From NCBI RefSeq assembly GCF_000186865.1, contig NW_008705571.1:143477-207476 (forward strand): a stretch of 64,000 nt of DNA. The letters run 5' to 3'. Shown piece by piece: positions 1 through 64,000 of this stretch (its first letter is position 1; every line of letters starts with the position of its first letter). Source of the DNA: Aureococcus anophagefferens (taxonomy: Eukaryota; Sar; Pelagophyceae; Pelagomonadales; Pelagomonadaceae). A program made the translations under genes and the position numbers. The notes beneath the pieces were generated by a model, which saw nothing but the letters and a program-made list of their open reading frames with translations, was not told where the DNA came from and ran no database searches.

Positions 1-972
1 GTCGCGGATCGCGGCGTCGCCGTCGGCCGACGCGTCGCGGCGCTCGAGGCGCGCGGCCTCGAGCGCTCGCGCGACGATCGCGTCGTCGTCCTCGTCGTCC
101 TCGTCGTCGAGCCAGGACAGGTCCGGCGCGTCGCGGAAGGCCGGCCCCGACGCGTCGCCGTCCCGGAGCGCCGCGAGGCGCTCGCGGAGGCTCTCGATGG
201 GCGGCGCCGCCCTGCCCTTGGAGGGGTCGAGCGCCGCGAGCCGCCGCTCGAGGTCGCTCGTCTGCAGCGACTCGTAGCGCTGCTCCATGCTCGCCAGGGA
301 CGGCGCCGGCGCGTCGGACGGCTCCGGGTCGGCCTCGTCGAAGGGGGGCGGGGGCGGGGGAAGGGGCTCGACGGCGAGCGCGGCGAACTCCTCCGCCTTG
401 GCCCGGAGGAGGCGGCGCGCGTCCGCGGAGCGCGCCGGGGCCTCCGCGGCCTCCTCGAGCAGCCTCGACGCGTCGCCGTAGCGGCGCCGCGCCGCCGCCG
501 CGTCGCCCGCGTCCTCGGCGCCGCGCGCGGCCGCGAGCGCCTCGAAGGCCGCGTCCTCGGCGGCCTTCGCGGGCGCGCGCGGCGCGGCCGGGGCCGGCGC
601 GCGCGGCGCCTCGGTCGCCGGCGCCTTGGGCGCCTCGGCCGCCGGCGCGACCTCCCGCTTGGGGCGCCGATGCGCCTCGAGCGCCGCGACGAGCGCCTCG
701 GGATACGCGGACTTGACGCGCCACGTCGCCTCCGCGCGCGGGACGACGCGCGCGCGCACCGCCGACTCGTAGGTCGCCAGCGTCGCGATCGACACCGCGA
801 CGACGTCGCCCTGCTGGTCGACGCGGATCAGCACGCCGCGCTGCGCGTCGCCGCGCTTCTGCGGCCGACGCTCCACAACCGGCGCCGCGCCCTCTTTGCC
901 GAGATGCAGTTCGTACGGCACCCACTGGATGCCGCGCCAGCCACCGCTCGTTTCTATTGTTACTTGCAGCAT
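1..972 (-). CDS. Partial protein with Ala-rich linker and helical, acidic C-terminal region
   Basis: The minus-strand frame is open from an ATG at 972-970 to the window edge, giving 324 codons with no stop, so the C-terminus is missing. The first ~100 residues form a compact domain that starts MLQVTIETSGGWRGIQW. An Ala/Pro/Lys linker follows, then a helical stretch that looks like a microtubule-interacting-and-trafficking (MIT) type bundle. Next come Leu/Arg helices (LERRLAALDPS, IESLRERLAALRDG) and an acidic patch (WLDDEDDEDDDAIV). The pairing of such helices recalls abscission-checkpoint regulators of the ANCHR/ZFYVE19 kind, but no zinc finger is visible here. I do not recognise the family with certainty. 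The start is the first ATG of the frame; G/C dominates third positions, as in neighbouring genes. Confidence 0.6.
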   Translation of the reverse strand, partial: MLQVTIETSGGWRGIQWVPYELHLGKEGAAPVVERRPQKRGDAQRGVLIRVDQQGDVVAVSIATLATYESAVRARVVPRAEATWRVKSAYPEALVAALEAHRRPKREVAPAAEAPKAPATEAPRAPAPAAPRAPAKAAEDAAFEALAAARGAEDAGDAAAARRRYGDASRLLEEAAEAPARSADARRLLRAKAEEFAALAVEPLPPPPPPFDEADPEPSDAPAPSLASMEQRYESLQTSDLERRLAALDPSKGRAAPPIESLRERLAALRDGDASGPAFRDAPDLSWLDDEDDEDDDAIVARALEAARLERRDASADGDAAIRD

Positions 973-1080
973 CTCGAAACGCTCGCGCTACGCCGCGTCG
1001 CGCGGCTGCGCGCGGCGGGCGCAGCCACAGGCCCACAGGCCACAGAGGCTGAGGAAACATTAGCCGTAACTTGTTCACAC

Positions 1081-1188
1081 CCAGCGCGGGGGCCGCCGAT
1101 GGGCCATCCATAGCCAGCGCCCAGCGTAAAAGCATAAGGTGGATTTCAACATCCAGCGCGGGGGGCTGCCGATGGGCCATCCATAGCC
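1081..1188. repeat. Short imperfect direct repeat, two copies of ~35 bp
   Basis: A 35-bp segment at 1081-1115 recurs at 1153-1188 with one extra G and one substitution. It lies in the 239-bp divergent spacer between the minus gene ending at 972 and the plus gene starting at 1212, so it could contain promoter elements. No other function is visible. Confidence 0.6.
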
Positions 1189-1211
1189 GCCGCCGCACGT
1201 AGATCTACGAT

Positions 1212-1842
1212 ATGGGCAATCTGATCTCGGGCCCTTGCTGCTTCGAGGATTCGGCCATGCCGGCGCGACCCGATCCGCACGTGCGAAAGCGCACGGAGGC
1301 GTTGATGGTGCGTTGGGGCTTGCCAGACCCTCGAAACTTCGACCAGACCCTCGAGCCTTCCACAGGTCGGCGTCGAATGCGCGCAGCAGTTCAGATTTTC
1401 CAGCGAGAAGGTCCACCTGCGGCTGTCGGAGGACGAGTCGCGGTTTTCGTGGCGCACCGTCGGCGCGAGCTCGATCAAGCACTCCAACGCGTCCACGGCG
1501 TCGATCGCGGTGGAGCCGAAAGGCGAGGCCGGCCTGCGCATCGTATGCCAAAGCGAGTCCTTCGACTTCGTCTTGGCCGACGCGGGCGCGCGAGACGCGT
1601 GGATCACGGCCGCGAACGAGGTGCTCGCGCGACGAAAATGCCTCAACGCGGCGTCGGAGCAGCAGGCCAAAGCCGAGGAGGAACGGCGAACACAACGTAG
1701 GAATGACGACGACCGATGGCAAAAAAAGCACGACGAGCTCGAGATGCGACGAGAAGAGCGCCTGAGCGCGCGAAAGAAGTACGAGGGCGCGGGCTCGGAG
1801 CATACCGAGAGCGCGAAGAAGCGACGACAGGCGCGCATATGA
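1212..1842 (+). CDS. Probable N-myristoylated, PH-like domain protein (two exons)
   Basis: Exons 1212-1307 and 1366-1842 give 190 aa. The protein starts MGNLISGPCC: Gly2 fits N-myristoylation and Cys9/Cys10 fit palmitoylation, so membrane anchoring is likely. The next ~100 residues read as a PH-like fold (KVHLRLSEDESRFSW, then FDFVLADAGARDAWITAAN as the closing helix). A charged coiled coil rich in Lys, Arg and Glu ends the chain. The 58-nt intron is inferred: a GTGCGT donor after codon 32, a CCTTCCACAG acceptor, and phase 0 on both sides. Without it the PH-like frame has no start and meets TGA at 1303. This intron is not an introner, as it has no terminal repeats. Lipid binding is inferred from the fold only. 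Confidence 0.65.
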
Positions 1843-1980
1843 GTAGGAGCCATCGTCGCGGGACATTTCGTGGGGGGGCGAAGCTCTTTTCCGAGAGCGG
1901 CGTCCGCCGGCGCGCCGCGGCCCGGACGGCGCGCCGCCGCGCCGCGGGCAGCCTCGGTGCTGCCCATCACGATGTGAGAC

Positions 1981-3893
1981 ATGCTGCGCATCGTCGTGTG
2001 TGTGTGCTTCGCGGCCGCGCTGGCGCGCCCGGAGCACGACCATGCGCGCCAGGAGCACGACCGTGCGCGCCAGCGGCACGACCACCGGCACGACCGCCGG
2101 CACGAGCTGCTGCCGGCGCGCTCGCGCGACGGCGTCGGCATGGCGCGCGGCTTGATCGGGCCCTGCGGCGCGGTGCGCGTGGCCTCGGCGGGCGAACAGG
2201 TCGCCGTGGAGGCGGCGGCGACACCAATAACACTCTCGAGCGCCGCGGCGCGGGACAACGGCCGCTGGCCGAGGTCGGCCGGGCCGCTGCCGCCGCGGCT
2301 CGTCGGTCCCGTCGACGCGCTCACCGTCTACTCGCCGCTCCTCGAGCTCGCGCCGTCGAGCCTGTTCCACGGCCTGCGGTCCGCCGTGCACGGGCCGCGC
2401 GCCAACGCGTCGCGCGTGCTGCTGCTCCTGCAGGACAACCCGAACAAGCGGCCGTGGGCCGACGAGGAGCTCCGCGGCGAGCGGATCCAGGTCGACGCGG
2501 GCTTCGCGCGGCAGATCGGCATCGGCAACGCGCTCGACGCCTACTCGAGCGCGTTCCTGGAGGCCGCCGCCCTGGACCGGCGCCTCATCGTCCAGGGCCG
2601 CATCTACGAGCGGCTCTGCGCGCTCGTGACCTGCGGCCTCGCCGCGGCCGCGCCGCCGGGGCCGGCGGACGACGTCGAGGACCGGAACAACTGCTGCTTC
2701 AAGTGGCACGGCGGCCGCCGCGTCGAGGACGACCTGCGGCCGGCGCTGGCGCGCGTCCTCGCGGCCCTGGGCTGCGCGATCGACGGCGCCTCGAGGAGGA
2801 GCCGCGACGACGCCGCGGGCGAGGCGCTCACGTGCGCGCGGTCCCGCGTCCCGCGACGCGCGGCGACCGGGGACGCCGGCGCGCCGCAGGCGCGATCGCG
2901 CGTCCTCCGGGACCTGCTGCCCCTCGACGGCCGCGGCGCCGTCCTCGACGCGGGCGCGGCGGCCCTCCGCGGCCGCTACGACGGCGACGGCGCGCGGTTC
3001 GCGCGCGCGCTCCTCGAGCCGCCGCGCGCGCCGCTCTTCGACGCGGCCGTGCACCTCCGGACCATCGCGTGCCCGGCGGCGTCCCGCGGCCGCGGCGCCG
3101 TCCGCGCGCGCGCGCGCGACCGGGGAGGCGGCGCGCCCGCCAGGTTCCTGGAGAAGCGCGGCAAGGCGCTCCGCGACGGCGACGGCGACTACCAGGCGGC
3201 CCGGTGGGCGTCGACGCGGGAGGCGGGCGGCGTCGTCGCGTGCCTCGTGCGCCAGCTCCGCGCGCTCGCCGTCGGCTGCGACCGCGCGGCGGCGGTCTTC
3301 GTCTCCGCGGACAACGAGCGCGCGAAGCGCGCGCTCGTCGCGGGGCTGCGCGCGGCCTTCGAGCGCGAGCCGACGCCGCACGAGGTCCGCGTCGAGGCGT
3401 TCGTCGACCTCCCGCCGGTCATGTACAAAGCCACAAAAGGGTGATTCAACGTCGCTTCAACGTGAGTGTTCCGCGCGCGCGCGTTCCGGAAAAAGCATCC
3501 ACGCTTCGAGACCGTTCCGAGAGATGATCGTTCGTCCAAAAATCAGCCGAAACGAGTGGAAAACGGCCGAGATAGGAGCCTTTGAAGTTGGGAATTTCGC
3601 ACCCTTTTGTGGCCCAGGTCATGTACCGCCACTGGATCGCGCGCGGCCCGCGGCTCCCCGAGGACTTCTGGTGGCGGCTCCTCGGCGCGACCGCGGACTG
3701 GATCTTCATGGCGCGCGCGGCGCGCGTCTACAACATCAAGGGCACCGGCGCGCGCTCGGACCAGACGCCGTCCTCGTTCTCGCGGACCGCGGGCCTCCGC
3801 GGCAACGCCTCGCTCTTCTCCCTCTTCCGCGAGGCCGCGGGCGACGGCGCGCTGCCGACGGCCTGCCAGTGGACGCGGCGGGACTTCTACTAA
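1981..3893 (+). CDS. Secreted or Golgi fucosyltransferase-like glycosyltransferase, split by an introner
   Basis: Exons 1981-3417 and 3618-3893 give 570 aa. A signal peptide (MLRIVVCVCFAAALA) is followed by a His/Arg/Asp-rich stretch. Around residues 177-205, GIGNALDAYSSAFLEAAAL matches the 'GxGNrlxxlxSAFxxA' start of fucosyltransferase-type GT-B enzymes. VFVSADNERAKRAL near residue 440 fits their 'vYvaSDd' strand. The second exon contains the C-terminal SSFSRTAGLRG, which fits the conserved Ser-Ser-Phe-Ser segment. The frame is broken by the subfamily A introner; without splicing it stops at TGA 11 codons past the junction. Removing 3418-3617 restores LPP|VMYRHW. Donor and acceptor substrates are not readable from sequence. 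The match is to the superfamily, not a named enzyme. Confidence 0.65.
3426..3617 (+). mobile_element. Introner A1 (192 bp) inside the fucosyltransferase-like gene
   Basis: The 8-bp target duplication GTCATGTA lies at 3418-3425 and 3618-3625. The terminal inverted repeats are CAAAGCCACAAAAGGGTG on the left and, reverse-complemented, CTGGGCCACAAAAGGGTG on the right. The intron 3418-3617 is 200 nt: a GT donor from the duplication and a CAG acceptor from the element end, phase 0. Orientation is sense to the host gene. The left end has drifted from CTGGGC; the acceptor end is intact. Confidence 0.92.
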
Positions 3894-3907
3894 CACGAGA
3901 GCCAGGT

Positions 3908-4149
3908 CGGCGACGTCTCTTTCGGCTTCAGCCTCGCATCAACTTGCTCGTGTTGAGTCTTGAGCGCTGGCCCGGAGCACGGGCTGGCTCACGCCTCCGC
4001 GGATCGGGCAATGTTCGCGCGCCGGACGCGGCGACGTCTCTTTCGGCTTCAGCCTCGCATCAACTTGCTCGTGTTGAGTCTTGAGCGCTGGCCCGGAGCA
4101 CGGGCTGGCTCACGCCTCCGCGGATCGGGCAATGTTCGCGCGCCGGACG
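3908..4149 (+). repeat. Exact tandem duplication, 2 x 121 bp
   Basis: Positions 3908-4028 and 4029-4149 are identical, so the duplication is recent. The unit contains the start codon region of the downstream gene: each copy carries GGGCAATGTTCGCGCGC. That gives two potential starts, at 4011 and 4132, of which only 4132 is in frame with the coding body. Confidence 0.93.
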
Positions 4150-5169
4150 GCGGCCGCCGTCGTCGCCGCCGTCGTCTCCGGCTTCGTCGAGGCGCCGCGA
4201 CCGACGCGTCGAGCGCGCGGCCCGCGCGCCAACGACAGCGGCCCGGAGGAGACGACGCCGGACGTCTTCGACTGGCTCAAGGCGCGGCGCGACTTCTTCG
4301 AGCCGGCGTGGCCGTGGCTGACGGCGCGCCGCGAGTGGAGCGAGGTCGTCAAGGCCGGCCGCCGCGCGGAGCAGGCGCGCCTCGCGCGCGGGAAGGAGAT
4401 CATCGAGCGCGAGATCGAAAAGTTATCGTCGGCCGACCGGGCGGCGCGGCGGTTCGTCGAGGACGAGTGGGCGCGCGAGGCCGCGGCGCGCGAGTCGGCG
4501 CGGCAGTTCGTCGAGGACGAGTGGCAGCGCGAGGCGCGCCTGCGCGCGGGCGCGCAGCTCTTCCTCGAGGACGAGCGGCGGCGCGCGCGCGAGTCGGCCG
4601 CCCGGTTCCTCGAGGACGAGTGGCGGCGGGAGAACGGCCTGCGGGAGGGCGCGCAGCTCTTCCTCAACGACGAGTGGGACCGCGAGGAGGCGGCGCGCCT
4701 CGAGGCGCGCGCCTTCGTCGCGGACGAGTTCGAGCGCCTCGCCGACGCGGACGAGGCGCTCGCGGCGCGGATCCGCGGCGCGCCCGAGATCACGGTCTGC
4801 GCGGCGCCCGTCGCCTGCGGCCGGGCGGACGGGCGGCGCGTCTACGAGCGGCTCAGGGACCTGAGCGCGCGGGAGGTCGACTACGGGCGGCCGCCGCCGC
4901 TCGTGCGGTGCGCGACCAAGTGCTCGTCGAACTGCAAGGCCGGCCGCGTCGCCGTCACGCTCGGCCTCCCGCGCAACGAGGTGCTCCACTGCACGCCCGC
5001 GGGGCCCGGCTGCGAGGACGCGCTCGGCTACTGCGACCCGGACGAGTACGAGGCGCTCATCGACGCGAACGTCGACGAGCAGCTCGGCGAGATCCTCGAG
5101 CGGACGCGGCGGCGACCGCCCCTGTTCCGCGTCAAGCCCAAGCCGGGGCCGCGGCGCCCCGTAACCTAG
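4132..5169 (+). CDS. Secreted or plastid-targeted protein with helical repeats and Cys-containing C-terminal domain
   Basis: This 345-aa protein begins with a hydrophobic leader (MFARRTAAAVVAAVVSGFVEA). Residues ~95-230 carry six degenerate Arg/Glu-rich units with the core (F/L)(V/L)EDEW(R)RE, predicted as one long charged helix. The C-terminal ~110 residues contain spaced cysteines (VCAAPVACG, RCATKCSSNCKAG, HCTPAGPGC, GYCDPDEY). This C-terminal layout resembles thioredoxin-like [2Fe-2S] ferredoxins, where 'CxxxxC...Cx3-4C' ligands follow a 'GxxxxxxLRDL' helix. That assignment is tentative. The ATG at 4132 was chosen because it opens the signal-like leader; the same frame is open upstream only with non-ATG codons. 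The duplication covering its 5' end may have altered its promoter. Confidence 0.6.
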   Translation: MFARRTAAAVVAAVVSGFVEAPRPTRRARGPRANDSGPEETTPDVFDWLKARRDFFEPAWPWLTARREWSEVVKAGRRAEQARLARGKEIIEREIEKLSSADRAARRFVEDEWAREAAARESARQFVEDEWQREARLRAGAQLFLEDERRRARESAARFLEDEWRRENGLREGAQLFLNDEWDREEAARLEARAFVADEFERLADADEALAARIRGAPEITVCAAPVACGRADGRRVYERLRDLSAREVDYGRPPPLVRCATKCSSNCKAGRVAVTLGLPRNEVLHCTPAGPGCEDALGYCDPDEYEALIDANVDEQLGEILERTRRRPPLFRVKPKPGPRRPVT

Positions 5170-5929
5170 CGTACTATGCCGGCGCGATCGCGGGCTCCCG
5201 GGCGCGGACGGGTCCCGAAACCCGGGCCCGACGGATCCAGAGCCACAACCTCCCGCGTCCTCGGGCGTCGACCGGCCCGGAGCGGCAACCCCTCGGGATG
5301 GCAGCGTGTCGCGCACGGATCTCGAGAGCCCAGTGCCGCTCCAGCCTCAGGCTGCGAGAGGTAGGGTGCCTCGTAGTCGGCGGCCTTGCGCCGCCGGCAA
5401 GCTCGGTTCGCCGAGGTATCCCGCGACCTCCCCTGGATTATTACCGTGATGCGTCTCTAAACGTAGGAGGAACCGCAGGCGGACAGCGGGCGCCGAGGGG
5501 TGTGGCGCGCGGGGCAGTTCAGGCGACGATGATGCGGCGCCGGATACCCCTAGATTGCACGTTCATTGCACTATCTTTCGAGGTCGAAGTTTGAGCTCAA
5601 CGCACGCAATCGTCTCCTTCCGCGTCCAAATATCCCCCGATTGGCTCCCGCGAGCACGCCCCTTCCCCCTCGCCGCGAGAGCCACATACTTGGTAAAAAA
5701 ATCGTTCAAAAACGACGAGTGAAAACGTGGAAACGAAAACTGGATCGAGTTCGTCGTTTCGATCTTTCACGCCCGCCCCGTGTCGACCCCCCCCTCACCC
5801 ACCACCCTCCCCCGCCCCCCACCAACACACGGCCTCCCACCTCATGGCCCGCCAACGTCGTGGTCCCTGAGCGCGACGTTGACGACGTCGAGTCGTTGAC
5901 CTCGGGTATCCAAGCGCCGAAGCGCGACC
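5170..5929. other. Intergenic stretch with no convincing gene
   Basis: Short open frames exist here, but they lack domains and start signals. From about 5640 to 5840 the base composition changes: AT-rich patches around 5695-5765 are followed by a pyrimidine (C)-rich tract at 5772-5850. The region is read as spacer leading into the minisatellite. Confidence 0.5.
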
Positions 5930-6901
5930 GGGACCCGCTCCGCTACGTCTTCGAGTCCTCGGTGCACGCCAAGCGCATGCAAGCCCGGCCTCCCACCTCG
6001 CGGCCCGCCGGCGGCGTGGTCCGCGGCGGGCACCTCGACGACGGCGAAGAGCGACTCGCTCTCGCGCGGCGCGGCCGGCGGCCGGCGCGCCGGGACCCGC
6101 TCCGCTACGTCTTCGAGTCCTCGGTGCACGCCAAGCGCATGCAAGCCCGGCCTCCCACCTCGTGGCCCGCCGGCGGCGTGGTCCGCGGCGGGCACCTCGA
6201 CGACGGCGAAGAGCGACTCGCTCTCGCGCGGCGCGGCCGGCGGCCGGCGCGCCGGGACCCGCTCCGCTACGTCTTCGAGTCCTCGGTGCACGCCAAGCGC
6301 ATGCAAGCCCGGCCTCCCACCTCGCGGCCCGCCGGCGGCGTGGTCCGCGGCGGGCACCTCGACGACGGCGAAGAGCGACTCGCTCTCGCGCGGCGCGGCC
6401 GGCGGCCGGCGCGCCGGGACCCGCTCCGCTACGTCTTCGAGTCCTCGGTGCACGCCAAGCGCATGCGAGCCCGGTCTCCCACCTCGCGGCCCGCCGGCGG
6501 CGTGGTCCGCGGCGGGCACCTCGACGACGGCGAAGAGCGACTCGCTCTTGCGCGGCGCGGCCGGCGGCCGGCGCGCCGGGACCCGCTCCGCTACGTCTTC
6601 GAGTCCTCGGTGCACTTCAAGCGCATGCGAGCCCGGCCTCCCACCTCGTGGCCCGCCGGCGGCGTGGTCCGCGGCGTGCACCTCGACGACGGCGAAGAGC
6701 GACTCGCTCTTGCGCGGCGCGGCCGGCGGCCGGCGCGCCGGGACCCGCTGCGCTACGTCTTCGAGTCCTCGGTGCACGCCAAGCGCATGCGAGCCCGGCC
6801 TCCCACCTCGCGGCCCGCCGGCGGCGTGGTCCGCGGCGGGCACCTCGACGACGGCGAAGAGCGACTCGCTCTTGCGCGGCGCGGCCGGCGGCCGGCCTCC
6901 C
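5930..6901. repeat. Minisatellite, 6 x 162 bp
   Basis: Near-identical units start at 5930, 6092, 6254, 6416, 6578 and 6740, all with an exact 162-bp period. Variation is limited to a few substitutions, for example CAAG/CGAG in AAGCGCATG(C/G)(A)AG and one GCC to TTC. Because 162 is a multiple of three, several frames stay open on both strands, including one in frame with the downstream sulfotransferase (54 residues per unit, Arg-rich). The repeat ends ~110 bp before that gene's ATG. It is either 5' flanking DNA or a poorly credible N-terminal extension. Confidence 0.92.
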
Positions 6902-7014
6902 GGCCGTCGGCGGACGTGCCTGAATGGTCTTCAACCCCTGATTCGCGCGCCTCGTCCGTCGATCGTCGCCGCGGAACCGCGTCGATTCCCCCGCAGGCAC
7001 CCGCAATCTCGACC

Positions 7015-8469
7015 ATGCACGTCATCATCCGCGCGACCGTACTTTCCTGCGCCTTCACCTTCGCCACGGCGGCGGGGGGCGTCAAGCTGGACAAGAAGCC
7101 GACCGCGGAGCCCGCGGCAAGCAAGGCCGGCCTGGTCGAGGAATCGGCATTGGTCAAGGAGCTGCCGCCGATGGTCTCGTCGGTTGTTCACGCTTTCGTC
7201 GCGACCGAGCTGTCCAAGCTCGAGCGCGAGTCCTCCAAGCTCGACGGCATCGTCGCGGGCAAGCACTCCAAGCTCGACGGCATCGTCGCGGGCGAGCACT
7301 CCAAGCCCGACGGCATCGTCGCGGGCAAGCACTCCAAGCTCGACGGCAACGTCGCCGAGCGGTCCGCGTTCGACGGCAACGTCGTCGCCGAGCGGTCCAA
7401 GCTCGACGGCATCGTCGCGGGCGAGCACTCCAAGCCCGACGGCAAGCACGTCGCGGGCGAGCACTCCAACCGCACGTCGGCCCTGTTTTTCGCGCACATT
7501 CCGAAAACGGCGGGCACGTCCGCGACGCGGTGGCTCCAAGACGCTGCTCGTCGAGCCTCGATGATGTTTGGGCACGGCGAGGTCTGTCTTCGGCCGTTTC
7601 GGTCCGTCGACGCTCTCGCCGAGACGCGGCGAACGTGGTCGTCCGCGCGCCTCGCGCCGACCCTCGAGGGCCTCCTTCGCCCCCGGCGCGGCATCGAGTC
7701 GCTCCTCGCGGCGACGATGGTCCGGTCGCCGCGGTCCCACGTCGTGTCCATGTACATGGAATGCTGCTGCTCGGACTGGGGCCGCAGGGTCGCGCCGAGA
7801 GTCCCGACGCGACCGGGGAATTGGACGGCGGGCTTTCGCGCGTGGCTCGACCATTTTGACCCCGGGACCTGGTCGCAGGGCGACTACCACTGCTACAACC
7901 CGCACAACATGCTCGCCCGCGCGCTGACCTGCGACGATCCGAGGCTCGCGACGGATTCGCGCTGCGCTTCGTGCTGCGCCGACGCCGGCGACCGGCGCGC
8001 GACGTGCTCGCATCACGCCGCCGATCGCGACGCGCTCATCCCCGACGCGACGGCCGCGGTCCGCGCGGTCCGGTTCGATCTGGGCTTCATTGGCGTCACC
8101 GAGCTCTTCACCGAGAGCCTCTGTCTTCTCGGATTCCTGCTCGACGGCGCGCTCCCGGGGAAAAGCTGCGTCGACGGCGGCGACTCCCCGATCGTCCCGC
8201 CCGACGACCGCGGCTTCGAGTTGCACCACGAGGCTCACGGCGTCCCGCCGCACGACGTCCGGGCCGTGCCCCGCGCCACCCTCGACGTCGTCGACGCCTA
8301 CACGGCGGTCGACCGCGAGGTATACCGCGCCGCGTTCACGCGTCTCGTCGCGGACCTGCGGGCCCTTGAGCGCCGCGCCGGCGTGCGTGTCTTGTCGCCG
8401 GAGCGCCTCGCCGACGCCAAGGCCGCCGTCGGCTACGTTTGGGCCGTGGACGGGTTTGAGCAGGGTTAG
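7015..8469 (+). CDS. Secreted or Golgi sulfotransferase with N-terminal repeat spacer
   Basis: This 484-aa protein has a signal peptide (MHVIIRATVLSCAFTFATAAG). Residues ~70-155 are seven ~11-residue repeats (SKLDGIVAGKH and variants) that form a stalk. The catalytic domain starts ALFFAHIPKTAGTSATRW, the PAPS-binding 5'-phosphosulfate loop. TMVRSPRSHVVSMYME fits the 3'-phosphate-binding strand and helix. Many cysteines (CCCSDW, CASCCADAGD, TCSHH) suggest disulfides in the secretory lumen. These enzymes transfer sulfate from PAPS to glycans or proteins; the acceptor is unknown. The start at 7015 is preferred because it opens the signal peptide, although the frame is open upstream through the minisatellite as far as 5566. 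Confidence 0.8.
   Translation: MHVIIRATVLSCAFTFATAAGGVKLDKKPTAEPAASKAGLVEESALVKELPPMVSSVVHAFVATELSKLERESSKLDGIVAGKHSKLDGIVAGEHSKPDGIVAGKHSKLDGNVAERSAFDGNVVAERSKLDGIVAGEHSKPDGKHVAGEHSNRTSALFFAHIPKTAGTSATRWLQDAARRASMMFGHGEVCLRPFRSVDALAETRRTWSSARLAPTLEGLLRPRRGIESLLAATMVRSPRSHVVSMYMECCCSDWGRRVAPRVPTRPGNWTAGFRAWLDHFDPGTWSQGDYHCYNPHNMLARALTCDDPRLATDSRCASCCADAGDRRATCSHHAADRDALIPDATAAVRAVRFDLGFIGVTELFTESLCLLGFLLDGALPGKSCVDGGDSPIVPPDDRGFELHHEAHGVPPHDVRAVPRATLDVVDAYTAVDREVYRAAFTRLVADLRALERRAGVRVLSPERLADAKAAVGYVWAVDGFEQG
7234..7470 (+). repeat. In-frame ~33-bp coding repeats in the sulfotransferase stalk
   Basis: Seven units of about 30-36 bp encode SKLDGIVAGKH-like peptides with alternation of Leu/Pro and Lys/Glu. 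Unit length varies in multiples of three, so copy-number change keeps the frame. Confidence 0.85.
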
Positions 8470-9542
8470 AAAGTACCTGCCCCGTTGCTATCTCGCTAGC
8501 GCCCGGTTCGAATCCCTCGCCAACGCCTATGCGACGAACTGCTCATGCCAGTTGGAGGTGGCCCAGGTGATCTGCGGCGTGGTGGCAAAGAGCTCGGCGA
8601 CATCGGCCCGCTGCGATTCCGCCACCCTATCGAAACGGTGGCCATGGAGCCAGCTAAACGCCGTCTGAAGAAGCTCACGCCTTAGCGCGACCGAAGAACA
8701 CGTCTTGTAGTGACGTTGAGCCCCAGGCCCGACGCCCTCCCCGGTGACAATAGACTGGCCATGTATCGTGCAATTGTTTGATCGGAGAGCCTCGTATTCA
8801 ACCAATGCCAAACTTGAAAGCAACGCATTGGTAATGAGTGTGCAGAGGCTCTGATGCACAAACATGGGCAGTGGATCAACCAGCGTACTTGAAAATTTGC
8901 GAAGCGCGCCACCTCTCTATGAGGGGAGGGCGTTTACGGAGGAGTTAACGAAGAAGCTGGCAAGGAAGCCTAGCCCCGGCCCTGGGGATGCTACCATTGC
9001 GACCTTGTTTTACGTCCAGCAAATCGAGCGGATTTGGGGACTTCGCGTGGGTGGGCCTTGAGGCTCACTCAACTTACCCTTTATGCCAAATTATTATCTT
9101 GGTTGACTAGAAAGCTACTTTGTACAGGTAATCTTCGATTAGCCAGGAAAGTAGCGCCCAGAGGAGAGGGAGAATGAGCTGTTATTTATTATTGCAGCTC
9201 AGTAACTACTCGCTCCTTATGCTCTTATCTGGCCGGCGCTGCTGAAGCAGCCCGCCGGCGAAATTCTTTCTCCCCGTGGCCAGCCGAACCTATTTTAGAG
9301 AGAGGGAGTTTAGCTAGTAAACTAGGGTAGTGGGGTGGGCCTTGAGGCTCACTCAACTTACCCTTCATGCCAAATTATTATCTTGATCACTGGCATGATT
9401 GACTAGAAAGCTACTTTATCGCGAGCCAGTGGGCAAAAAGCCGCAACAACCCTCTAAGCCGTAGAGTACATCGAGCTACACGCTACGCGACAACAAGTCC
9501 GCCGAGTCTAAAATCCAAACCAGACCCGACAGCTCGACTGTC
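8470..9542. other. AT-richer island without a confident gene
   Basis: Base composition falls well below that of the flanks. Two short frames are open (8527-8865 minus, 112 codons; 8864-9061 plus, 65 codons). They use AT-ending codons unlike the neighbours and show no domain I recognise. The island contains a split direct repeat (next entry). It may be a decayed mobile element or a recent insertion, but no integrase, reverse transcriptase or long terminal repeat is visible. Confidence 0.5.
9051..9417. repeat. Direct repeat pair (~70 bp and ~83 bp) 284 bp apart
   Basis: Segment 9051-9121 recurs at 9335-9417 with one substitution and a ~13-bp insertion (around ATCACTGGCATGAT). Both copies start GTGGGCCTTGAGGCTCACTC and end GACTAGAAAGCTACTTT. 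They bracket ~213 bp of AT-richer DNA, as terminal repeats of a small element would, but no target duplication could be identified. Confidence 0.75.
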
Positions 9543-11349
9543 ATGAAGATCTTCCCGGCGCTCCTCGTCTCCAATTTCGTCAGCGTCGCTCGTGCGGGGC
9601 ACGTGCTCGTGCAGTCCTGCGACCTCTACGAAGACCATCCACCGACGGGGGGAACCACCTCGATCGTCGAGTACCACTGGCAACCAACGACGGCGGCCGA
9701 GCGCTTGCGCTACACGCACCGCGCGAAGGAGCACGTCAAACGCTACGCGCAAGAGAACCACCAATGCGACGCGACGCGGTTGGAAAGGCAGGCGGCCGTG
9801 CGTCTCGTGGTCGATGCGGTCGTGACGTGCGGGTGTCCCGGCCCGGGAAGCAACTCAAGCGGGAAGAGCTGCTCGACGCGCGAGTTCGAAGACGACGCGG
9901 CGCGGGGGGGCGCTTCGCTCCGCGGCCTCGCGCGGACGACGCGCGTCTTCATCGGCGACTCCCACGACCAGCCCGACGGCCGCCCCCACGGCGGCGCCCA
10001 CGCTCTCGCCGTCCTCGGCTCCCACGACCAGCCCGACGGCCGCCCCCACGGCGGCGCCCACGCTCTCGCCGTCCTCGGCTCCCACGACCAGCCCGACGGC
10101 GGCGCCCACGGCGGCGCCCACGGGCCTGCCCACGCTCTCGCCGTCCTCGGCTCCCACGACCAGCCCGACGGCCGCCCCCACCGAGGCGCCCACGCTCTCG
10201 CCGTCCTCGGCTCCCACGACCAGCCCGACGGCCGCCCCCACGGCGGCGCCCACGCTCTCGCCGTCCTCGGCTCCCACGACCAGCCCGACGGCCGCCCCCA
10301 CGGCGGCGCCCACGCTCTCGCCGACCGCGGCTCCGACGGCCGCGCCTAGTACGGCCGCGCCTACGGGCACGCCCACAGCGAACCCGACGGCCGCCGCCGA
10401 GGCCGCCGCTCAGTGCTTCCTCGACGGCTACGGCTGCGCCATGTGCTGCCCGGACTGCACCAGAATTCGTGTCACCTCAGACACAGACTATCGATATGCA
10501 AACAAATGCGTGTGCTTTTCGGGCGAGGCTACTGGCGTCAACAACGTTTTTCTGTCCCAGTACGACGACTGCCTGCACATCACGGGCAACGGTAACACCA
10601 TGATCTACGGAATGGACGGTAACGACGTGATGGTGGTCGATGGATACGGAAACACCAATTTGTTCGGCGGCGACGGCGCTGACGTGTTCACGCTCACGGG
10701 CGACCATAACGGGTACATCTGGGGCAATGGAGATGCATTTTTCGTCTCGGGCGGAGACGACGATGACGTGATCACGGTCAGAGGCGACTATAACGGGCGA
10801 ATCCGCGGCGACAATGGCGATGATGTGATCACGGTCACGGGGGATGGTAATCACCGGATCTACGGTGACGCAGCGCTCAGTGAAGAACCCGGCGACGACA
10901 CCATCACCATCTACGGAGAGTACACTAGTATGGTTTATGGCGGTGGCGGTGAAGACTCATGCTCGATTGTCTCATCGGACGGAGTTTACGGAGTCGACGA
11001 TTGCGAAATCGGACCGTGCGCGCCTACGTCTGTGTCGAACTCGGACCATGAAGTCATCGAGGGCTACACGGGCGACATCGTGCATGTGATGTGCAACGCG
11101 GGCTACTCGGGCGGCGGCGACGCCGTTTGCGGCACCGACGGTGAGTTCAGTACGGTGACGTGCACCGCCAACGCGTGCGCGCCTACGTTTGTGTTGAACT
11201 CGAACTATGCCATGCCCGGCGCCATCGAGGGCTACACGAACGACATCGTGCATGTGATGTGCAACTCGGGCTACTCGGGCGGCGGCTACGCAAAATGCGG
11301 CATCGACGGTGTGTTCAGTACGGTGACGTGCGTCTCCATGCGAAATTAG
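9543..11349 (+). CDS. Secreted PT-repeat protein with Gly-Asp beta-roll and two sushi-like domains; frame change near 9900
   Basis: Reading starts at 9543 (MKIFPALLVSNFVSVARAG, signal peptide), then ~100 residues with several Cys (VVDAVVTCGCPG). The downstream part is one frame on (+1). It holds six 20-24-residue PT repeats (PTTSPTAAPTAAPTLSPSSA), then from 10411 a Cys-rich link. Next are six to seven Gly/Asp repeats (GMDGNDVMVVDGYGNT, GGDGADVFTLTGDHNG) resembling calcium-binding RTX beta-rolls. Two ~60-residue modules follow (CAPTSVSNSDHEV...VTC) with the spacing of sushi/CCP domains. Joining the two halves needs an unannotated intron or an indel; the G7 run at 9904-9910 is suspicious. Because the repeat unit is a multiple of three, both frames stay open through it. 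A cell-surface or adhesive role is inferred. Confidence 0.65.
9961..10332 (+). repeat. Tandem repeat 6 x 60 bp (one unit 72 bp), encoding PT repeats
   Basis: Units start at 9961, 10021, 10081 (72 bp, with an extra 12 bp), 10153, 10213 and 10273. In the coding frame each gives APTTSPTAAPTAAPTLSPSS. This is a typical O-glycosylation-type linker of stramenopile secreted proteins. Confidence 0.9.
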
Positions 11350-11691
11350 TTTCCTTCCATGGACATGCTCCCAGCCGTGCTCCTGGAGCTCAACCCGCCG
11401 CCGCCGCGCTTCTCTACCGAGGCCGGCGGCGACACCTTGGACATGCCTTGGACATACTCCCCATTTCCCTGGACATACTCCCCAGGCCCGCGCCAAGATT
11501 CCGCTCGGGCAAGCAAACCCGAGTAGGTCGACGTAAGACAATTACGCAGAGAGTCGGGGGAGCCGCGCGCCACGGACGAGGCGAGGTCGCCGATCGCGTG
11601 ACGCGGCCGCCGGTGCGCCGCGCCGGCGGGATACGCGAAGCTCGATCGTCGTGCTCCGTTCCGCGCGAAGCCCAAGCCGGGGCCCGGCCGT
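11350..11691. other. Convergent 3' intergenic region
   Basis: The region lies between the stop at 11349 (+) and the stop at 11692 (-). It contains a short direct repeat (GGACATACTCCCCA at ~11451 and ~11471). No gene is seen. It is the widest tail-to-tail spacer in the window. Confidence 0.6.
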
Positions 11692-13784
11692 TTAATCGCC
11701 GTGCTTCCGGTGGGGCACGGCGTGGCGGAGCTTCCCGACGGTGAGTCGGAAGATGTCGTCGACGTCGACGTCGCCGTCGCCGTCCGCGTCGAGGCGCCCG
11801 CCGAGCTTCTTCGCGCGCTTCGCGAGGATCTTCGGCAGCTTGAGCGGCGCGCGCACGATGGCGCCGGGCAGCGCCTTGGCGAGCCGCCCGTAGATGTAGC
11901 GCCCGATGATGCCGCCGGCCTTGGTGCAGCCGAGCGCGACGACCCAGGGGACGGACTTGACGACGACGAAGACGTAGGTCTTGACCGCGACGCCCAGGCC
12001 GACGACGGCGCTCGAGGCGGCGCGGGACGCGAGCGACGGCGGCTTGCCGCTGACGCGCTGCGCCTCGCGGCGGCGGCGCACGCGGAGCACGGCCGCGAGG
12101 ACCTTGCGGAGGATCCACGGCCGCGCGAAGCGCAGCGACGCCTTGAGGCCGCGGCTCAGCTCGTAGGCCCCGAGGGCGGACCGCGTCACGACGAGGACCT
12201 CCGGGTGGCGCACCGGGCGCTCGCCCTGCTTCGGCTCGTCGAGGTGCTCCTGCCGGAGCATCAGGGCCCGCGGCGTCGCGGCGTACGCGTTCGCGAAGAC
12301 GAGCGCGCGCAGCGCGGACCGCGACCGCACGCGCCGCCGCTTGTCCGCGGCGCGGCGCTCGACGTCGTCCGCCTCGAGCCGCGCCTTGAGCCGGCGCCGC
12401 GACGCCCAGCGCACGCGCCAGCGGCGGATCGTCGCGCGGGCGCGGCGCAGGGCCGCGTGGAGCAGCGTCGAGAAGCGCCGCGTCTGCCGCTTCGCGAGCT
12501 CCTCGGGCGTCTTCGTCTCGTCGAGGCGGACCTGGCGGGACGGTCGCGCGATGCGTCGCGGTCGCTCGGCGCGCGCGCGCGGCGCCCCGCGCCCGCCCCC
12601 CCCCCCCCCCCGGGCCGGCGCGCGTCGAGCCCCGCGCGCCGGCGCGCGCCGTCGAGTACCACTCGTGGCGGTCGTCGTCGGCGGACCGGGCCAGCGCCGG
12701 CGCCGCGGACGCGACCGTGCGCTCGACGGCCGCGGCGAACGTGAGGCGGCACGCGTGCTCCGCGACGGGGAGCCGCTTCGCGAGCGCGAGCCGGCGCACG
12801 ACGAGGAAGAGGGCGACGCGCCGGAGGCCCCGCGCCGCGCGGCCCGCGGCGCTCGTCGGGTAGGGCACGGCCGCGAAGGCCGCCGTGAGCGCCGTGCTCC
12901 GGCGCACGCGCCGCTTGCCCGCGCCGAGCCGGTCGAAGAAGCGCGGGTCGCCGCCCGTGAGGCAGAGCGAGTAGAGCCGCGCGACCGTGGCGACGGCCGC
13001 GTGGGCCGCCGCCGCCTCGCCGCCGGCGGAGCGGCCGCGGAAGAGCGCGCGCGCGCCGTTGGCCGCGCGGCACAGCGACACCTGTGTGGGAATCAACCAC
13101 TGGTTTGGGGGGTCCCCACCAAACTTCGGAACTCTCTCGCTCGGTCAATTCGAAGTCGATTCGGCTGATTTTTGGACGAATCGATTGCTCTCATCGAGTT
13201 CTCGAAGCACAGCAGAAAGCCTTGCGTCGAAACGGTCGCGTACGCGCACATCGAAGTCGGGTTGAAGATTTGAGTTCCGCGCGGAGCGACGCGGCGCCGT
13301 ACTCGGGCGGCAGGCTCGACGCGTCGCGCGCGAGCCGCGCGCGCACGTCGTCCTCGAGGCGCCGCTTCACCTCGTTCTGCACGACGCGGAACTGGTCGTC
13401 GAGCGCGTCCTCCGCCTTGTCGATGGCCTGCTCCGCGGACAGGACCTCGGACTCGAGCCACGCGAGCTGCGACTCCATGAACCCGCTCGTCGACCGCCCG
13501 ACGTGCTCCCACAGCGTCTCGTTCGTCGGCACCGCGCGCTGCGCCCGCCGCCGCCGCCGCGCCGCGGCGCGCAGCCGGCGCCGGCGCCGCCAGCTCCCCA
13601 GGCGCCGCCGGAGCCGCACGGAGCGGAAGCGCAGCAGGGCCCGCGCCCGGCCGACGACGGGGAGGCGCAGCCGCCGCAGCCCGCCGAGCCGCGGGGCGAC
13701 GACGCCGGCCTTGGGCGTCGCCAGCATGCTGCACCGCCACGCCAGGAGCGCCCACAAGATCGCCGCGCGGCTGCCCGGGGCCAT
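11692..13784 (-). CDS. Unrecognised Arg-rich protein with plastid/ER-type leader; introner and frame slip
   Basis: On the minus strand, exon 1 is 13784-13293 (MAPGSRAAILWALLAWRCS leader, Arg-rich helices, then a Glu/Asp helix, LESEVLSAEQAIDKAEDALD). Introner B1 is then removed (GA|VSLCRAANG), and exon 2 runs from 13081. It holds hydrophobic and Arg-rich segments, ending with VDVDDIFRLTVGKLR after an Asp-rich DADGDGD loop that resembles one EF-hand loop. The frame changes by one at the C16 run at 12596-12611: upstream the frame reads DDDRHEWYSTARAG, downstream RQVRLDETKTPEELAKR. Both parts have the coding character of one gene, so a miscalled homopolymer is likelier than two genes. An alternative ATG lies at 13847. 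No family is recognised. Confidence 0.5.
12596..12611. other. C16 homopolymer at the frame slip
   Basis: Sixteen consecutive C (G on the coding strand) coincide with the point where the minus-strand reading frame must change. This is a likely length error in sequencing or assembly, or a true hypervariable run. Confidence 0.8.
13082..13284 (-). mobile_element. Introner B1 (203 bp)
   Basis: The target duplication is AGCGACAC (13074-13081) and AGCGACGC (13285-13292), with one mismatch. In host-gene sense the donor is GCGTCGCT (GC) and the acceptor end is CCCACACAG. The intron 13082-13292 is 211 nt, phase 0. The element is in sense orientation. Its donor-side end has drifted to CCGCGCGG. Confidence 0.9.
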
Positions 13785-13988
13785 CGTTTCGGATCCCGCA
13801 AAGATGTTCAATTCAATGGGGCGCCGCCGCGCCAACGCCGACCTCAAGAAAAGGCCCTCGGCCGATCGCGAGGCGCGGGGCCGGACGCCCGACCCCGGCG
13901 CGCCGAGGGTCGACCGAAGGTCCGTAGGCGCCCCGGACGCGCCCCCGTCGTCGCGCCGCGCGCGCGCGCGCGCGCGGCCGGCGGGGCC

Positions 13989-14847
13989 TCACTCCTGGTC
14001 CTCCTCCTCCTCGTTGCCCTCGACGTCGCCCGCGATGGCCTCGAGGATGAGCTTGCACTGCTGGTTGACCGCGTAGCGCTGGCCCCACTGGAAGGCGCGG
14101 CTGTTGAGGAAGTCGGCCCACCAGTCGACGCGCTCCGGGTCGTCGTTCTCGGGCACCTCCTCGTGCTTCTTCACGGACGAGGCGCAGAGGAGCGCGCCGA
14201 GGTCCGCGCGGAGCTCGGAGACGACCTCCGTCTCGACGCCCGGCCCGTCGGCGCCCTCGGCGAAGACGACCTCCTCGATCAGCAGCGACGCGCGCTCCTT
14301 CGCGTGCTTGCACGACCGCGCGTTGTCGAGCTCGAGCATGGACCGGTGCAGGACCTGCATGCCCGTGGGCCCGACGAAGGACCGCGCGAGGAGCCGCCCC
14401 ACGAGCTCCGCCTCCTTGGCGTTGGTCAGCACGCCGTGGAGCACGGGGTGGTCGAGGCAGTCCTTGCAGTCGTCGACCGTCGTCGCGCTGTTGATCAGCG
14501 CGAAGCCGCCCTGCCACTCGCGGAAGAACACGGGCAGCGTCTTCTCGATGTGCGCGTGGTCCTTCTTGTCCTTGAGCGCCTTCAGGAGCACCTCCACCAT
14601 GTACTTGTAGTCGAGGAAGTCGTCCGCGAGCTCGACGTCCGCCTTCGCCGGCAGCCGCTTCTCGTGCCACCTGCGCGGGGCGCGACGGTCGGCGCGCGGC
14701 GCCGCGCCCCGCCGAGCGCCCCGCCCCGAGCGCGAGGCCCCCGGGAGGCGAGGCGACGTCGGCCCTCCGCGCCGAGCCCTCTCGTCGCGGGCGCCCCTCG
14801 TCGCGGACGCAGGTTTTTGACGCCGTCAACTGAAGTTTCTGCGGCAT
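13989..14847 (-). CDS. Conserved-looking hypothetical protein, 232 aa, two exons
   Basis: The minus-strand exons are 14847-14831 and 14670-13989. The tiny first exon encodes MPQKL plus two bases. A GTTGAC donor and a CCCCGCGCAG acceptor remove 160 nt and give MPQKLQ|WHEKRLPAKADVEL in phase. The exon 2 frame has no ATG upstream of codon 'DYKYMVEVLLKAL', so the alternative is a start there (14600). The protein is soluble and helical with conserved-looking blocks (HIEKTLPVFFREWQGG, DCKDCLDHPVLHGVLTNAKE, RASLLIEEVVFAEG, DWWADFLNSRAFQWGQRY) and an acidic tail (EGNEEEEDQE). I do not recognise the family. It is divergent to the thiamin gene. Confidence 0.6.
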
Positions 14848-15097
14848 GCTGCCCGTTCACCGCCGCGACCCGCGACGCGTGAGCGTGAGTGCGACGACGC
14901 GAGCCCGCGGAGAGCGCAGGGGGGTAGCAGCCCGCTCGAACCCGAAATGGCTCGAGAGGCTACTCAGTAAGTTAAAATGGGGCACTTCACCATGAAGAAG
15001 TCGTGAAGCAAACGCTCGCTCTATCGGCGCCGCGCTCCGCTGCTGTGGCCGCAGACGCGTCCGCAGCATCGCGGAGCACACGCGTGCATTTGCCGAC

Positions 15098-16538
15098 ATG
15101 CGCGCCGTTCTCGTCGCGCTGCTCTGGATGGCGCGCGCCAGCGGCCTGCGGAGCGGCCCGCCCATCGCGTGGTCCATCGCGGGCAGTGATTCCGGCGGCG
15201 GCGCGGGCGTCGAGGCGGACCTGCGCACGTTTCGAGCGCTCGGCGTCCACGGCTGCGCGGTCGTCACGTCGCTCACGGCGCAGAATTCGCTGGGCGTCGC
15301 CGCGGCGCTGGAGACGCCGCCGTCGCACGTCGCGGCGACGATCGCCGCGCTCGAGTCCGACCTCGCGCCGGCCTGCGTCAAGGTCGGCATGCTGAGCGGC
15401 GCGGGCGCCGCGCGCGAGGTCGCCGCGTTCCTGGAGCGCAACGCCGCGTGCCGGCTCGTGCTGGACCCGGTGCTCGCGTCGAGCTCCGGGCGGCCGCTCC
15501 TCGACGCCGCGGGCGTCGCGGTCCTCGTCGGCGAGTTGCTGCCGCGCTGCGCCGTCGCGACGCCGAACGCGCGCGAGGCCGAGGCGCTCCTGGGCCTCGA
15601 GCCGGGAAGCGTCCGGACCGCGGGCGACGTCGAGGCCGCCGCGGCCGCGTTCCTCGGCCGCTTCGGCTGCGGGTCCGTCCTCCTCAAGGGCGGCCACGTC
15701 GACCTCGGCGACGCGGCGGACTTCTGGACCGACGGAAACCGCACCGCGTGGCTCGCGGGCGGCCGCGTCGCGGGCCTCGGCGCCGGCGGCGCGCACGGCA
15801 CGGGCTGCGTGCTCTCGTCGGCGCTCGCGGCGGCGCTCGCGCGCGGCGACGAACTCGCGGACGCCGTCGTCGTCGCCAAGGCCTTCTGCGGCGCGGCCAT
15901 CGCGCGCGCCGCGGCGGCGCGCGTCGGCGCGGGGCCGCCGCCGGCGGACGCGCCGCCGGCGTGGCCCGGGCCGCGCGCCGCGACGTACGGCGTGCCGCGC
16001 GCGGGCCTGGGCCGGCGCCTCGCGCCCGGGCCGCCGCGCGCGTTCCCGCCCGTCGCCGGCCTGCGGCTCTACGCGCTCGCGCCGTCCGCGGCGCGCTGCG
16101 CGGCGCTGTGGGACTCGGGCGTGCGCGACGTCCNNNNNNNNNNNNNNNNNNNNNNNNNNNNNNNNNNNNNNNNNNNNNNNNNNCGACGGCGACCTCGCGG
16201 AGCTCCGCGACTCGGGCCTGCGCCTCGGCGTCTCGACGCACTGCCTCTCGGAGCTCGCCGTCGCCGCGGCCCTCGCGCCGTCCTACGTCGCGCTGGGCCC
16301 CGTCTTCGGGACGACGTCGAAGCACGTGCCGTTCTCGCCGCGCGGCCTGGACCTCGTGTCGGACTGGCGCGCGCTCGTGCCCGGCGACGTGCCCCTCGTG
16401 GCCATCGGCGGCGTCACGCTGGAACGCGCGGCGGGCGTCCTCGACGCGGGGGCGGACGGCATCGCCGTCATCTCCGCGCTCCCGGAGGACGGCCTCGCCG
16501 AGGCCGCGGCGTCGTGGACCGCGCTCTGGGACAGGTAA
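15098..16538 (+). CDS. Bifunctional ThiD-ThiE (HMP-P kinase / thiamin phosphate synthase), interrupted by an assembly gap
   Basis: The N-terminal half is ThiD. WSIAGSDSGGGAGVEADL opens the HMP-binding site. AVVTSLTAQNSLGV, VLDPVLASSSG, VLLKGGHVD and GAHGTGCVLSSALA (anion hole and catalytic Cys region) complete it. After a linker, LRLYALAPSAARCAALWDSG begins ThiE. Its C-terminal half follows the gap (LGVSTHCLSELA, YVALGPVFGTTSKH, VPLVAIGGVTLERAAGVL, DGIAVISA). The fusion makes HMP-PP and joins it to the thiazole phosphate, as in plant TH1. The N-terminal MRAVLVALLWMARASG could be a targeting leader. The 50 N are a placeholder: the frames before and after the gap differ, and the middle of ThiE (ligand strands before GVSTH) is missing. 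The gene is likely intact in reality. Confidence 0.9.
16134..16183. other. Assembly gap (50 N)
   Basis: Exactly fifty N sit inside the ThiE domain. The reading frame shifts across them, so the true gap size is not 50. About 60-80 ThiE residues are expected between the two flanks. Confidence 0.99.
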
Positions 16539-16587
16539 GGCGCGCCGTTAGGACATATCCCGCCGGCGGGATACGTTAAACGCCGCT

Positions 16588-17694
16588 TCAACTTGACCGC
16601 CGGCACGGCGCGGCGAGGTCGCGCTGGGCCCACCTCCGGTGCCGCGCGAGCCAGCGCGCGCGCACGGCCCCGCCGACGATCTCGAGGTAGGCGCGGTTGC
16701 CGTGGAGGGCGCGCGACATGCCCGCGTCGACGACGACGGCGGCGAGGTCCGGGCGGTGGCGGACGGGCGCGCAGCCGCGGCGCCGCTTCGCGTCGCACGC
16801 GGCCGCGGTGTGGCCGACGACCTGGACGAGGTGCTCCGGGAGGTCGTCCTGGTTCGCGGCCTCGAGGACGCCAAAGTCGGTCCAGAACGGGCCGCCGACG
16901 CCGGCGCCGCCGCGGTCGGGCCCCGCGGCGAGGAGCGCGTCGCCGAAGGCGCACGCGGCCCGGCCCGCGCAGGCCTCGACCTCGACCGCGAGCCGCTCGT
17001 TGACGACGCGCGCGAGCGCCGCCGCCGACGCGCCCCGCGGCGCGCCGAGCGCCGCGAGGACCGCGGGGCGGAGGCCCGCGTGCGTGAAGAGGTAGGGCCC
17101 CGCGGCGTGCGCGGCCGCGACGGCGCCCGCGCGGTGCTCGTCCTTCCAGTCGGCCACGGCCGCGGCCCGCGCCGCGTCGCCGTCGTCGGCGTGCGCGTGG
17201 TGGAACCGGCCCTCGGCCCAGAGGAGCTCGTGGTTCCCCGCGAGGCGCACGACGCGGCCGCCGGCCGCCGCCGCGAGGCGTTGCAGGCCGCGGAGGCAGT
17301 CGTGGGCCCGCGCCCAGTCCGGGCCGTGGCCGACGACGTTGCCCGTCTGCACGAGCACGGCGCGGCCGCCGCGCCACTCGTCGCAGCGCCGCTCGCCGAC
17401 GAGCCCCGCCGCGCGGAGCGTCGCGATCAGCGCGGCCGCGTCGCCGCGGACGTCGCCGACGACGACGACGCGCGGGCCCTCGTAGGCGGCGATGCCCGCG
17501 CAGGTGCCGTCGCGCGGCAGCGCCGCCGGGCCCCCGCCGAGGTCGCCCCACCGGACCTTGGCGACCACGGAGAGGACGACCGTGACGAGGAGCAAGACCA
17601 GGGGCATGTTGTGCCTGTCGAGCCGCAGCTCCAAGGGCTTGAGGGCGTCCCGCGACGACCCGTCGTCGGTGCGGCGCGCGTTCATCGGGCGCAT
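16588..17694 (-). CDS. Membrane-anchored calcineurin-like metallophosphatase with degenerate metal site
   Basis: This 368-aa protein has one hydrophobic segment near residues 30-46 (MPLVLLLVTVVLSVVAKV), giving a single-pass anchor. The phosphoesterase domain keeps the order of PPP-type blocks: VVVVGDVRGD (80-85 in place of GDxHG), GNVVGHG (118-124 in place of GDxxDRG), RLAGNHELLWAEGR (intact GNHE), LFTHAGLRP and QVVGHTAA (both His kept). It has the long insertions of Shewanella-like (SLP/Shelph) phosphatases. Two metal ligands are changed (His to Arg in block 1; Asp to Asn in block 2) and the DRG arginine is lost. Catalysis is therefore doubtful. The gene is convergent with the thiamin gene (stops 49 bp apart). 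Confidence 0.8.
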   Translation of the reverse strand: MRPMNARRTDDGSSRDALKPLELRLDRHNMPLVLLLVTVVLSVVAKVRWGDLGGGPAALPRDGTCAGIAAYEGPRVVVVGDVRGDAAALIATLRAAGLVGERRCDEWRGGRAVLVQTGNVVGHGPDWARAHDCLRGLQRLAAAAGGRVVRLAGNHELLWAEGRFHHAHADDGDAARAAAVADWKDEHRAGAVAAAHAAGPYLFTHAGLRPAVLAALGAPRGASAAALARVVNERLAVEVEACAGRAACAFGDALLAAGPDRGGAGVGGPFWTDFGVLEAANQDDLPEHLVQVVGHTAAACDAKRRRGCAPVRHRPDLAAVVVDAGMSRALHGNRAYLEIVGGAVRARWLARHRRWAQRDLAAPCRRSS

Positions 17695-17933
17695 GCTCGT
17701 CCTACGACGGGCTGCGGCCGAGCATCACTGCGCCGCCATCGACTCCGGGGGGGGGCACGGTGCCACCGTGCACCGATGATGCATCGATGCAGCACTCCAC
17801 GATGTGGGCTGCCCGGGGCCTCGACGAATAAAGCCGTCGCTCTCGCTCCACGGTTCGCACGTCGCGTCTCGGTAGGCCAGCGCCGCGTCTCGTCGTCGCT
17901 CTCGCTCGAGAGTTGCTCGGGCGCCGCACGGCG

Positions 17934-19503
17934 ATGGACGGCATCCGCGGTCCCAGCCGAAAGGGGCCGCCCGGCGCTGGGAACGCTCGCGGCCGCCCGA
18001 CGAGCGCGGAGCGCCGCACGTGCGCGGCCTGCGCGCTGTCCAAGGTCAAGTGCGACCGCGCGCTCCCGTCCTGCGGCCGCTGCGTGCGCCTCGGCCTCGC
18101 GTGCATCGACGCGCCGCCGTCGCGGCGCGGCCGCGCGGTGACGCTGGGCCCGAAGACGCTCGCGCTGCGGCAGCAGCCCGCGGGCGCGTCGATCCCGTCC
18201 CTCGGCGGCGCCGTCGACGCGACGAAGCTCATCCAGGAGGTGGCGACGCGCGGCGGCGCGCCCGCGCTCGAGCACGTCCGGGAGTGGCTGCTCGTCGCGC
18301 TCGCGCGGGGCGGAGCAGGAACAGGGGGATTCAAAGTCGCTTCAACGTGAGAGTTCCGCGCGCGATTGTTCCAGAGAAAGGATCCACGCTTCGAGAGCGC
18401 TCCGATAGATCATCGCTCGTCCAAGAATTCGCCGAAACGAGTGGAACACGACCGCGATAGGAGAAGTTGGGAATTTCGCGCTCTTTTCCCGCCCAGGCGC
18501 GCGGCTCGACGACGCTCTTCGCGCGCGCGGCGCTCATGGCCGCGCAGGCGCGCGCGCCGCTCGCCGAGGTCTTCGCCGTCGAGCCCACCTACGCGGGCGA
18601 GTTCGCCGACGTGCTGCCGCCGGGCAACCCCTTCGCCGCGCGCGCCGCGGCCGTCGGGGGGCCCGACGGCGACGCGCCGCGCGCCGCGAAGCGGCCGCGC
18701 GGCGGCGGCCCCGACGGCGGCGCGCCGCGGCGCCGCGCCGACGAGAGCACGCCGGCGCTGCGCGCCGCCGACGCCATCGCCGCGGGGTTCCCGGCGTCGC
18801 TGCCCGCGCCCGCGCGCGCGCTCGTCGGCGACTACGGATCCGCGCTCGCCAGGGCAGGAAAAGAGTGATTCAACGTCGCTTCAACGTGAGTGTTCCGCGC
18901 GCGCGCGTTTCGGAAACAGCACCCACGCTTCGAGAGCGCTCCGAGAGATGATCGCTCGTCCAAAAATCAGCCGAAACGAGCGGAAAACGACCGAGATAGG
19001 AGCCTTTGAAGTTGGGAATTTCGCACTCTTTTCCTGCCCAGGCGCTCGCGGTCGTCCGCGTCTGCGTCGACGGCGCCGTGCGCAACGTGCCGACGCCGGC
19101 CTTCGCCGCGCGCGTCTGCTCGCGGGCGGCCATGGACGCCGTCTACGCGGACAACTCGCGCGTCGTGCCGTCGCTCTACCACGGCGAGGCCGCGCTCGCG
19201 GCGACGGCCGCGGCGATCGGCCGCCTCCACGCGGGCCTCGCCGAGGCCGCGCGCGCGCGGCCGAGTGCGGCCGCGCCGCTCCACGCGACGGCCGACGGCG
19301 GCCGCACGGCGCTGCGCTGCGAGGGCGGCGCGGAGATCGCCTGCGACAGCGAGTGGGCCATGAGCTGCTACCACGGGGGACGCGTGACGGTCATCGCGAC
19401 GCTCTTCCGCGAGCTCGCGGACGGCGCGCCGGCCCTCGCGCCGCTCCTCGGCGACGCGGATTTGGAGCGGGAGCTCGCCGCGAGCCTCGTGGACTTCATC
19501 TAG
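17934..19503 (+). CDS. Zn2Cys6 (fungal-type) DNA-binding protein with two introners
   Basis: Exons 17934-18302, 18497-18841 and 19042-19503 give 391 aa. Residues 30-57 read CAACALSKVKCDRALPSCG then RCVRLGLAC. The spacing is C-x2-C-x6-C-x6-C-x2-C-x6-C, which matches the binuclear zinc cluster, with the expected Lys/Arg after Cys2. The middle exon has a low-complexity basic segment (AAKRPRGGGPDGGAPRRR), and the last exon has a folded domain (VVPSLYHGEAALAATAAAIG, SEWAMSCYHGGRVTVIATLF). Removing each introner plus one 8-bp duplicate gives VAL|ARGSTTLF and YGS|ALAVVRV, both phase 0. A transcription-factor role is inferred from the cluster; target genes are unknown. The stop lies 15 bp from the stop of the giant minus gene. 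Confidence 0.82.
18311..18496 (+). mobile_element. Introner A2 (186 bp)
   Basis: The duplication is GCGCGGGG (18303-18310) and GCGCGCGG (18497-18504), with one mismatch. The intron 18303-18496 is GC-AG, phase 0, sense. It is the most diverged A copy (CGGAGC donor-side end; core CCAAGAATTCGCCGAAACG). It also has a 6-bp deletion before the 3' inverted repeat relative to A1. Confidence 0.88.
18850..19041 (+). mobile_element. Introner A3 (192 bp)
   Basis: The perfect duplication GCGCTCGC lies at 18842-18849 and 19042-19049. The ends pair as CAGGGCAGGAAAAGAGTG and, reverse-complemented, CTGGGCAGGAAAAGAGTG. The intron 18842-19041 is GC-AG, 200 nt, phase 0, sense. Confidence 0.92.
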
Positions 19504-19518
19504 GACAACAGTAGGAAA

Positions 19519-22500
19519 TTAGCGTTTCTTGCCGCGCGACGACGCGGCGCTGAAGAGGTTCGCCGCGGTGACGCCGGAGACGGCCCGGCTCCGGCCGCCC
19601 TGCTTGCGCGCGCGGACGTCCGCGTGCGTGATCTTGGCCTCGACGGGGAAGCGCTCGCGGAGCGGCGACAGGGAGCGGCGCAGGGGCCCCGGGAGCATCT
19701 TCGAGAAGGAGTCGAGGAGCCAGCGGATCGTCCGGTTCCGCTTCGTCGACGCCTCGAGCTTGAGCTGCTCCTGGAGCAGCTCCTCCGCGGCGTCGTCGAC
19801 GACGCGCTCGCGCTCGCGCTCCTCGGCCTTCTGCGCCTCGCAGTGGCGCAGGAACTCCTCCGCGGCGAGCTGGCGCCGCCGCGTGCGGTCGACCTCGCGC
19901 TGGACCTCGGCCTCCTCCTCGGCCTTGACGCGGCCGTCGATGGAGTCGAGGAGCTCGTAGGGCACGTGCGTGTGGTCGCGGCGCCTGCCCTTGTTGTGGT
20001 GCTTGCGGAAGCACCGCGGCTTGCCCATCCACATGCAGTAGACCTCGTCGCACTGGACGCAGCGGATCTCCGGCCGCCGGCCGCAGACGACGCACTTCGT
20101 CGGCAGGTCCGGGTCGAGGCCCATGGACGCGGCCTTGGCGCCGCCGCGCTTCGCGCACGTCGCGTCGTGCTCGAAGAGGACGCAGGACTCGCAGAGCCGC
20201 GTCGCGCAGAGCGTGCACTCGTCCGTCGCCGCGCGGTGGCCGCAGCACGCGCAGTAGGCCGCGGTGTCGTCCGCCGCGTCCAGGGGCTCGCGGAGCTCCT
20301 CGGGCACGTGCTCCGCGCGCTTGCCCGTCGCGTGCGCCGCGACCGCGCAGTCGTCGCAGAGGTCGTCGGCGCAGAGCACGCAGTGCTTCCGCGCGACGTT
20401 CGCCTCGCAGAGCGCGCAGACCGGCGCGTCGGGCCGGTAGCCGACCCAGGCGTGCTTCGCGCGCGCGCCCTTGGCGTGCGTGTCCTCCCAGCACGCGGCG
20501 CAGTAGTCGTCGTTGCAGTCCTTCGCCTGCGCGTCGATCGTCGCGACGAGGCACGTGTAGTACCTGGCCAGGCGCAGCGTCTCGGGCACGTCGTCGCCGC
20601 CGGGCGCCTTCTTGTCGCCCATGGCCTTGGCGCACGCGCGGTGGAGCTCGCCCGCGCGGTCGACGGACACGGGCACGCCCGCGGCGCGCAGCACGGCGCG
20701 CAGCTTCGACGCCGTCAGCGCGGTGACCGTCGCGATGCCCAGGGACTGCTTGCCCGCGGCGGCCTCGAGCGCCTCGCGCTCCCGGTCGTGGGCGGCGCGC
20801 TCGAGGCGCGCCTCCTCGTCCTCGCCGTCGCCGCCCGCGGGGTTCGCGGCGTGCTGGAGCATGTACTTTTGGACGATGTGCTGGCCCCGCGGCTGGAGCA
20901 CGAGGCCCCGGCAGCGCCGCGTCGCGACGTCGGCGCAGACGCAGCAGCTGAGCGACGGCGCGGTGACGGCCTTGGTGATGTCGAAGCCGTGCGTCCTCAG
21001 CTCGGGCGTCGCGTCGTGGTGCGTGACGAAGCACGCGAAGCAGAAGTGGTACCGGCCCCCGCCCCAGGACGGGGGCACGGCCTCGAACTTGGGCGCGGGG
21101 CAGGCCGTGCACGCGCGCGTCGCGTCGTCGATCTTGCAGACCATGCACTTGCCCTCGCGCGGCTGCTGGAGGTAGAGCGGCTTCGGCCGCTCGAGCTGGG
21201 GCCAGGCCAGCAGGAGCTTGCCGCTGAAGCGGTCGCGCACCTGGGGCCGGTAGGCGGAGGGCCCGCCCGGGGGCTCGTCCCAGGCGACGGTGCCGTCCGC
21301 GAGGTCGAGGAAGTAGAACGCGCCGACGCCGTCGTCCCAGAGCATGTGCCACCGCGCGCGCTGCTGCGCGCGGTAGAGCAGCGCGACGCGCCGCGCGAGC
21401 GCGGACCGCGTCGCCCGCTGGGCCGTGGCGCAGGCCTCGGCGCGGCCGCGGAGCGTCGCGGCGTAGGCCCGCGCCGCGATCGCGCGCCGCGCGGCGCCCT
21501 GGAGCCGCGTCGCGGACGCCCACGCGTCGAGCGCGAGGCCCAGGACGCCGTCGTCGATGAGCCAGCAGGCGCGGCCCGCGGCGCCGGAGAACTCGCCGCC
21601 GTACTCCAGCGCCTCCTTCTCGTCGGAGGCGGCCAGCGCCGCGAGCTTCATGTCCTGCAAAGCGGCCGTCGCGGACCCGGCCGGCGCGTCCTCGAGGGGC
21701 TTCTCGACCTCGGCCGCCTCCCGGTAGGTCGCCTCCATGCGGTCCGCCAGGCTCCCGATCTCCATGTCGCGCACGAGCTGCTTGACGCGCTTCGCGCCGG
21801 CGGCCAGCGCCTTGAGCGCCATGCGCTCGTCCCTGTTGACGGCCGTCGTCGGCACGTCGACGACGCGCGTGTGCAGGCCCTCCTGCGCGGCCGCGGGCTT
21901 GCCCGCGAAGTCGGCGACGTGGCGGTCGAGCATGGCCGTCGTCACGGGGAAGCGGCTCTTGCCCAGGATGTGGGCCATGTGGTCCGCGCGCTGCTTCTGG
22001 TTCCTGTACGCCGCGTTGAAGATGGGCGCGTAGGCGCCGCAGCCCTCGGCGAGCACGTCGCGCATGTGCCGCGCGTCGCGCGGCGAGCTCCAGTAGGCCA
22101 GGAAGGCCGCCGTCCGGTCCTCGACCCGGCGCAGCCACCGCTTGTCGCCGACGTCGCGGAGGCCCAGCGCGTCGAGCTGCTTGTCCTCGCGCTCGCGCTC
22201 CCTCGCGTGCTCCTCCGACAGCGCGTGGACGCGGCCGCCGCCCTCGCCGTCGCGGTGGACGGCGACGTCCTCGAGCTCCCGCGCCATGGCGTGGCCCCGC
22301 TCGTGGACGGCGACGATGCGCTCGAGGGCCTTGGCCTTGGCGCGCGCGAGCGCGGCGTGCTTGTCGGCCGCGCGCTCCGCGTCCGTCTTCTTGACGTGCT
22401 TCTGCTGGTCCAGGGCCTTCTTCGCGCGGCGCGCGGCGACCTTGACGACGCCGGCGACGCAGTCCCGCGAGAAGCCGCGCCGCAGGAGCCAGAGCTCCAG

Positions 22501-25500
22501 CGGCAGGCCGCCCGCGTCTTTCAGCGGGTCGCCCGTCGGCGTCCAGATCGCGCCGCGCGACGCCGCGAGGCGCACGTCGCGCACGAGCGTCGGGATGTGC
22601 TTGGCGCCGAGCGTCTTCTCGAGCTCCTTGCGCTTCACGAAGGCCCGGTAGGCGTTCTGCACGCGGCGGCACGCGCCGTCGTCCTCGAAGTCGAACGCGG
22701 GCCGCTCCCACGTCGTCTTGCCGGAGATGTGCACGAAGTAGGTCTTGCCGCTGTCGTCGTCGCGCTCGCTCCAGCCGTAGCGCAGCGCGACGCGCGTGTA
22801 CTCGACCTTGATGGTCACGACGTAGCGCGGCCGCGTGAGCGCGCGCGCCGCGCGCGCGCACGCGGCCATCTCCGCGAGCGCGAGCGCGTGGGGGTCCGGC
22901 TCGCGGGCCCAGGCGGCCTTCATGCGGAACTCGCGCACGACGGCGTCGACGTCCGTGAAGGCGCGCGCCGCCGTGAACTTCGAGCGCAGCCGCTCGAGCT
23001 CCGCGAGCGTCCGGTTCCGCTCGACCGCGGCCTTCTTCGCGCGCGTCGCGAGGCGCGCGTGCCGCTTGCGCTCGAGCCGCAGCTTGAGCTCGTGCTTCGC
23101 CTCGGCGGCGAGCAGGGCGTCGACGTCGGCCATGCGCAGCGTGTTCCGCGGCGCGGCCATCTTCACGTCGCCGTCGTCGTACTTGAGGCGGTAGCACTGG
23201 TCGCGCGAGTTCACGCCGACGACGACGGCCCCGAAGAACTCGCCGCCGTCGTCGAAGGTCGCCTCGACGCGGTCGCCGCTGCGCACCCTGGGCACGCGGA
23301 GCGACGCGCGCGGCACGGCGTCGTCGACGTCGCCGTCGTCGAACTGGACGCCGTAGACGCCCTCGGCCGCGCGCGAGCAGTCGTAGACCGTGCCCGGGTA
23401 GAGGTGGTCGTCCTCGACGCCGCCGAAGCGCGCCACGACGTGGAGCCCCGGGTCGATGCGGTCGAAGCTCGCCGGCTCGAAGGCCGACTTCTTGTCGCCG
23501 CCCGCGGCCGCGGGCTCGTCGTCGTCGTCGCCGCCGTCGTCGCCGCCGTCGCCGCCGCCGTCCGCGCCCCGCGCGACCTCCGCGGGCTGCTGGTTCCCGA
23601 GCAGGTCCGGCTCGTGGACCTCGAGGCCGCAGCGCACGCTCACGTAGCGCAGGCGCTCCTGCTGGGACCGCTCCCACTCCGCGCGCTCGCGCGCCTCGCG
23701 CGCGCGGCGGCCCTTGTCGCGGCGCGCGGCCGTCACCAGCTTCCGCGCCGCGCGCGCGCGGTAGCGCGTCTGCCAGACGAGGGCGCCCCGGTCGTCCTCG
23801 ACGTTGTAGCGCGGCGTGCAGCGCATGCGCTCGCGCTCCAGGGCCTCCCAGGAGCCTTTGTCCGCGTCCGCGCGCGGCGCGACGACCTGCCGCGGGAAGT
23901 CCGCGTCGCGCTTCTGGTCGTCGTCGCGGAACCGCGCGTCGAGCTCGACGCCGCCGCGTTTGCGCACCTTGGGCTTGCGGGGCCGCTCGCGCTCGTAGAC
24001 CTCGACGAGGTCGCCGTTGGGCCGGTCCTCCTCGTCGACGGTCCGCAGCGCGCCGAGCGCGCCGAGCCGGACGTCCACCGCCCGCCAGCCGAAGCGCACG
24101 CAGGACGCGACGCGCAGCTCGGCGTCGCCGAGGGCCTGCTCCGCGAGCCAGGCCGCCTCCTCCTCGTTCTGCTTCGCCTCGTACTCGGCCATGTCCCGCT
24201 CCCACGCGACCAAAACGGCCTCGCCGCGGCGCTCCGCGAGGTAGCCCTCGTTGGCGATGCCCACGGCCCTGGCGTGGCGCGCCGCGGCCATGAGGCGCCG
24301 CGAGTGGCGCATGCGCCAGGCGCCGTGGAGCCGGATCGCCGCGTCCTCGAAGTCCGCGAGCGCGACGAGCGCGCGGCCGTAGACGACGGACGCGGCCGCG
24401 AGCGCCGCGAGCTCCTCGGACCGGTGGGCGCCCGGCGCGGCCCGCAGGAGGGCGTCGTAGTCGAGGTCCCCGTAGGCGCCGGGCCGGTCGCGCTTCAGGG
24501 TGTCGATCAACTCCCGGGGGTCCTGCCTGTCCGCGTCTCGCTCGACGGCCGCCGCCGGTTGCCCGCGGCGGCCCTTGTCCGGCGACGCGGCCGACGTCGC
24601 GACGCTCGAGAGCTCCGACGGGTCGTCGGGGCTCTTCGACGACGCCGCTGCGGAGTCGTCGCTCTTCAGGCGCTTCGACGACGAGCCCTTCTTCTTCTTC
24701 GCGGCCTTGCGCGCGCCCGCGGACCCGCCGGCCTGCGCGGCTCTCGCGCGCTGCTCCTCGGCGGCCTTGAGCTCCGCGGCCTTGGCGTCCCGCGCCTGCT
24801 GCTCGGCGCGCGCGCGCGCCGCGGCCTTGAGCGCGTCGCGGTCGCGCGACTCGGCGAGGTCCGTCGCGAAGGCGCCGTCCGCGAGCGCCGCGTCGAGCTC
24901 GTCGAGGAGCACGAGGTCCTCGCCGCCGCGGTCGTCGACGGCGAGGAGCGCCGCGACGCGCTCGAGGGCGACGCGCCGGTGCGTGTGGGACGTGCGCAGC
25001 CGCTTCGCGTCGAGTTCGTACTCGGCCTTGGTCTGGAGCCACGGCGCGCGCGCGAGCTCGCCCGACTCGAGCGCGCGCGTCGCGCGGTCCGCGTCCGCGT
25101 GCTTGGACAGGAAGCGCCGGAGCGCGGCCCGCGACATGTCGCGCGGCGCCATGCCGCCCTCGTAGAGCGCGGGGTCCTCCAGCGCGTGGATGAGGCCCCG
25201 GCAGGGCCCCGGCAGCTTCGCGAGCGCGACGCCGCTCGCGTCGCCGCTCTCCTTCTTGCGGCGGCTCAGGTTGCCGAAGCGCAGCGCGCAGACCTCGAAG
25301 ATGGCCGCCCGGCGCTCGCCGGCGTCGAGGGGCCGCGCGTCCTCGAGGAGCGCGGACGCGCGCGCGCGCTCCGACGACGCCGCGGAGCTCTCGTCCGGCG
25401 TCCGCGGCGACGTCGCCGCGTCGCGGCTGTCGACGGAGCCCGAGGAGCCCCGCGGGTCCCGCTGCGTGTAGCGGTCGAGCACGGCCTTGGCGAGGGCGAC

Positions 25501-28500
25501 GCAATCCTCCAGGGCCGCGTCCTCCTGCTCCTGGGCCTTGGAGCGGCTCCGCTTCTTGTCGGCCTTGCGGAGCTGCGCGCGCGCGAGGCCCCGCACGGTT
25601 GTGATCTTGCGGTCCCGGAGCACGGTCGCGAGCTCGGGCCGCCCCGCCCGCCGGCAGAGGGCCTGGGGCGCGACGCCCCACCAGGGGTCCGCGACCTCGG
25701 CCCAGAGCCAGGGAGTGGACGCGTTCGCGGGCAGCTCCGCGCGGTCCTCGACGACGTGGAGCACGGCCCCCGCGGAGCCGCAGGCCTTGAAGGAGCTCTG
25801 CTTCGAGCGCCGCGTCACGGTCACGGACCGGCGCGCGGCGAGCAACCGGAGCCGCGCGCGCGCGGCGCGCTGCATCGCCGCGGCGGCGACGGCGTAGCGC
25901 CGCGCGGCCGCGCGGACCGCGCGGAGCGCGGACCGCGTGAGCCAGCCCCGGGCCCGCGCCTGGAGCGGCGCCGCCCAGGTGTGGAGCGACCGCCGGTAGG
26001 CGTTGAGGAGCGCGAGGAGCGAGTCGCGCAGGGGCCGCGCGACGACGCGCGCGCAGAACGCGCTCTTCCGGTCCGCCTTGCGCCGCGCGACGAGGCGCCG
26101 CGCCAGCGCCGCGCGGATCTGGCGCTGGAGCACGAGGGACGCCGCCTCCTTGCGCAGGAAGGCCCGCGTGAGCTGGCCGTTGATGACGGCCTGGATCGTC
26201 GCCGCGGCCGTCTCGCGCTGCTCCGTCTCGACGGCCGTCTCCTCGGCCTCGATCTGGGCCACCGTGTGCTCGAGGTGGCGCATGAAGCGGCCCGGCCGGG
26301 CGCGCCACCAGCAGAAGGCGATCCTCCGCGCGGACGCGTGGCGGTGCCTCATGCGCGCCTTGACGAAGCACAGCATCTTCCGCCGCGCCCAGCGCTGGCG
26401 CCGCAGCGTGAGCATGAACTCGAGGGCGACGTAGCGGCGCCAGGCGCAGATGATCATCTTGCCCGCGGCGCCGCGGACGCGGCGCTGGTGCTCGAAGTAG
26501 CGCTGCTTGATCTTCTTGAGGGACCCGCGGCGCGCCCACGCGCGGATCTGCCGCGCGTAGGCCAGGTCCTCCGCGTCCGTGACCCGGAGGCACGACAGGA
26601 GCACGAAGGTCGCGAAGGCCTCGCGGTTCCGGTACCACGCGAACTGGACCTGGAGCGCCGCGCGCGTCTCGCGCGCGATCGTCCGCCGCATCGCCGCGAA
26701 GTTCTTCCGCGCCATGGCCCCCCGCAGGTAGCGCTGGAGCGTCCGCGGCGCGACGATGGCATCCTCGATGGCCGCCCGGAATTTCGCGAGCGCCGCGCCC
26801 GCGCGGCAGCGGCCGAGGTGGCCCCGCATGTAGCGGCCGACCGTGTGCGTCGCGACGCGCGTGCGGAGGAACGGCCGCCGCGCGAGGAACATGTGGGCCG
26901 ACGCCTCGATGCAGATCGCCGACGCGCGCATGAGCAAATAATGCTGGCGCACGGGCCACATGCGGTAGAGCGCCACGAAGAGCGTGCTCGCGCGCCGCGC
27001 GTCGACGTAGTAGCCGCGCCACGCGTTGCGCCGCTGCCGCGTCTGGATCTCGATGGCCGCGGCCCAGAGCTCGCGCCGCTCCGCGCGGACCCGCGCGTCG
27101 AGGCTGAAGGCCACGGCGTCGAGGTGGCCGCGCTCGCCGTCGAGCTCGATGTCCGCGTACGCGCCGCCGACGGGCTTCGCGTCGTGGCGCGCGACGAACA
27201 AACTGCGCTCGCCTGTGCCGAATTCAAATCTTCAAATCGACTTCAATGTGAGCGTATTCGAATGTTTTGACACAAGAATTTTCACTGTGCTTCGAGAACT
27301 CGATGAGAGAAAACGATCCGTTCAAAAATCAGCCAAATCGACTTCGATTTGACCGAGCTAGAGAATTCTGAAGTTTGGTCAGGACCACCCAAACCAGTGG
27401 TTGAATTCGGCACAGGCGCTCGCGCGCGCGGCGGTAGCAGGTCTGGATCTTGAGCGTGTTCGTCATGCGGTCGTAGAAGATCATCCAGCCCGTGCGCGAC
27501 ACCCAGCGCATGATGCACCGCGTCACGCCGCGGCGCCGGCACCGCGCGAGGAACGACGCCAGCTTGCACGCGCCGCCGAACTGGCGGTACTCCAGGCGCC
27601 TCTGGTCGCGGTCCCGCTCGTGGAGCGCGACGCGCCAGAGCACCAGCGCCGCCGTCAGCTGGGCCTTCTCGAACTCCTCGACCCAGCGCCCCAGGATCGC
27701 CGCGAGGCGGCCGCGCACCGTCGCCGTCGACGCGAGCGACCCGCCGAAGGAGCCCGCCACCAGACGCAGGGGCAGCGCCCGCACCTGGGCGTCGATGCGC
27801 TCGTGGGCCTCCCGCCGCAGGCTCGACTCGATCTTCGCCTCGGCCTCCAGCAGGCTCGCGGACGCGGCCGCGACGCGGCCCATGTCGCCGTCGGCGGCCG
27901 CGAGCGACCCGTCGTCGTCCGTCGCGTCGCCGTCGGCGCCCCAGGCGACGCTGGGCACGACGGGCCCGCCCTTGAGGATCGCGCGCTTCCGCGCGGACCG
28001 CCAGGCCTCCTTGGCCTCGTCCGCGGCCCGGCGCCGCCGCGACCGCGCGTCCTTGCGGTCCGCGCGCGCGGACGCGATGGCGCGCCGCGCGCGGGGCTGG
28101 CGCGGCGTCACGACTAAAGCCGCGCCGAGGCGCCCCTCGGCCGTCGCGGCGCGCTCGACGCGCGCGCGCTCCGCCTCGACGCCGCCGTAGAGGTCCACGG
28201 CCGCGGGCAAGGCGCCGCCGTGGACGCCGCCGCGCGCGTCGCGCGCGCGCGGCGTCGTCGGCTCGTGGTGGCTCGGCCGGCCGAGGGGCGTGCGCCGCGC
28301 CTCGCGCGCGCTGTAGCTGTCCCAGCCGCCGACGAGCGGCGGCGTCATGCCCTCGCGGCTCAGGCCGTCTCGCGCCGACGCGGACGCGGACCAGAGGCTC
28401 GTGCCCGCGACCGCGTCGCCGCCGAGGTCGTGGGCCGTCCGCGGCCGCGCGCCGTGGCGCGGCGACCAGGCGACGGCCTTGGACACCGTCGACGCCTCGA

Positions 28501-30160
28501 CGTCGACGAGGGGCCGCGACGCGACGGACGAGTCCTCCGAGGCCGCGCTCCGGGGCGAGAGCGCCGCGTCCTGCGGGACGGCGTCGCGCGTCGGCGGCCG
28601 GCTCGACGCGCGGCTCGTCGCCTCGCTGTCCGTGACGACGGTGAGGTCGCCCTGGCTCGACGTGCGGAAGAGGTCCAGCGACTCCGGCGCGAAGGACTCG
28701 AGGGGCCACGCCGCCGTCGCCGTCCTCGCCGCTTTCGCGTCGGGCGCCGCGGGGAGCATGGCCCGCAGGCGCCGCGCGCGCGGGTGCGCGGGCTCCTTGA
28801 GCGCCACGCCGGCGTAGGTCCGCAGCGTCGCGACGTCCTTGTACTCGCGGAGGATCGCGTCGGACGTCGCGGGCCGCCGGATCGCGTCCATCGCGTCGCG
28901 CGCGCGCGGCCGCAGGGCCAGCGGGTCGCCGCGCGTCCGCGCGGGCCGCGGCTTGGGCACGACGAAGCGCGTCGCCTGGTAGCCCAGGAGCCGGTCGCCG
29001 TCGAGGGGCAGGGGCGCCGTCGCGGAGCCCAAAGCCAGATCCGCGGGCGCCTCCGCGTCGTCGGCGAACGCGACCGCGGGCCGCCGCGGCCCGCCGGCCG
29101 TCGCCGCGCGGTAGCCGCCGCGCGTCGTCCGCACGTAGCCGCCGCGGTTGTCCGCGCGGGCGACGCTCGACGTGTGGTCGTAGAGGGGCGTCGCCGCGAA
29201 GCCCGACGCGGACCGCTTCTCGAGCGTCGCGACGTAGTCGCTGAGGCGGCCCGACATGGTCACCGTGCCCGGCTTCGCGTTGCGCTTCTCGACGGCGTCG
29301 ACCTTGGCCTCGATGCCCAGGTCCGGGTGCGACACGCGGTTCACGGCCTCGAGCGCCGCGGCCGCGTCGAACGTCTCGACGAAGACCGCGGCCTTCTTCT
29401 TCTTGTCCCGCAGCCTGCGGGACGACGCGTCCGCGGCGGCCTCGAGCTCGGCGCGCTCCTCGGCCTGCTGCTTCTCGAAGGAGTCGAGGTCCGCCTCGCC
29501 CGCGGCCTGGCGCTTCGCCGCGGCCGCGGCCGCGCGGCGTTGCTCTTTCTGCTCCGCGGCGTGGCGCGCCTTCTTCCGTTCGATCGCGTGCTGCATGACC
29601 TTGGCCGACGCGGCCACGGACTCGGGCGTGGCGTTCATGGGGCGCAGGGGCTCGGCCGCCGCGCGGACACCGCGCTCGCCGGGCGTCGTCAGCGCGACGA
29701 CGAGGCCGAGCACCGTCGCGCAGTTCTGCCGCATGAGGCGCGCGTCCGCCACCGTCAGCTCCGCGTTCTTGGGCACGGGCTGGGGCCGCTTCTCGCCGCC
29801 CCCCTCGCCGCGCTTCTCGGGCGGCGGCGCCTTGCGCGCCCAGATCTGCCAGAGCCGCTGCTGCCGCGACGCGTAGCCCACCAGCTCGAGCAGCGCGTCT
29901 TCGATGGGCGCGGCGCCGCGCGGCGAGTGCTCGCGCGGCGCCGCGTCGAGCGCGCGGACGGCGTCGACGCCCAGGCCGCCGCCCCGCAGCGCCTCGAGCT
30001 CGCGGCCGAGCGCCGTCGCCGCCAGGGCCCGCGCGTAGGGCGTCGTCGACGCGTCGCGCACCCGGGCCGCGAGCGCCAGGGCGCCGGCGAGGGCGCCGTT
30101 CGTCTCCGGGGCCTCGTCGGCCGCGGGCGGCGGTGGAGCCGTAGCCACGGCCGCCAACAT
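19519..30160 (-). CDS. Giant multidomain protein (3,476 aa): IQ motifs, Tudor-like, WW and B-box zinc domains
   Basis: The minus-strand exons are 30160-27424 and 27212-19519, split by introner B2 (RRA|RERSLFVARH, phase 1). Residues 1-912 are low-complexity and disordered, ending in Trp/Arg helices. Residues ~950-1250 are helices with IQ-type calmodulin-binding character (AAIEIQTRQRRNAWRGYY, AAATIQAVINGQLTRAFLR). Near 2176-2270 two Tudor-like barrels (YPGTVYDC...YGVQFDDGDVDDA; RLKYDDGDVKMA) appear. WW modules lie near 2388 (GKTYFVHISGKTTWERP) and 2870 (GAFYFLDLADGTVAWDEPP). Residues ~2917-3310 hold at least five Cys/His B-box-like clusters (CALCEANVARKHCVLC, CVVCGRRPEIRCVQC). A scaffold role is inferred. 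The ATG at 30160 is the last plausible start before the divergent nucleoplasmin-like gene; the frame stays open upstream to 30355. Confidence 0.8.
27213..27415 (+). mobile_element. Introner B2 (203 bp), antisense to its host
   Basis: The perfect duplication GCGCTCGC lies at 27205-27212 and 27416-27423. Both ends are intact (CTGTGCCGAATTCAA inverted). The host is on the minus strand, the element on plus. The intron 27213-27423 reads GC (GCGAGCGC) to CAG, phase 1. Perfect ends and duplication suggest a young insertion. Confidence 0.92.
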
Positions 30161-30393
30161 TTTGTCTTTTTTTAGCCTTGGCTCATACTGTTGGATGGAG
30201 CTGTCACGTCGGGTACCATGCCCTAGCGCGGCTGCCCAGCTTGCACACTTCAACGCCGACCGCATCGTCTTGGCGTCCACGGCAACATCTCGAGTGGGGC
30301 TGAGATCTGGCTTCGAGTCGGCGAGGCAAGAGTGTACAGCTCCGCGCCGCGCCACCGCAGCAACCTCCGCACGCCGCGCCGCGCGCCTGGGCC

Positions 30394-30914
30394 ATGTCGT
30401 CGTTCTGGGGCGCGTCCGTGAGCGCCAAGGAGCCGCTGACCGTGGAGCCGGACCCCTGCGGCGACCTGAACATCACGTCGGCGACGGTGCAGGCGGGCAA
30501 GCCCGGCAAGCCGGTGCTGCTCAAGATCTGCGCCGACGACGGCGACACGTTCACGCTCGCGGCCCTCGTGCCCGGCGCGCACGACCACCAGCGCCTCGAC
30601 GTGCAGCTGGGCGCGGGCAACGAGAAGGTCGTCTTCACCGTCGTCGGCTCGGCGAAGCTCGACCTCACGGGCTACGTGACGATCCCCGAGGAGTACGGCG
30701 CCGTCGAGAGCGACGGCGACGAGGACTCGGACGACGACGAGGCCGTGGGCGACGAGCGCGAGCTCGCGCGGACCATGTTCGGCACCGCGCGCCTCGCCGG
30801 GTCGGACGACGACGACTCGGACGACTCGGACGACTCGAGCTTCGACGAGGCCGACGAGGCGGCGGCGGCCAAGCTCCTCTACGGCGACTCCGACGACGAC
30901 GACTCCGACGACTC

Positions 30915-30975
<61 letters not shown>

Positions 30976-31341
30976 TCGTCCTCGGACGGCCTCGGCGTCG
31001 GCGACGACGACGACTTCGGCGTCCAGCCCGTGCTGAAAAAGGCCGCGACGCCGGCGGCGTCGGCGAAGAAGCGCAAGGCCGAGTCGACGCCGCCGGCCGC
31101 GGCGCAGCCGGCGGCGAAGAAGGCGGCGCCGGCCAAGGCCGCGACGCCGGGCGGCTCGGGCCCCGAGGACGCGTGGGCGGGGAGCATCGCCGCCTACATC
31201 AAGGACAACGGCAAGTCGCCGCTCTCCAAGCTGGGCAACCAGTGCAAGCGGCCCGCGGGCCTCGCCACGAAGCTCAAGGCCTTCATCGCGAGCAAGCCGA
31301 ACCTGTTCTCCATCGACAAGGACGAGGTCAACCTCGTCTAG
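30394..31341 (+). CDS. Nucleoplasmin-like histone chaperone (NPL domain) with poly-Asp tract
   Basis: This 315-aa protein starts MSSFWGASVSAKEPLTVEPD, matching the '(M)xFWGxxVxxGxPxxV' start of nucleoplasmin-like domains in plant HD2 proteins and FKBP39-type chaperones. The beta-strand order (LNITSATV, PVLLKICADDG, TFTLAALVPG, RLDVQLGAGNEKVVFTVVG, VTIPEEYG) completes a ~95-residue core. An acidic, Ser/Asp-rich region follows, with 20 uninterrupted Asp, then Lys/Ala-rich AKKRKAES-type nuclear signals. A C-terminal helical module (WAGSIAAYIKDNGKSPLSKL) ends the chain. Histone binding via the acidic tract and nuclear location are inferred. Its stop is 21 bp from the CSN8 stop on the other strand. 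Confidence 0.82.
30916..30975 (+). repeat. GAC trinucleotide tract, 20 units
   Basis: Sixty bases of uninterrupted GAC encode Asp20 in the nucleoplasmin-like protein. It is a slippage-prone coding microsatellite. Confidence 0.95.
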
Positions 31342-31362
31342 GGCCGCTTTTTTACAGGCGCC

Positions 31363-31950
31363 CTAGTTCTGGGACAGCTGGGTGACGATGGCCGTGAGGT
31401 GCTGGAGCTGCTCGAAGCCGTCGAAGGTCGGCGCGGCCTCGGGCGGCGGCTTGGGCTTGAGCGTCGCGGACGTCGCGGAGAAGACCCAGCCGCGGGAGCG
31501 GCAGGCCTCGAGGGCCTGCTGGTCCGTGAGCCGGAGCGCCGCCGCGACCTTGCCGAGGCGGACCTCGCCGTAGGACGACGCGAAGAGCAGGAGCTCGCGG
31601 TCGCGGACCGCCGCCGCGGCCTCCGCCGCGAGGGGCGCCGTCGCGTCGTCCCAGGCGCCCGTCTCGAGGATCTCGATGGCGCCGGGCACGTCCTGCCGCT
31701 CCCAGAGCGCCGCGCCGACGGTCCACGCGCCCCGGAGCGGCGCCGACGCCGCGCGCGCGGCCTCGGGCGACCGCCGCCAGACGAACCGCGCCTCGTCGAG
31801 GCGGTCCGCGACGACGTAGAGCAGCAGGAGCTGCGCCGACACGCTCCCGAGGTCGCCCGCCGCGCCGTCGACGAGCGACAGCTCGAGCTTCTCCAGGGCG
31901 GCGAGGCGCGCCGCCGGGGACACGGGCTCCTCGATGTCCATGGCGCTCAT
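31363..31950 (-). CDS. CSN8: COP9 signalosome subunit 8 (CSN8/PSMD8 PCI family)
   Basis: This 195-aa protein matches the usual size of CSN8. The PCI core reads [20 protein letters not shown], then [40 protein letters not shown] and [17 protein letters not shown]. These are the helical repeats and winged-helix start typical of CSN8, including the 'ARF(L/V)W(K/R)R' motif and the Trp-Glu segment. The tail helix [14 protein letters not shown] matches the C-terminal bundle helix that packs in the CSN lid. The complex removes NEDD8 from cullins. Start MSAMDIEEP at 31950; divergent to the coiled-coil gene, 130 bp apart. Confidence 0.88.
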
Positions 31951-32080
31951 GGCTCTTTGCTGTGTTGTGAGTGTTTGCGGCGGTACGCTGGGGTCGCCGC
32001 GGTGGTCCGGCGCGCGCGCGGCGAGGCAGAGGGTCGAGACTCGATCGATCGGCACCTCCGACCCCGTCTCGACGTTGCCG

Positions 32081-34090
32081 ATGATGGGCTCGTCGTTCGC
32101 AGCGCTTTTGGTCGCGCTCTGCGCGACGACAGGCCATGCCATTGCCACGTCGGATATCTTCGACCGTTCTCTAACGAGTTCTCTTCTAAAACCCAAGGAC
32201 AACGACGTCGCCCGCGATGTCGAGGCCGAGCGACTCGAAGCCGAGCGCCTCGAGACCGAGCGCCTCGAAGCTGAGCGCGTCGGAGCTGAAGTGGCCGCGG
32301 AGGCCGAGCGACTCGAAGCCGAAGCGGCCGCGAGGCTAACTCGACCGATGGCTAACTTTCTAGCCAAGGACAACGCGGAGGCCGAGCGACTCGAAGCCGA
32401 GCGCCTCGAGACCGAGCGTCTTGAAGCCGAACGCGTCGAGGCCGAGCGCGTCGAGGCTGAGCGCCTCGAAGCTGAGCGCGTCGAAGCCGAAGCGGCCGCG
32501 GAGGCAGAGCGACTCGAAGCCGAGCGCCTCGAGACCGAGCGTCTTGAAGCCGAGCGCGTCGAGGCCGAGCGCCTCGAAGCTGAGCGCGTCGAAGCCGAAG
32601 CGGCCGCGGAGGCCGAGCGAGTCGAAGCCGAGCGCCTCGAGACCGAGCGTCTTGAAGCCGAACGCGTCGAGGCCGAGCGCGTCGAGGCCGAGCGCGTCGA
32701 AGCTGAGCGCGTCGAAGCCGAAGCGGCCGCGGAGGCCGAGCGACTCGAAGCCGAGCGCCTCGAGACCGAGCGTCTTGAAGCCGAACGCGTCAAGGCCGAG
32801 CGTTTCGAGGCCGCGCGCGTCGAAGCTGAGCGCGTCGAAGCCGAAGTGGCCGCGGAGGCCGAGCGACTCGAAGCCGAGCGACTCGAAGCCGAGCGCCTCG
32901 AGACCGAGCGTCTTGAAGCCGAGCGCGTCGAGGCCGAGCGCCTCGAAGCCGAAGCGGCCGCGGAGGCGAAGGCGGAAGCTCGCGGGGGCAACACGCTGAC
33001 TCGACCGATGGCTAACTTTCTAGCCAAGGACAACGACATCGCCGCCGAGGTGCGACGTACGACGATGACCTCGGTGCTCAAGCTCGTCGCGCTCTACGCG
33101 AGGAGAGAGCATGCCATCGTCGCGCCGGAGGCCCGCGACCGACCGCTCGCTCAAAAGGGCAAGGACCGCGACGTCGCCGACGTTTTGTTCGCTTCGATGT
33201 ACGGCTCCGCCGACGACGTCGCGTCCGAGGCCCTGGCCCTCGCGGAACGCATGGCGGCGGCCGAGGCCGAGCGGGACGAGATCCTCGACGAGACGGAGCA
33301 GCTGCGCGAGTCCGTCGCGCGCGCCGAGGCCGCGGCCCTCGCCCTCGCGGCCAGCACGGCGGCGGCGGAGAAGGGCGTCGAGTTGCTGCTGGGCGAGATG
33401 GAGGCGCTGCGCGCGACCGCCGCGCGCGCCGACGCCGCGGAGCGGAAGCTCGAGGCGACGACCGTCGAGCTCGGAACGCTGCGCGAGGCGCGCGCGACCG
33501 TCGTCGCGGAGCGCGAGGCCGAGTTCGTCGAGACCATCGAGGAGGCGACGGCCGAGTCCATCGCCGCGAAGCGGCGCGTCGCCGAGCTCGAGGACGCGCT
33601 GGCGGCGCTGGACCTCATGCTCGCGAACGCGGCGCGCGACGCCGCCGCCGCGTCCGAGCGCGCGGACGCGGAGGCCGCCAGGGCCGCGACGAACGCGGCC
33701 GACGCCGCGCGCGAGCGCGACGCCAAGCTCGCGGCCGAGGCCGAGGCGGCCTTGGCCCGGGAGCGGGCGGACCGCGCCTCCGACGCCGCGACGGCGACGC
33801 AGGCCGAGCTCGCGGAGGCCAAGCGCGAGATCGTGGTCGGCCGGACGAAAAAAGACGCGAGCGGGACGGGCGCGAAAATCGTCGAGCTCGAGGGCGAGCG
33901 CGCCGGCGCGAGGAACCGGGTTCTGCCACCACTGCGCGATGAGCTCGACCTCGCCCGTGACGTTGTCGCTCTCCTCCGCCGCCTCCGCGTCGTCTTCTTC
34001 GCCCGGGTCCGGTCGATTCTCACGGCGCTCAAGTTGGCGCTCGTGGTCTTTTGTCGCGCGATTCTCGTGTCGTTAGATGATGTGTCTTGA
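32081..34090 (+). CDS. Secretory-leader coiled-coil protein with EAER repeats
   Basis: This 669-aa protein starts [22 protein letters not shown], a signal peptide. From residue ~46 to 305 it is almost only four-residue units EAER(L/V) and ETERL, a highly charged single helix or coiled coil. It is interrupted by [20 protein letters not shown] segments. The C-terminal half ([51 protein letters not shown]) is a coiled coil paralogous to the next gene. The end ([20 protein letters not shown]) is hydrophobic and could be a membrane anchor. I do not know the function; a structural role in the secretory or plastid envelope space is inferred. The ATG pair at 32081/32084 opens the leader. Confidence 0.75.
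32217..33034 (+). repeat. 12-bp coding repeats (GAGGCCGAGCGC type) in ~100-bp higher-order units, bracketed by a 39-bp duplication
   Basis: About sixty 12-bp units encode EAER. They are grouped by [10 protein letters not shown] blocks into roughly 100-bp higher-order repeats. A 39-bp segment (32336-32374) recurs at 32996-33034 with one difference and encodes [13 protein letters not shown] both times, showing that the array expanded by segmental duplication. Confidence 0.88.
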
Positions 34091-34287
34091 GCGTTTGCGG
34101 CGGGGTCGCGTTTGTGGGTGTTCCAACGGGAGGGTCGCACGCGCGGCGGTCGCGGCGTCGCGGCGCGAAGGCGAGATGGGCACGATGTCTCGCAAGTGGG
34201 CCGGGTACCCGGCGGTGCCGGCGACTTGTCCGAGGCTCCTCGAGGAGCCGAAGCTGCAGCAGTGCACAGCTGAAGTGGCAGCCGAGC

Positions 34288-35972
34288 ATGGCGACGCGCG
34301 TGCTCGCGGTTTCAGTCGCGCTCGCGGCGGCGAGCCATGCCTTCGTCGTGCCGAAGACCCGCGTCGCACCGACGACTCTCAACGGCAAGGACAGCGACGT
34401 CGAAGAGCTCGTGTCGGCGTCGATGTATGGCACCGCCGCCGACGTCGCGTCCAAGGCCCTGGCCCTCGCGGACCGCACGGCGGCGGCGGAAAAGGGCGTC
34501 GCGGTGCTGCTGGGCGAGATGGAGGCGCTGCGGGCGACCGCCGCGCGCGCCGAGGCCGCGGAGCAGGAGCTCGAGGCGACGACCGTCGCGCTCGAGACGC
34601 GCGCCGCGGCCGCGGCGCGGAAGCTCGAGGCGACGAACGTCGCGCTCGAGACGCGCGCCGAGGCCGCGGAGCAGAAGCTCGAGGCGACGACGGTCGCGCT
34701 CGAGGCGCTCCGCGAGGAGCGCGAGAGCTTCCTCGCGGAGCGCGAGGCCGAGGTCGAGGCCATCGAGGCGGCGACGGCCGAGTCCATGCAGGCGAGGAAG
34801 CGCGTCGCCGAGCTCGAGGACGCGCTGGCCGCGCTGGACCGGAAGCTCGCGACGGCGACGCGCGACGCCTCCGCCGCGTCCGAGCGCGCGGACGCGGCGC
34901 AGGCCGAGGCCGACGCCCTGGCGCTGAAGCGGGACCGCGCCGTCGAGCGCCTCGCCGTGAGCCGGCGCGACAACGAGGGCCTGCAGGAGGTGCTCGGCCG
35001 CCAGGCGGACCTCGTCGAGAAGTCGCAGGCCAACTACGAGAAGTCGCTCGCGGGTCTTTTTTCCCGGCGTCTCGCGGCGTTTCGTACGAGACATCGTTCC
35101 ACGTAGGCTTCCGCGAGGCCGCGGTGGAGGCCCAGTCGACCATCGACCGCATCGCCGAGTTCTCGGGCATGGTCTGGGCGTCGGGTGCGTTCGGCATCGG
35201 CGCCGCTACCGAGGAGGCCGCGGCGAACGCGGGCGAGGCCGAGGCCGAGCGGGCGGCGAAGGACGCCGCCCAGGTCGCGCTCACCCGGGAGCAGGCGGAC
35301 CGCGCCTCCGACGCGCGGCGCGCCGCCGCCGCGGAGAAAGCGGCGGCCGACGAGCTCGCCGTCGAGGCCGCCAGGGCCGCGACGAACGCGGCCGAGGCCG
35401 CGCGCGAGCGCGACGCCAAGCTCGCGGCCGAGGCGGCCTTCGCCCGGGAGCAGGCGGAGCGCGCCTCCGACGCCGCGGCGGCGGCGACGGAGGCCAAGCT
35501 CGCGGAGACCAAGCTCGCGACCGAGGTCGGCCGGACGAAACTCGCGAGGGCGGACGCGAGCGAGAAGGGCGCGAAAGTCGTCGAGCTCGAGGGCCAGCTC
35601 GCGAGCCCGGCGGTGCTCTTCCGCCGCCTCCGCGTCGTCCTCGTCGCCCGGGCCCGCGCCGCCGCCGGTCGCGCCAAGAACGGGACGATCTCCGCGGCCC
35701 GGGCCACGGGCTCCGCCGTCGGCAACGGCGCCCGGGCCACGGGCTCCGCCGTCGGCAACGGCGCCCGGGCGACGCGGTCCGCCGTCGGCAACGGCGCGGC
35801 CAAAACGCGCGCGGCCGCGTCGCGCGCGAAAACCGGGATACTCGCCGCGGCCCGCGCGACGCGCTCCGCGGTGAGCACCGACGCGGCGGTGAAAACGCTC
35901 GACGCCGCCAGGGCCGACGCCGCCAGGGACGACCTGCCCAAAAACGGGGCCAAGGGCGGCGCGCCCCAGTAA
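34288..35972 (+). CDS. Plastid-targeted coiled-coil protein, paralog of the upstream gene
   Basis: Exons 34288-35053 and 35107-35972 give 543 aa. The leader MATRVLAVSVALAAASHAFVVPKTRV has the bipartite form of complex plastids: a signal peptide ending ASHA, then Phe at +1 (ASAFAP-like) and a basic transit region. The body ([58 protein letters not shown]) aligns segment by segment with residues ~365-560 of the upstream protein. The 53-nt intron (GTCTTTT...CACGTAG, phase 1) joins EKSLAG|FREAAVEAQS; without it the first frame stops at 35106. The C-terminus has Ala/Arg repeats (ARATGSAVGNG x3). A thylakoid or nucleoid scaffold role is possible but unproven. Confidence 0.75.
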
Positions 35973-36110
35973 GACTTCCAGTAAGTGTCACAGTGTGAAG
36001 CTGTCGAAGTTTCTGATTGGTCGGTTGATAAACATGTTCAAGTATCCGCCTCCTCCTCGACGAAACCGCAGGCCGGGCTGCTTCTGCTTTGCGCGTGGTC
36101 CCGCGGCGCC

Positions 36111-36560
36111 ATGGACTGCGTGGACAAGCTCGTGAGCGAGGTGGCGCGGAACGAGATCTGGCGCGAGCACATCCGCAAGGAGTCGGCCATGTCGGATAAG
36201 CACCTGGGCACCCAGACCTACCGCCTCAACGTGTCGAACCTCGGGAAGAACATCATGGCCCCGAAGCCGACGGCGCGGCAGGAGGACGGCGGGGCGACGG
36301 TGAGCGCGAAGACGACGGAGGTCGTGGACCAGGTCATGGCGGACCTCGAGAAGCAGACGAGCCCGCGGCCCGCGGAGCGCACGTCCGTGCCTCCGACGGC
36401 GAACGGGGAGATCGGCTGGATGCTCGGCTACTCCAAGTCCATGTTCCGCATGCGATGGAAGAAGGACCGGGGGCTCTGCGACGTGACGCGCTACGCCGAC
36501 CAGTCCTGGCGCCTCGGGCGGAACCCCTTTGTGAAAACGACGACGACGAATGCCTCGTGA
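36111..36560 (+). CDS. Small protein resembling CFAP144/FAM183 ciliary proteins
   Basis: This 149-aa protein has NEIWREHIRKE near residues 12-24, then TQTYRLNVSNLGKNIMAPKP, and later TANGEIGWMLGYSKSMF. FAM183/CFAP144 proteins show a similar order (an 'xxIWRExxRKE' helix, a 'YxxNPxxK' turn and a late 'EIGW' motif). These are microtubule-doublet inner proteins. The match is by motif only. If right, it implies a flagellated ancestor or stage. No leader peptide; cytosolic. The start at 36111 is the ATG just before the conserved helix. Confidence 0.5.
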   Translation: MDCVDKLVSEVARNEIWREHIRKESAMSDKHLGTQTYRLNVSNLGKNIMAPKPTARQEDGGATVSAKTTEVVDQVMADLEKQTSPRPAERTSVPPTANGEIGWMLGYSKSMFRMRWKKDRGLCDVTRYADQSWRLGRNPFVKTTTTNAS

Positions 36561-36753
36561 GCGCCGCCCGTCGCCGCGCCGAGGCCGCGCGACCCCCTTC
36601 GACTCCCCGCTCGACACCGACGCTCGCCCGGCGCCTTAAGATGGCCCGCCGGGGTTCTTTTCGCGGCGCGGTGCCGCGACGCGGGGGATCGGGCGACGCG
36701 CGTGACGGTGGGGAGCGCGGGGATCGGGCGCCGCGCTCGGTCGGACGATGTTA

Positions 36754-37914
36754 CTAGGCGGAGCGCGCGAGGATGAGGGGCGACGGCGACGTCGACGGCG
36801 GGTCCTCGATGAGGTTGAACGAGTCCCGCGCGCGGGCCTCGAGCTGGACGCCCTCCTGCTGGATCATGGCCCGGCGAAAATCCGGCGTCGAGAGGTAGGT
36901 CGAGATCGTCGACATGGACGGGACGCGCATGCGCCCCGCGGGGCAGGGGCCGACGGCGCCGGACGCGACGACCGCGCCGAGGAAGATGAGGCCGCCGCCG
37001 GCGACGGCCGCGGACGACATGTCCTCGCCGAGGAGCGCGAGCCCCAAAACCGCGGCCCAGAGCGGCTCCGACGCCAGGAGCAGCGAGGCCTCGGACGCGC
37101 GGATCGCCGCCTGGGCTTTCTGCTGGAAGACGTCCGCGAGCGCGCCGGGCACCGCGGCGCAGTAGACGACGAGCGCCCACGGCAGCGCCGCGTCCCAGCC
37201 GACGAGCGCGTCCGCGGGCGTGGTATGTTGCGCGGCGGCGGCGGCGGCCCAGAAAAATACGTAGAAGCCAAAGCAGCACAGGTTCTTGACGGCCTGGACC
37301 TGTGTCGCGTCCGCGTCGCCCGGGACCGCGGACGTGAGGCAGAGGTACCAGCCCCAGAGCGCCGCGCCGACGACGACGAGCCCGTCGCCGACGGCCGCCG
37401 ACCTCGCCGCGGCGACGGCGGCCGCCGACGTCGCCGGCGAGCCCGTGGGCGCGGACAGCAGCGCGACGCCGCAGAGCGCGACGGCCGCGCCGACCCAGAC
37501 GCCGCGGCCCTGCGCGCGCCGCAGGAAGACGCGCTCGAAGACCGGCGTGAAGATGACGCTCAGCTGCAACAGGAACGCGGCCTTGGCCGCGCTCGTCCGC
37601 GCGATGCCCGCGTAGACGAGCTCCTGCGACGCCGTGTTGAAAAACGCGAGCTTCGCCGCCATGGGCCAGAGGCCCGGCGGCGCCGCGCCGCCGCCGCCGC
37701 GCTGCGCTAAAATCGCCGGCACGAAGAGCAACGTGCCCACGGCGGCCTTGCAGACGGCGACGGACGTCGTCGACGGCGACGCGGCCAGCGTAAAGATCAG
37801 GCGCATGGCGACGTCCAGCGAGCCGTACGAAAGCGCGACGCCCATGAGAATGAAGCGCGACGCGCAGGGCGCGATGCCCTGCGCCTTCTCCTCGACGAGC
37901 GGCTGGCGCTCCAT
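36754..37914 (-). CDS. EamA/DMT-family membrane transporter
   Basis: This 386-aa protein has about ten hydrophobic segments in two halves (FILMGVALSYGSLDVAMRLI, AVGTLLFVPAILA, AKAAFLLQLSVIFTPVFERV, GVWVGAAVALCGVALLSAP; then GDGLVVVGAALWGWYLCLTS, FGFYVFFWAAAAA, ALVVYCAAVPGALADVF, LLLASEPLWAAVLGLALLGE, AVAGGGLIFLGAVVASGA). The 'ASEPLWAAVLGxxLLGE' segment is the hallmark of the second EamA repeat. The N- and C-termini are cytosolic; an acidic/Arg tail (LEARARDSFNLIEDPPSTS) follows. The substrate cannot be read. The family exports metabolites or nucleotide sugars. The start MERQPLVEEK is the first ATG, divergent to ClpX. Confidence 0.85.
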   Translation of the reverse strand: MERQPLVEEKAQGIAPCASRFILMGVALSYGSLDVAMRLIFTLAASPSTTSVAVCKAAVGTLLFVPAILAQRGGGGAAPPGLWPMAAKLAFFNTASQELVYAGIARTSAAKAAFLLQLSVIFTPVFERVFLRRAQGRGVWVGAAVALCGVALLSAPTGSPATSAAAVAAARSAAVGDGLVVVGAALWGWYLCLTSAVPGDADATQVQAVKNLCCFGFYVFFWAAAAAAQHTTPADALVGWDAALPWALVVYCAAVPGALADVFQQKAQAAIRASEASLLLASEPLWAAVLGLALLGEDMSSAAVAGGGLIFLGAVVASGAVGPCPAGRMRVPSMSTISTYLSTPDFRRAMIQQEGVQLEARARDSFNLIEDPPSTSPSPLILARSA

Positions 37915-38049
37915 TAGAGTGGTTGCAAAGCCGCGGTGCGCGCAGCTCCGACGACGCTGACACGCGATGTTGTATGCTTGCTTGCTGGAATTGCCACAAG
38001 CAAAAAGAACTTGTTGAAAAAATCAACACTCAAGAGTTGCCCCAGTGCA

Positions 38050-39609
38050 ATGGCCATCGGCGCGCAGAAGATCCCGCGCCTCGCGCCAGCCATGGCCGCC
38101 ATCGCGACGCTCCCGCGTGCTCTCGCGCGCCGCCACGCGCGCACGCTGTCCCTCAAAGACACGAGCCGCTTCGCGCCGGACAACGACGGCCAATACTGGC
38201 CCAAGACGAACTCGCCCGAGTGGCTGGCGCTGCAGAAGCGGCCGTCGAGCGGCGGCCCCATCGGCCCGCGCGCGCCGCGCGACGGCGGCCCCATCGGCCC
38301 GCGCGCGCCGCGCGACGGCGGCAACCGGAGCTTCTTCGGCATCCCAGCGGACGACGCGCCGCCCGTGCGGAGCCCCGTCGAGGAGGGCTGGCTCGAGCAG
38401 CGGCGAAAAGCGAGAATCGAGGAGCGGGCGCGCGAGCAGGCGGCGGAGGCGCGCTTCGACAAGATCCAGACGACGAACGGCGCGACGCCCCCGGGCTCGC
38501 CGAGCGCGCTCGCGCGGCCGCACCCGCTGGCGAGGCCGCCGCCGTCGCCGCGCGTCGAGCGGATGCGCGGCTTCCGCATGACGCCCGCGGAGATCAAGCG
38601 GGCCCTGGACCTCGAGGTCGTCGGCCAGCACGCGGCGAAGCGCGCCATCGCCGTCGCCGTCGCCGAGCACTACGGCCACGCGCGCCGGTGCCTCGAAGAC
38701 CCAACGCGCAAGGACGCGACGTGGCACAAGAAGAACCTGCTCCTGCTTGGCCCGTCGGGCTGCGGCAAGACGCAGCTCTGCCGCGCGCTCGCCAAGGTCG
38801 TCGACGCGGCCTACGTCAAGGCCGACGCGACGAAGTTCTCCGCGACGGGCTACGTGGGCCGCGACGTCGACGACGTCGTCGCCCAGCTCGTCGACGCGGC
38901 CGGCGACGACCGCGAGGCGGCCGAGTTCGGCGTCGTCCACGTCGACGAGATCGACAAGGTCTGCGAGCGGCCGGGCGGCCTCCTGGGCGGCGGCGCGTCC
39001 GTGAACACGCGCGACGTCCAGACGTCTTTACTGAAACTCATGGAGGACGCGGAGCTCGCCGTCGGGAACAAGGGGCCGCCCGTGTCCGTGCGCGCCGGCG
39101 CGAAGCCCGCGAGCGCGACGTTCTCGACGAAGTTTGTGCTCTGGATCTTCTCCGGCACGTTCTTGCCCCTCCTCGATAGGCTCGCGCGCGAGGGCGCCGC
39201 GGGGCCCTCGGCGCGGGACCTCGTCGAGTCGGGGTTGATCCACGAGTTCGTCGGCCGCGTGCCCGTGCGGTGCGCGCTCGACCCGCTCTCCGCGGACGAC
39301 CTCGTCAGCATCCTCGCCGCGGACGGCGCCATGTCGCCGCTCCACCAGCAGAAGGCCTACTTCGAGACCTACGACATCGAGCTCACCGTCGGCGACGACG
39401 CGCTCGAGGCCATCGCGGAGCGCGCGCTCGCGCACGGCCTCGGCGCGCGCGCGCTCGTCTCCGAGCTCGACGCGGTCCTGCGCGGCTTCGCGTTCCACCT
39501 CCCCTCCGCGGACGCGGACCGCCTCCACCTCGACGCGGCCCTCGTCGCCGACCCGGCCGCGGCGCTCGACCGCGCGCTGCGAGACGCCGGCGCGCCGCCC
39601 GCGTTGTAA
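38050..39609 (+). CDS. CLPX: ClpX-family AAA+ unfoldase, organellar
   Basis: This 519-aa protein (505 aa if started at the second ATG, 38092) has an Arg-rich amphipathic leader (MAAIATLPRALARRHARTL) that fits mitochondrial import. The AAA+ core contains VVGQHAAKRAIAVAVAEHY, Walker A LLGPSGCGKTQLCRALA (~234), ADATKFSATGYVGRDVDDVV, Walker B GVVHVDEIDKVC (~298), RDVQTSLLKLMEDAEL, LVESGLIHEFVGRVPV and sensor-2 GLGARALVSELDAVLRG. The DLV-GLI-EF-GR-PV block is ClpX-like. The YVGRDVD and KKNLLLLGPSGCGKT wording is closer to HslU, so it is an atypical member. No zinc-binding domain precedes the AAA+ module. The pore and peptidase-docking loops are short; pairing with ClpP is not assured. Its stop is 8 bp from the ankyrin gene's stop. 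Confidence 0.82.
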   Translation: MAIGAQKIPRLAPAMAAIATLPRALARRHARTLSLKDTSRFAPDNDGQYWPKTNSPEWLALQKRPSSGGPIGPRAPRDGGPIGPRAPRDGGNRSFFGIPADDAPPVRSPVEEGWLEQRRKARIEERAREQAAEARFDKIQTTNGATPPGSPSALARPHPLARPPPSPRVERMRGFRMTPAEIKRALDLEVVGQHAAKRAIAVAVAEHYGHARRCLEDPTRKDATWHKKNLLLLGPSGCGKTQLCRALAKVVDAAYVKADATKFSATGYVGRDVDDVVAQLVDAAGDDREAAEFGVVHVDEIDKVCERPGGLLGGGASVNTRDVQTSLLKLMEDAELAVGNKGPPVSVRAGAKPASATFSTKFVLWIFSGTFLPLLDRLAREGAAGPSARDLVESGLIHEFVGRVPVRCALDPLSADDLVSILAADGAMSPLHQQKAYFETYDIELTVGDDALEAIAERALAHGLGARALVSELDAVLRGFAFHLPSADADRLHLDAALVADPAAALDRALRDAGAPPAL

Positions 39610-39617
39610 CAGTGGCT

Positions 39618-40685
39618 TTACCTTACGCCGTCGACCTGGCGCTGGGAGCGCCAGAACGAGAGGACGTGCCAGAAGAGCGCGTCGGGCAACGACGCGCCCC
39701 GGGCCCGGCGCTTCGCGCCGGAGTTCGCGAAGCTCGTCGAGAAGAGGCGCCTCAGGGGACCGCGCGGCGCGGTCGCGCGTCCTCGTTGGCAGAGGACGCG
39801 CAGCATGAGCAAGTCGACGCGCGGCGCGCGCGCGTAGGCCTTCCATCCGCCCGAGAGGCGCACGTCGGCGAGCAGGCGGAGGTACGTCTCGTTTTCCGTG
39901 CGATCCTCCGCCGATGCGCCGTGAAATCGATAGTCCGGGCGCGCGCCGGCGCGAAGCAGCAGGCGCATCGTGCCGCGCCGATCGACGGAGTCGCACACCA
40001 GCGAGGCGAACAGCAGCGGAGTCATGCCGGAGCTGGCCGGCGTGTCGACCGGCGTGTTGGGGTCGACGCCGGCGTGCAAGAGCATGGCCAGCGCTTCCTG
40101 GTGGTCGTCGATGATGACTCGGGCCGTGATCTTCATTTGCTCGCGCGTGGCGTGGCGCAGGAGCAACGCGAACGTGTCCATGTGGTCGTAGCACACCGCT
40201 AGATCGAGCGTGCTCATGCACTCGTCGTTCTTGTCTTCGAGCTCCGCGCCGAATTCGAAGAGCAGCGCGACGAGACGACAGAGGCCTTGGCGCACGGCGA
40301 CGCGAACGATAGGGGAATCGCCGAAGATGAATTTGGGATCCGCGCCGTGCTCCAAGAGCGCCCGAAGGACGGGATAGCCGCGGTCGTCGTCGATCTCGCT
40401 CATGTGCTTGGCGCGAGCGACCGCGAGCGCCGGCAGCGTGGCTGGTGCGAACGCGGGAGATGCGAACGTCATCGCAGTCATGTTCGGGTCGCCGCCGCGC
40501 ACCAGCCACTGTCGGACCGCGACTTCGTCGTCTTCGATCATAGCCGTGAGCAGCGCGCGCGTCATGTCGGGCCCGAGCGCGCCGCCCGCCGCCTCCGCCA
40601 TGATGCCGCGCCCGAGACGGCGCCCAAGCACAGCCGAGCTCGGAGTGCTCGAAGGCCCAAAGAGCCGGAAAGGTTGAAGATACAT
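39618..40685 (-). CDS. Ankyrin-repeat protein
   Basis: This 355-aa protein has four to six degenerate ankyrin units (RQWLVRGGDPNMTAM, YPVLRALLEHGADPKFIFG, LVALLFEFGAELEDKNDE, LAMLLHAGVDPNTPVDT, GTMRLLLRAGARPDYRF) that form a stacked repeat between residues ~50 and 270. The C-terminus (LPDALFWHVLSFWRS) resembles the short 'LP..L..hvLsFw' tail seen on many algal ankyrin proteins. Two starts are possible: 40685 (MYLQPFRLFG) or 40601 (MAEAAGGALG). I keep the longer. It is divergent to the LRR gene at 69 bp. Role unknown; protein-protein interaction is inferred. Confidence 0.75.
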   Translation of the reverse strand: MYLQPFRLFGPSSTPSSAVLGRRLGRGIMAEAAGGALGPDMTRALLTAMIEDDEVAVRQWLVRGGDPNMTAMTFASPAFAPATLPALAVARAKHMSEIDDDRGYPVLRALLEHGADPKFIFGDSPIVRVAVRQGLCRLVALLFEFGAELEDKNDECMSTLDLAVCYDHMDTFALLLRHATREQMKITARVIIDDHQEALAMLLHAGVDPNTPVDTPASSGMTPLLFASLVCDSVDRRGTMRLLLRAGARPDYRFHGASAEDRTENETYLRLLADVRLSGGWKAYARAPRVDLLMLRVLCQRGRATAPRGPLRRLFSTSFANSGAKRRARGASLPDALFWHVLSFWRSQRQVDGVR

Positions 40686-40754
40686 CAAGCCCGCCGCCGC
40701 CGCGCTGGGCCGGGGCTGGGCCACGGCGCCGCAGCTTGCGAAGCCCGTGCCGCG

Positions 40755-43700
40755 ATGCACCTCACGGAGGACGTGGTCAAGCGTCTGTGCAAGACGGATC
40801 CGGCGACGGTCGAGCACTTCCACATCCACTGGGTCCACGTCGACCGCGTGCGGCCGACGAGCCTGCTGCGGTGCCAGTGCCTCGTGAGCCTGTGCCTGAG
40901 CCACGCGGACCTGCTGAAGATCGAGGGCAAGGTGCTGGGCCGCTGCGTGAACCTGTGGTGGGTGGACCTGAGCCACAACCGGCTCGCCGGGGACGCGCTC
41001 GCGACGTCGGGCATCGACGAGTTCAGCGCGCTGGGCGCGCTCGACCTCGGGCACAACGCGCTGGGCCCCGAGTCGCTGGCCCCCGCGTCGGAGATCGAGG
41101 TCGTGCGCCTGACGTTGGCGGGCAACGCGGGCCTCGGCGCCGGCGACGACTCGTACCGGCGCACGGCGCTCCAGCGCGCGCCCGCCGCGTGGGTTCTAGA
41201 CGACCACTTCGTGACGGCCGCGGAGGCCGCGAGCGCCGTCGAGGCCCACGAGGCCGCCGCGGCGCTGGAGCGCAAGACGTCGCCGCCGGCGTCGCCGACG
41301 TCGCCGACGATTCTAGAGAAGCGGACGCTCGCGACGCTCGGCGACGGCGACTGGAACGAGGCGTCCGCCGGCGACACGGCGACGAAGAAGCATCTCGCGC
41401 GGCACCGGCGCGTGCTCGCGAACCAGCCCGCGCGGCCGTTTTTGAGGGATCAGTACCGGCTGAAGAATCTGGTCGTCGAGTACGAGACGCGGTGCGCCGC
41501 GCTCAAGTCGTGGGCGTCCGCGGAGCCGCGCGACGGCCGGAGGACCGGGCCGCGGCGGCCGCCGAACACGCGGCGCGCGGAGCTCTGCGGCCTGCCGACG
41601 CGGGCGCGGCTCGACGCCTGCGTGCTCCTCTGGGCGTCCCTCCAGTTCGCGCCGCTGCCGGCGGCCATGTACAAGGAGGCGCTGACGATCCTGCTCGCGC
41701 CGCACGCGGGCGTCGGCGCCGTCGGCGACGTCGCGGCGCTGCCGCCCTTCGTGCGCAGCGGCCTCGTCGCGCTCCTGCGGGAGCAGAACGCGGCGGACGC
41801 CGAGGCGAGGCCGGGGGAGCTCAACGACCTCGAGCGCGACCTCGCGGCCGCGGTGCCCGCCGTCGCCGTCTGCACCCGCGTGGAGATCAACCGCTGGTTT
41901 GGGGGGTCCCGACCAAACTTTGAAATCCTCTAGCGCGGCCAAATCGAAGTCGATTCGGCCGATCTTTGGACGAATCGATCGCTCTCGTCGAGTTCTCGAA
42001 GCAGAGCGAAAGAGTCTGGTTCATTCTTTTAAGCGCACATTGACGTCGGGCTGAAGATGTGAGGTTCCGCGCAGGTCTGCACCGACGGCGGCGAGCCGCT
42101 CGGCGCGCGCCTGGGCCTCGGCGACCGGCGGCGCCTCGCCGCCGCGGCGCGCCACGCCGTCATCCTGCTGAGCCGCGCGCCGTCGTGCCCGTCCCTCGTC
42201 ACGCGCCAGACGTCGTCGAAGCAGCAGCGGGCCTACGACAGCATCGGCCACCTGCTGGCCGCCGCGGGCATGACGTTCGACGAGCTCGACCGGGACTCGG
42301 ACAGCGCGGAGGCGAACGTGGACAACCCGGCGCGGCCCTACGCGCGGCGCTGGGCGCCGCCGGAGCCCCCCGCGGCGCTCGACGCGTCCGCGTCCGCGTC
42401 GCCGAGCGCGACGATCGCCGAGGGCGACGACGACGACGCGACGACCGCGTCCCAGCGCGCGCTCGTCGCGGGCGTGACGGGCCCGCCGGCGGACCTGCAC
42501 CGGCTCCGGAGGCCGCGGCCCGGCGAGCACGTGGAGATCCTGGAGAACGTCTTCGTGATTTTAGTGGACGTCGCGGCCGACGGGTCGCGGTGCCGCGCGG
42601 CGCCCTACGGCGGCGACGCGGTCCTCGAGCGCGGCGACCTCTGGTGGGACCCGCGGGGCTGGTGGCGCCACGCCCGGGCCGCGGCGGAGCAGGCCGAGCT
42701 CTTCCGCGCGGGCGCGCGGAGCCGGCTGCACCGCGCGCACCGCGGCGCGCACCGGAGCGGCCGCGCGTGCGCGTCCGGCGTGCTCAACGCGCCCGTGCCC
42801 GCCGCGGCGCTGCCGCCGGCGCGGGGCGGCGTCGTGTCCCTCTTCTCCGCCGACGCGGCGCTGGACCCGGCCTTCGTCGTCGCGCCGCCCGCGGCCATCG
42901 CGACGCAGAACGCGTACGGCCGCGCGCCGTCCGCGTCCTGGGCCCGGCTCCAGGCTGTGTGGAAATCAAATCTTCAACCCGACTTCAATGTTAGTGTACG
43001 CGACCGTTTCGACGCAAGGCTTTCTGCTGTGCTTCGAGAACTCGACGAGAGCAATCGATCCGTCCAAAAATCAGCCGAATCGACTTCGATTTGACCGAGC
43101 TAGAGAATTCTGAAGTTTGGTCAGGACCCCCCAAACCAGTGGTTGATTTCCACACAGCCTCCAGGACGCGCCCTGCGTCACGCTCGCGGCCCAGCCGCGG
43201 CCGGCGACGAGCGCCGCGACGCACCGCGCGGGCGCCTGGCGCCCGGCGCCCGCGCCCGCGCCCGCGGCGCCGCCGCCCGCGCGACCGTCCGGCGCGTCGG
43301 CGGGCTCGCTCCGGTCCCGGGACCCCGGCGACGACGCGCGCGCGTGGGACGCGCTCGAGCGGGAGCTGGGCCACTTCCGCGCGGAGAACACGACGACGCG
43401 CCACCTCTGGTACCGGGACCACGAGCGCGCGATGCGCCTCGCGGCGCGCCGCGCGCTCGCCGGAGGCCGCGGCGGCGCGACGACCGTCGCGACCAGGGAC
43501 ACGCGCGGCTCCGACACGTTCAACCTCACGCAGCTCTTCGACGACGCCGCCGCGGGCATCGAGGACGACCCGGGCACGGGCTCGCTCCAGGTGAGCGAGG
43601 GCGAGCCGCCGCCGCCGACGGGCGACCCGACGTCGACGCTCTACACGACGCCGACGTTCTCGGGGTCCTACAGCGTGCCGACGCTCGCCGGCGAGGAGAT

Positions 43701-44235
43701 GCGGCCCCGGAGCTCCCAGCCCCTCCCGAAGAGGGCCAAGCGGCCCAAGGCCTGGTTCGCGCTGCCGGGGGGCAAGCACGCGTTCGCCGTCGTCGCGCGC
43801 GACGCGCCCGCGTGGCCGACGACGCGGACCGCGCCGCCCGGCGCGCGCCGCGAGGGCCCGAGCCCCCTCAAGCGGGCGCCCCTGCCCCAGACCCAGGACT
43901 TCACGAACGCGGCGCCCTTCGCCGAGCCCGGCCGGCTGCCCCTGAGCCGCGCGCTGCCGCGGCGGCCGAGCCGCAAGGCGACGGCGACGCCGTCGAAGCG
44001 CGACGCGGGCCCGACGTCGGAGTACTCCGTGCTCGGCGCCGAGAAGAACAAGAACCTCGAGATCCGGCTGGGCCTGGGCGGCGCGACGGGGACGCTGCGC
44101 TGCACGGCGTCGACGCCCCTGTCGCGGCCCCTCTCCCTGAGCACGCCGAACGCGCGCCGGTCCTTCCCGCAGCCCGACACGCCCCTGAGCCTCGGCTCCG
44201 TCGAGCCGGCGAAGTTCGACGACGTCGTCGCGTAA
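40755..44235 (+). CDS. Leucine-rich-repeat protein (1,020 aa) with two introners
   Basis: Exons 40755-41867, 42075-42946 and 43158-44235. The N-terminal ~150 residues are LRRs of the SDS22-like type (LVSLCLSHADLLKIEGKVLG, NLWWVDLSHNRLAGDALAT, LGALDLGHNALGPESLA, IEVVRLTLAGNAGL) with a cap (AAWVLDDHFVTAAEAA). The central part has folded blocks (ILENVFVILVDVAADGSRC). The C-terminus is basic and low-complexity (SPLKRAPLPQTQDFTNAAPF). Both introners restore the frame: AVC context at B3 is AVPAVA|VCTDGGEP (phase 0), and at B4 SWA(R)|LQDAPCVT (phase 2). The start MHLTEDVVKRL is the first ATG. The gene is convergent with the polycystin gene (44 bp). Function not known. Confidence 0.8.
41876..42074 (-). 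mobile_element. Introner B3 (199 bp), antisense to its host
   Basis: The perfect duplication GTCTGCAC lies at 41868-41875 and 42075-42082. The host is on plus, the element on minus. The intron 41868-42074 is GT-AG, 207 nt, phase 0. The acceptor end GGTTCCGCGCAG ends in CAG. The donor-side end is CCGCGTGG, drifted from CTG. Confidence 0.9.
42955..43157 (+). mobile_element. Introner B4 (203 bp)
   Basis: The duplication is GCTCCAGG (42947-42954) and CCTCCAGG (43158-43165), with one mismatch. The intron 42947-43157 is GC-AG, 211 nt, phase 2, sense. Both inverted ends are intact (CTGTGTGGAAATCAA). The mismatch falls on the first base of the donor and is silent in the spliced codon (Arg). Confidence 0.9.
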
Positions 44236-44279
44236 CGGCGACTTATGTGTGAGCCTCGTAGTTCTCCTTATGTGTGAGC

Positions 44280-47200
44280 CTAGTAGTCCTCCTCGTCGCC
44301 GCTCTCGCCGCCGGGCGGGTCGTCCTCCTCCGCGGAGCGCGCCGCGACGGGCGGCGAGCCCGAGATGAGGAACGTGCGCCGCGCCCGGAGCTCGGCGATG
44401 TAGTCGCGGTCGGGCGGGTTGCCCTGGAGCGCGACGTTGAGGAGGCGGTTGATGCCGTCGACCTCGTTCGCGTTCGTCACGTGGGCGCGGGGCCCGGGCT
44501 TTTTGGCCCGGGGGAGCTTGGGCTTCGCCGCCGCCGCCGCCGGCGCGCCGCGCAGACCGACGAGGGCGTCGACGGAGGCCTGGAGGTGCGCGATCTTCGC
44601 GTCGATGCGGTCCTCGAAGGCGCGCGTGCGGACGTCGGCCTCCTTGACGATGTCCTCGAGCTCCGCGTCGCTGCCCTCGTCGTCGTCGTCGATGATCATG
44701 CGGCCGAGCTCCTCCTTCTTGGCGAAGACCGTGCGCGCGAGCTTGTGCGTGTCCACGGGCTTCTTCTTCTTGCTCTTCTTCCAGAACTGCGCCGACGGCT
44801 GCTTCTCCAGCGCGGGCTTGTCGTCGCCGCCGTCGCGCGCGCCGCCGCCGCGCTGCGCCTCGTCGAGGAGCCGCTCGAAGGCGCCCTCGGTGAATTCGAC
44901 GTCGCCGAGCTCCGTCGTCGGCAGGGGCCGCGCGTCGTGGGCCGACGCCCGGTTGTGCTGGGCCGTGAGGGAGCCGCGGCGCGGCGCGCCGTGGAGGCTC
45001 GCGGGGGCGCCGTCGACCTCGCCGACGCGGTCGACGGCCGACTGGAGCACGCGGAGCGCCTCCTTGCGCGCGGCCACGTCGCCCATGATGTGGCCCCGGT
45101 ACTTGATCTCGAGGTCCTGGAAGAGCGTGTAGAAGTCGTAGACGACGGACTTGGCCTTGTGCCGCGTGCCGTTCGCCTTCTCGAAGTTGTCGACGATGAT
45201 GGCGAGGACGATGTTGACGAGCACGAGCACGACGAGGAAGGAGTAGAGGAGGTGGAAGAGGAGCGCCAGGGCCGGGTCCTTGCCCGACTCGAGCATGGCC
45301 TCGCTGCTCGACGTGTCGCCGTAGACCATGATGTTGACGCACGAGAGGAGCGACGTCGGCACGGTCGAGAAGTAGGACACGTCCGCGCCGAAGAGGAGGT
45401 GGCCCATGAAGGCGAAGCCGCCGACGATGATGGACAGGATGAGGAAGAAGTGGCCGAGGTCGCCCGCCGCGCGCGAGAAGGTCCGCGTCAGGATGCCCAG
45501 CTTGGGCTGGAAGTCCGACGCGTTCAGGAACCGCATGAGGATGAGGATGATGTTGAGGCCGTTGTAGACGTTGTACTGCGCGTAGAGCTCGAAGAGGTTG
45601 TCGAGGCGCACGAGGGCCTTCGTCGCCTCCTCGAGGCCCGCGCCGCCGTCCCGGAGGTGGAACATGTTCGCGAGGAGCGACAGCGAGCTGTAGATGTCGT
45701 AGCGCGCGTCGATCTTGAAGTGGTTGCAGCGCCGCTGGTAGAGGTACCAGTTGAGGATGCACGTGATGTTGAAGACGATGGACAAGATATCAATATAGTT
45801 CCAGAACGACTTGAGGTAGCCCATGGCGCTGCCCGTGTGCCAGACGATGGACGCGAACTCGCGCATCTCGAAGTACATCGTCACGGAGAACATGGTCACG
45901 AAGATGAGCTCCAGGAAGATGCGCAGCCGGTTGTCCGGGTCCGTCCACTTGTACTGGCTCATGCCCACCGTGCGCACGTAGCTGTAGAGGTCGATCTGGC
46001 CCTCCTCGGTGAACGTGATCTCGAAGAGCGTCGACGCGTACATGTTGACCTCGCCGTTGAAGGTCACGAGCTCGACGCGCAGCGTGTCCGTGTAGTAGTC
46101 GACGTAGGACCCCTCGCGGACGTAGGTCAGCAGCTCCTGGGACCGGTCGTAGCCCACGTTGACGTCGAAGATGAGCGGGTAGCCCTCGTACGCGTTGAGC
46201 CGCGCCTTCTCCGCGGGCAGCGCCTTCGTCTTGTCCAGGTTCACAAAACTAAAACCGTAGGCCTTGCCCGAGTCCATGAGCTCGTCGGCGGCGTAGAAGT
46301 CGCCGCAGCCCGGCGGGAGGCAGCTCCGCGAGTACGCGGACTTGTTGACGCCGATCGCGTTCTGGATGCCGTCGCCGTACGCGTTGTAGAGCGTGCTGTC
46401 GCGCACGAAGACGGAGTCGATGCCGAAGCGCTCCTCGGACCGCTGCGAGCCGCGGCACATGTCGTAGAGCTTCTCCTCGTGGCCGTAGACGGAGCAGCCG
46501 CGCTCGCTGTTCCGCGTCTGCTGGAGCACGAGGCCGACGAGGATGCGGTTCCGCGTCGCGACGAAGCGCTCCCGCGCCTCGTCGGGGATCACGGGCACGC
46601 CCGAGTTGGCGTCCATGACCGCGCCCTCGTCGTCGAGGTAGGTGAAGCCGTAGGAGTCGACCGTGAACGTGCGATCCGCGGCCGCCTCGAAGTCGCAGCA
46701 GCCGTAGTCGACGTCCGGCGGCCCGTAGGCGTCGAGCGTTTTCCGCACGCAGGCGGGCTGGGCGCAGACCGAGCTGCAGATGGGGTTCTCCGAGTCGTCG
46801 AAGCCGTTGCGCCACTCGGGCCCCGCGTACGTCCGCGCGCACGTCGCCAGCAGGTCGTCGTCGTAGGGGCACCACAGGTTCGGGTCCCAGTAGGGCGTCG
46901 GCACCTGGCAGTTCCGCGGGGCGTCGTCGTCGTCGCCGCCCATGGCCACGTCGAAGGCGTAGACCGACCCGCTGAAGGGGCCCGCGTCGAAGGCCTCGGG
47001 CGCGAGCTGCGCTAAGAGGCAGTTCGACTCGTCGTAGAGCGACAGCGTGCCGCCGGCCCAGCCGGCGCCCGACGCGTCGTAGGCCTCGAGGTGGTAGGCG
47101 CCGTCGTCGAGGCACCACTCGTCCGTGTAGTTGCTCCGCGCCGCGAAGGCGTCGCGGAGGCTCCCCATGACGATCTCTCGCGTCACGTTCGGCGTCGCGT

Positions 47201-50200
47201 ACGCGACGGCGTCGTCCGTCGCCTCCTCGGTCGTCTGCTGCGCGAATTTGTCGGTCGTCGAGGCCGCGGCGGCCGTCGGCGCGCCCGTCGGCGGCCTCGT
47301 GGTCCGGTTCATCATGGGCGACATGTCCAGCGCCATCGACATGTCCCGGCTCTTGTTGAAGTTCGAGCCGTAGTACCAGAGCCGCAGCGACGCGCCGTCG
47401 ACGGCGTCCGCGGTCTGGGCGACGATGCGGTAGCGCTGGGCGCGCGGGCAGCCGACCCATCCTGACTTGAGCGTGCCCGACGGGGCCACGAGCGCGTCGC
47501 AGCCCGCGCCGCGGTTCTTGCCCCCGACGACGTCGAAGTCGCGCGACGGCGCGCCCGACGTGCGCTCGCTGCCCCACCAGTCGTCGTCGCCGTCGTCGCC
47601 GTAGGCGTAGTAGTCGTCGCCGTCGTCGTCGGACTCGTAGAACTCGCCCGCGTAGGCCTCGGGCAGGAACTTGACGGTCGTGCCGGACACGTACGCGGAG
47701 ACGAGGCAGCTCGTCGCGTCCGCGTCCACGTAGGACAGGGCCACGGTGCCGTCGATGGACCCGTAGTCGCCCGTGCCCGAGCCCGTGTAGACGTGGAGCG
47801 TGTAGTTGCCCGCCCGCGCGCACCACTTGGACAGGTGGCCCTCCGGGAACGCGCGGCCGTCCGCGTCCGGGTCCTGCGACGGCGACGCCTGGAGCCGCGA
47901 CACGTACTGGCCGTGGGAGCCCGCGGAGACGTGGACCTGGAGGTCGCCGTAGCCCGCGGGGAAGATGAGGGACAGCACGAGCTCCACGGGCGCGTCGTCG
48001 GGGCAGGCCGCGCCGTCCTTGAACGCGATCGCGTCCGAGCCCGCGGCGGCGACGCCGGACTCGACGAGCGTCTGCATGAGGAGGGGCTCCTCGTAGGCGT
48101 AGACGTAGGCCGCGTCCATGTCCCGGTAGCTCTCCCAGGGGTCGGCGCACTGCTGGGCCGTCGGGTGCGTGTACTGGAGCTTCGTGTACGCGAGCGGGTA
48201 GCCCGGGCTCGTGAAGTTGTTGTAGGCCGCGGCCGCGTTCGTCGACGCGAGCGCCGTCGAGCCGCCGACGAAGGACGCCGCGTCCTCGAAGAAGTTCTGC
48301 TCGTCGCCGGCGTAGAAGAGCCGCGCGGAGCCCGGCCCGCAGAGCGTCTCGCCGTCGATGACCCACGCGCGGCCCGTCGAAAAGTCCGCGTCCGTCGCGG
48401 ACTCGGGGAGGAAGTTCCAGTCGAAGTCGAAGACGGTCGACGTGTCGTTGGACCCGCAGACGTGCACGACGGACCAGATGTCGCCGTTGGACGTCATGCC
48501 GTCGCCGTTGTCCGGCGTGCCCATCGTCGCGAGCGACGCCTCCTCGCGGAGGGGGTAGCGCGCGGGCGGCGCGGACACGGCCGCGCCGGCGAGGTCGAGG
48601 GCCTGGTAGGCCCTCTGGTAGGAGGACAGGCGCCAGGTGCCGTGCGCCGCGTCCATCTTGACCTCGAGGCCCGGGACGTCGCAGGCCCGGGCCGCGGCCG
48701 TCGTGTTCACCTCCAGATTGAACATCTGGAGGTCGAAGGAGTAGCCCAGCGACGTGAAATACGCAAAGTCGGGGCCCTCGCGGTAGCGCGCATCCTGGGG
48801 CGTCGCCGCCGCGCCCGCGACGTCCGCGAGCGGGCAGCCGCCGTCTGCGTCGACGACCCACGCGCGCGCGTCCGCGAACCACGTCCCGAACGACGCCAGC
48901 TTCACGACGACGTGGCCCTCGTCGGCGTCGTCCCAGTCTTCGCCGCAGACGTTGTCGTCCTGGGTGTACCAGAGCGTGTCGAAGGGGTCCTGGACGTAGG
49001 ACTCGAGCAGGTTGTCCTCGCACGCGTAGTCGTCGACGGCGGGCACGCAGAGGTCGACGTAGTTGAGGCCCGACACGAGCGCCTCCACGAGGAAGTAGTA
49101 GACGGACGTGCACTGCGCGTCGTCGAGGTGGTCGACGCCCGCGGGGCAGCGCCGGTAGTCGACGGACGCCCAGCCCGTGTCGACGTCGACGGCGTCGCCC
49201 GGGTCGCACTGGCTCTCCGACCCGGGCTGTGGCACGTAGACGGCCACCGTGATCTTGCGCAGCGTCGCGTCGTCGCAGGACTCGTCGACCCAGTAGTAGT
49301 AGGGCGCCTCGAGGGGCGTCATGTCGTCCGGCAGGGCGAGCTCCGCGACGTCGACGGGCTCCGGCGCCGCCGGGAGCGACTCGTAGCTCGGGTGGCAGCA
49401 CGTGTAGAGGTACGTCGACTCCTTGGCGACGTCGTCGGGGGCGTGGCAGGCGCTGAACTGGTGTCCCACCTCGAAGCCCGCGTCGCAGGAGCCCGTCCCC
49501 GGCGCCGCGCAGCAGTCGCCCGGCGCGCCGCTCTCGAGGCACGCGGCCTCGTCGTGGTCCGGGTAGCAGTCGTAGCGGTCGCGGTCCCCGACGAGCGCGT
49601 CGCCGTAGCTCACGTGCGTCAGATTCGTGAAGACGCCGTAGTCGCCCTCGGCGTAGCGGCTCGTCACGGACGCGCAGACGTACGTCGCCGCCTGCGTCGC
49701 GAGCAGCACGGCCGTGTGGCGCTCGCCCGGCGCGCAGTCCGGCGAGCCGTGGACGTTCTCCGGCGCGACGTAGTTCTCCAGGGCCGGCGGCTGGGAGAAC
49801 TCGTCGACGAGCGGGAAGGGCCCCACGGCGCCCTCGTCCCGCGTGGGCGCGAACTTCGTCGGGAGCGCGGGGCAGTGCTCGTAGGACGAGTACTTGCGGG
49901 AGAGCGTGTCGTTGAAGCCGCCGTCCGTGTAGTTCACTAAAATCTCCACGTCCATGGCCCCGAGCGGCGCGTCCCAGGAGATGGTCCACTCGCCGTCGGG
50001 CACGTCGTAGACGAACAGCCGCGACTGCGCGCTCTCCTCGAACGACACCGCCGGGTCGCTCCAGCAGATCGTCTCGCCCGTCAGCAGGTCCACGCCCATG
50101 TTCGGGCCGCTGGAGCAGATCTGGAAAGACGTCGCGTCGACGAACGTCGCCTCGGACGCCTCGGACGAGACGATGAACGTCGCGTCGTCGTCGTCCTGGT

Positions 50201-50978
50201 ACGCGCGCCGCTTGTCGTAGTCGTAGCGCGCCGTCGCGCGGACCGCGACCTTCGTCGTCTGCGTCTGGACGCCGCAGTCCGCCTGGCAGCCGTAGGCGAA
50301 CATGGCCGGGTACTCCTCCGGCAGGTAGCACGCGTTGTCGCCGCACTGCGGGTTCTGCCAGTACGTCTCCAAGAACGTCTCGTCGATCCACTCGTAGATC
50401 GCGTCGACGCTGTCGAAGGTACTCGCGTACTCGCCCGTCGCCGGGTCCGTCGGCGCGAGCGAGTCCAACAGCGTCGTCGTCAGGTCGAACTTGACCTTGA
50501 CGTCGGCCTGCATGTAGAGCGCGGACGCGTAGACGAGGACGAAGACGCAGAGCACCGTCAGCGCGACGAGCTTCGACTTGTACTCGTCCAAACTGTCGAA
50601 GCGGTCCGCGACGTCCCGCAGCACGCTCTGCTGGATGCCCATGGCCTCGTCGGCCCGCATGTCCTTCATCTCCTCCGCGCTGATCTTGCCGTCGCGGTTC
50701 GCGTCGTATTCCAGAATCCGCGCGGCCTCCTCCGCGCCCCGCGCCTTGATGTCGTGCTCGTCGAGCTCCACGGGCGTGTCCGGCGCCGCCCGCCGCCGCC
50801 GCCGCCGCCGCGCCCCGGGCACCAGGCGCCGCCGCCGATGCCGCCCGCGCACGTCCTCGGAACCGCCGGCGACGCCGTCGACGTCGACGTCCTCGATGTC
50901 GTCGAAGTGGGTCTCGGAGCCCTCCTCCGCGTCGCAGGGATTCGTGCACGCGGTGACGTCGCCGCGGAAGAGGAACAT
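44280..50978 (-). CDS. Giant polycystin-2-like (TRPP) cation channel with huge extracellular region
   Basis: This protein has 2,232 aa from MFLFRGDVTAC. Residues ~86-100 are an EF-hand (YDANRDGKISAEEMKDM), and the first membrane segment lies near 134-155 (KLVALTVLCVFVLVYASALY). About 1,500 Cys-rich extracellular residues follow with repeats of CxxD/DPW type and pre-peptidase-like blocks. A polycystin core comes next: LELIFVTMFSVTMYFEM, YLKSFWNYIDILSIVFNITC, YNGLNIILILMRFLNA, LGHFFLILSIIVGGFAFMGH, a pore loop ending VNIMVYGD (~1885), and FLVVLVLVNIVLAIIVDNFE. The pore motif is YGD where PKD2 has LGD. A Lys/Glu-rich coiled C-terminus follows. It is a Ca/cation channel of the plasma or ciliary membrane, by family. 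An upstream in-frame ATG (51188) would overlap the divergent gene, so 50978 was chosen. Confidence 0.85.
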   Translation of the reverse strand: MFLFRGDVTACTNPCDAEEGSETHFDDIEDVDVDGVAGGSEDVRGRHRRRRLVPGARRRRRRRAAPDTPVELDEHDIKARGAEEAARILEYDANRDGKISAEEMKDMRADEAMGIQQSVLRDVADRFDSLDEYKSKLVALTVLCVFVLVYASALYMQADVKVKFDLTTTLLDSLAPTDPATGEYASTFDSVDAIYEWIDETFLETYWQNPQCGDNACYLPEEYPAMFAYGCQADCGVQTQTTKVAVRATARYDYDKRRAYQDDDDATFIVSSEASEATFVDATSFQICSSGPNMGVDLLTGETICWSDPAVSFEESAQSRLFVYDVPDGEWTISWDAPLGAMDVEILVNYTDGGFNDTLSRKYSSYEHCPALPTKFAPTRDEGAVGPFPLVDEFSQPPALENYVAPENVHGSPDCAPGERHTAVLLATQAATYVCASVTSRYAEGDYGVFTNLTHVSYGDALVGDRDRYDCYPDHDEAACLESGAPGDCCAAPGTGSCDAGFEVGHQFSACHAPDDVAKESTYLYTCCHPSYESLPAAPEPVDVAELALPDDMTPLEAPYYYWVDESCDDATLRKITVAVYVPQPGSESQCDPGDAVDVDTGWASVDYRRCPAGVDHLDDAQCTSVYYFLVEALVSGLNYVDLCVPAVDDYACEDNLLESYVQDPFDTLWYTQDDNVCGEDWDDADEGHVVVKLASFGTWFADARAWVVDADGGCPLADVAGAAATPQDARYREGPDFAYFTSLGYSFDLQMFNLEVNTTAAARACDVPGLEVKMDAAHGTWRLSSYQRAYQALDLAGAAVSAPPARYPLREEASLATMGTPDNGDGMTSNGDIWSVVHVCGSNDTSTVFDFDWNFLPESATDADFSTGRAWVIDGETLCGPGSARLFYAGDEQNFFEDAASFVGGSTALASTNAAAAYNNFTSPGYPLAYTKLQYTHPTAQQCADPWESYRDMDAAYVYAYEEPLLMQTLVESGVAAAGSDAIAFKDGAACPDDAPVELVLSLIFPAGYGDLQVHVSAGSHGQYVSRLQASPSQDPDADGRAFPEGHLSKWCARAGNYTLHVYTGSGTGDYGSIDGTVALSYVDADATSCLVSAYVSGTTVKFLPEAYAGEFYESDDDGDDYYAYGDDGDDDWWGSERTSGAPSRDFDVVGGKNRGAGCDALVAPSGTLKSGWVGCPRAQRYRIVAQTADAVDGASLRLWYYGSNFNKSRDMSMALDMSPMMNRTTRPPTGAPTAAAASTTDKFAQQTTEEATDDAVAYATPNVTREIVMGSLRDAFAARSNYTDEWCLDDGAYHLEAYDASGAGWAGGTLSLYDESNCLLAQLAPEAFDAGPFSGSVYAFDVAMGGDDDDAPRNCQVPTPYWDPNLWCPYDDDLLATCARTYAGPEWRNGFDDSENPICSSVCAQPACVRKTLDAYGPPDVDYGCCDFEAAADRTFTVDSYGFTYLDDEGAVMDANSGVPVIPDEARERFVATRNRILVGLVLQQTRNSERGCSVYGHEEKLYDMCRGSQRSEERFGIDSVFVRDSTLYNAYGDGIQNAIGVNKSAYSRSCLPPGCGDFYAADELMDSGKAYGFSFVNLDKTKALPAEKARLNAYEGYPLIFDVNVGYDRSQELLTYVREGSYVDYYTDTLRVELVTFNGEVNMYASTLFEITFTEEGQIDLYSYVRTVGMSQYKWTDPDNRLRIFLELIFVTMFSVTMYFEMREFASIVWHTGSAMGYLKSFWNYIDILSIVFNITCILNWYLYQRRCNHFKIDARYDIYSSLSLLANMFHLRDGGAGLEEATKALVRLDNLFELYAQYNVYNGLNIILILMRFLNASDFQPKLGILTRTFSRAAGDLGHFFLILSIIVGGFAFMGHLLFGADVSYFSTVPTSLLSCVNIMVYGDTSSSEAMLESGKDPALALLFHLLYSFLVVLVLVNIVLAIIVDNFEKANGTRHKAKSVVYDFYTLFQDLEIKYRGHIMGDVAARKEALRVLQSAVDRVGEVDGAPASLHGAPRRGSLTAQHNRASAHDARPLPTTELGDVEFTEGAFERLLDEAQRGGGARDGGDDKPALEKQPSAQFWKKSKKKKPVDTHKLARTVFAKKEELGRMIIDDDDEGSDAELEDIVKEADVRTRAFEDRIDAKIAHLQASVDALVGLRGAPAAAAAKPKLPRAKKPGPRAHVTNANEVDGINRLLNVALQGNPPDRDYIAELRARRTFLISGSPPVAARSAEEDDPPGGESGDEEDY

Positions 50979-51144
50979 GACCTCCACCGTCACGGCCGCC
51001 GACGCGTGCGGCCAAAAATCACGCGGCCAGCCTTGCTCGGGCAGCCCGAGAAGGCATAGAAAACGCCGGATCGTTGGCGGCAACAATAACCTGTAACGCC
51101 ACGACTCGGCGTACCGCGCCGCCGCCGCCGACGACGCGACCACG

Positions 51145-51543
51145 ATGCGCTCAGCAGCGCTCCTTCGCGGCGTCTGCGCCCTCGTCATCGTCTGCCAGGG
51201 CGCAAGCCTCGTCGCGCCTCGAACAGCAGCATCCTTCCGTTCGCTCCCTCTCCGCGCGACGGGCAGCGACGGCGACAAGTCGCTGCTGCTCCAGGCCGGC
51301 GAGGCGAAGCTGTCGGGAATCCTCACGGTCGCGCTGGTCGTCAGCAACGGGCAGGCGAACGCGGTCGACGGCGCGTCGGCGCTCGAGGCGGCGACGGCGT
51401 TCCCGCCCGGCGGCCCGGTCGTGATCGCCGCGGCCGCGCTCGCCGGCCTCTACACGCTGTGGAAGGTGCAGCCCGTCATGGCCGCCGTGCAGGCCGAGGT
51501 CGCGCGGCAGGACGCGGCGGCCGCCGCGCGGCGGGGCGAGTAA
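51145..51543 (+). CDS. Small plastid-type protein with one membrane segment
   Basis: This 132-aa protein starts with MRSAALLRGVCALVIVCQGA, a signal peptide, followed by a Ser/Arg-rich SLVAPRTAASFRSLPLRA transit-like stretch. The mature part contains AKLSGILTVALVVSNGQANA and GGPVVIAAAALAGLYTLWKV, giving one or two short membrane helices. The tail is charged (EVARQDAAAAARRGE). This layout fits a small thylakoid or plastid-envelope protein, but I do not recognise it. It sits between two minus-strand giants; its stop is only 5 bp from the stop of the next gene. Confidence 0.65.
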   Translation: MRSAALLRGVCALVIVCQGASLVAPRTAASFRSLPLRATGSDGDKSLLLQAGEAKLSGILTVALVVSNGQANAVDGASALEAATAFPPGGPVVIAAAALAGLYTLWKVQPVMAAVQAEVARQDAAAAARRGE

Positions 51544-51548
51544 TGCGC

Positions 51549-54500
51549 TTATCGTCGACTCCCGCGCTCCGCGGCGCACGCGTCGCCGTGGGCCGCGAGC
51601 ACCGCGCAGTCCGAGCCGCCGTCGCAGGCGACGAGCAGGTCGTCGAGGCGCGGCGCGACGGCGACGAGCGCGGCCTCGACGTCGTCGAGGGGCGCGGTCC
51701 AGACGCGGGGCGTCCAGTCCGCGCCCGCGCTGTAGGAGACGGCGAGGTGCGTGCCGTTCGCCGTCGCGCCGGCGGCGAACTTGGCGCGGCCCGTGGCGAC
51801 GCGCCAGGACTCGGCCGCGCGGCACTCGCCGCCGCGCGCGGCCGCGAAGGACCGCGCGGCGAGCGGCAGGGGCCGCGCGGACCGCGCGAGGACCGCGAAC
51901 GGCGGCGCGGCGTCGAACGCGTAGGCGTAGTGCTCGTAGAAGCGCAGGCAGCCGAGCTCGGCGTGGACGCGGACGACGGCGAGGTAGTAGCCCGCGGGCT
52001 CGCCGTAGTCCCGCAGACCCGCGGACGCCACGGACGTCGGCCGGCCGCGGACGCGGCGCGTCGCCGGCCAGGCCGGCGGCCGCGGCCGGTCCAGGAGCAC
52101 CGCCGGCGTCGCGCCGAGGAGCGGCGGCCGCGTGCGGCAGCCGCCGTCGAGCGCGCGGACGTCGGCCCAGAGCCGGTCCGCGGACGAGATCGCCGCGCGC
52201 TCCGCTGCCGCGACGCGCGCGCCGCCCCGCGCCTCCGCGGTCGCGTTCACCCGCAGGACGACGTGGGGCTCGAGGGCCGAGACGAGGTAGAGCGCGTCGC
52301 CGCCGACGAAGGGCGTGAAGGCGCGCTGGACGCTGCCGAGCGCGTCGCGCGTCGACGCGACGGGCAGCGGCGGCGCCGCGAGCGCGCCGTCCGGGCCGAC
52401 CCGCGCGAGGTACTGGAGGATCTGCAGGTCCGACGTGCACCAGGCGCAGCCGCCGCCGCGCGCGTTGCACGTGGGCCGACCGGCGAAGAGCACCCAGGGC
52501 TCGCCGCGCCAGCCGAAGAGCCGCGGCTCGTCGACGAAGCGGACGCCGTAGGGCGACTTCGAGCCCCCGCAGGACGCGAAGCCCGCGTCGGCGATGGGGT
52601 CCGACGCGACGCAGCGCGACAGCGCGCCGCGCTCCACGGCGCCGACGACGAGGCGCGCGTCGAAGCCGACGGTTTCGTCGCCCGCGCCGCGCGGCCGCGA
52701 GAGCCGCGCGGCGAACAAATCCGCGCCGCCCACCGTCGCGATGGACGGGTTCGACAGGGCGCCGTCGAGCGCCGCGCAGGACGCGTCGACGGCCAGGGGA
52801 CCGTCCCGCGCGCGCGGCAGGTCCGCGAGCGGCGCGTAGACGAGCCCGGGGGGCCTCTCCGCGGCGTCCTCCGGCGGTTCCCCGCCGCCGTCGAACGCGC
52901 GCGCGACGACGCCCCGGACGACGCGCGTCAGCGAATCCTTGGAGAGGTGGTCCGCGACGTGGCGCACGGAGTTCTCGGACACGCGGCGCCACAAAGCGTC
53001 GTCCACGAGCAAATCCGCGACGGCGCGCGCGAACGTTAGCGCGTCGTCCGCGACCAGCAACACGTCGCCGTCCTCGTCCAAACCGAGGCCCCGGCAGCCG
53101 CCCGACGTCGTCACGACGGGCAACCCGTGGCTCATGGCGTTGACGACCTTCGTCGCGATGCCCGTGTTGTTGAAGAGCGGCGCGACGAAGACGCGGCGGT
53201 ACCGGAGGAGCTCCGCCGTGAGCTCCTCGTCGCTGAGCGCGCCGACGTGTTTCACGCGCCTCTGGGCCGCCCGCGGCGCGTCGCGGTAGGCCTGGCGCCA
53301 GCGGTGGGCGTCGAGGCCGCCGCCCGCGAGGTGGAGCGTCGCGTGGGAGTCCACGAAGTCCTTCGGCATGCCCTTCTCGTCCTCGAGCACGGCCGCGAGG
53401 CGCGGCAGGACCTCGCGCACGAACCATTTCACGGCGGGGATGGCCAGGGGGTGGGGCATGCCCACGTAGAGCAGGCCCGTCTTGTTCCAGAGCGCGCCCG
53501 CGACGGGCTCGTCGCTCGCGCCGACGTCCGTCTGCACGAAGGGCGCCCAGGACACGCGCGGCGGCGCGCGCGACCGGCCCGCGAGCGCCGCGTCGACGGC
53601 CGGCGACGCCCCGTAGAGCAGGTCCAGGTCCGCGGCGATCGCGTCCGCGTCCTCGGAGCTCACCGTCAAGACGTCCGCGGCCTCGTAGTAGAGGGCCAGC
53701 TCGCGCCGCTTGAGCCACGCGAGCATGAAGGCGACGTTCAACGGCTGCCGCGCGCCGACGTCCTTGAAGGCCTCCGCCGCGCGGATGTGGTGCACGTCGT
53801 CGGTGAGCGCGACGACGCGGAGGCCCGGGCTGTGCGCGCGCACGCGGGCCTTGATCTTCTCCGAGGGCAGGCTCCCGAGCTTCGGCTCCTTCCACCAGTA
53901 CTGGGCCTTCTTCACGGCGGCGCGGAAGTGCATGTCCACGGTCAGCGACGTCACGAAGAGGAAGAGCGCCTTCACGTCGGCCTCGCCGCCGCACGCGTAG
54001 GGGAGCATCTGGTCGAGCTGCTGCTGCGTGTCGCCGGAGTAGAACCGCGTGCCCGCCGGCGCCCAGGTCGTGTCGAGGAGGTGGCCCGGCGGCATCTCGC
54101 AGTGGCAGATGAAGTGGACCGTCAAACCCGCGTCGGACAGCGACCGGACGACCTGCTGCATGCGCATGAACATGCCGCCGCGGCCGCCCGCGGACTGCGC
54201 GCCGTGGTAGACCTTGAAGAAGGCGACGATGACGTCGCCGACGAGGCGCTTGCCCGCGGCGCCGCGCACGGGCATGGACCCGTTGGCCTCGGCGAAGGCC
54301 ACGGCCGCGGACCGCGCGGCGACGCGGCCCTCGATGAGCTCGAGCTGCACGGGCGGCGAGTCGAGCGCGGCCGCGACGCCGCCGAGGCAGAGCTTGCTGC
54401 AGGAGAGGAGCGACTCGAAGGACCGCATGCTGTAGCCGTAGCCGTCGAGGGCGCACTCGTAGCGCCGCTTCACGGTCCAAAAGTCCACGTGGCGCGCCGT

Positions 54501-55592
54501 GGCCACGAGCTTCTCCTCGTCCGTGTACTGCCCCCGCTCGCGCTCGCACTCGCGCCGCACGAGGTGCCACTTCACGCCGCGCAGCCAGCAGCGGATCAGC
54601 GCCGCGTTCGACGCCACGCCGAGCATGCGCGCGGCGGACGGCGACAGCGCGGGCGCGGGCGCCGCCGGCGCGGGGGCCGCGCGCGGCACCATGGCGAGCA
54701 CCGCGGCGGCGACGTCGTCGTGGACGGCGGCCTCGCTGTGGACGACGACGCAGTCGACGCCCGTGAGGCACTCGCCGACGAGCGCCTCGACGGCCTCCAT
54801 CCAGAACGCGAACGCGGAGACGACGTCGTCGCCGAAGGGCGTGAGCCCGCGGCCGTGGCGGTGGCCCGGCCCGCCGGCCTCGGAGCTCTGGATCTGCCGC
54901 GCGAGGCCCATGGACACGGCCCAGGCCAGGGGGTGGCGCAGCACGACGACGAACGTCGCGCGGCCGCCCGCGCGCGCCGTCGCGGCCGCGAGGCCCTCGA
55001 AGACCTTCTCGCCGACGGGCGGCGCGCCGGGCACGCGCACGACGGCCTCGCGGCGCAGCGCGCGGCCCTCGGCCTCGCTCCACGTCGCCGCCGTCGCGGC
55101 GGCGGCGCCCCGGCCCGCGGCGACGAGCTCCGCGACCGCGTCGGACCCGCTCATCGGGAGGCCCGCGACGAAGATCGTGTCGCGGTTGTTCTGGCGGCCG
55201 TGCGCGGTCGTCGCCGCGGCGGCCGGCGCCGCGACGCCGAGCTCGGCGAGCGCCTCGTTGACCGTCGCCTCGTCGCCCGCGGCGGCCGTCGGCGCGGCCG
55301 TCGCGGCGGCGGCGGCCGCGGGACCCGGAGCCTCGAGCGCCGCCGCGACGACGTCGGCCGCGGCCGGCGACCACGGCTCCGGCGGCGGCAGCACGAAGTA
55401 GGAGCTCGGCGGCGCCGCCGCCGCGCGGCCGTGCAGGGCGCGGAAGCCGACGAGCGCCGCGACGTAGCCGAGCCCCAGCAGCGCGACGAGCCACGCGTAC
55501 CACCGGCCGCCGCTCCGCCGCTGCGCGCTGTTGTGGCGCAGGTCCGCGCTGGCCGCCGCGGCGCGCCGGCGGCGCGAAACGCTGCTGTGCAT
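51549..55592 (-). CDS. Type II membrane fusion: sulfotransferase-like + GT-B glycosyltransferase + propeller-like domain
   Basis: This 1,347-aa protein has an N-terminal anchor (WYAWLVALLGLGYVAALVGF, ~31-50) placing the chain in the Golgi lumen. Residues ~135-400 read as a sulfotransferase-like P-loop fold (DTIFVAGLPMSGSDAVAEL; FVVVLRHPLAWAVSMG in the 3'-phosphate-binding place). Residues ~440-870 are a GT-B glycosyltransferase (DVIVAFFKVYHGAQSAGGRG; VAPLFNNTGIATKVVNAMSH then LPVVTTSGGCRG, the nucleotide-sugar donor end). Residues ~900-1347 look like a beta-propeller glycan-binding or hydrolase-like domain (EPRLFGWRGEPWVLFAGRPT; LQILQYLARVGPDG). A single ORF with no introner. A glycan assembly and sulfation role is inferred; substrate specificity is unknown. 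Confidence 0.75.
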   Translation of the reverse strand: MHSSVSRRRRAAAASADLRHNSAQRRSGGRWYAWLVALLGLGYVAALVGFRALHGRAAAAPPSSYFVLPPPEPWSPAAADVVAAALEAPGPAAAAAATAAPTAAAGDEATVNEALAELGVAAPAAAATTAHGRQNNRDTIFVAGLPMSGSDAVAELVAAGRGAAAATAATWSEAEGRALRREAVVRVPGAPPVGEKVFEGLAAATARAGGRATFVVVLRHPLAWAVSMGLARQIQSSEAGGPGHRHGRGLTPFGDDVVSAFAFWMEAVEALVGECLTGVDCVVVHSEAAVHDDVAAAVLAMVPRAAPAPAAPAPALSPSAARMLGVASNAALIRCWLRGVKWHLVRRECERERGQYTDEEKLVATARHVDFWTVKRRYECALDGYGYSMRSFESLLSCSKLCLGGVAAALDSPPVQLELIEGRVAARSAAVAFAEANGSMPVRGAAGKRLVGDVIVAFFKVYHGAQSAGGRGGMFMRMQQVVRSLSDAGLTVHFICHCEMPPGHLLDTTWAPAGTRFYSGDTQQQLDQMLPYACGGEADVKALFLFVTSLTVDMHFRAAVKKAQYWWKEPKLGSLPSEKIKARVRAHSPGLRVVALTDDVHHIRAAEAFKDVGARQPLNVAFMLAWLKRRELALYYEAADVLTVSSEDADAIAADLDLLYGASPAVDAALAGRSRAPPRVSWAPFVQTDVGASDEPVAGALWNKTGLLYVGMPHPLAIPAVKWFVREVLPRLAAVLEDEKGMPKDFVDSHATLHLAGGGLDAHRWRQAYRDAPRAAQRRVKHVGALSDEELTAELLRYRRVFVAPLFNNTGIATKVVNAMSHGLPVVTTSGGCRGLGLDEDGDVLLVADDALTFARAVADLLVDDALWRRVSENSVRHVADHLSKDSLTRVVRGVVARAFDGGGEPPEDAAERPPGLVYAPLADLPRARDGPLAVDASCAALDGALSNPSIATVGGADLFAARLSRPRGAGDETVGFDARLVVGAVERGALSRCVASDPIADAGFASCGGSKSPYGVRFVDEPRLFGWRGEPWVLFAGRPTCNARGGGCAWCTSDLQILQYLARVGPDGALAAPPLPVASTRDALGSVQRAFTPFVGGDALYLVSALEPHVVLRVNATAEARGGARVAAAERAAISSADRLWADVRALDGGCRTRPPLLGATPAVLLDRPRPPAWPATRRVRGRPTSVASAGLRDYGEPAGYYLAVVRVHAELGCLRFYEHYAYAFDAAPPFAVLARSARPLPLAARSFAAARGGECRAAESWRVATGRAKFAAGATANGTHLAVSYSAGADWTPRVWTAPLDDVEAALVAVAPRLDDLLVACDGGSDCAVLAAHGDACAAERGSRR

Positions 55593-55875
55593 TGGTTTCT
55601 GCAGCTACGAGTGCATCCCACTATATGCTTGCACCCATCATCGTCATCACTTTGTTGTTTTTTTATGAAAAAAGCATTCTTGCACTTAGATGCTCGTCGC
55701 TTGGTCGCGGGCGCTCTTCGGGGGGAGTTGACTGTCCGCTCAGCTAGATCTAGAACGGCTGCCTGCGAGTCGCCTGCGAGCGCTCACTCAAATAGGCAGT
55801 TAAAGAGAGAGGCCCGGCGCTTATCAAACAAACTTCCACGGAACAGACGATCTGGAAGCCCGGACATGATCCTGC

Positions 55876-57027
55876 CTACCGTCGACCCCAGGGGGTGTTC
55901 GCCGCCGGCGGCGGGGGCGGGAGGGCCTCGGGCGTCCCGACGTCGGTGGGGAGGGAGACCGTCGCGGTCGTCGTCCCCGCGCCGAGGTCCGAGGCGAGGC
56001 GGAGGCCGCCGCCGAAGTGGCGCGCGTAGAGCTTCGCCATCGGCAGGCCCATGCCGACGCCGGAGACGGGCGCGAGGGACCCGCTGTTGTAGCTGCCGCC
56101 CGGGTCGTCGAGGCGGTCGTAGCGCGCGAGGCCGGGCCGCAGGGCGAGGCAGGCGGCGATCGCGTCCTCGGGCATGCCGCCCCCGCGGTCCGTGACCTCG
56201 ACGACGACCTCGCCGTCGCCCGCGGCGAGCGCGACCTCGACGGGGCTCAGGGGGAAGTCGTCGTCGTCGGCGTCGCGGCCGTGGTCGCGGATGCGCCGCT
56301 CGACCGTCGCCACGAGGGCGTTCTTGAGGAGCTCGTGGACGACGTAGGTCACGTGGTGCGGCACACAGAAGGCCGAGACGTCGCCCCCGGAAACGGCGAC
56401 GACGGGGGGCTCCAGGAGGTCGTAGGCGTACTCGGTGAGCATGACGGCCTCGGTCGCGGCCGCGTCGACCGCGGCCGCGACGCTCGCGCGCTCGCGGGCG
56501 GCGCCGACGCCCCGGTCCGGCGTCGCGGACCCGCCCGGGTTCTCGAGCTCCGGCGCGTGCGCCGCGAGGTGGTTCCGCAGCAGGAGCGACGCGCCGATGT
56601 GCGCCGCGAGGCAGTCCTCCGCGAGCGCCGCCTGCGACTCGTCGATGGCGCCCTCCTTGAGCGCGTCGACGACCGACGGCCCGAAGAGCGCGTGGCGCTG
56701 CTCGACGGAGACCAGCGCGCGGTGCACCGCGACGAGGTCCTCGCCGACACCGCCGACGAGGCCGCCCGCGGCCTCGAGCTCGTCGACGACGCCCGAGTAG
56801 AGCGCGACGACCGTCGCCAGCCCGCGCGGCTTCTTCGACGCCGCCTCGAGCGCGCGGACGCGCGCGAGCTGCTCGTCGCAGCGCTCCTTCACGTCCGCGT
56901 ACGTCGTCGCCGCGGCCTCCGCCGTGGGGAGGCTGCAGTGGGCGAGCACCTCTCGCAGCGTGTAGGCGCGCGGCGACGACGCCGCCGCGCCCAGCGCGCG
57001 GCCGCGCCCGGCGAGCCGCGTGAGCAT
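55876..57027 (-). CDS. Mitochondrial PDHK/BCKDK-family kinase
   Basis: This 383-aa protein has the usual length for pyruvate or branched-chain alpha-ketoacid dehydrogenase kinases. An N-terminal MLTRLAGRGRALGAAASS is a mitochondrial leader. The four-helix regulatory domain (YTLREVLAHC, LVAVHRALVSVEQRHALFG, AAHIGASLLLRNHLAAH) is followed by the GHKL ATPase. Its N-box is VVHELLKNALVATVE, G1 is VEVTDRGGGMPEDA, G2 is VSGVGMGLPMAKLYARHFGG and the last block is GAGTTTATVSLPTDVG. It phosphorylates the E1 subunit of a dehydrogenase complex. Sequence alone does not separate PDK from BCKDK. The start at 57027 opens the leader; the frame continues upstream to 57297 without such a leader. Confidence 0.88.
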   Translation of the reverse strand: MLTRLAGRGRALGAAASSPRAYTLREVLAHCSLPTAEAAATTYADVKERCDEQLARVRALEAASKKPRGLATVVALYSGVVDELEAAGGLVGGVGEDLVAVHRALVSVEQRHALFGPSVVDALKEGAIDESQAALAEDCLAAHIGASLLLRNHLAAHAPELENPGGSATPDRGVGAARERASVAAAVDAAATEAVMLTEYAYDLLEPPVVAVSGGDVSAFCVPHHVTYVVHELLKNALVATVERRIRDHGRDADDDDFPLSPVEVALAAGDGEVVVEVTDRGGGMPEDAIAACLALRPGLARYDRLDDPGGSYNSGSLAPVSGVGMGLPMAKLYARHFGGGLRLASDLGAGTTTATVSLPTDVGTPEALPPPPPAANTPWGRR

Positions 57028-57319
57028 CGCGTCACCTGGCTTAGCAATGAAACAAGCGAGTTGTGGTGCTGGGTGCGATGCCACCGCACGAGGTGCGTTG
57101 CCACCGCACGTCGTCCACGACGATGACTCGTCCCTGGGCGCCGAAGTAGATTTGTCAAAGTGCAATATGAAGTTCAAGGAGGCGCTGTTGGACGCATTCC
57201 TCCCCGATGTCCGCCGCCCGCGGCCTTCGAGGAGCCGCCGTCGGACGACGACCTCGAGGCGCAGAAGGGCGGGATTACTACTGGGCATAGTAATCATACA
57301 TACGAGAATCCAGCTCTTC

Positions 57320-57850
57320 TTAATCCGGCGGTCGCGCCGCGGACTTCTCCGCGGCGGCGGCGCGGCGCCTCGACTCGAGCCGCGCCTTCTCCTCCTCCTC
57401 GCGGGCCAGGATGCGCTTCCACTTGGCCACGAGGTCGCGCGCGCGCTCGGCGACGCCGCCGAGCTCCGACTTCCGCAGCGCCCCCAGGAGCCGCGTCACG
57501 GACTTCAGCGCTTTCAGCGCCTCCACGTCCACCTTGCACCGGTCGAGCCCGGCGATGACGTCGCGCACGCGCGCCGCGTCGCCGGACTTGTGCGCGCGGG
57601 CCAGCGCGCCGCCGAGCGTTCGAAGCGGCGCGACGAGCTTGGGCTCGGAGCCCCGCGCCGTCGCGCGCTGCCGCAGCTCCGCGCGCAGGTCGTCCTTCGC
57701 CTTGGCCTCCTCGTCCTCGTCGTCGCCGCGGTTCTTCGTCCACCAGCCGACGGCCGTGCCGAGGTCGTTGTTCGCCCAGTCCTCGACCTCGTAGCCCATC
57801 TCCGCCGCCTTCCTGTCCGCCTTGGCGCTGTCCGACGCGGCGCTGTACAT
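57320..57850 (-). CDS. TFIIS N-terminal (LW) domain protein
   Basis: This 176-aa protein ends in a ~75-residue helical bundle (ARVRDVIAGLDRCKVDVEAL, LKSVTRLLGALRKSELGGVA, ERARDLVAKWKRIL) that fits the TFIIS/Elongin A/Med26 N-terminal domain, including the late Trp-Lys in 'LVxKWK'. The N-terminal part is charged (GYEVEDWANNDLGTAVGWWT). No zinc ribbon is present, so it is a domain relative rather than TFIIS itself. It is a likely nuclear factor that binds disordered partners in transcription elongation. Start ATG at 57850; divergent to the EF-hand gene. Confidence 0.78.
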   Translation of the reverse strand: MYSAASDSAKADRKAAEMGYEVEDWANNDLGTAVGWWTKNRGDDEDEEAKAKDDLRAELRQRATARGSEPKLVAPLRTLGGALARAHKSGDAARVRDVIAGLDRCKVDVEALKALKSVTRLLGALRKSELGGVAERARDLVAKWKRILAREEEEKARLESRRRAAAAEKSAARPPD

Positions 57851-58129
57851 CTTCGTGTTGCGCAGTGACGCGATCCGCCGCAGCGTTGGCGACTCCTTCA
57901 GATTGTAACGCGATCTGCCGCAGCGGCGACTCAGTGCCGTCGTGTCTCACGATTTGTCCATGCTCTCAGTGGCAACGATGCAGTGATCGCTAAAGGAAAG
58001 GTTTTGCGAATTAGCAAAGTGCAGCCCCGCATTCATAGAGCTAGCGCCGACACCAGCCGCTCTCTCTCGGTGCTCTCGCTCGCCCGACTCGCTGGCCGGA
58101 AGAGCAACCCGAAGAGCAGCACCCCGACC

Positions 58130-59631
58130 ATGGGCGCCGGGGCGACGACCCTGAGCAAGGACGAGGCCAAGGCGGCGGCGCCGGGCGCGGGCGTGGCCGA
58201 GTTCGACGATGCGGCCTGGGAGTCGCTGGAGAAGGACGCCGAGGGCAAGGTGAGCTGCGAGACGCTCAAGGGCGTGGCGAGCAAGTACGCGGCGGCGCCC
58301 GCCGAGCCCGCGAAGCCCGCGGAACCGCCGGCAACGACGGCAACACCCGCGGAGCCGGCGCCGGCCGACGCGCCGTCGGACGCGGCGTCGAGCGTCCCCG
58401 CCAAGTACCTGCACCCGGACCACCCCGGGAACGCGGAGAAGATCGAGCACCTCGCGCCCGGCGGCTTCGCGACGGGCTCCTTCGCGCAGTCGTTGCAGGC
58501 GCCCGAGAGCCTCGCGGCGGCGGAGAAGGTGCTCTTCAAGCTGCACCAGGTGCTGAGCCACGAGGGCGACAACGCCATCAGCGGCTTCGGCGAGACCTAC
58601 GCGGCGCCGACGGTCAACTACCACACCATGTTCAAGGCCGTGGACCTCGACGGGAACCGGCAGATCGAGCGCGACGAATGGAACAAGGTCATGCGCCGCG
58701 TGCTCTGCCTCAAGGGCGCGGAGCTGAGCGACGACGAGCTCATGGCCGTCTACGACGCCGTCGACGACAACCACAACGGCACCATCAGCCTCCAGGAGTT
58801 CGCGGCCTTCGCGCGCGGCGGGCGGTGGACGTCGCCGCACCACCACCAGGGCCACGTGCGGAACCGCGCCGAATTCAAATCTTCAACTCGACTTCAATTG
58901 TGAGCGTACGCGGCCGTTTCGACGCAACTTCTTCGGCTTTGCTTCGAGAACTCGACGAGAGCAATCGGTTCTTCCAAAAATCAGCCGAATCGACATCGAT
59001 TTGACCGAGCTCGAGAATTCTGAAGTTTGGTCAGGACCACCCGAACCAGTGGTTGAATTCGGCACAGGTGCGGAACACGTCCTGGGGCCTCGTCGGCGGC
59101 TTCGGCGGCGGCCACGACGACGGCACGGCGACGGGCACCTACGGCAGCGGCGAGGTCACGGAGGACATGCCCCACTACAGCGACAAGAAGGTCACGCAGA
59201 AGGCGCGGTCGTCGAAGGTCGCCGAGCCGGCCGGCCTCGACGCGATCCACCTCGTGCTCTACCACCTCACGCAGGAGATCGCCAAAGAGAAGGGCAGCCG
59301 CGTGTCGGGCATCCACAAGCACCCGGCGAAGGTCAACTACCACGACATGTTCAAGAAGCTCGACATCGACCACAACAACCGCGTCACGCGCGAGAACTTC
59401 GCGCTCGTGCTCCGACGGCAGGTCGGCGTCGGGGCCCACGTCACCGACGCCGACCTCGCCCTCATCTTCACGGAGATGGACACGGACAAGAGCGGGGCCC
59501 TCTCCTTCTCCGAGTTCGCGGCCTACTGCAAGGGCGCGGCGACGCCGACGATCGCGCGCGGCCTCGCCTACGAGGCGGAGAAGAAGAGTCGGGCGCCGAG
59601 CTCCGCGCCCGCGCCCGCGCCGTCGTCATAA
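58130..59631 (+). CDS. Four-EF-hand calcium-binding protein, split by an introner between its two halves
   Basis: Exons 58130-58855 and 59068-59631 give 429 aa. The EF-hands are VDLDGNRQIERDEW, VDDNHNGTISLQEF, LDIDHNNRVTRENF and MDTDKSGALSFSEF, each with acidic residues at loop positions 1, 3, 5 and 12 or near equivalents. The two halves are internal duplicates: TVNYHTMFKAVD and KVNYHDMFKKLD, each preceded by a Leu-rich helix. MGAGATTLSK could be myristoylated. The N-terminal Ala/Pro linker is disordered. B5 is removed exactly at HQGH|VRNTSWG, phase 0. A calcium-signalling role is inferred. Stops with the next gene are 12 bp apart. Confidence 0.85.
58864..59067 (+). mobile_element. Introner B5 (204 bp)
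   Basis: The perfect duplication GTGCGGAA lies at 58856-58863 and 59068-59075. The intron 58856-59067 is GT-AG, 212 nt, phase 0, sense. The acceptor end GAATTCGGCACAG is intact. The donor-side end CCGCGCC has drifted. Confidence 0.93.
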
Positions 59632-59643
59632 GCCTCGGAGACA

Positions 59644-62103
59644 TTAGAACCAGCCCCGCTCCTCCTGCTGCTGGCGGAGGCGCCGCGCGTTCGCGCGAAA
59701 GTCCGCCGCGGCGCACTCGAGGCCCGCGGCCTTGTCGTTGAGCTGCTCGAGCTGCTCGCCGCGCTTCTGGAGCGCCTCCATGCCCTCGGCCAGCGCCCCG
59801 GCGGGGTTGTCACGCCGCGCCGCGGGCGGCGGCGGCGGCGCGGGCGGCGGCGCGGGCGCGCGCGCCGCGCGCCGCTTGTTGAAGCAGGCGTCGCAGCTTC
59901 GCAGCATTTCGGCGACGCCGCCCTCCTTCAAGCTCCTCCGGCGCCGCGCGGCGTTCGCCGCCGCGCGCGCGCCCGTCGTCGGCCCCGCGTCCGGCGGCGG
60001 CGGCGCGCGGAGGTGGCATTTCTTCGAGGAGCAGGCGCCGCAGCAGAGGATGCCGCAGAAGCGGCAGTGGTGCCGCCGGTGCACGAGCGTGAAGTGGAAG
60101 TCGCAGAGGAGGCACTTGGGCGACGCCGCGTCGTCGGTCCAGGCGTGCGCGGGCGCCGCGGCCGGCGGCGCGTCGGACTCCGCGGGCGCGAGCGCGGCCC
60201 AGGCGGCGCGCTCCGCGGCGAAGGCGCCGCGCGCGCTCGGCCGCGCGCCGCCGCGGACCAGGGCCGCCGCCGCCGCGGCGTTGGCGCCCGCCGCGTCGAG
60301 GGGCGTGCGGCCGTCGCGGCCGACGGCGTTGGGCCGCGCGCCCGCGGCGAGCAGCGCGGCGACCGTCGCCTCGTCGCCGTTGGCCGCCGCGCGGTGGAGC
60401 GGCGCGTGCCCCGCGTCGTCGGCCTCGTTCGGGTCGCGGCCGAGGTCGCGGCAGAGCATCTCGCAGGCGCGCGCGTGGCCCCGGGCCGCGGCGGCGCCCA
60501 GGGCCGTCTCGCCGCCGGCCGCGGCGTCGTCGGCGCCGCCCGCCTCCAGCAGCGCGCGCAGCGCCGCGGCCGCGGGCGACCCCGGCGGCGCGTGCTCGCA
60601 GACCCGCGACGCCGCGAGCGCGAAGAAGGGCGTGCGCCCCCGCGCGTCGCGCGCGCGCGCGTCCGCGCCCGCGGTGAGGAGCGCGGCGATCGCCGGCCGG
60701 TGGCCGAACGCCGCGGCGACCTGTGCCGGAATCAACCACTGGTTTGGGACGTCCCGACCAAACTTTGAAATTCTCTCGCTCGGTCACATCGAAGTCGATT
60801 CGGCTGATTTTTGAACTGATCGATTGCTCTCATCGAGTTCTCGAAGCACAGCGGAAATGTTTGTGTCAAAACGGTCGCATACGCGCACATTGAAGTCGGG
60901 TTGAAGATTTGATTCGCACACAGGCGGCGACGTGCAGCGGCGCGGCGCCGCGGAAGTCCGCCGCGTCGCCCGTGGCGCCCGGCGGCGGCGACGCGGCCGC
61001 GCCCGCGTCGGCGCCCGCGTCGACGAGCGACCGCACGGCCCTCGCGTCGCCCGCGTAGGCCGCGTAGTGGAGCGGCGCGAAGCCGTCGCCGTCGCGCGCG
61101 TCCAAATCGTCCGCGGCCTTCAACAGCGCGGGCAGCGCGCCCGCGGCGCCGAGGAAGCAGGCGGACCAGAGCGTGCCGCGCATCTTCTCGTGGCGCCAGC
61201 CGATGGTCGCGGCGCCGCCGGCGTCGAGCTCCCGCGCGACGCCGAGGAACGCGGCGGCGACGTGCCGGAGCCAGCCTGGGCAGCAAAAGGGTGATTCAAC
61301 GTCGCTTCAATGTGAGTGTTCCGCGCGCGCGCGTTCCGGAAAAAGCATCCACGCTTCGAGACCGTTCCGAGAGATGATCGCTCGTCCAAAAATCAGCCGA
61401 AACGAGTGGAAAATGGCCGAGATATGAGGCTTTGAAGTTGGGAATTTCGCTCTCTTGTCCTGCCCTGGAGCCAGCCGTCGAGGTCCGCCGCGTCCGCGGC
61501 CAGGAAGCGGAAGCTCCGCGCCGTCGTGCCGATCTCGAAGCAGGGCTTCGCGTGGCTCGCGGCCAGGTCCCACCGGAGGTCCTCGACGTAGAGCACGTCG
61601 GCCCAGGGCACGCACTGCTTCGCGAGCAGCGGGCACGTCCCGTCGTCGTCGTCGTCCGTCGCGGACGACGCGCCGCTGCCGCGCCACCAGCCGTGCTTCT
61701 CGCCGTCGGCGCGCGTCGCCACGATGAGGGCGTCGTTCAGCACGAAGACCTCGCGCGCGTGCTCGCGCTTGAACGTCGCCTCCGTGCCGACCTTTTGCAG
61801 GCAGCCGCCGTGGACGACGCGCCGCATGCGCTCCTCGGGCAGCGCCGCGCCGCCGCCGGCGAGGGCGTCGCCCGCCTCCAGGCGGGCGAAGAGCGCCTCG
61901 ACCCGGTCGAGCTCCGCGGGGCTCGCCATGACCTGGAGGCCGGTGGTGACGGGCACGGCGGACTCGCGCACGTCGGCCTCCAGCATGGCGGCGACGAGCG
62001 CCGCGTCGAGGTCGTCGTCGTCGTCGTCGTTCGCGGCGTGGTGGTGCGCGAGATATTGCTCCGCGGCCTTGGCCCCGGTCACCGAGGACGCGCGGTCGTC
62101 CAT
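59644..62103 (-). CDS. PH - ankyrin - FYVE - R-SNARE-like protein with two introners
   Basis: The minus-strand exons are 62103-61476, 61275-60932 and 60720-59644 (682 aa). Exon 1 holds a PH domain (GGCLQKVGTEATFKREHAREVFVLNDALIV as two strands; FEIGTTARSFRFLAADAADL; closing Trp in DGWL). Exons 2-3 have ~6 ankyrin units (FAPLHYAAYAGDARAV, GHAPLHRAAANGDEATVAA). Residues ~526-556 are a FYVE finger (CLLCDFHFTLVHRRHHCRFC, then GILCCGACSS) with the RRHHCR PtdIns3P motif. The last ~45 residues (MEALQKRGEQLEQLNDKAA, then DFRANARRL) match an R-SNARE coil, without a membrane anchor. Removing A4 and B6 gives LDG|WLRHVAA and PLH|VAAAFGHR. An endosomal membrane role is inferred. Start 62103; a further ATG lies at 62172. 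Confidence 0.85.
60721..60923 (-). mobile_element. Introner B6 (203 bp)
   Basis: The perfect duplication GCGGCGAC lies at 60713-60720 and 60924-60931. In host sense the donor is GTCGCCGC and the acceptor end is GATTCCGGCACAG. The intron 60721-60931 is GT-AG, 211 nt, phase 0, sense. Both ends keep CTGTG, suggesting youth. Confidence 0.93.
61276..61467 (+). mobile_element. Introner A4 (192 bp), antisense to its host
   Basis: The perfect duplication GAGCCAGC lies at 61268-61275 and 61468-61475. In host sense the donor is GCTGGCTC and the acceptor end is TTTTGCTGCCCAG. The intron 61276-61475 is GC-AG, 200 nt, phase 1. The element is sense on plus, the host on minus, so the opposite terminal repeat serves as acceptor compared with A1-A3. 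Confidence 0.92.
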
Positions 62104-62195
62104 TCTGCCAGTCCTGATGGTCCAGACCGAGGCTGCCCCAGGGGAAACATCGCGGCAATGGGGCTTCACCATTGTCCTCTCGATCGCGCACAGCA

Positions 62196-63104
62196 ATGCG
62201 CCGCCTTTTGGTGGTGGCTGCGTCGGCCAGCGCGCTGCAGCGCAGCAGCCAGAGCATCCGATTACCGACGCGCCGGCACTCCTCGGTCCGCAACGCGCTG
62301 CAATCGGCAGTCGAACGACTGCGCGCGGCGTCCGTCGCCGAGCCCGAGGCGAGCGCCGAGTGGCTGCTGGCGCACGTCCTCGGCGCGACGAGCCGGAGCG
62401 CCGTGGCGCAGGCCGTCGCGGCGCGGGACGACTTGGACCCCGCCGCCGCGGCGCGCTTCGACGCCATGGTGGCGCGGCGGCTGCGGCGCGAGCCGACGCA
62501 GTACATCGTCGGGCGCTGGGCGTTCCACGACGTCGAGCTCGAGGTCGCGCCGCCCGTGCTCATCCCGCGGCCGGAGACGGAGGAGCTCGTGGACCTCGTC
62601 CTGGACTGGTGGCCCGGCGGCCCGGCGCGCTTCGCGGACGTCGGCAGCGGCTCCGGCGCGCTCGGCCTCGCGCTCCTCAACGCGCTCCCGCCGGGCTCGA
62701 GCTGCGTCGCCGTCGACGTCGAGCCGGCGGCCGTCGCGCTGTCGCGGCGCAACGCGGCGAGCCTCGGCTTCGACGCCGCGCGGTACCGCGTCGACGAGCG
62801 CGGCGCCGCGGACCTCGAGGGCGCCTTCGACTTCGTGGTCTCGAACCCGCCCTACATCCCCACGGCGGACCTCGCGGGGCTGGCCCCCGAGGTGCTCGAC
62901 TTCGAGGACCGCGGCGCGCTCGACGGCGGCGCCGACGGCCTCGACGTCGCGCGCGACGTGCTCGACGGCGCGCGGCGGTGCGGAGCTCGCGCGGTCTGGA
63001 TGGAGCTCGACGAGACGGGCCCCGCGCGCCTCTCGTCCATCGTCGCCTGCGAGACCTACGTCGACTTCGCGGGCCGACCGCGGTTCGTACGGGTACCAAT
63101 CTAG
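62196..63104 (+). CDS. PRMC: PrmC/HemK: release-factor glutamine N5-methyltransferase, organellar
   Basis: This 302-aa protein has an Arg/Ser-rich leader (MRRLLVVAASASALQRSSQS) for plastid or mitochondrion. The N-terminal helical domain (AEWLLAHVLGATSRS, AMVARRLRREPTQYIVGRW) is followed by LIPRPETEELVDLVL, SAM motif I FADVGSGSGALGLALL, motif II VAVDVEPAAVALSRRNA and the catalytic NPPY in VSNPPYIPTADLAG (~217). It methylates the Gln of the GGQ motif of organellar release factors. The C-terminus (LDETGPARLSSIVA...FAGRPRFVRV) fits the family end. The start at 62196 opens the leader, 92 bp from the divergent PH-FYVE gene. Confidence 0.9.
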   Translation: MRRLLVVAASASALQRSSQSIRLPTRRHSSVRNALQSAVERLRAASVAEPEASAEWLLAHVLGATSRSAVAQAVAARDDLDPAAAARFDAMVARRLRREPTQYIVGRWAFHDVELEVAPPVLIPRPETEELVDLVLDWWPGGPARFADVGSGSGALGLALLNALPPGSSCVAVDVEPAAVALSRRNAASLGFDAARYRVDERGAADLEGAFDFVVSNPPYIPTADLAGLAPEVLDFEDRGALDGGADGLDVARDVLDGARRCGARAVWMELDETGPARLSSIVACETYVDFAGRPRFVRVPI

Positions 63105-63193
63105 GGGCTTCTTAGGGTCGTCGAACGAGCGGTGCGGGGCGAATTGAGTACGCGGGCGCGGCGGTGGCGTCCAGTCCGTACACACGAGCGCGA

Positions 63194-63514
63194 CTACGAG
63201 GTCGCCGAGAGCAACAGGGAGCCGGGCAGGCACGGCACGACGTACTTCACGCAGAGGTTCCGCGGCCGCTTCAAGATCGTGCCGCACGCCTCGACGTCCG
63301 GCGAGGGCGTCGCGCGCTCTCGTCGGCTCTGCGAGTTCGGCACCGTCGCCGCCCGCGTCCGCGCGAGGGTGTCGCTCAGGCTCACGTTGTTGTGCATGTC
63401 GTCGAGGTCGACCTCGGCCATGAGAAGCTCCTCGTCCTCCAGGAAGGAAGTTTGCGGGCTGGTGTGCTCGAGCTCCAGTTCGTACTCCAGCTCGAGCCCT
63501 TCGCCCTTCTCCAT
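63194..63514 (-). CDS. Small acidic hypothetical protein
   Basis: This 106-aa frame is on minus, starting MEKGEGLELEYELELEHTSP. The N-terminal half is rich in Glu/Asp/Leu; the C-terminal half (KRPRNLCVKYVVPCLPGSLL) is basic and hydrophobic. Third positions are almost all G or C, as in true genes here, which supports it against the overlapping plus frame. No domain is recognised. Missing exons are possible. Confidence 0.5.
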   Translation of the reverse strand: MEKGEGLELEYELELEHTSPQTSFLEDEELLMAEVDLDDMHNNVSLSDTLARTRAATVPNSQSRRERATPSPDVEACGTILKRPRNLCVKYVVPCLPGSLLLSATS

Positions 63515-64000
63515 GCTCGCGGCGCGATCGGGCTGCCCGCCCGAGCAGCTACGCGCTCGTCCGGCGATGTGGCAACCGAAAGGGATGGCGTGTTATTTCG
63601 CCTCGCTCCCGGCACCGAGGCACCGATCGACGTTTTGATGCTTTACTTCGCGTTTTATACTAGTAGATCTACCTCAACGATAGCCTTTGCTTTGCGTGAA
63701 GCGTTTGACGGCGCGCTGCGATGGGATGGCCGTCTTTGAGGGCCCGCCGCTCCGCGAATATGCAGAATTGTGCAACGATCCCAGCAGCTGCGAGGGCCGC
63801 AAGGATGAGGGTGAGGCACATGCGAAGACGCGGCGCTCATACGACAGCGTGGCGACTGGAACGGGGAGGTAGAGTGGGTGGGAAGCGACGCGCTGCCCCC
63901 TCGCGACCCCTCTAAGATAGTTTTCGAGCCATCGCAGCAGCGGAGATCGTTCTTTATCGACCCCGTCGCGTCCAACCCGGCGGGTTCCTCGGGGGAGCCC
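63515..64000. other. Right-edge stretch with no confident gene
   Basis: Short frames on both strands have mixed codon usage and no domain. The part from ~63640 to 63860 is less GC-rich than the rest. It may be the 5' flank of the small minus gene or of a gene beyond the edge. Confidence 0.5.

Follow-up and report, generated by a model that had tools for sequence, protein, structure and literature searches.

Ten introners of two related families in a 64,000-nt window of the Aureococcus anophagefferens genome

Elements in the window

The window, that is, the whole 64,000-nt stretch of DNA of the brown-tide alga A. anophagefferens that was analysed, contains ten elements of two related families (A and B) spread over seven genes. 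An earlier note on this DNA had listed ten elements of 186-204 bp in seven genes; all of them were located, and nhmmer searches with a single copy of either family as the query returned the same ten places and nothing further in the window (E-values within one family from 1e-34 to 1e-53). The elements are summarized below, where each entry spans the element and both copies of its duplication. Junctions are written a|b, where a closes one exon and b opens the next, and are cited by a in the text.

3418..3625, + strand: Introner 1, family A, body in gene sense; 192-bp element (3426-3617) between duplicates 3418-3425 and 3618-3625; phase-0 intron at 3418-3617 with a GT donor
13074..13292, - strand: Introner 2, family B; 203-bp element (13082-13284) between duplicates 13285-13292 and 13074-13081, which differ at one base; intron of uncertain phase (0 or 2) with a GC donor
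18303..18504, + strand: Introner 3, family A; 186-bp element (18311-18496) between duplicates 18303-18310 and 18497-18504, which differ at one base; phase-0 intron with a GC donor, junction gapless against homologues
18842..19049, + strand: Introner 4, family A; 192-bp element (18850-19041) between identical duplicates 18842-18849 and 19042-19049; phase-0 intron with a GC donor, junction gapless against homologues
27205..27423, - strand: Introner 5, family B, body inverted relative to gene; 203-bp element (27213-27415) between identical duplicates 27416-27423 and 27205-27212; phase-1 intron with a GC donor
41868..42082, + strand: Introner 6, family B, body inverted relative to gene; 199-bp element (41876-42074) between identical duplicates 41868-41875 and 42075-42082; phase-0 intron with a GT donor
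42947..43165, + strand: Introner 7, family B; 203-bp element (42955-43157) between duplicates 42947-42954 and 43158-43165, which differ at the first base; phase-2 intron with a GC donor
58856..59075, + strand: Introner 8, family B; 204-bp element (58864-59067) between identical duplicates 58856-58863 and 59068-59075; phase-0 intron with a GT donor, in the gene of an EF-hand protein (match SO694_00017349)
60713..60931, - strand: Introner 9, family B; 203-bp element (60721-60923) between identical duplicates 60924-60931 and 60713-60720; phase-0 intron with a GT donor, junction inside a weak Ank_3 match
61268..61475, - strand: Introner 10, family A, body inverted relative to gene; 192-bp element (61276-61467) between identical duplicates 61468-61475 and 61268-61275; phase-1 intron with a GC donor

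The 8-bp target duplication that the earlier note assigned to every element is present at all ten, although it is exact at only seven and has a single mismatch at three (13293, 18302 and 42946). Terminal inverted repeats are likewise present, but their attribution to each element was slightly generous, as they are imperfect in several copies (e.g. 18302, 13293 and 41867). Rfam and tRNA scans of the window gave no match. A search for a third introner family by all-against-all BLAST of the window and 24 stretches from elsewhere in the genome, with families A and B masked, gave three matches, none of them in the window; the search was confined to matches 60 bases or longer with a GC content no higher than 68%.

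Splice layout and encoded proteins

In all ten copies the acceptor CAG is the end of the element and the donor dinucleotide is the opening of the duplication (GT in four and GC in six), exactly as had been claimed. Read in the frame of the gene, the unspliced intron has at least one stop in all ten cases, and at 13293 stops occur in every frame. An open frame after removal is weak evidence by itself, because wrong frames are often open too in DNA of 73% GC.

The claim that deleting the element with one duplicate restores the protein was borne out at three of the ten junctions (18302, 18841 and 58855), those compared with clean homologues, where exact removal gave a gapless protein; the relatives in the database for 60932 and 61476 are not clean. 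The spliced EF-hand product (junction 58855) is identical to the annotated A. anophagefferens protein SO694_00017349 except for 2 of 429 residues, and a second gene shares long identical stretches with SO694_00017353 and JL722_11943. The residues at junction 60932 fall within the weak Ank_3 match (residues 342-369). The database protein P0002 has 17 residues in common with one frame of the Introner 10 element, so that Introner 10 is carried by another strain too. No relative of P0055 was found in viral contigs.

These features almost certainly identify the elements as introners, short non-autonomous MITE-like DNA transposons that are spliced as introns. Insertion would duplicate 8 bp of the target, the end of the transposon would furnish the acceptor CAG, and the opening dinucleotide of the duplication would become the donor where it reads GT or GC on the strand of the gene; the spliceosome would then take out the element with one duplicate and leave the mRNA unchanged. 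Both the splicing of the RNA and the supply of a transposase in trans are inferred. Splicing might instead use other sites and leave a remnant of the element in the mRNA, for instance at a GTGAGT-like motif that lies about 36 bases into the sense-oriented family-A body, and the available text of PMC9860276 reports that another Aureococcus sp. introner family adds 12 bases. However, the homologues have no extra residues at 18302 and 18841 (family A) or at 58855 (family B), and copies with an inverted body have, by eye, no such motif near the donor, so that we consider this alternative very improbable.

Copies elsewhere in the genome and the mode of insertion

Twenty-four stretches of 10 kb (240 kb in all), picked without gene models, contain 31 copies, or about 6,300 by extrapolation to the genome. 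Exact matches to the end patterns, sought because the earlier note had proposed a search for further copies, number 1,187 for family A and 606 for family B, which agrees with the introner reading. From the copies used below we omitted those at edges (L075 and one family-B copy each in L008 and L026) and duplicates (L001 and L029, prior to the search, and L038, L039 and L081). The duplication is exact in 73 of 86 family-A and 15 of 22 family-B copies (88/108 overall). The mean identity of the terminal inverted repeats is 0.917 in family A (positions 3-18, 72 copies), in which position 2 differs between the ends in every copy, and 0.877 in family B (15 positions, 20 copies). The set of 72 excludes the 13 of 86 family-A copies that are not 192 bp long, plus one of the 73 that are.

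If these were ordinary MITE insertions, which break genes or are retained in RNA, the layout of donor and acceptor would be a matter of chance, and GY does occur at about 21% of window positions. Yet GY opens the duplication on the acceptor strand in all ten window copies and in 81 of the 83 family-A copies that have an acceptor at one end (the exceptions are L054 and L079), as against 24 of 83 on the opposite strand; together with the continuity of coding with homologues at the three sites, this leaves the ordinary-MITE explanation with scarcely any probability. There is no donor consensus past GY. Outside the 83 copies, L024 and L091 obey the strand rule once a 9-bp duplication is assumed for them, and L017 is degenerate.

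Copying of introns through RNA by reverse splicing, rather than DNA transposition, would fit the observation that nearly all intact copies are intron-like (96 of 100 with a duplication matching at least 7 of 8 bases). But exact 8-bp duplications and inverted repeats are not expected from RNA copying, nor is a body that can lie either way round with respect to the splice layout (36 of the 72 copies each way), and we regard such an origin as highly unlikely. The reading of the earlier note, transposons acting as introns, is thus supported by duplications, inverted repeats, exact removal, copies throughout the genome and bodies in both orientations relative to the gene.

Searches for a transposase gave no match to PF10551, PF12762 or PF12017, nor to the hAT profiles PF05699 and PF14372; for PF12017 and the hAT profiles the control genomes were equally silent. 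Four matches to PF13359 (Harbinger type) were set aside because the Harbinger-type duplication is 3 bp. The introners share the 8-bp duplication with hAT-type DNA transposons, and the donor-side end of family A (CAGGG) resembles hAT ends, but the ends of family B (CTGTG) do not fit.

Introners of A. anophagefferens were reportedly described by Huff, Zilberman and Roy in 2016 (Nature) as short non-autonomous DNA transposons with inverted repeats and a target duplication; they are said to carry one splice site and co-opt the other, with nucleosome-like spacing. The elements in the window come from the same species and have the same anatomy and splice layout, and no result here contradicts that description. 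The finding is an already known mechanism and mostly not new: the earlier note took the ten cases as direct evidence of the mechanism, with which they agree, but since the DNA is that of A. anophagefferens itself and the mechanism is published, they add copies to that case and are no first proof. Among introners of other lineages, some families carry the 5' site or add codons, according to the available text of PMC9860276, and the window families do neither. The introner elements of Amoebophrya, as far as the available text of PMC7789003 describes them, are alike in having pairing inverted repeats in each intron and direct repeats at its boundaries, whereas their splice motifs and repeat sequences vary widely, against GY...CAG and two families here. 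The 28 distances between neighbouring insertions fit a 167-bp period (an equal fit in 0 of 5,000 uniform draws), as expected from the preference of introner insertions for linkers given in the available text of PMC9860276.

Acceptor lineages and coupled repeat ends in family A

Family A comprises two lineages that share one body but differ in which of its ends bears the acceptor, and the acceptor is never at both; the standard-length copies (n = 72) are divided equally between them. On the body tree the acceptor-end label needs 9 changes, against 24.5 in shuffles (minimum 18), and the arrangement of the two labels as two clades was not rejected (AU; P = 0.093). In family A a T never faces the acceptor A, and thus the full hairpin never covers the AG. 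When 76 family-A copies were folded with 20 flanking bases, the pairing probability of the acceptor A was 0.15, rising to 0.97 if the facing base was T; in 18 family-B copies folded likewise it was 0.68, and T is at both ends in 14 of 20. A general rule that the acceptor AG must stay unpaired was rejected on the value for family B. Such a requirement is possible for family A alone, and the descent of two lineages is the simpler account.

The two ends of a copy agree with each other at repeat site 9 in 64 of 72 family-A copies and at site 11 in 61 of 72, while sites 15 and 17 show no coupling. Among nearest body relatives the agreement is about 53% at site 9 (chance 50%) and 58-67% at site 11 (chance about 50%), and the two sites, only 2 bases apart, are nearly unlinked. 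As descent alone would link neighbours first, this may point to templating of one end by the other, as on a fold-back strand, or to selection favouring ends that match or pair. Subfamily structure as the only source of the covariation is opposed by the fact that nearest body relatives do not share site 9. The reading that an introner's two ends change jointly at individual sites without the body following, and that the acceptor had separate origins at the opposite ends of a single body, is tentative and, on balance, somewhat improbable. Against it, matched site 9 needs 16 changes on the body tree versus 21.7 in shuffles (minimum 15), matched site 11 needs 15 versus 20.4 (minimum 14), and 5'-end site 9 in all 72 copies needs 17 versus 24.3 (minimum 18 of 300 shuffles), so that both sites carry some body-tree signal. 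Furthermore, site 11's 3' partner has 0.30 bit in common with a neighbour inside its own repeat, and several body pairs share equal or more information (up to 0.69 bit). A few master copies whose two ends, though not their bodies, are different would mimic the coupling and may be its source. Both details, the pair of acceptor lineages and the coupling between repeat sites, may already form part of the 2016 Aureococcus description.

Introners are the clearest case of bulk intron gain by genomes. Duplication and spliceable layout occur together in 25 of the 30 non-edge copies of the 10-kb sample, suggesting that unspliceable insertions are removed or avoided. Should the end coupling and both acceptor lineages be borne out across every copy, they would show how the end of a transposon becomes a splice site and what keeps both ends alike.

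Introner positions, families and predicted splice junctions

The positions that the earlier note gave for ten introners were all borne out by a sequence check and by nhmmer, and the elements fall into two families, A (four elements) and B (six), which are distantly alike (between-family E values of 1e-6 to 1e-10).

Introner elements (window positions)
3426-3617, family A
13082-13284, family B
18311-18496, family A
18850-19041, family A
27213-27415, family B, body inverted relative to the gene
41876-42074, family B, body inverted relative to the gene
42955-43157, family B
58864-59067, family B
60721-60923, family B
61276-61467, family A, body inverted relative to the gene

The acceptor CAG is the last three bases of the element in all ten cases, as had been described, and the 8-bp duplication is exact in seven and has one mismatch in three. 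The predicted donors are GC (six) and GT (four), and the intron phase is 0 at six sites, 1 at two, 2 at one and uncertain at 13293 (sites are named by the last exon base before the junction). By eye, the likely coding frame of the gene at 11694-13366, minus strand, seems to shift further downstream of the 13293 junction, which may reflect another intron or an assembly error. The window also has a run of 50 N (assembly gap) at 16134-16183, two identical adjacent copies of a 121-base unit at 3908-4149, immediately downstream of the gene carrying the first introner, and long in-gene tandem arrays at 5766-7037, 9896-10385 and 32251-32997 (periods of 162, 60 and 15 bases).

Since open frames are common in DNA of 73% GC, protein continuity after removal of an element is by itself weak evidence. 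Comparison with homologues, which covered five of the ten junctions, upheld the claimed continuity at 18302, 18841 and 58855. The protein spliced at 18302 and 18841 has no gap at either junction against the database protein P0055 and five other aligned relatives, except that P0056 has extra residues upstream at 18841. Likewise, the EF-hand protein spliced at 58855 has no gap against P0050, P0051 and P0052, and equals A. anophagefferens SO694_00017349 except for 2 of 429 residues. The ankyrin-FYVE protein with sites 60932 and 61476 has long stretches identical to SO694_00017353 (P0002) and JL722_11943. At 60932 the joined residues belong to a weak Ank_3 match that spans residues 342-369, and neither of these two database models is clean there; at 61476 one database model agrees on the acceptor side only. 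SO694_00017353 runs into the element at 61476 (window 61276-61475) as coding sequence and has 17 residues in common with one element frame, indicating that another strain carries the introner; this gene model looks wrong there. Introners may be misread by automatic gene models.

Copies and spacing in the genome

Further copies were expected genome-wide, and in the 49.05 Mb searched (86 contigs) the exact end patterns gave 1,187 matches for family A and 606 for family B, against 0 for the reversed pattern. Twenty-four 10-kb stretches, placed at fixed coordinates of 8 contigs, contained 31 copies, of which 15 were A and 16 were B, or one per 7.7 kb, giving about 6,300 copies if this density holds over 49 Mb. 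Of the 30 non-edge copies in these stretches, 25 combine the duplication with the splice layout. Matches to PF13359 (Harbinger-type transposase) were seen in open frames at G000:C1:1844908-1845419, C6:2536846-2537241 and C34:12456-12965.

The 229 known positions include 28 neighbouring pairs whose pre-insertion distance is below 1,100 bp. These distances fit a 167-bp period, with a mean cosine of 0.66 that 0 of 5,000 uniform draws reached; the window supplies three of them (344, 345 and 872). This spacing agrees with the introner preference for nucleosome linkers published in PMC9860276.

Strand rule and acceptor lineages

Whether an end reads CAG outward is determined by repeat position 2 (T for CAG). 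T is at exactly one end in 83 of 86 family A copies and at both ends in none. GY opens the duplication in 81 of these 83 on the strand of the T end, against 24 on the other strand; the exceptions are L054 and L079. The L079 copy (102-292, family A) has an exact duplication and would yield a GA donor; GA donors are reported for some introners in PMC9860276. In the 94 orientable copies, all of which were selected for GY, the donor is GC 53 times and GT 41 times, compared with a GC share of 76% among the GC and GT dinucleotides of the window, and duplication positions 3 to 8 showed no consensus. T occurs at both ends in 14 of the 20 family B copies whose duplication matches at 7 or more of 8 positions, so family B could be spliced in either direction.

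Family A includes 72 copies that are 192 bp long and have T at a single end; the median divergence of their bodies is 6.4% between pairs and 3.8% from the majority base. Their acceptor is at the 3' end of the body in 36 and at the 5' end in 36, and this label requires 9 changes on the body tree versus 24.5 in shuffles (minimum 18), indicating that the two acceptor types are lineages. A simple history would have A at both ends in the ancestor, with T then gained once at either end; CAGGG resembles hAT ends.

Coupling between the two ends

In the same 72 copies, the two ends of a copy agree at repeat site 9 (C or G, about 1:1) in 64 and at site 11 (A or C, 1:1 to 2:1) in 61. The information shared by site 9 and its partner is 0.50 bit, and no other column shares more than 0.15 bit with site 9. 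For site 11 the corresponding values are 0.45 and 0.17 bit, although the partner of site 11 shares 0.30 bit with a neighbouring column of the repeat in which that partner lies. No coupling between ends was found at sites 15 and 17 in family A copies. Family B has the same tendency: in 20 copies the end identity is 0.877, whereas shuffles give 0.779 and reach 0.84 at most.

A few master copies differing at both ends and not in the body would give such coupling. Nearest body relatives (median 4 differences in 156) are alike in 53-54% of cases at site 9 and in 58-67% at site 11, where chance is about 50%, and for the 69 pairs whose bodies differ at no more than 3 positions the agreement is 51% and 61%, respectively; the body tree carries some signal for both sites. 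Coupled ends would equally result if one end served as template for the other in a folded strand, if selection favoured pairing in RNA, or if transposition needed like ends.

The mechanism read from these introners is the one reportedly published for A. anophagefferens in 2016. PMC9860276, PMC7789003 and PMC9481584 report that mechanism, and in the portions covered of the literature on introner orientation and repeat homogenisation no report of coupled ends was noticed, which does not show that the coupling is unpublished.
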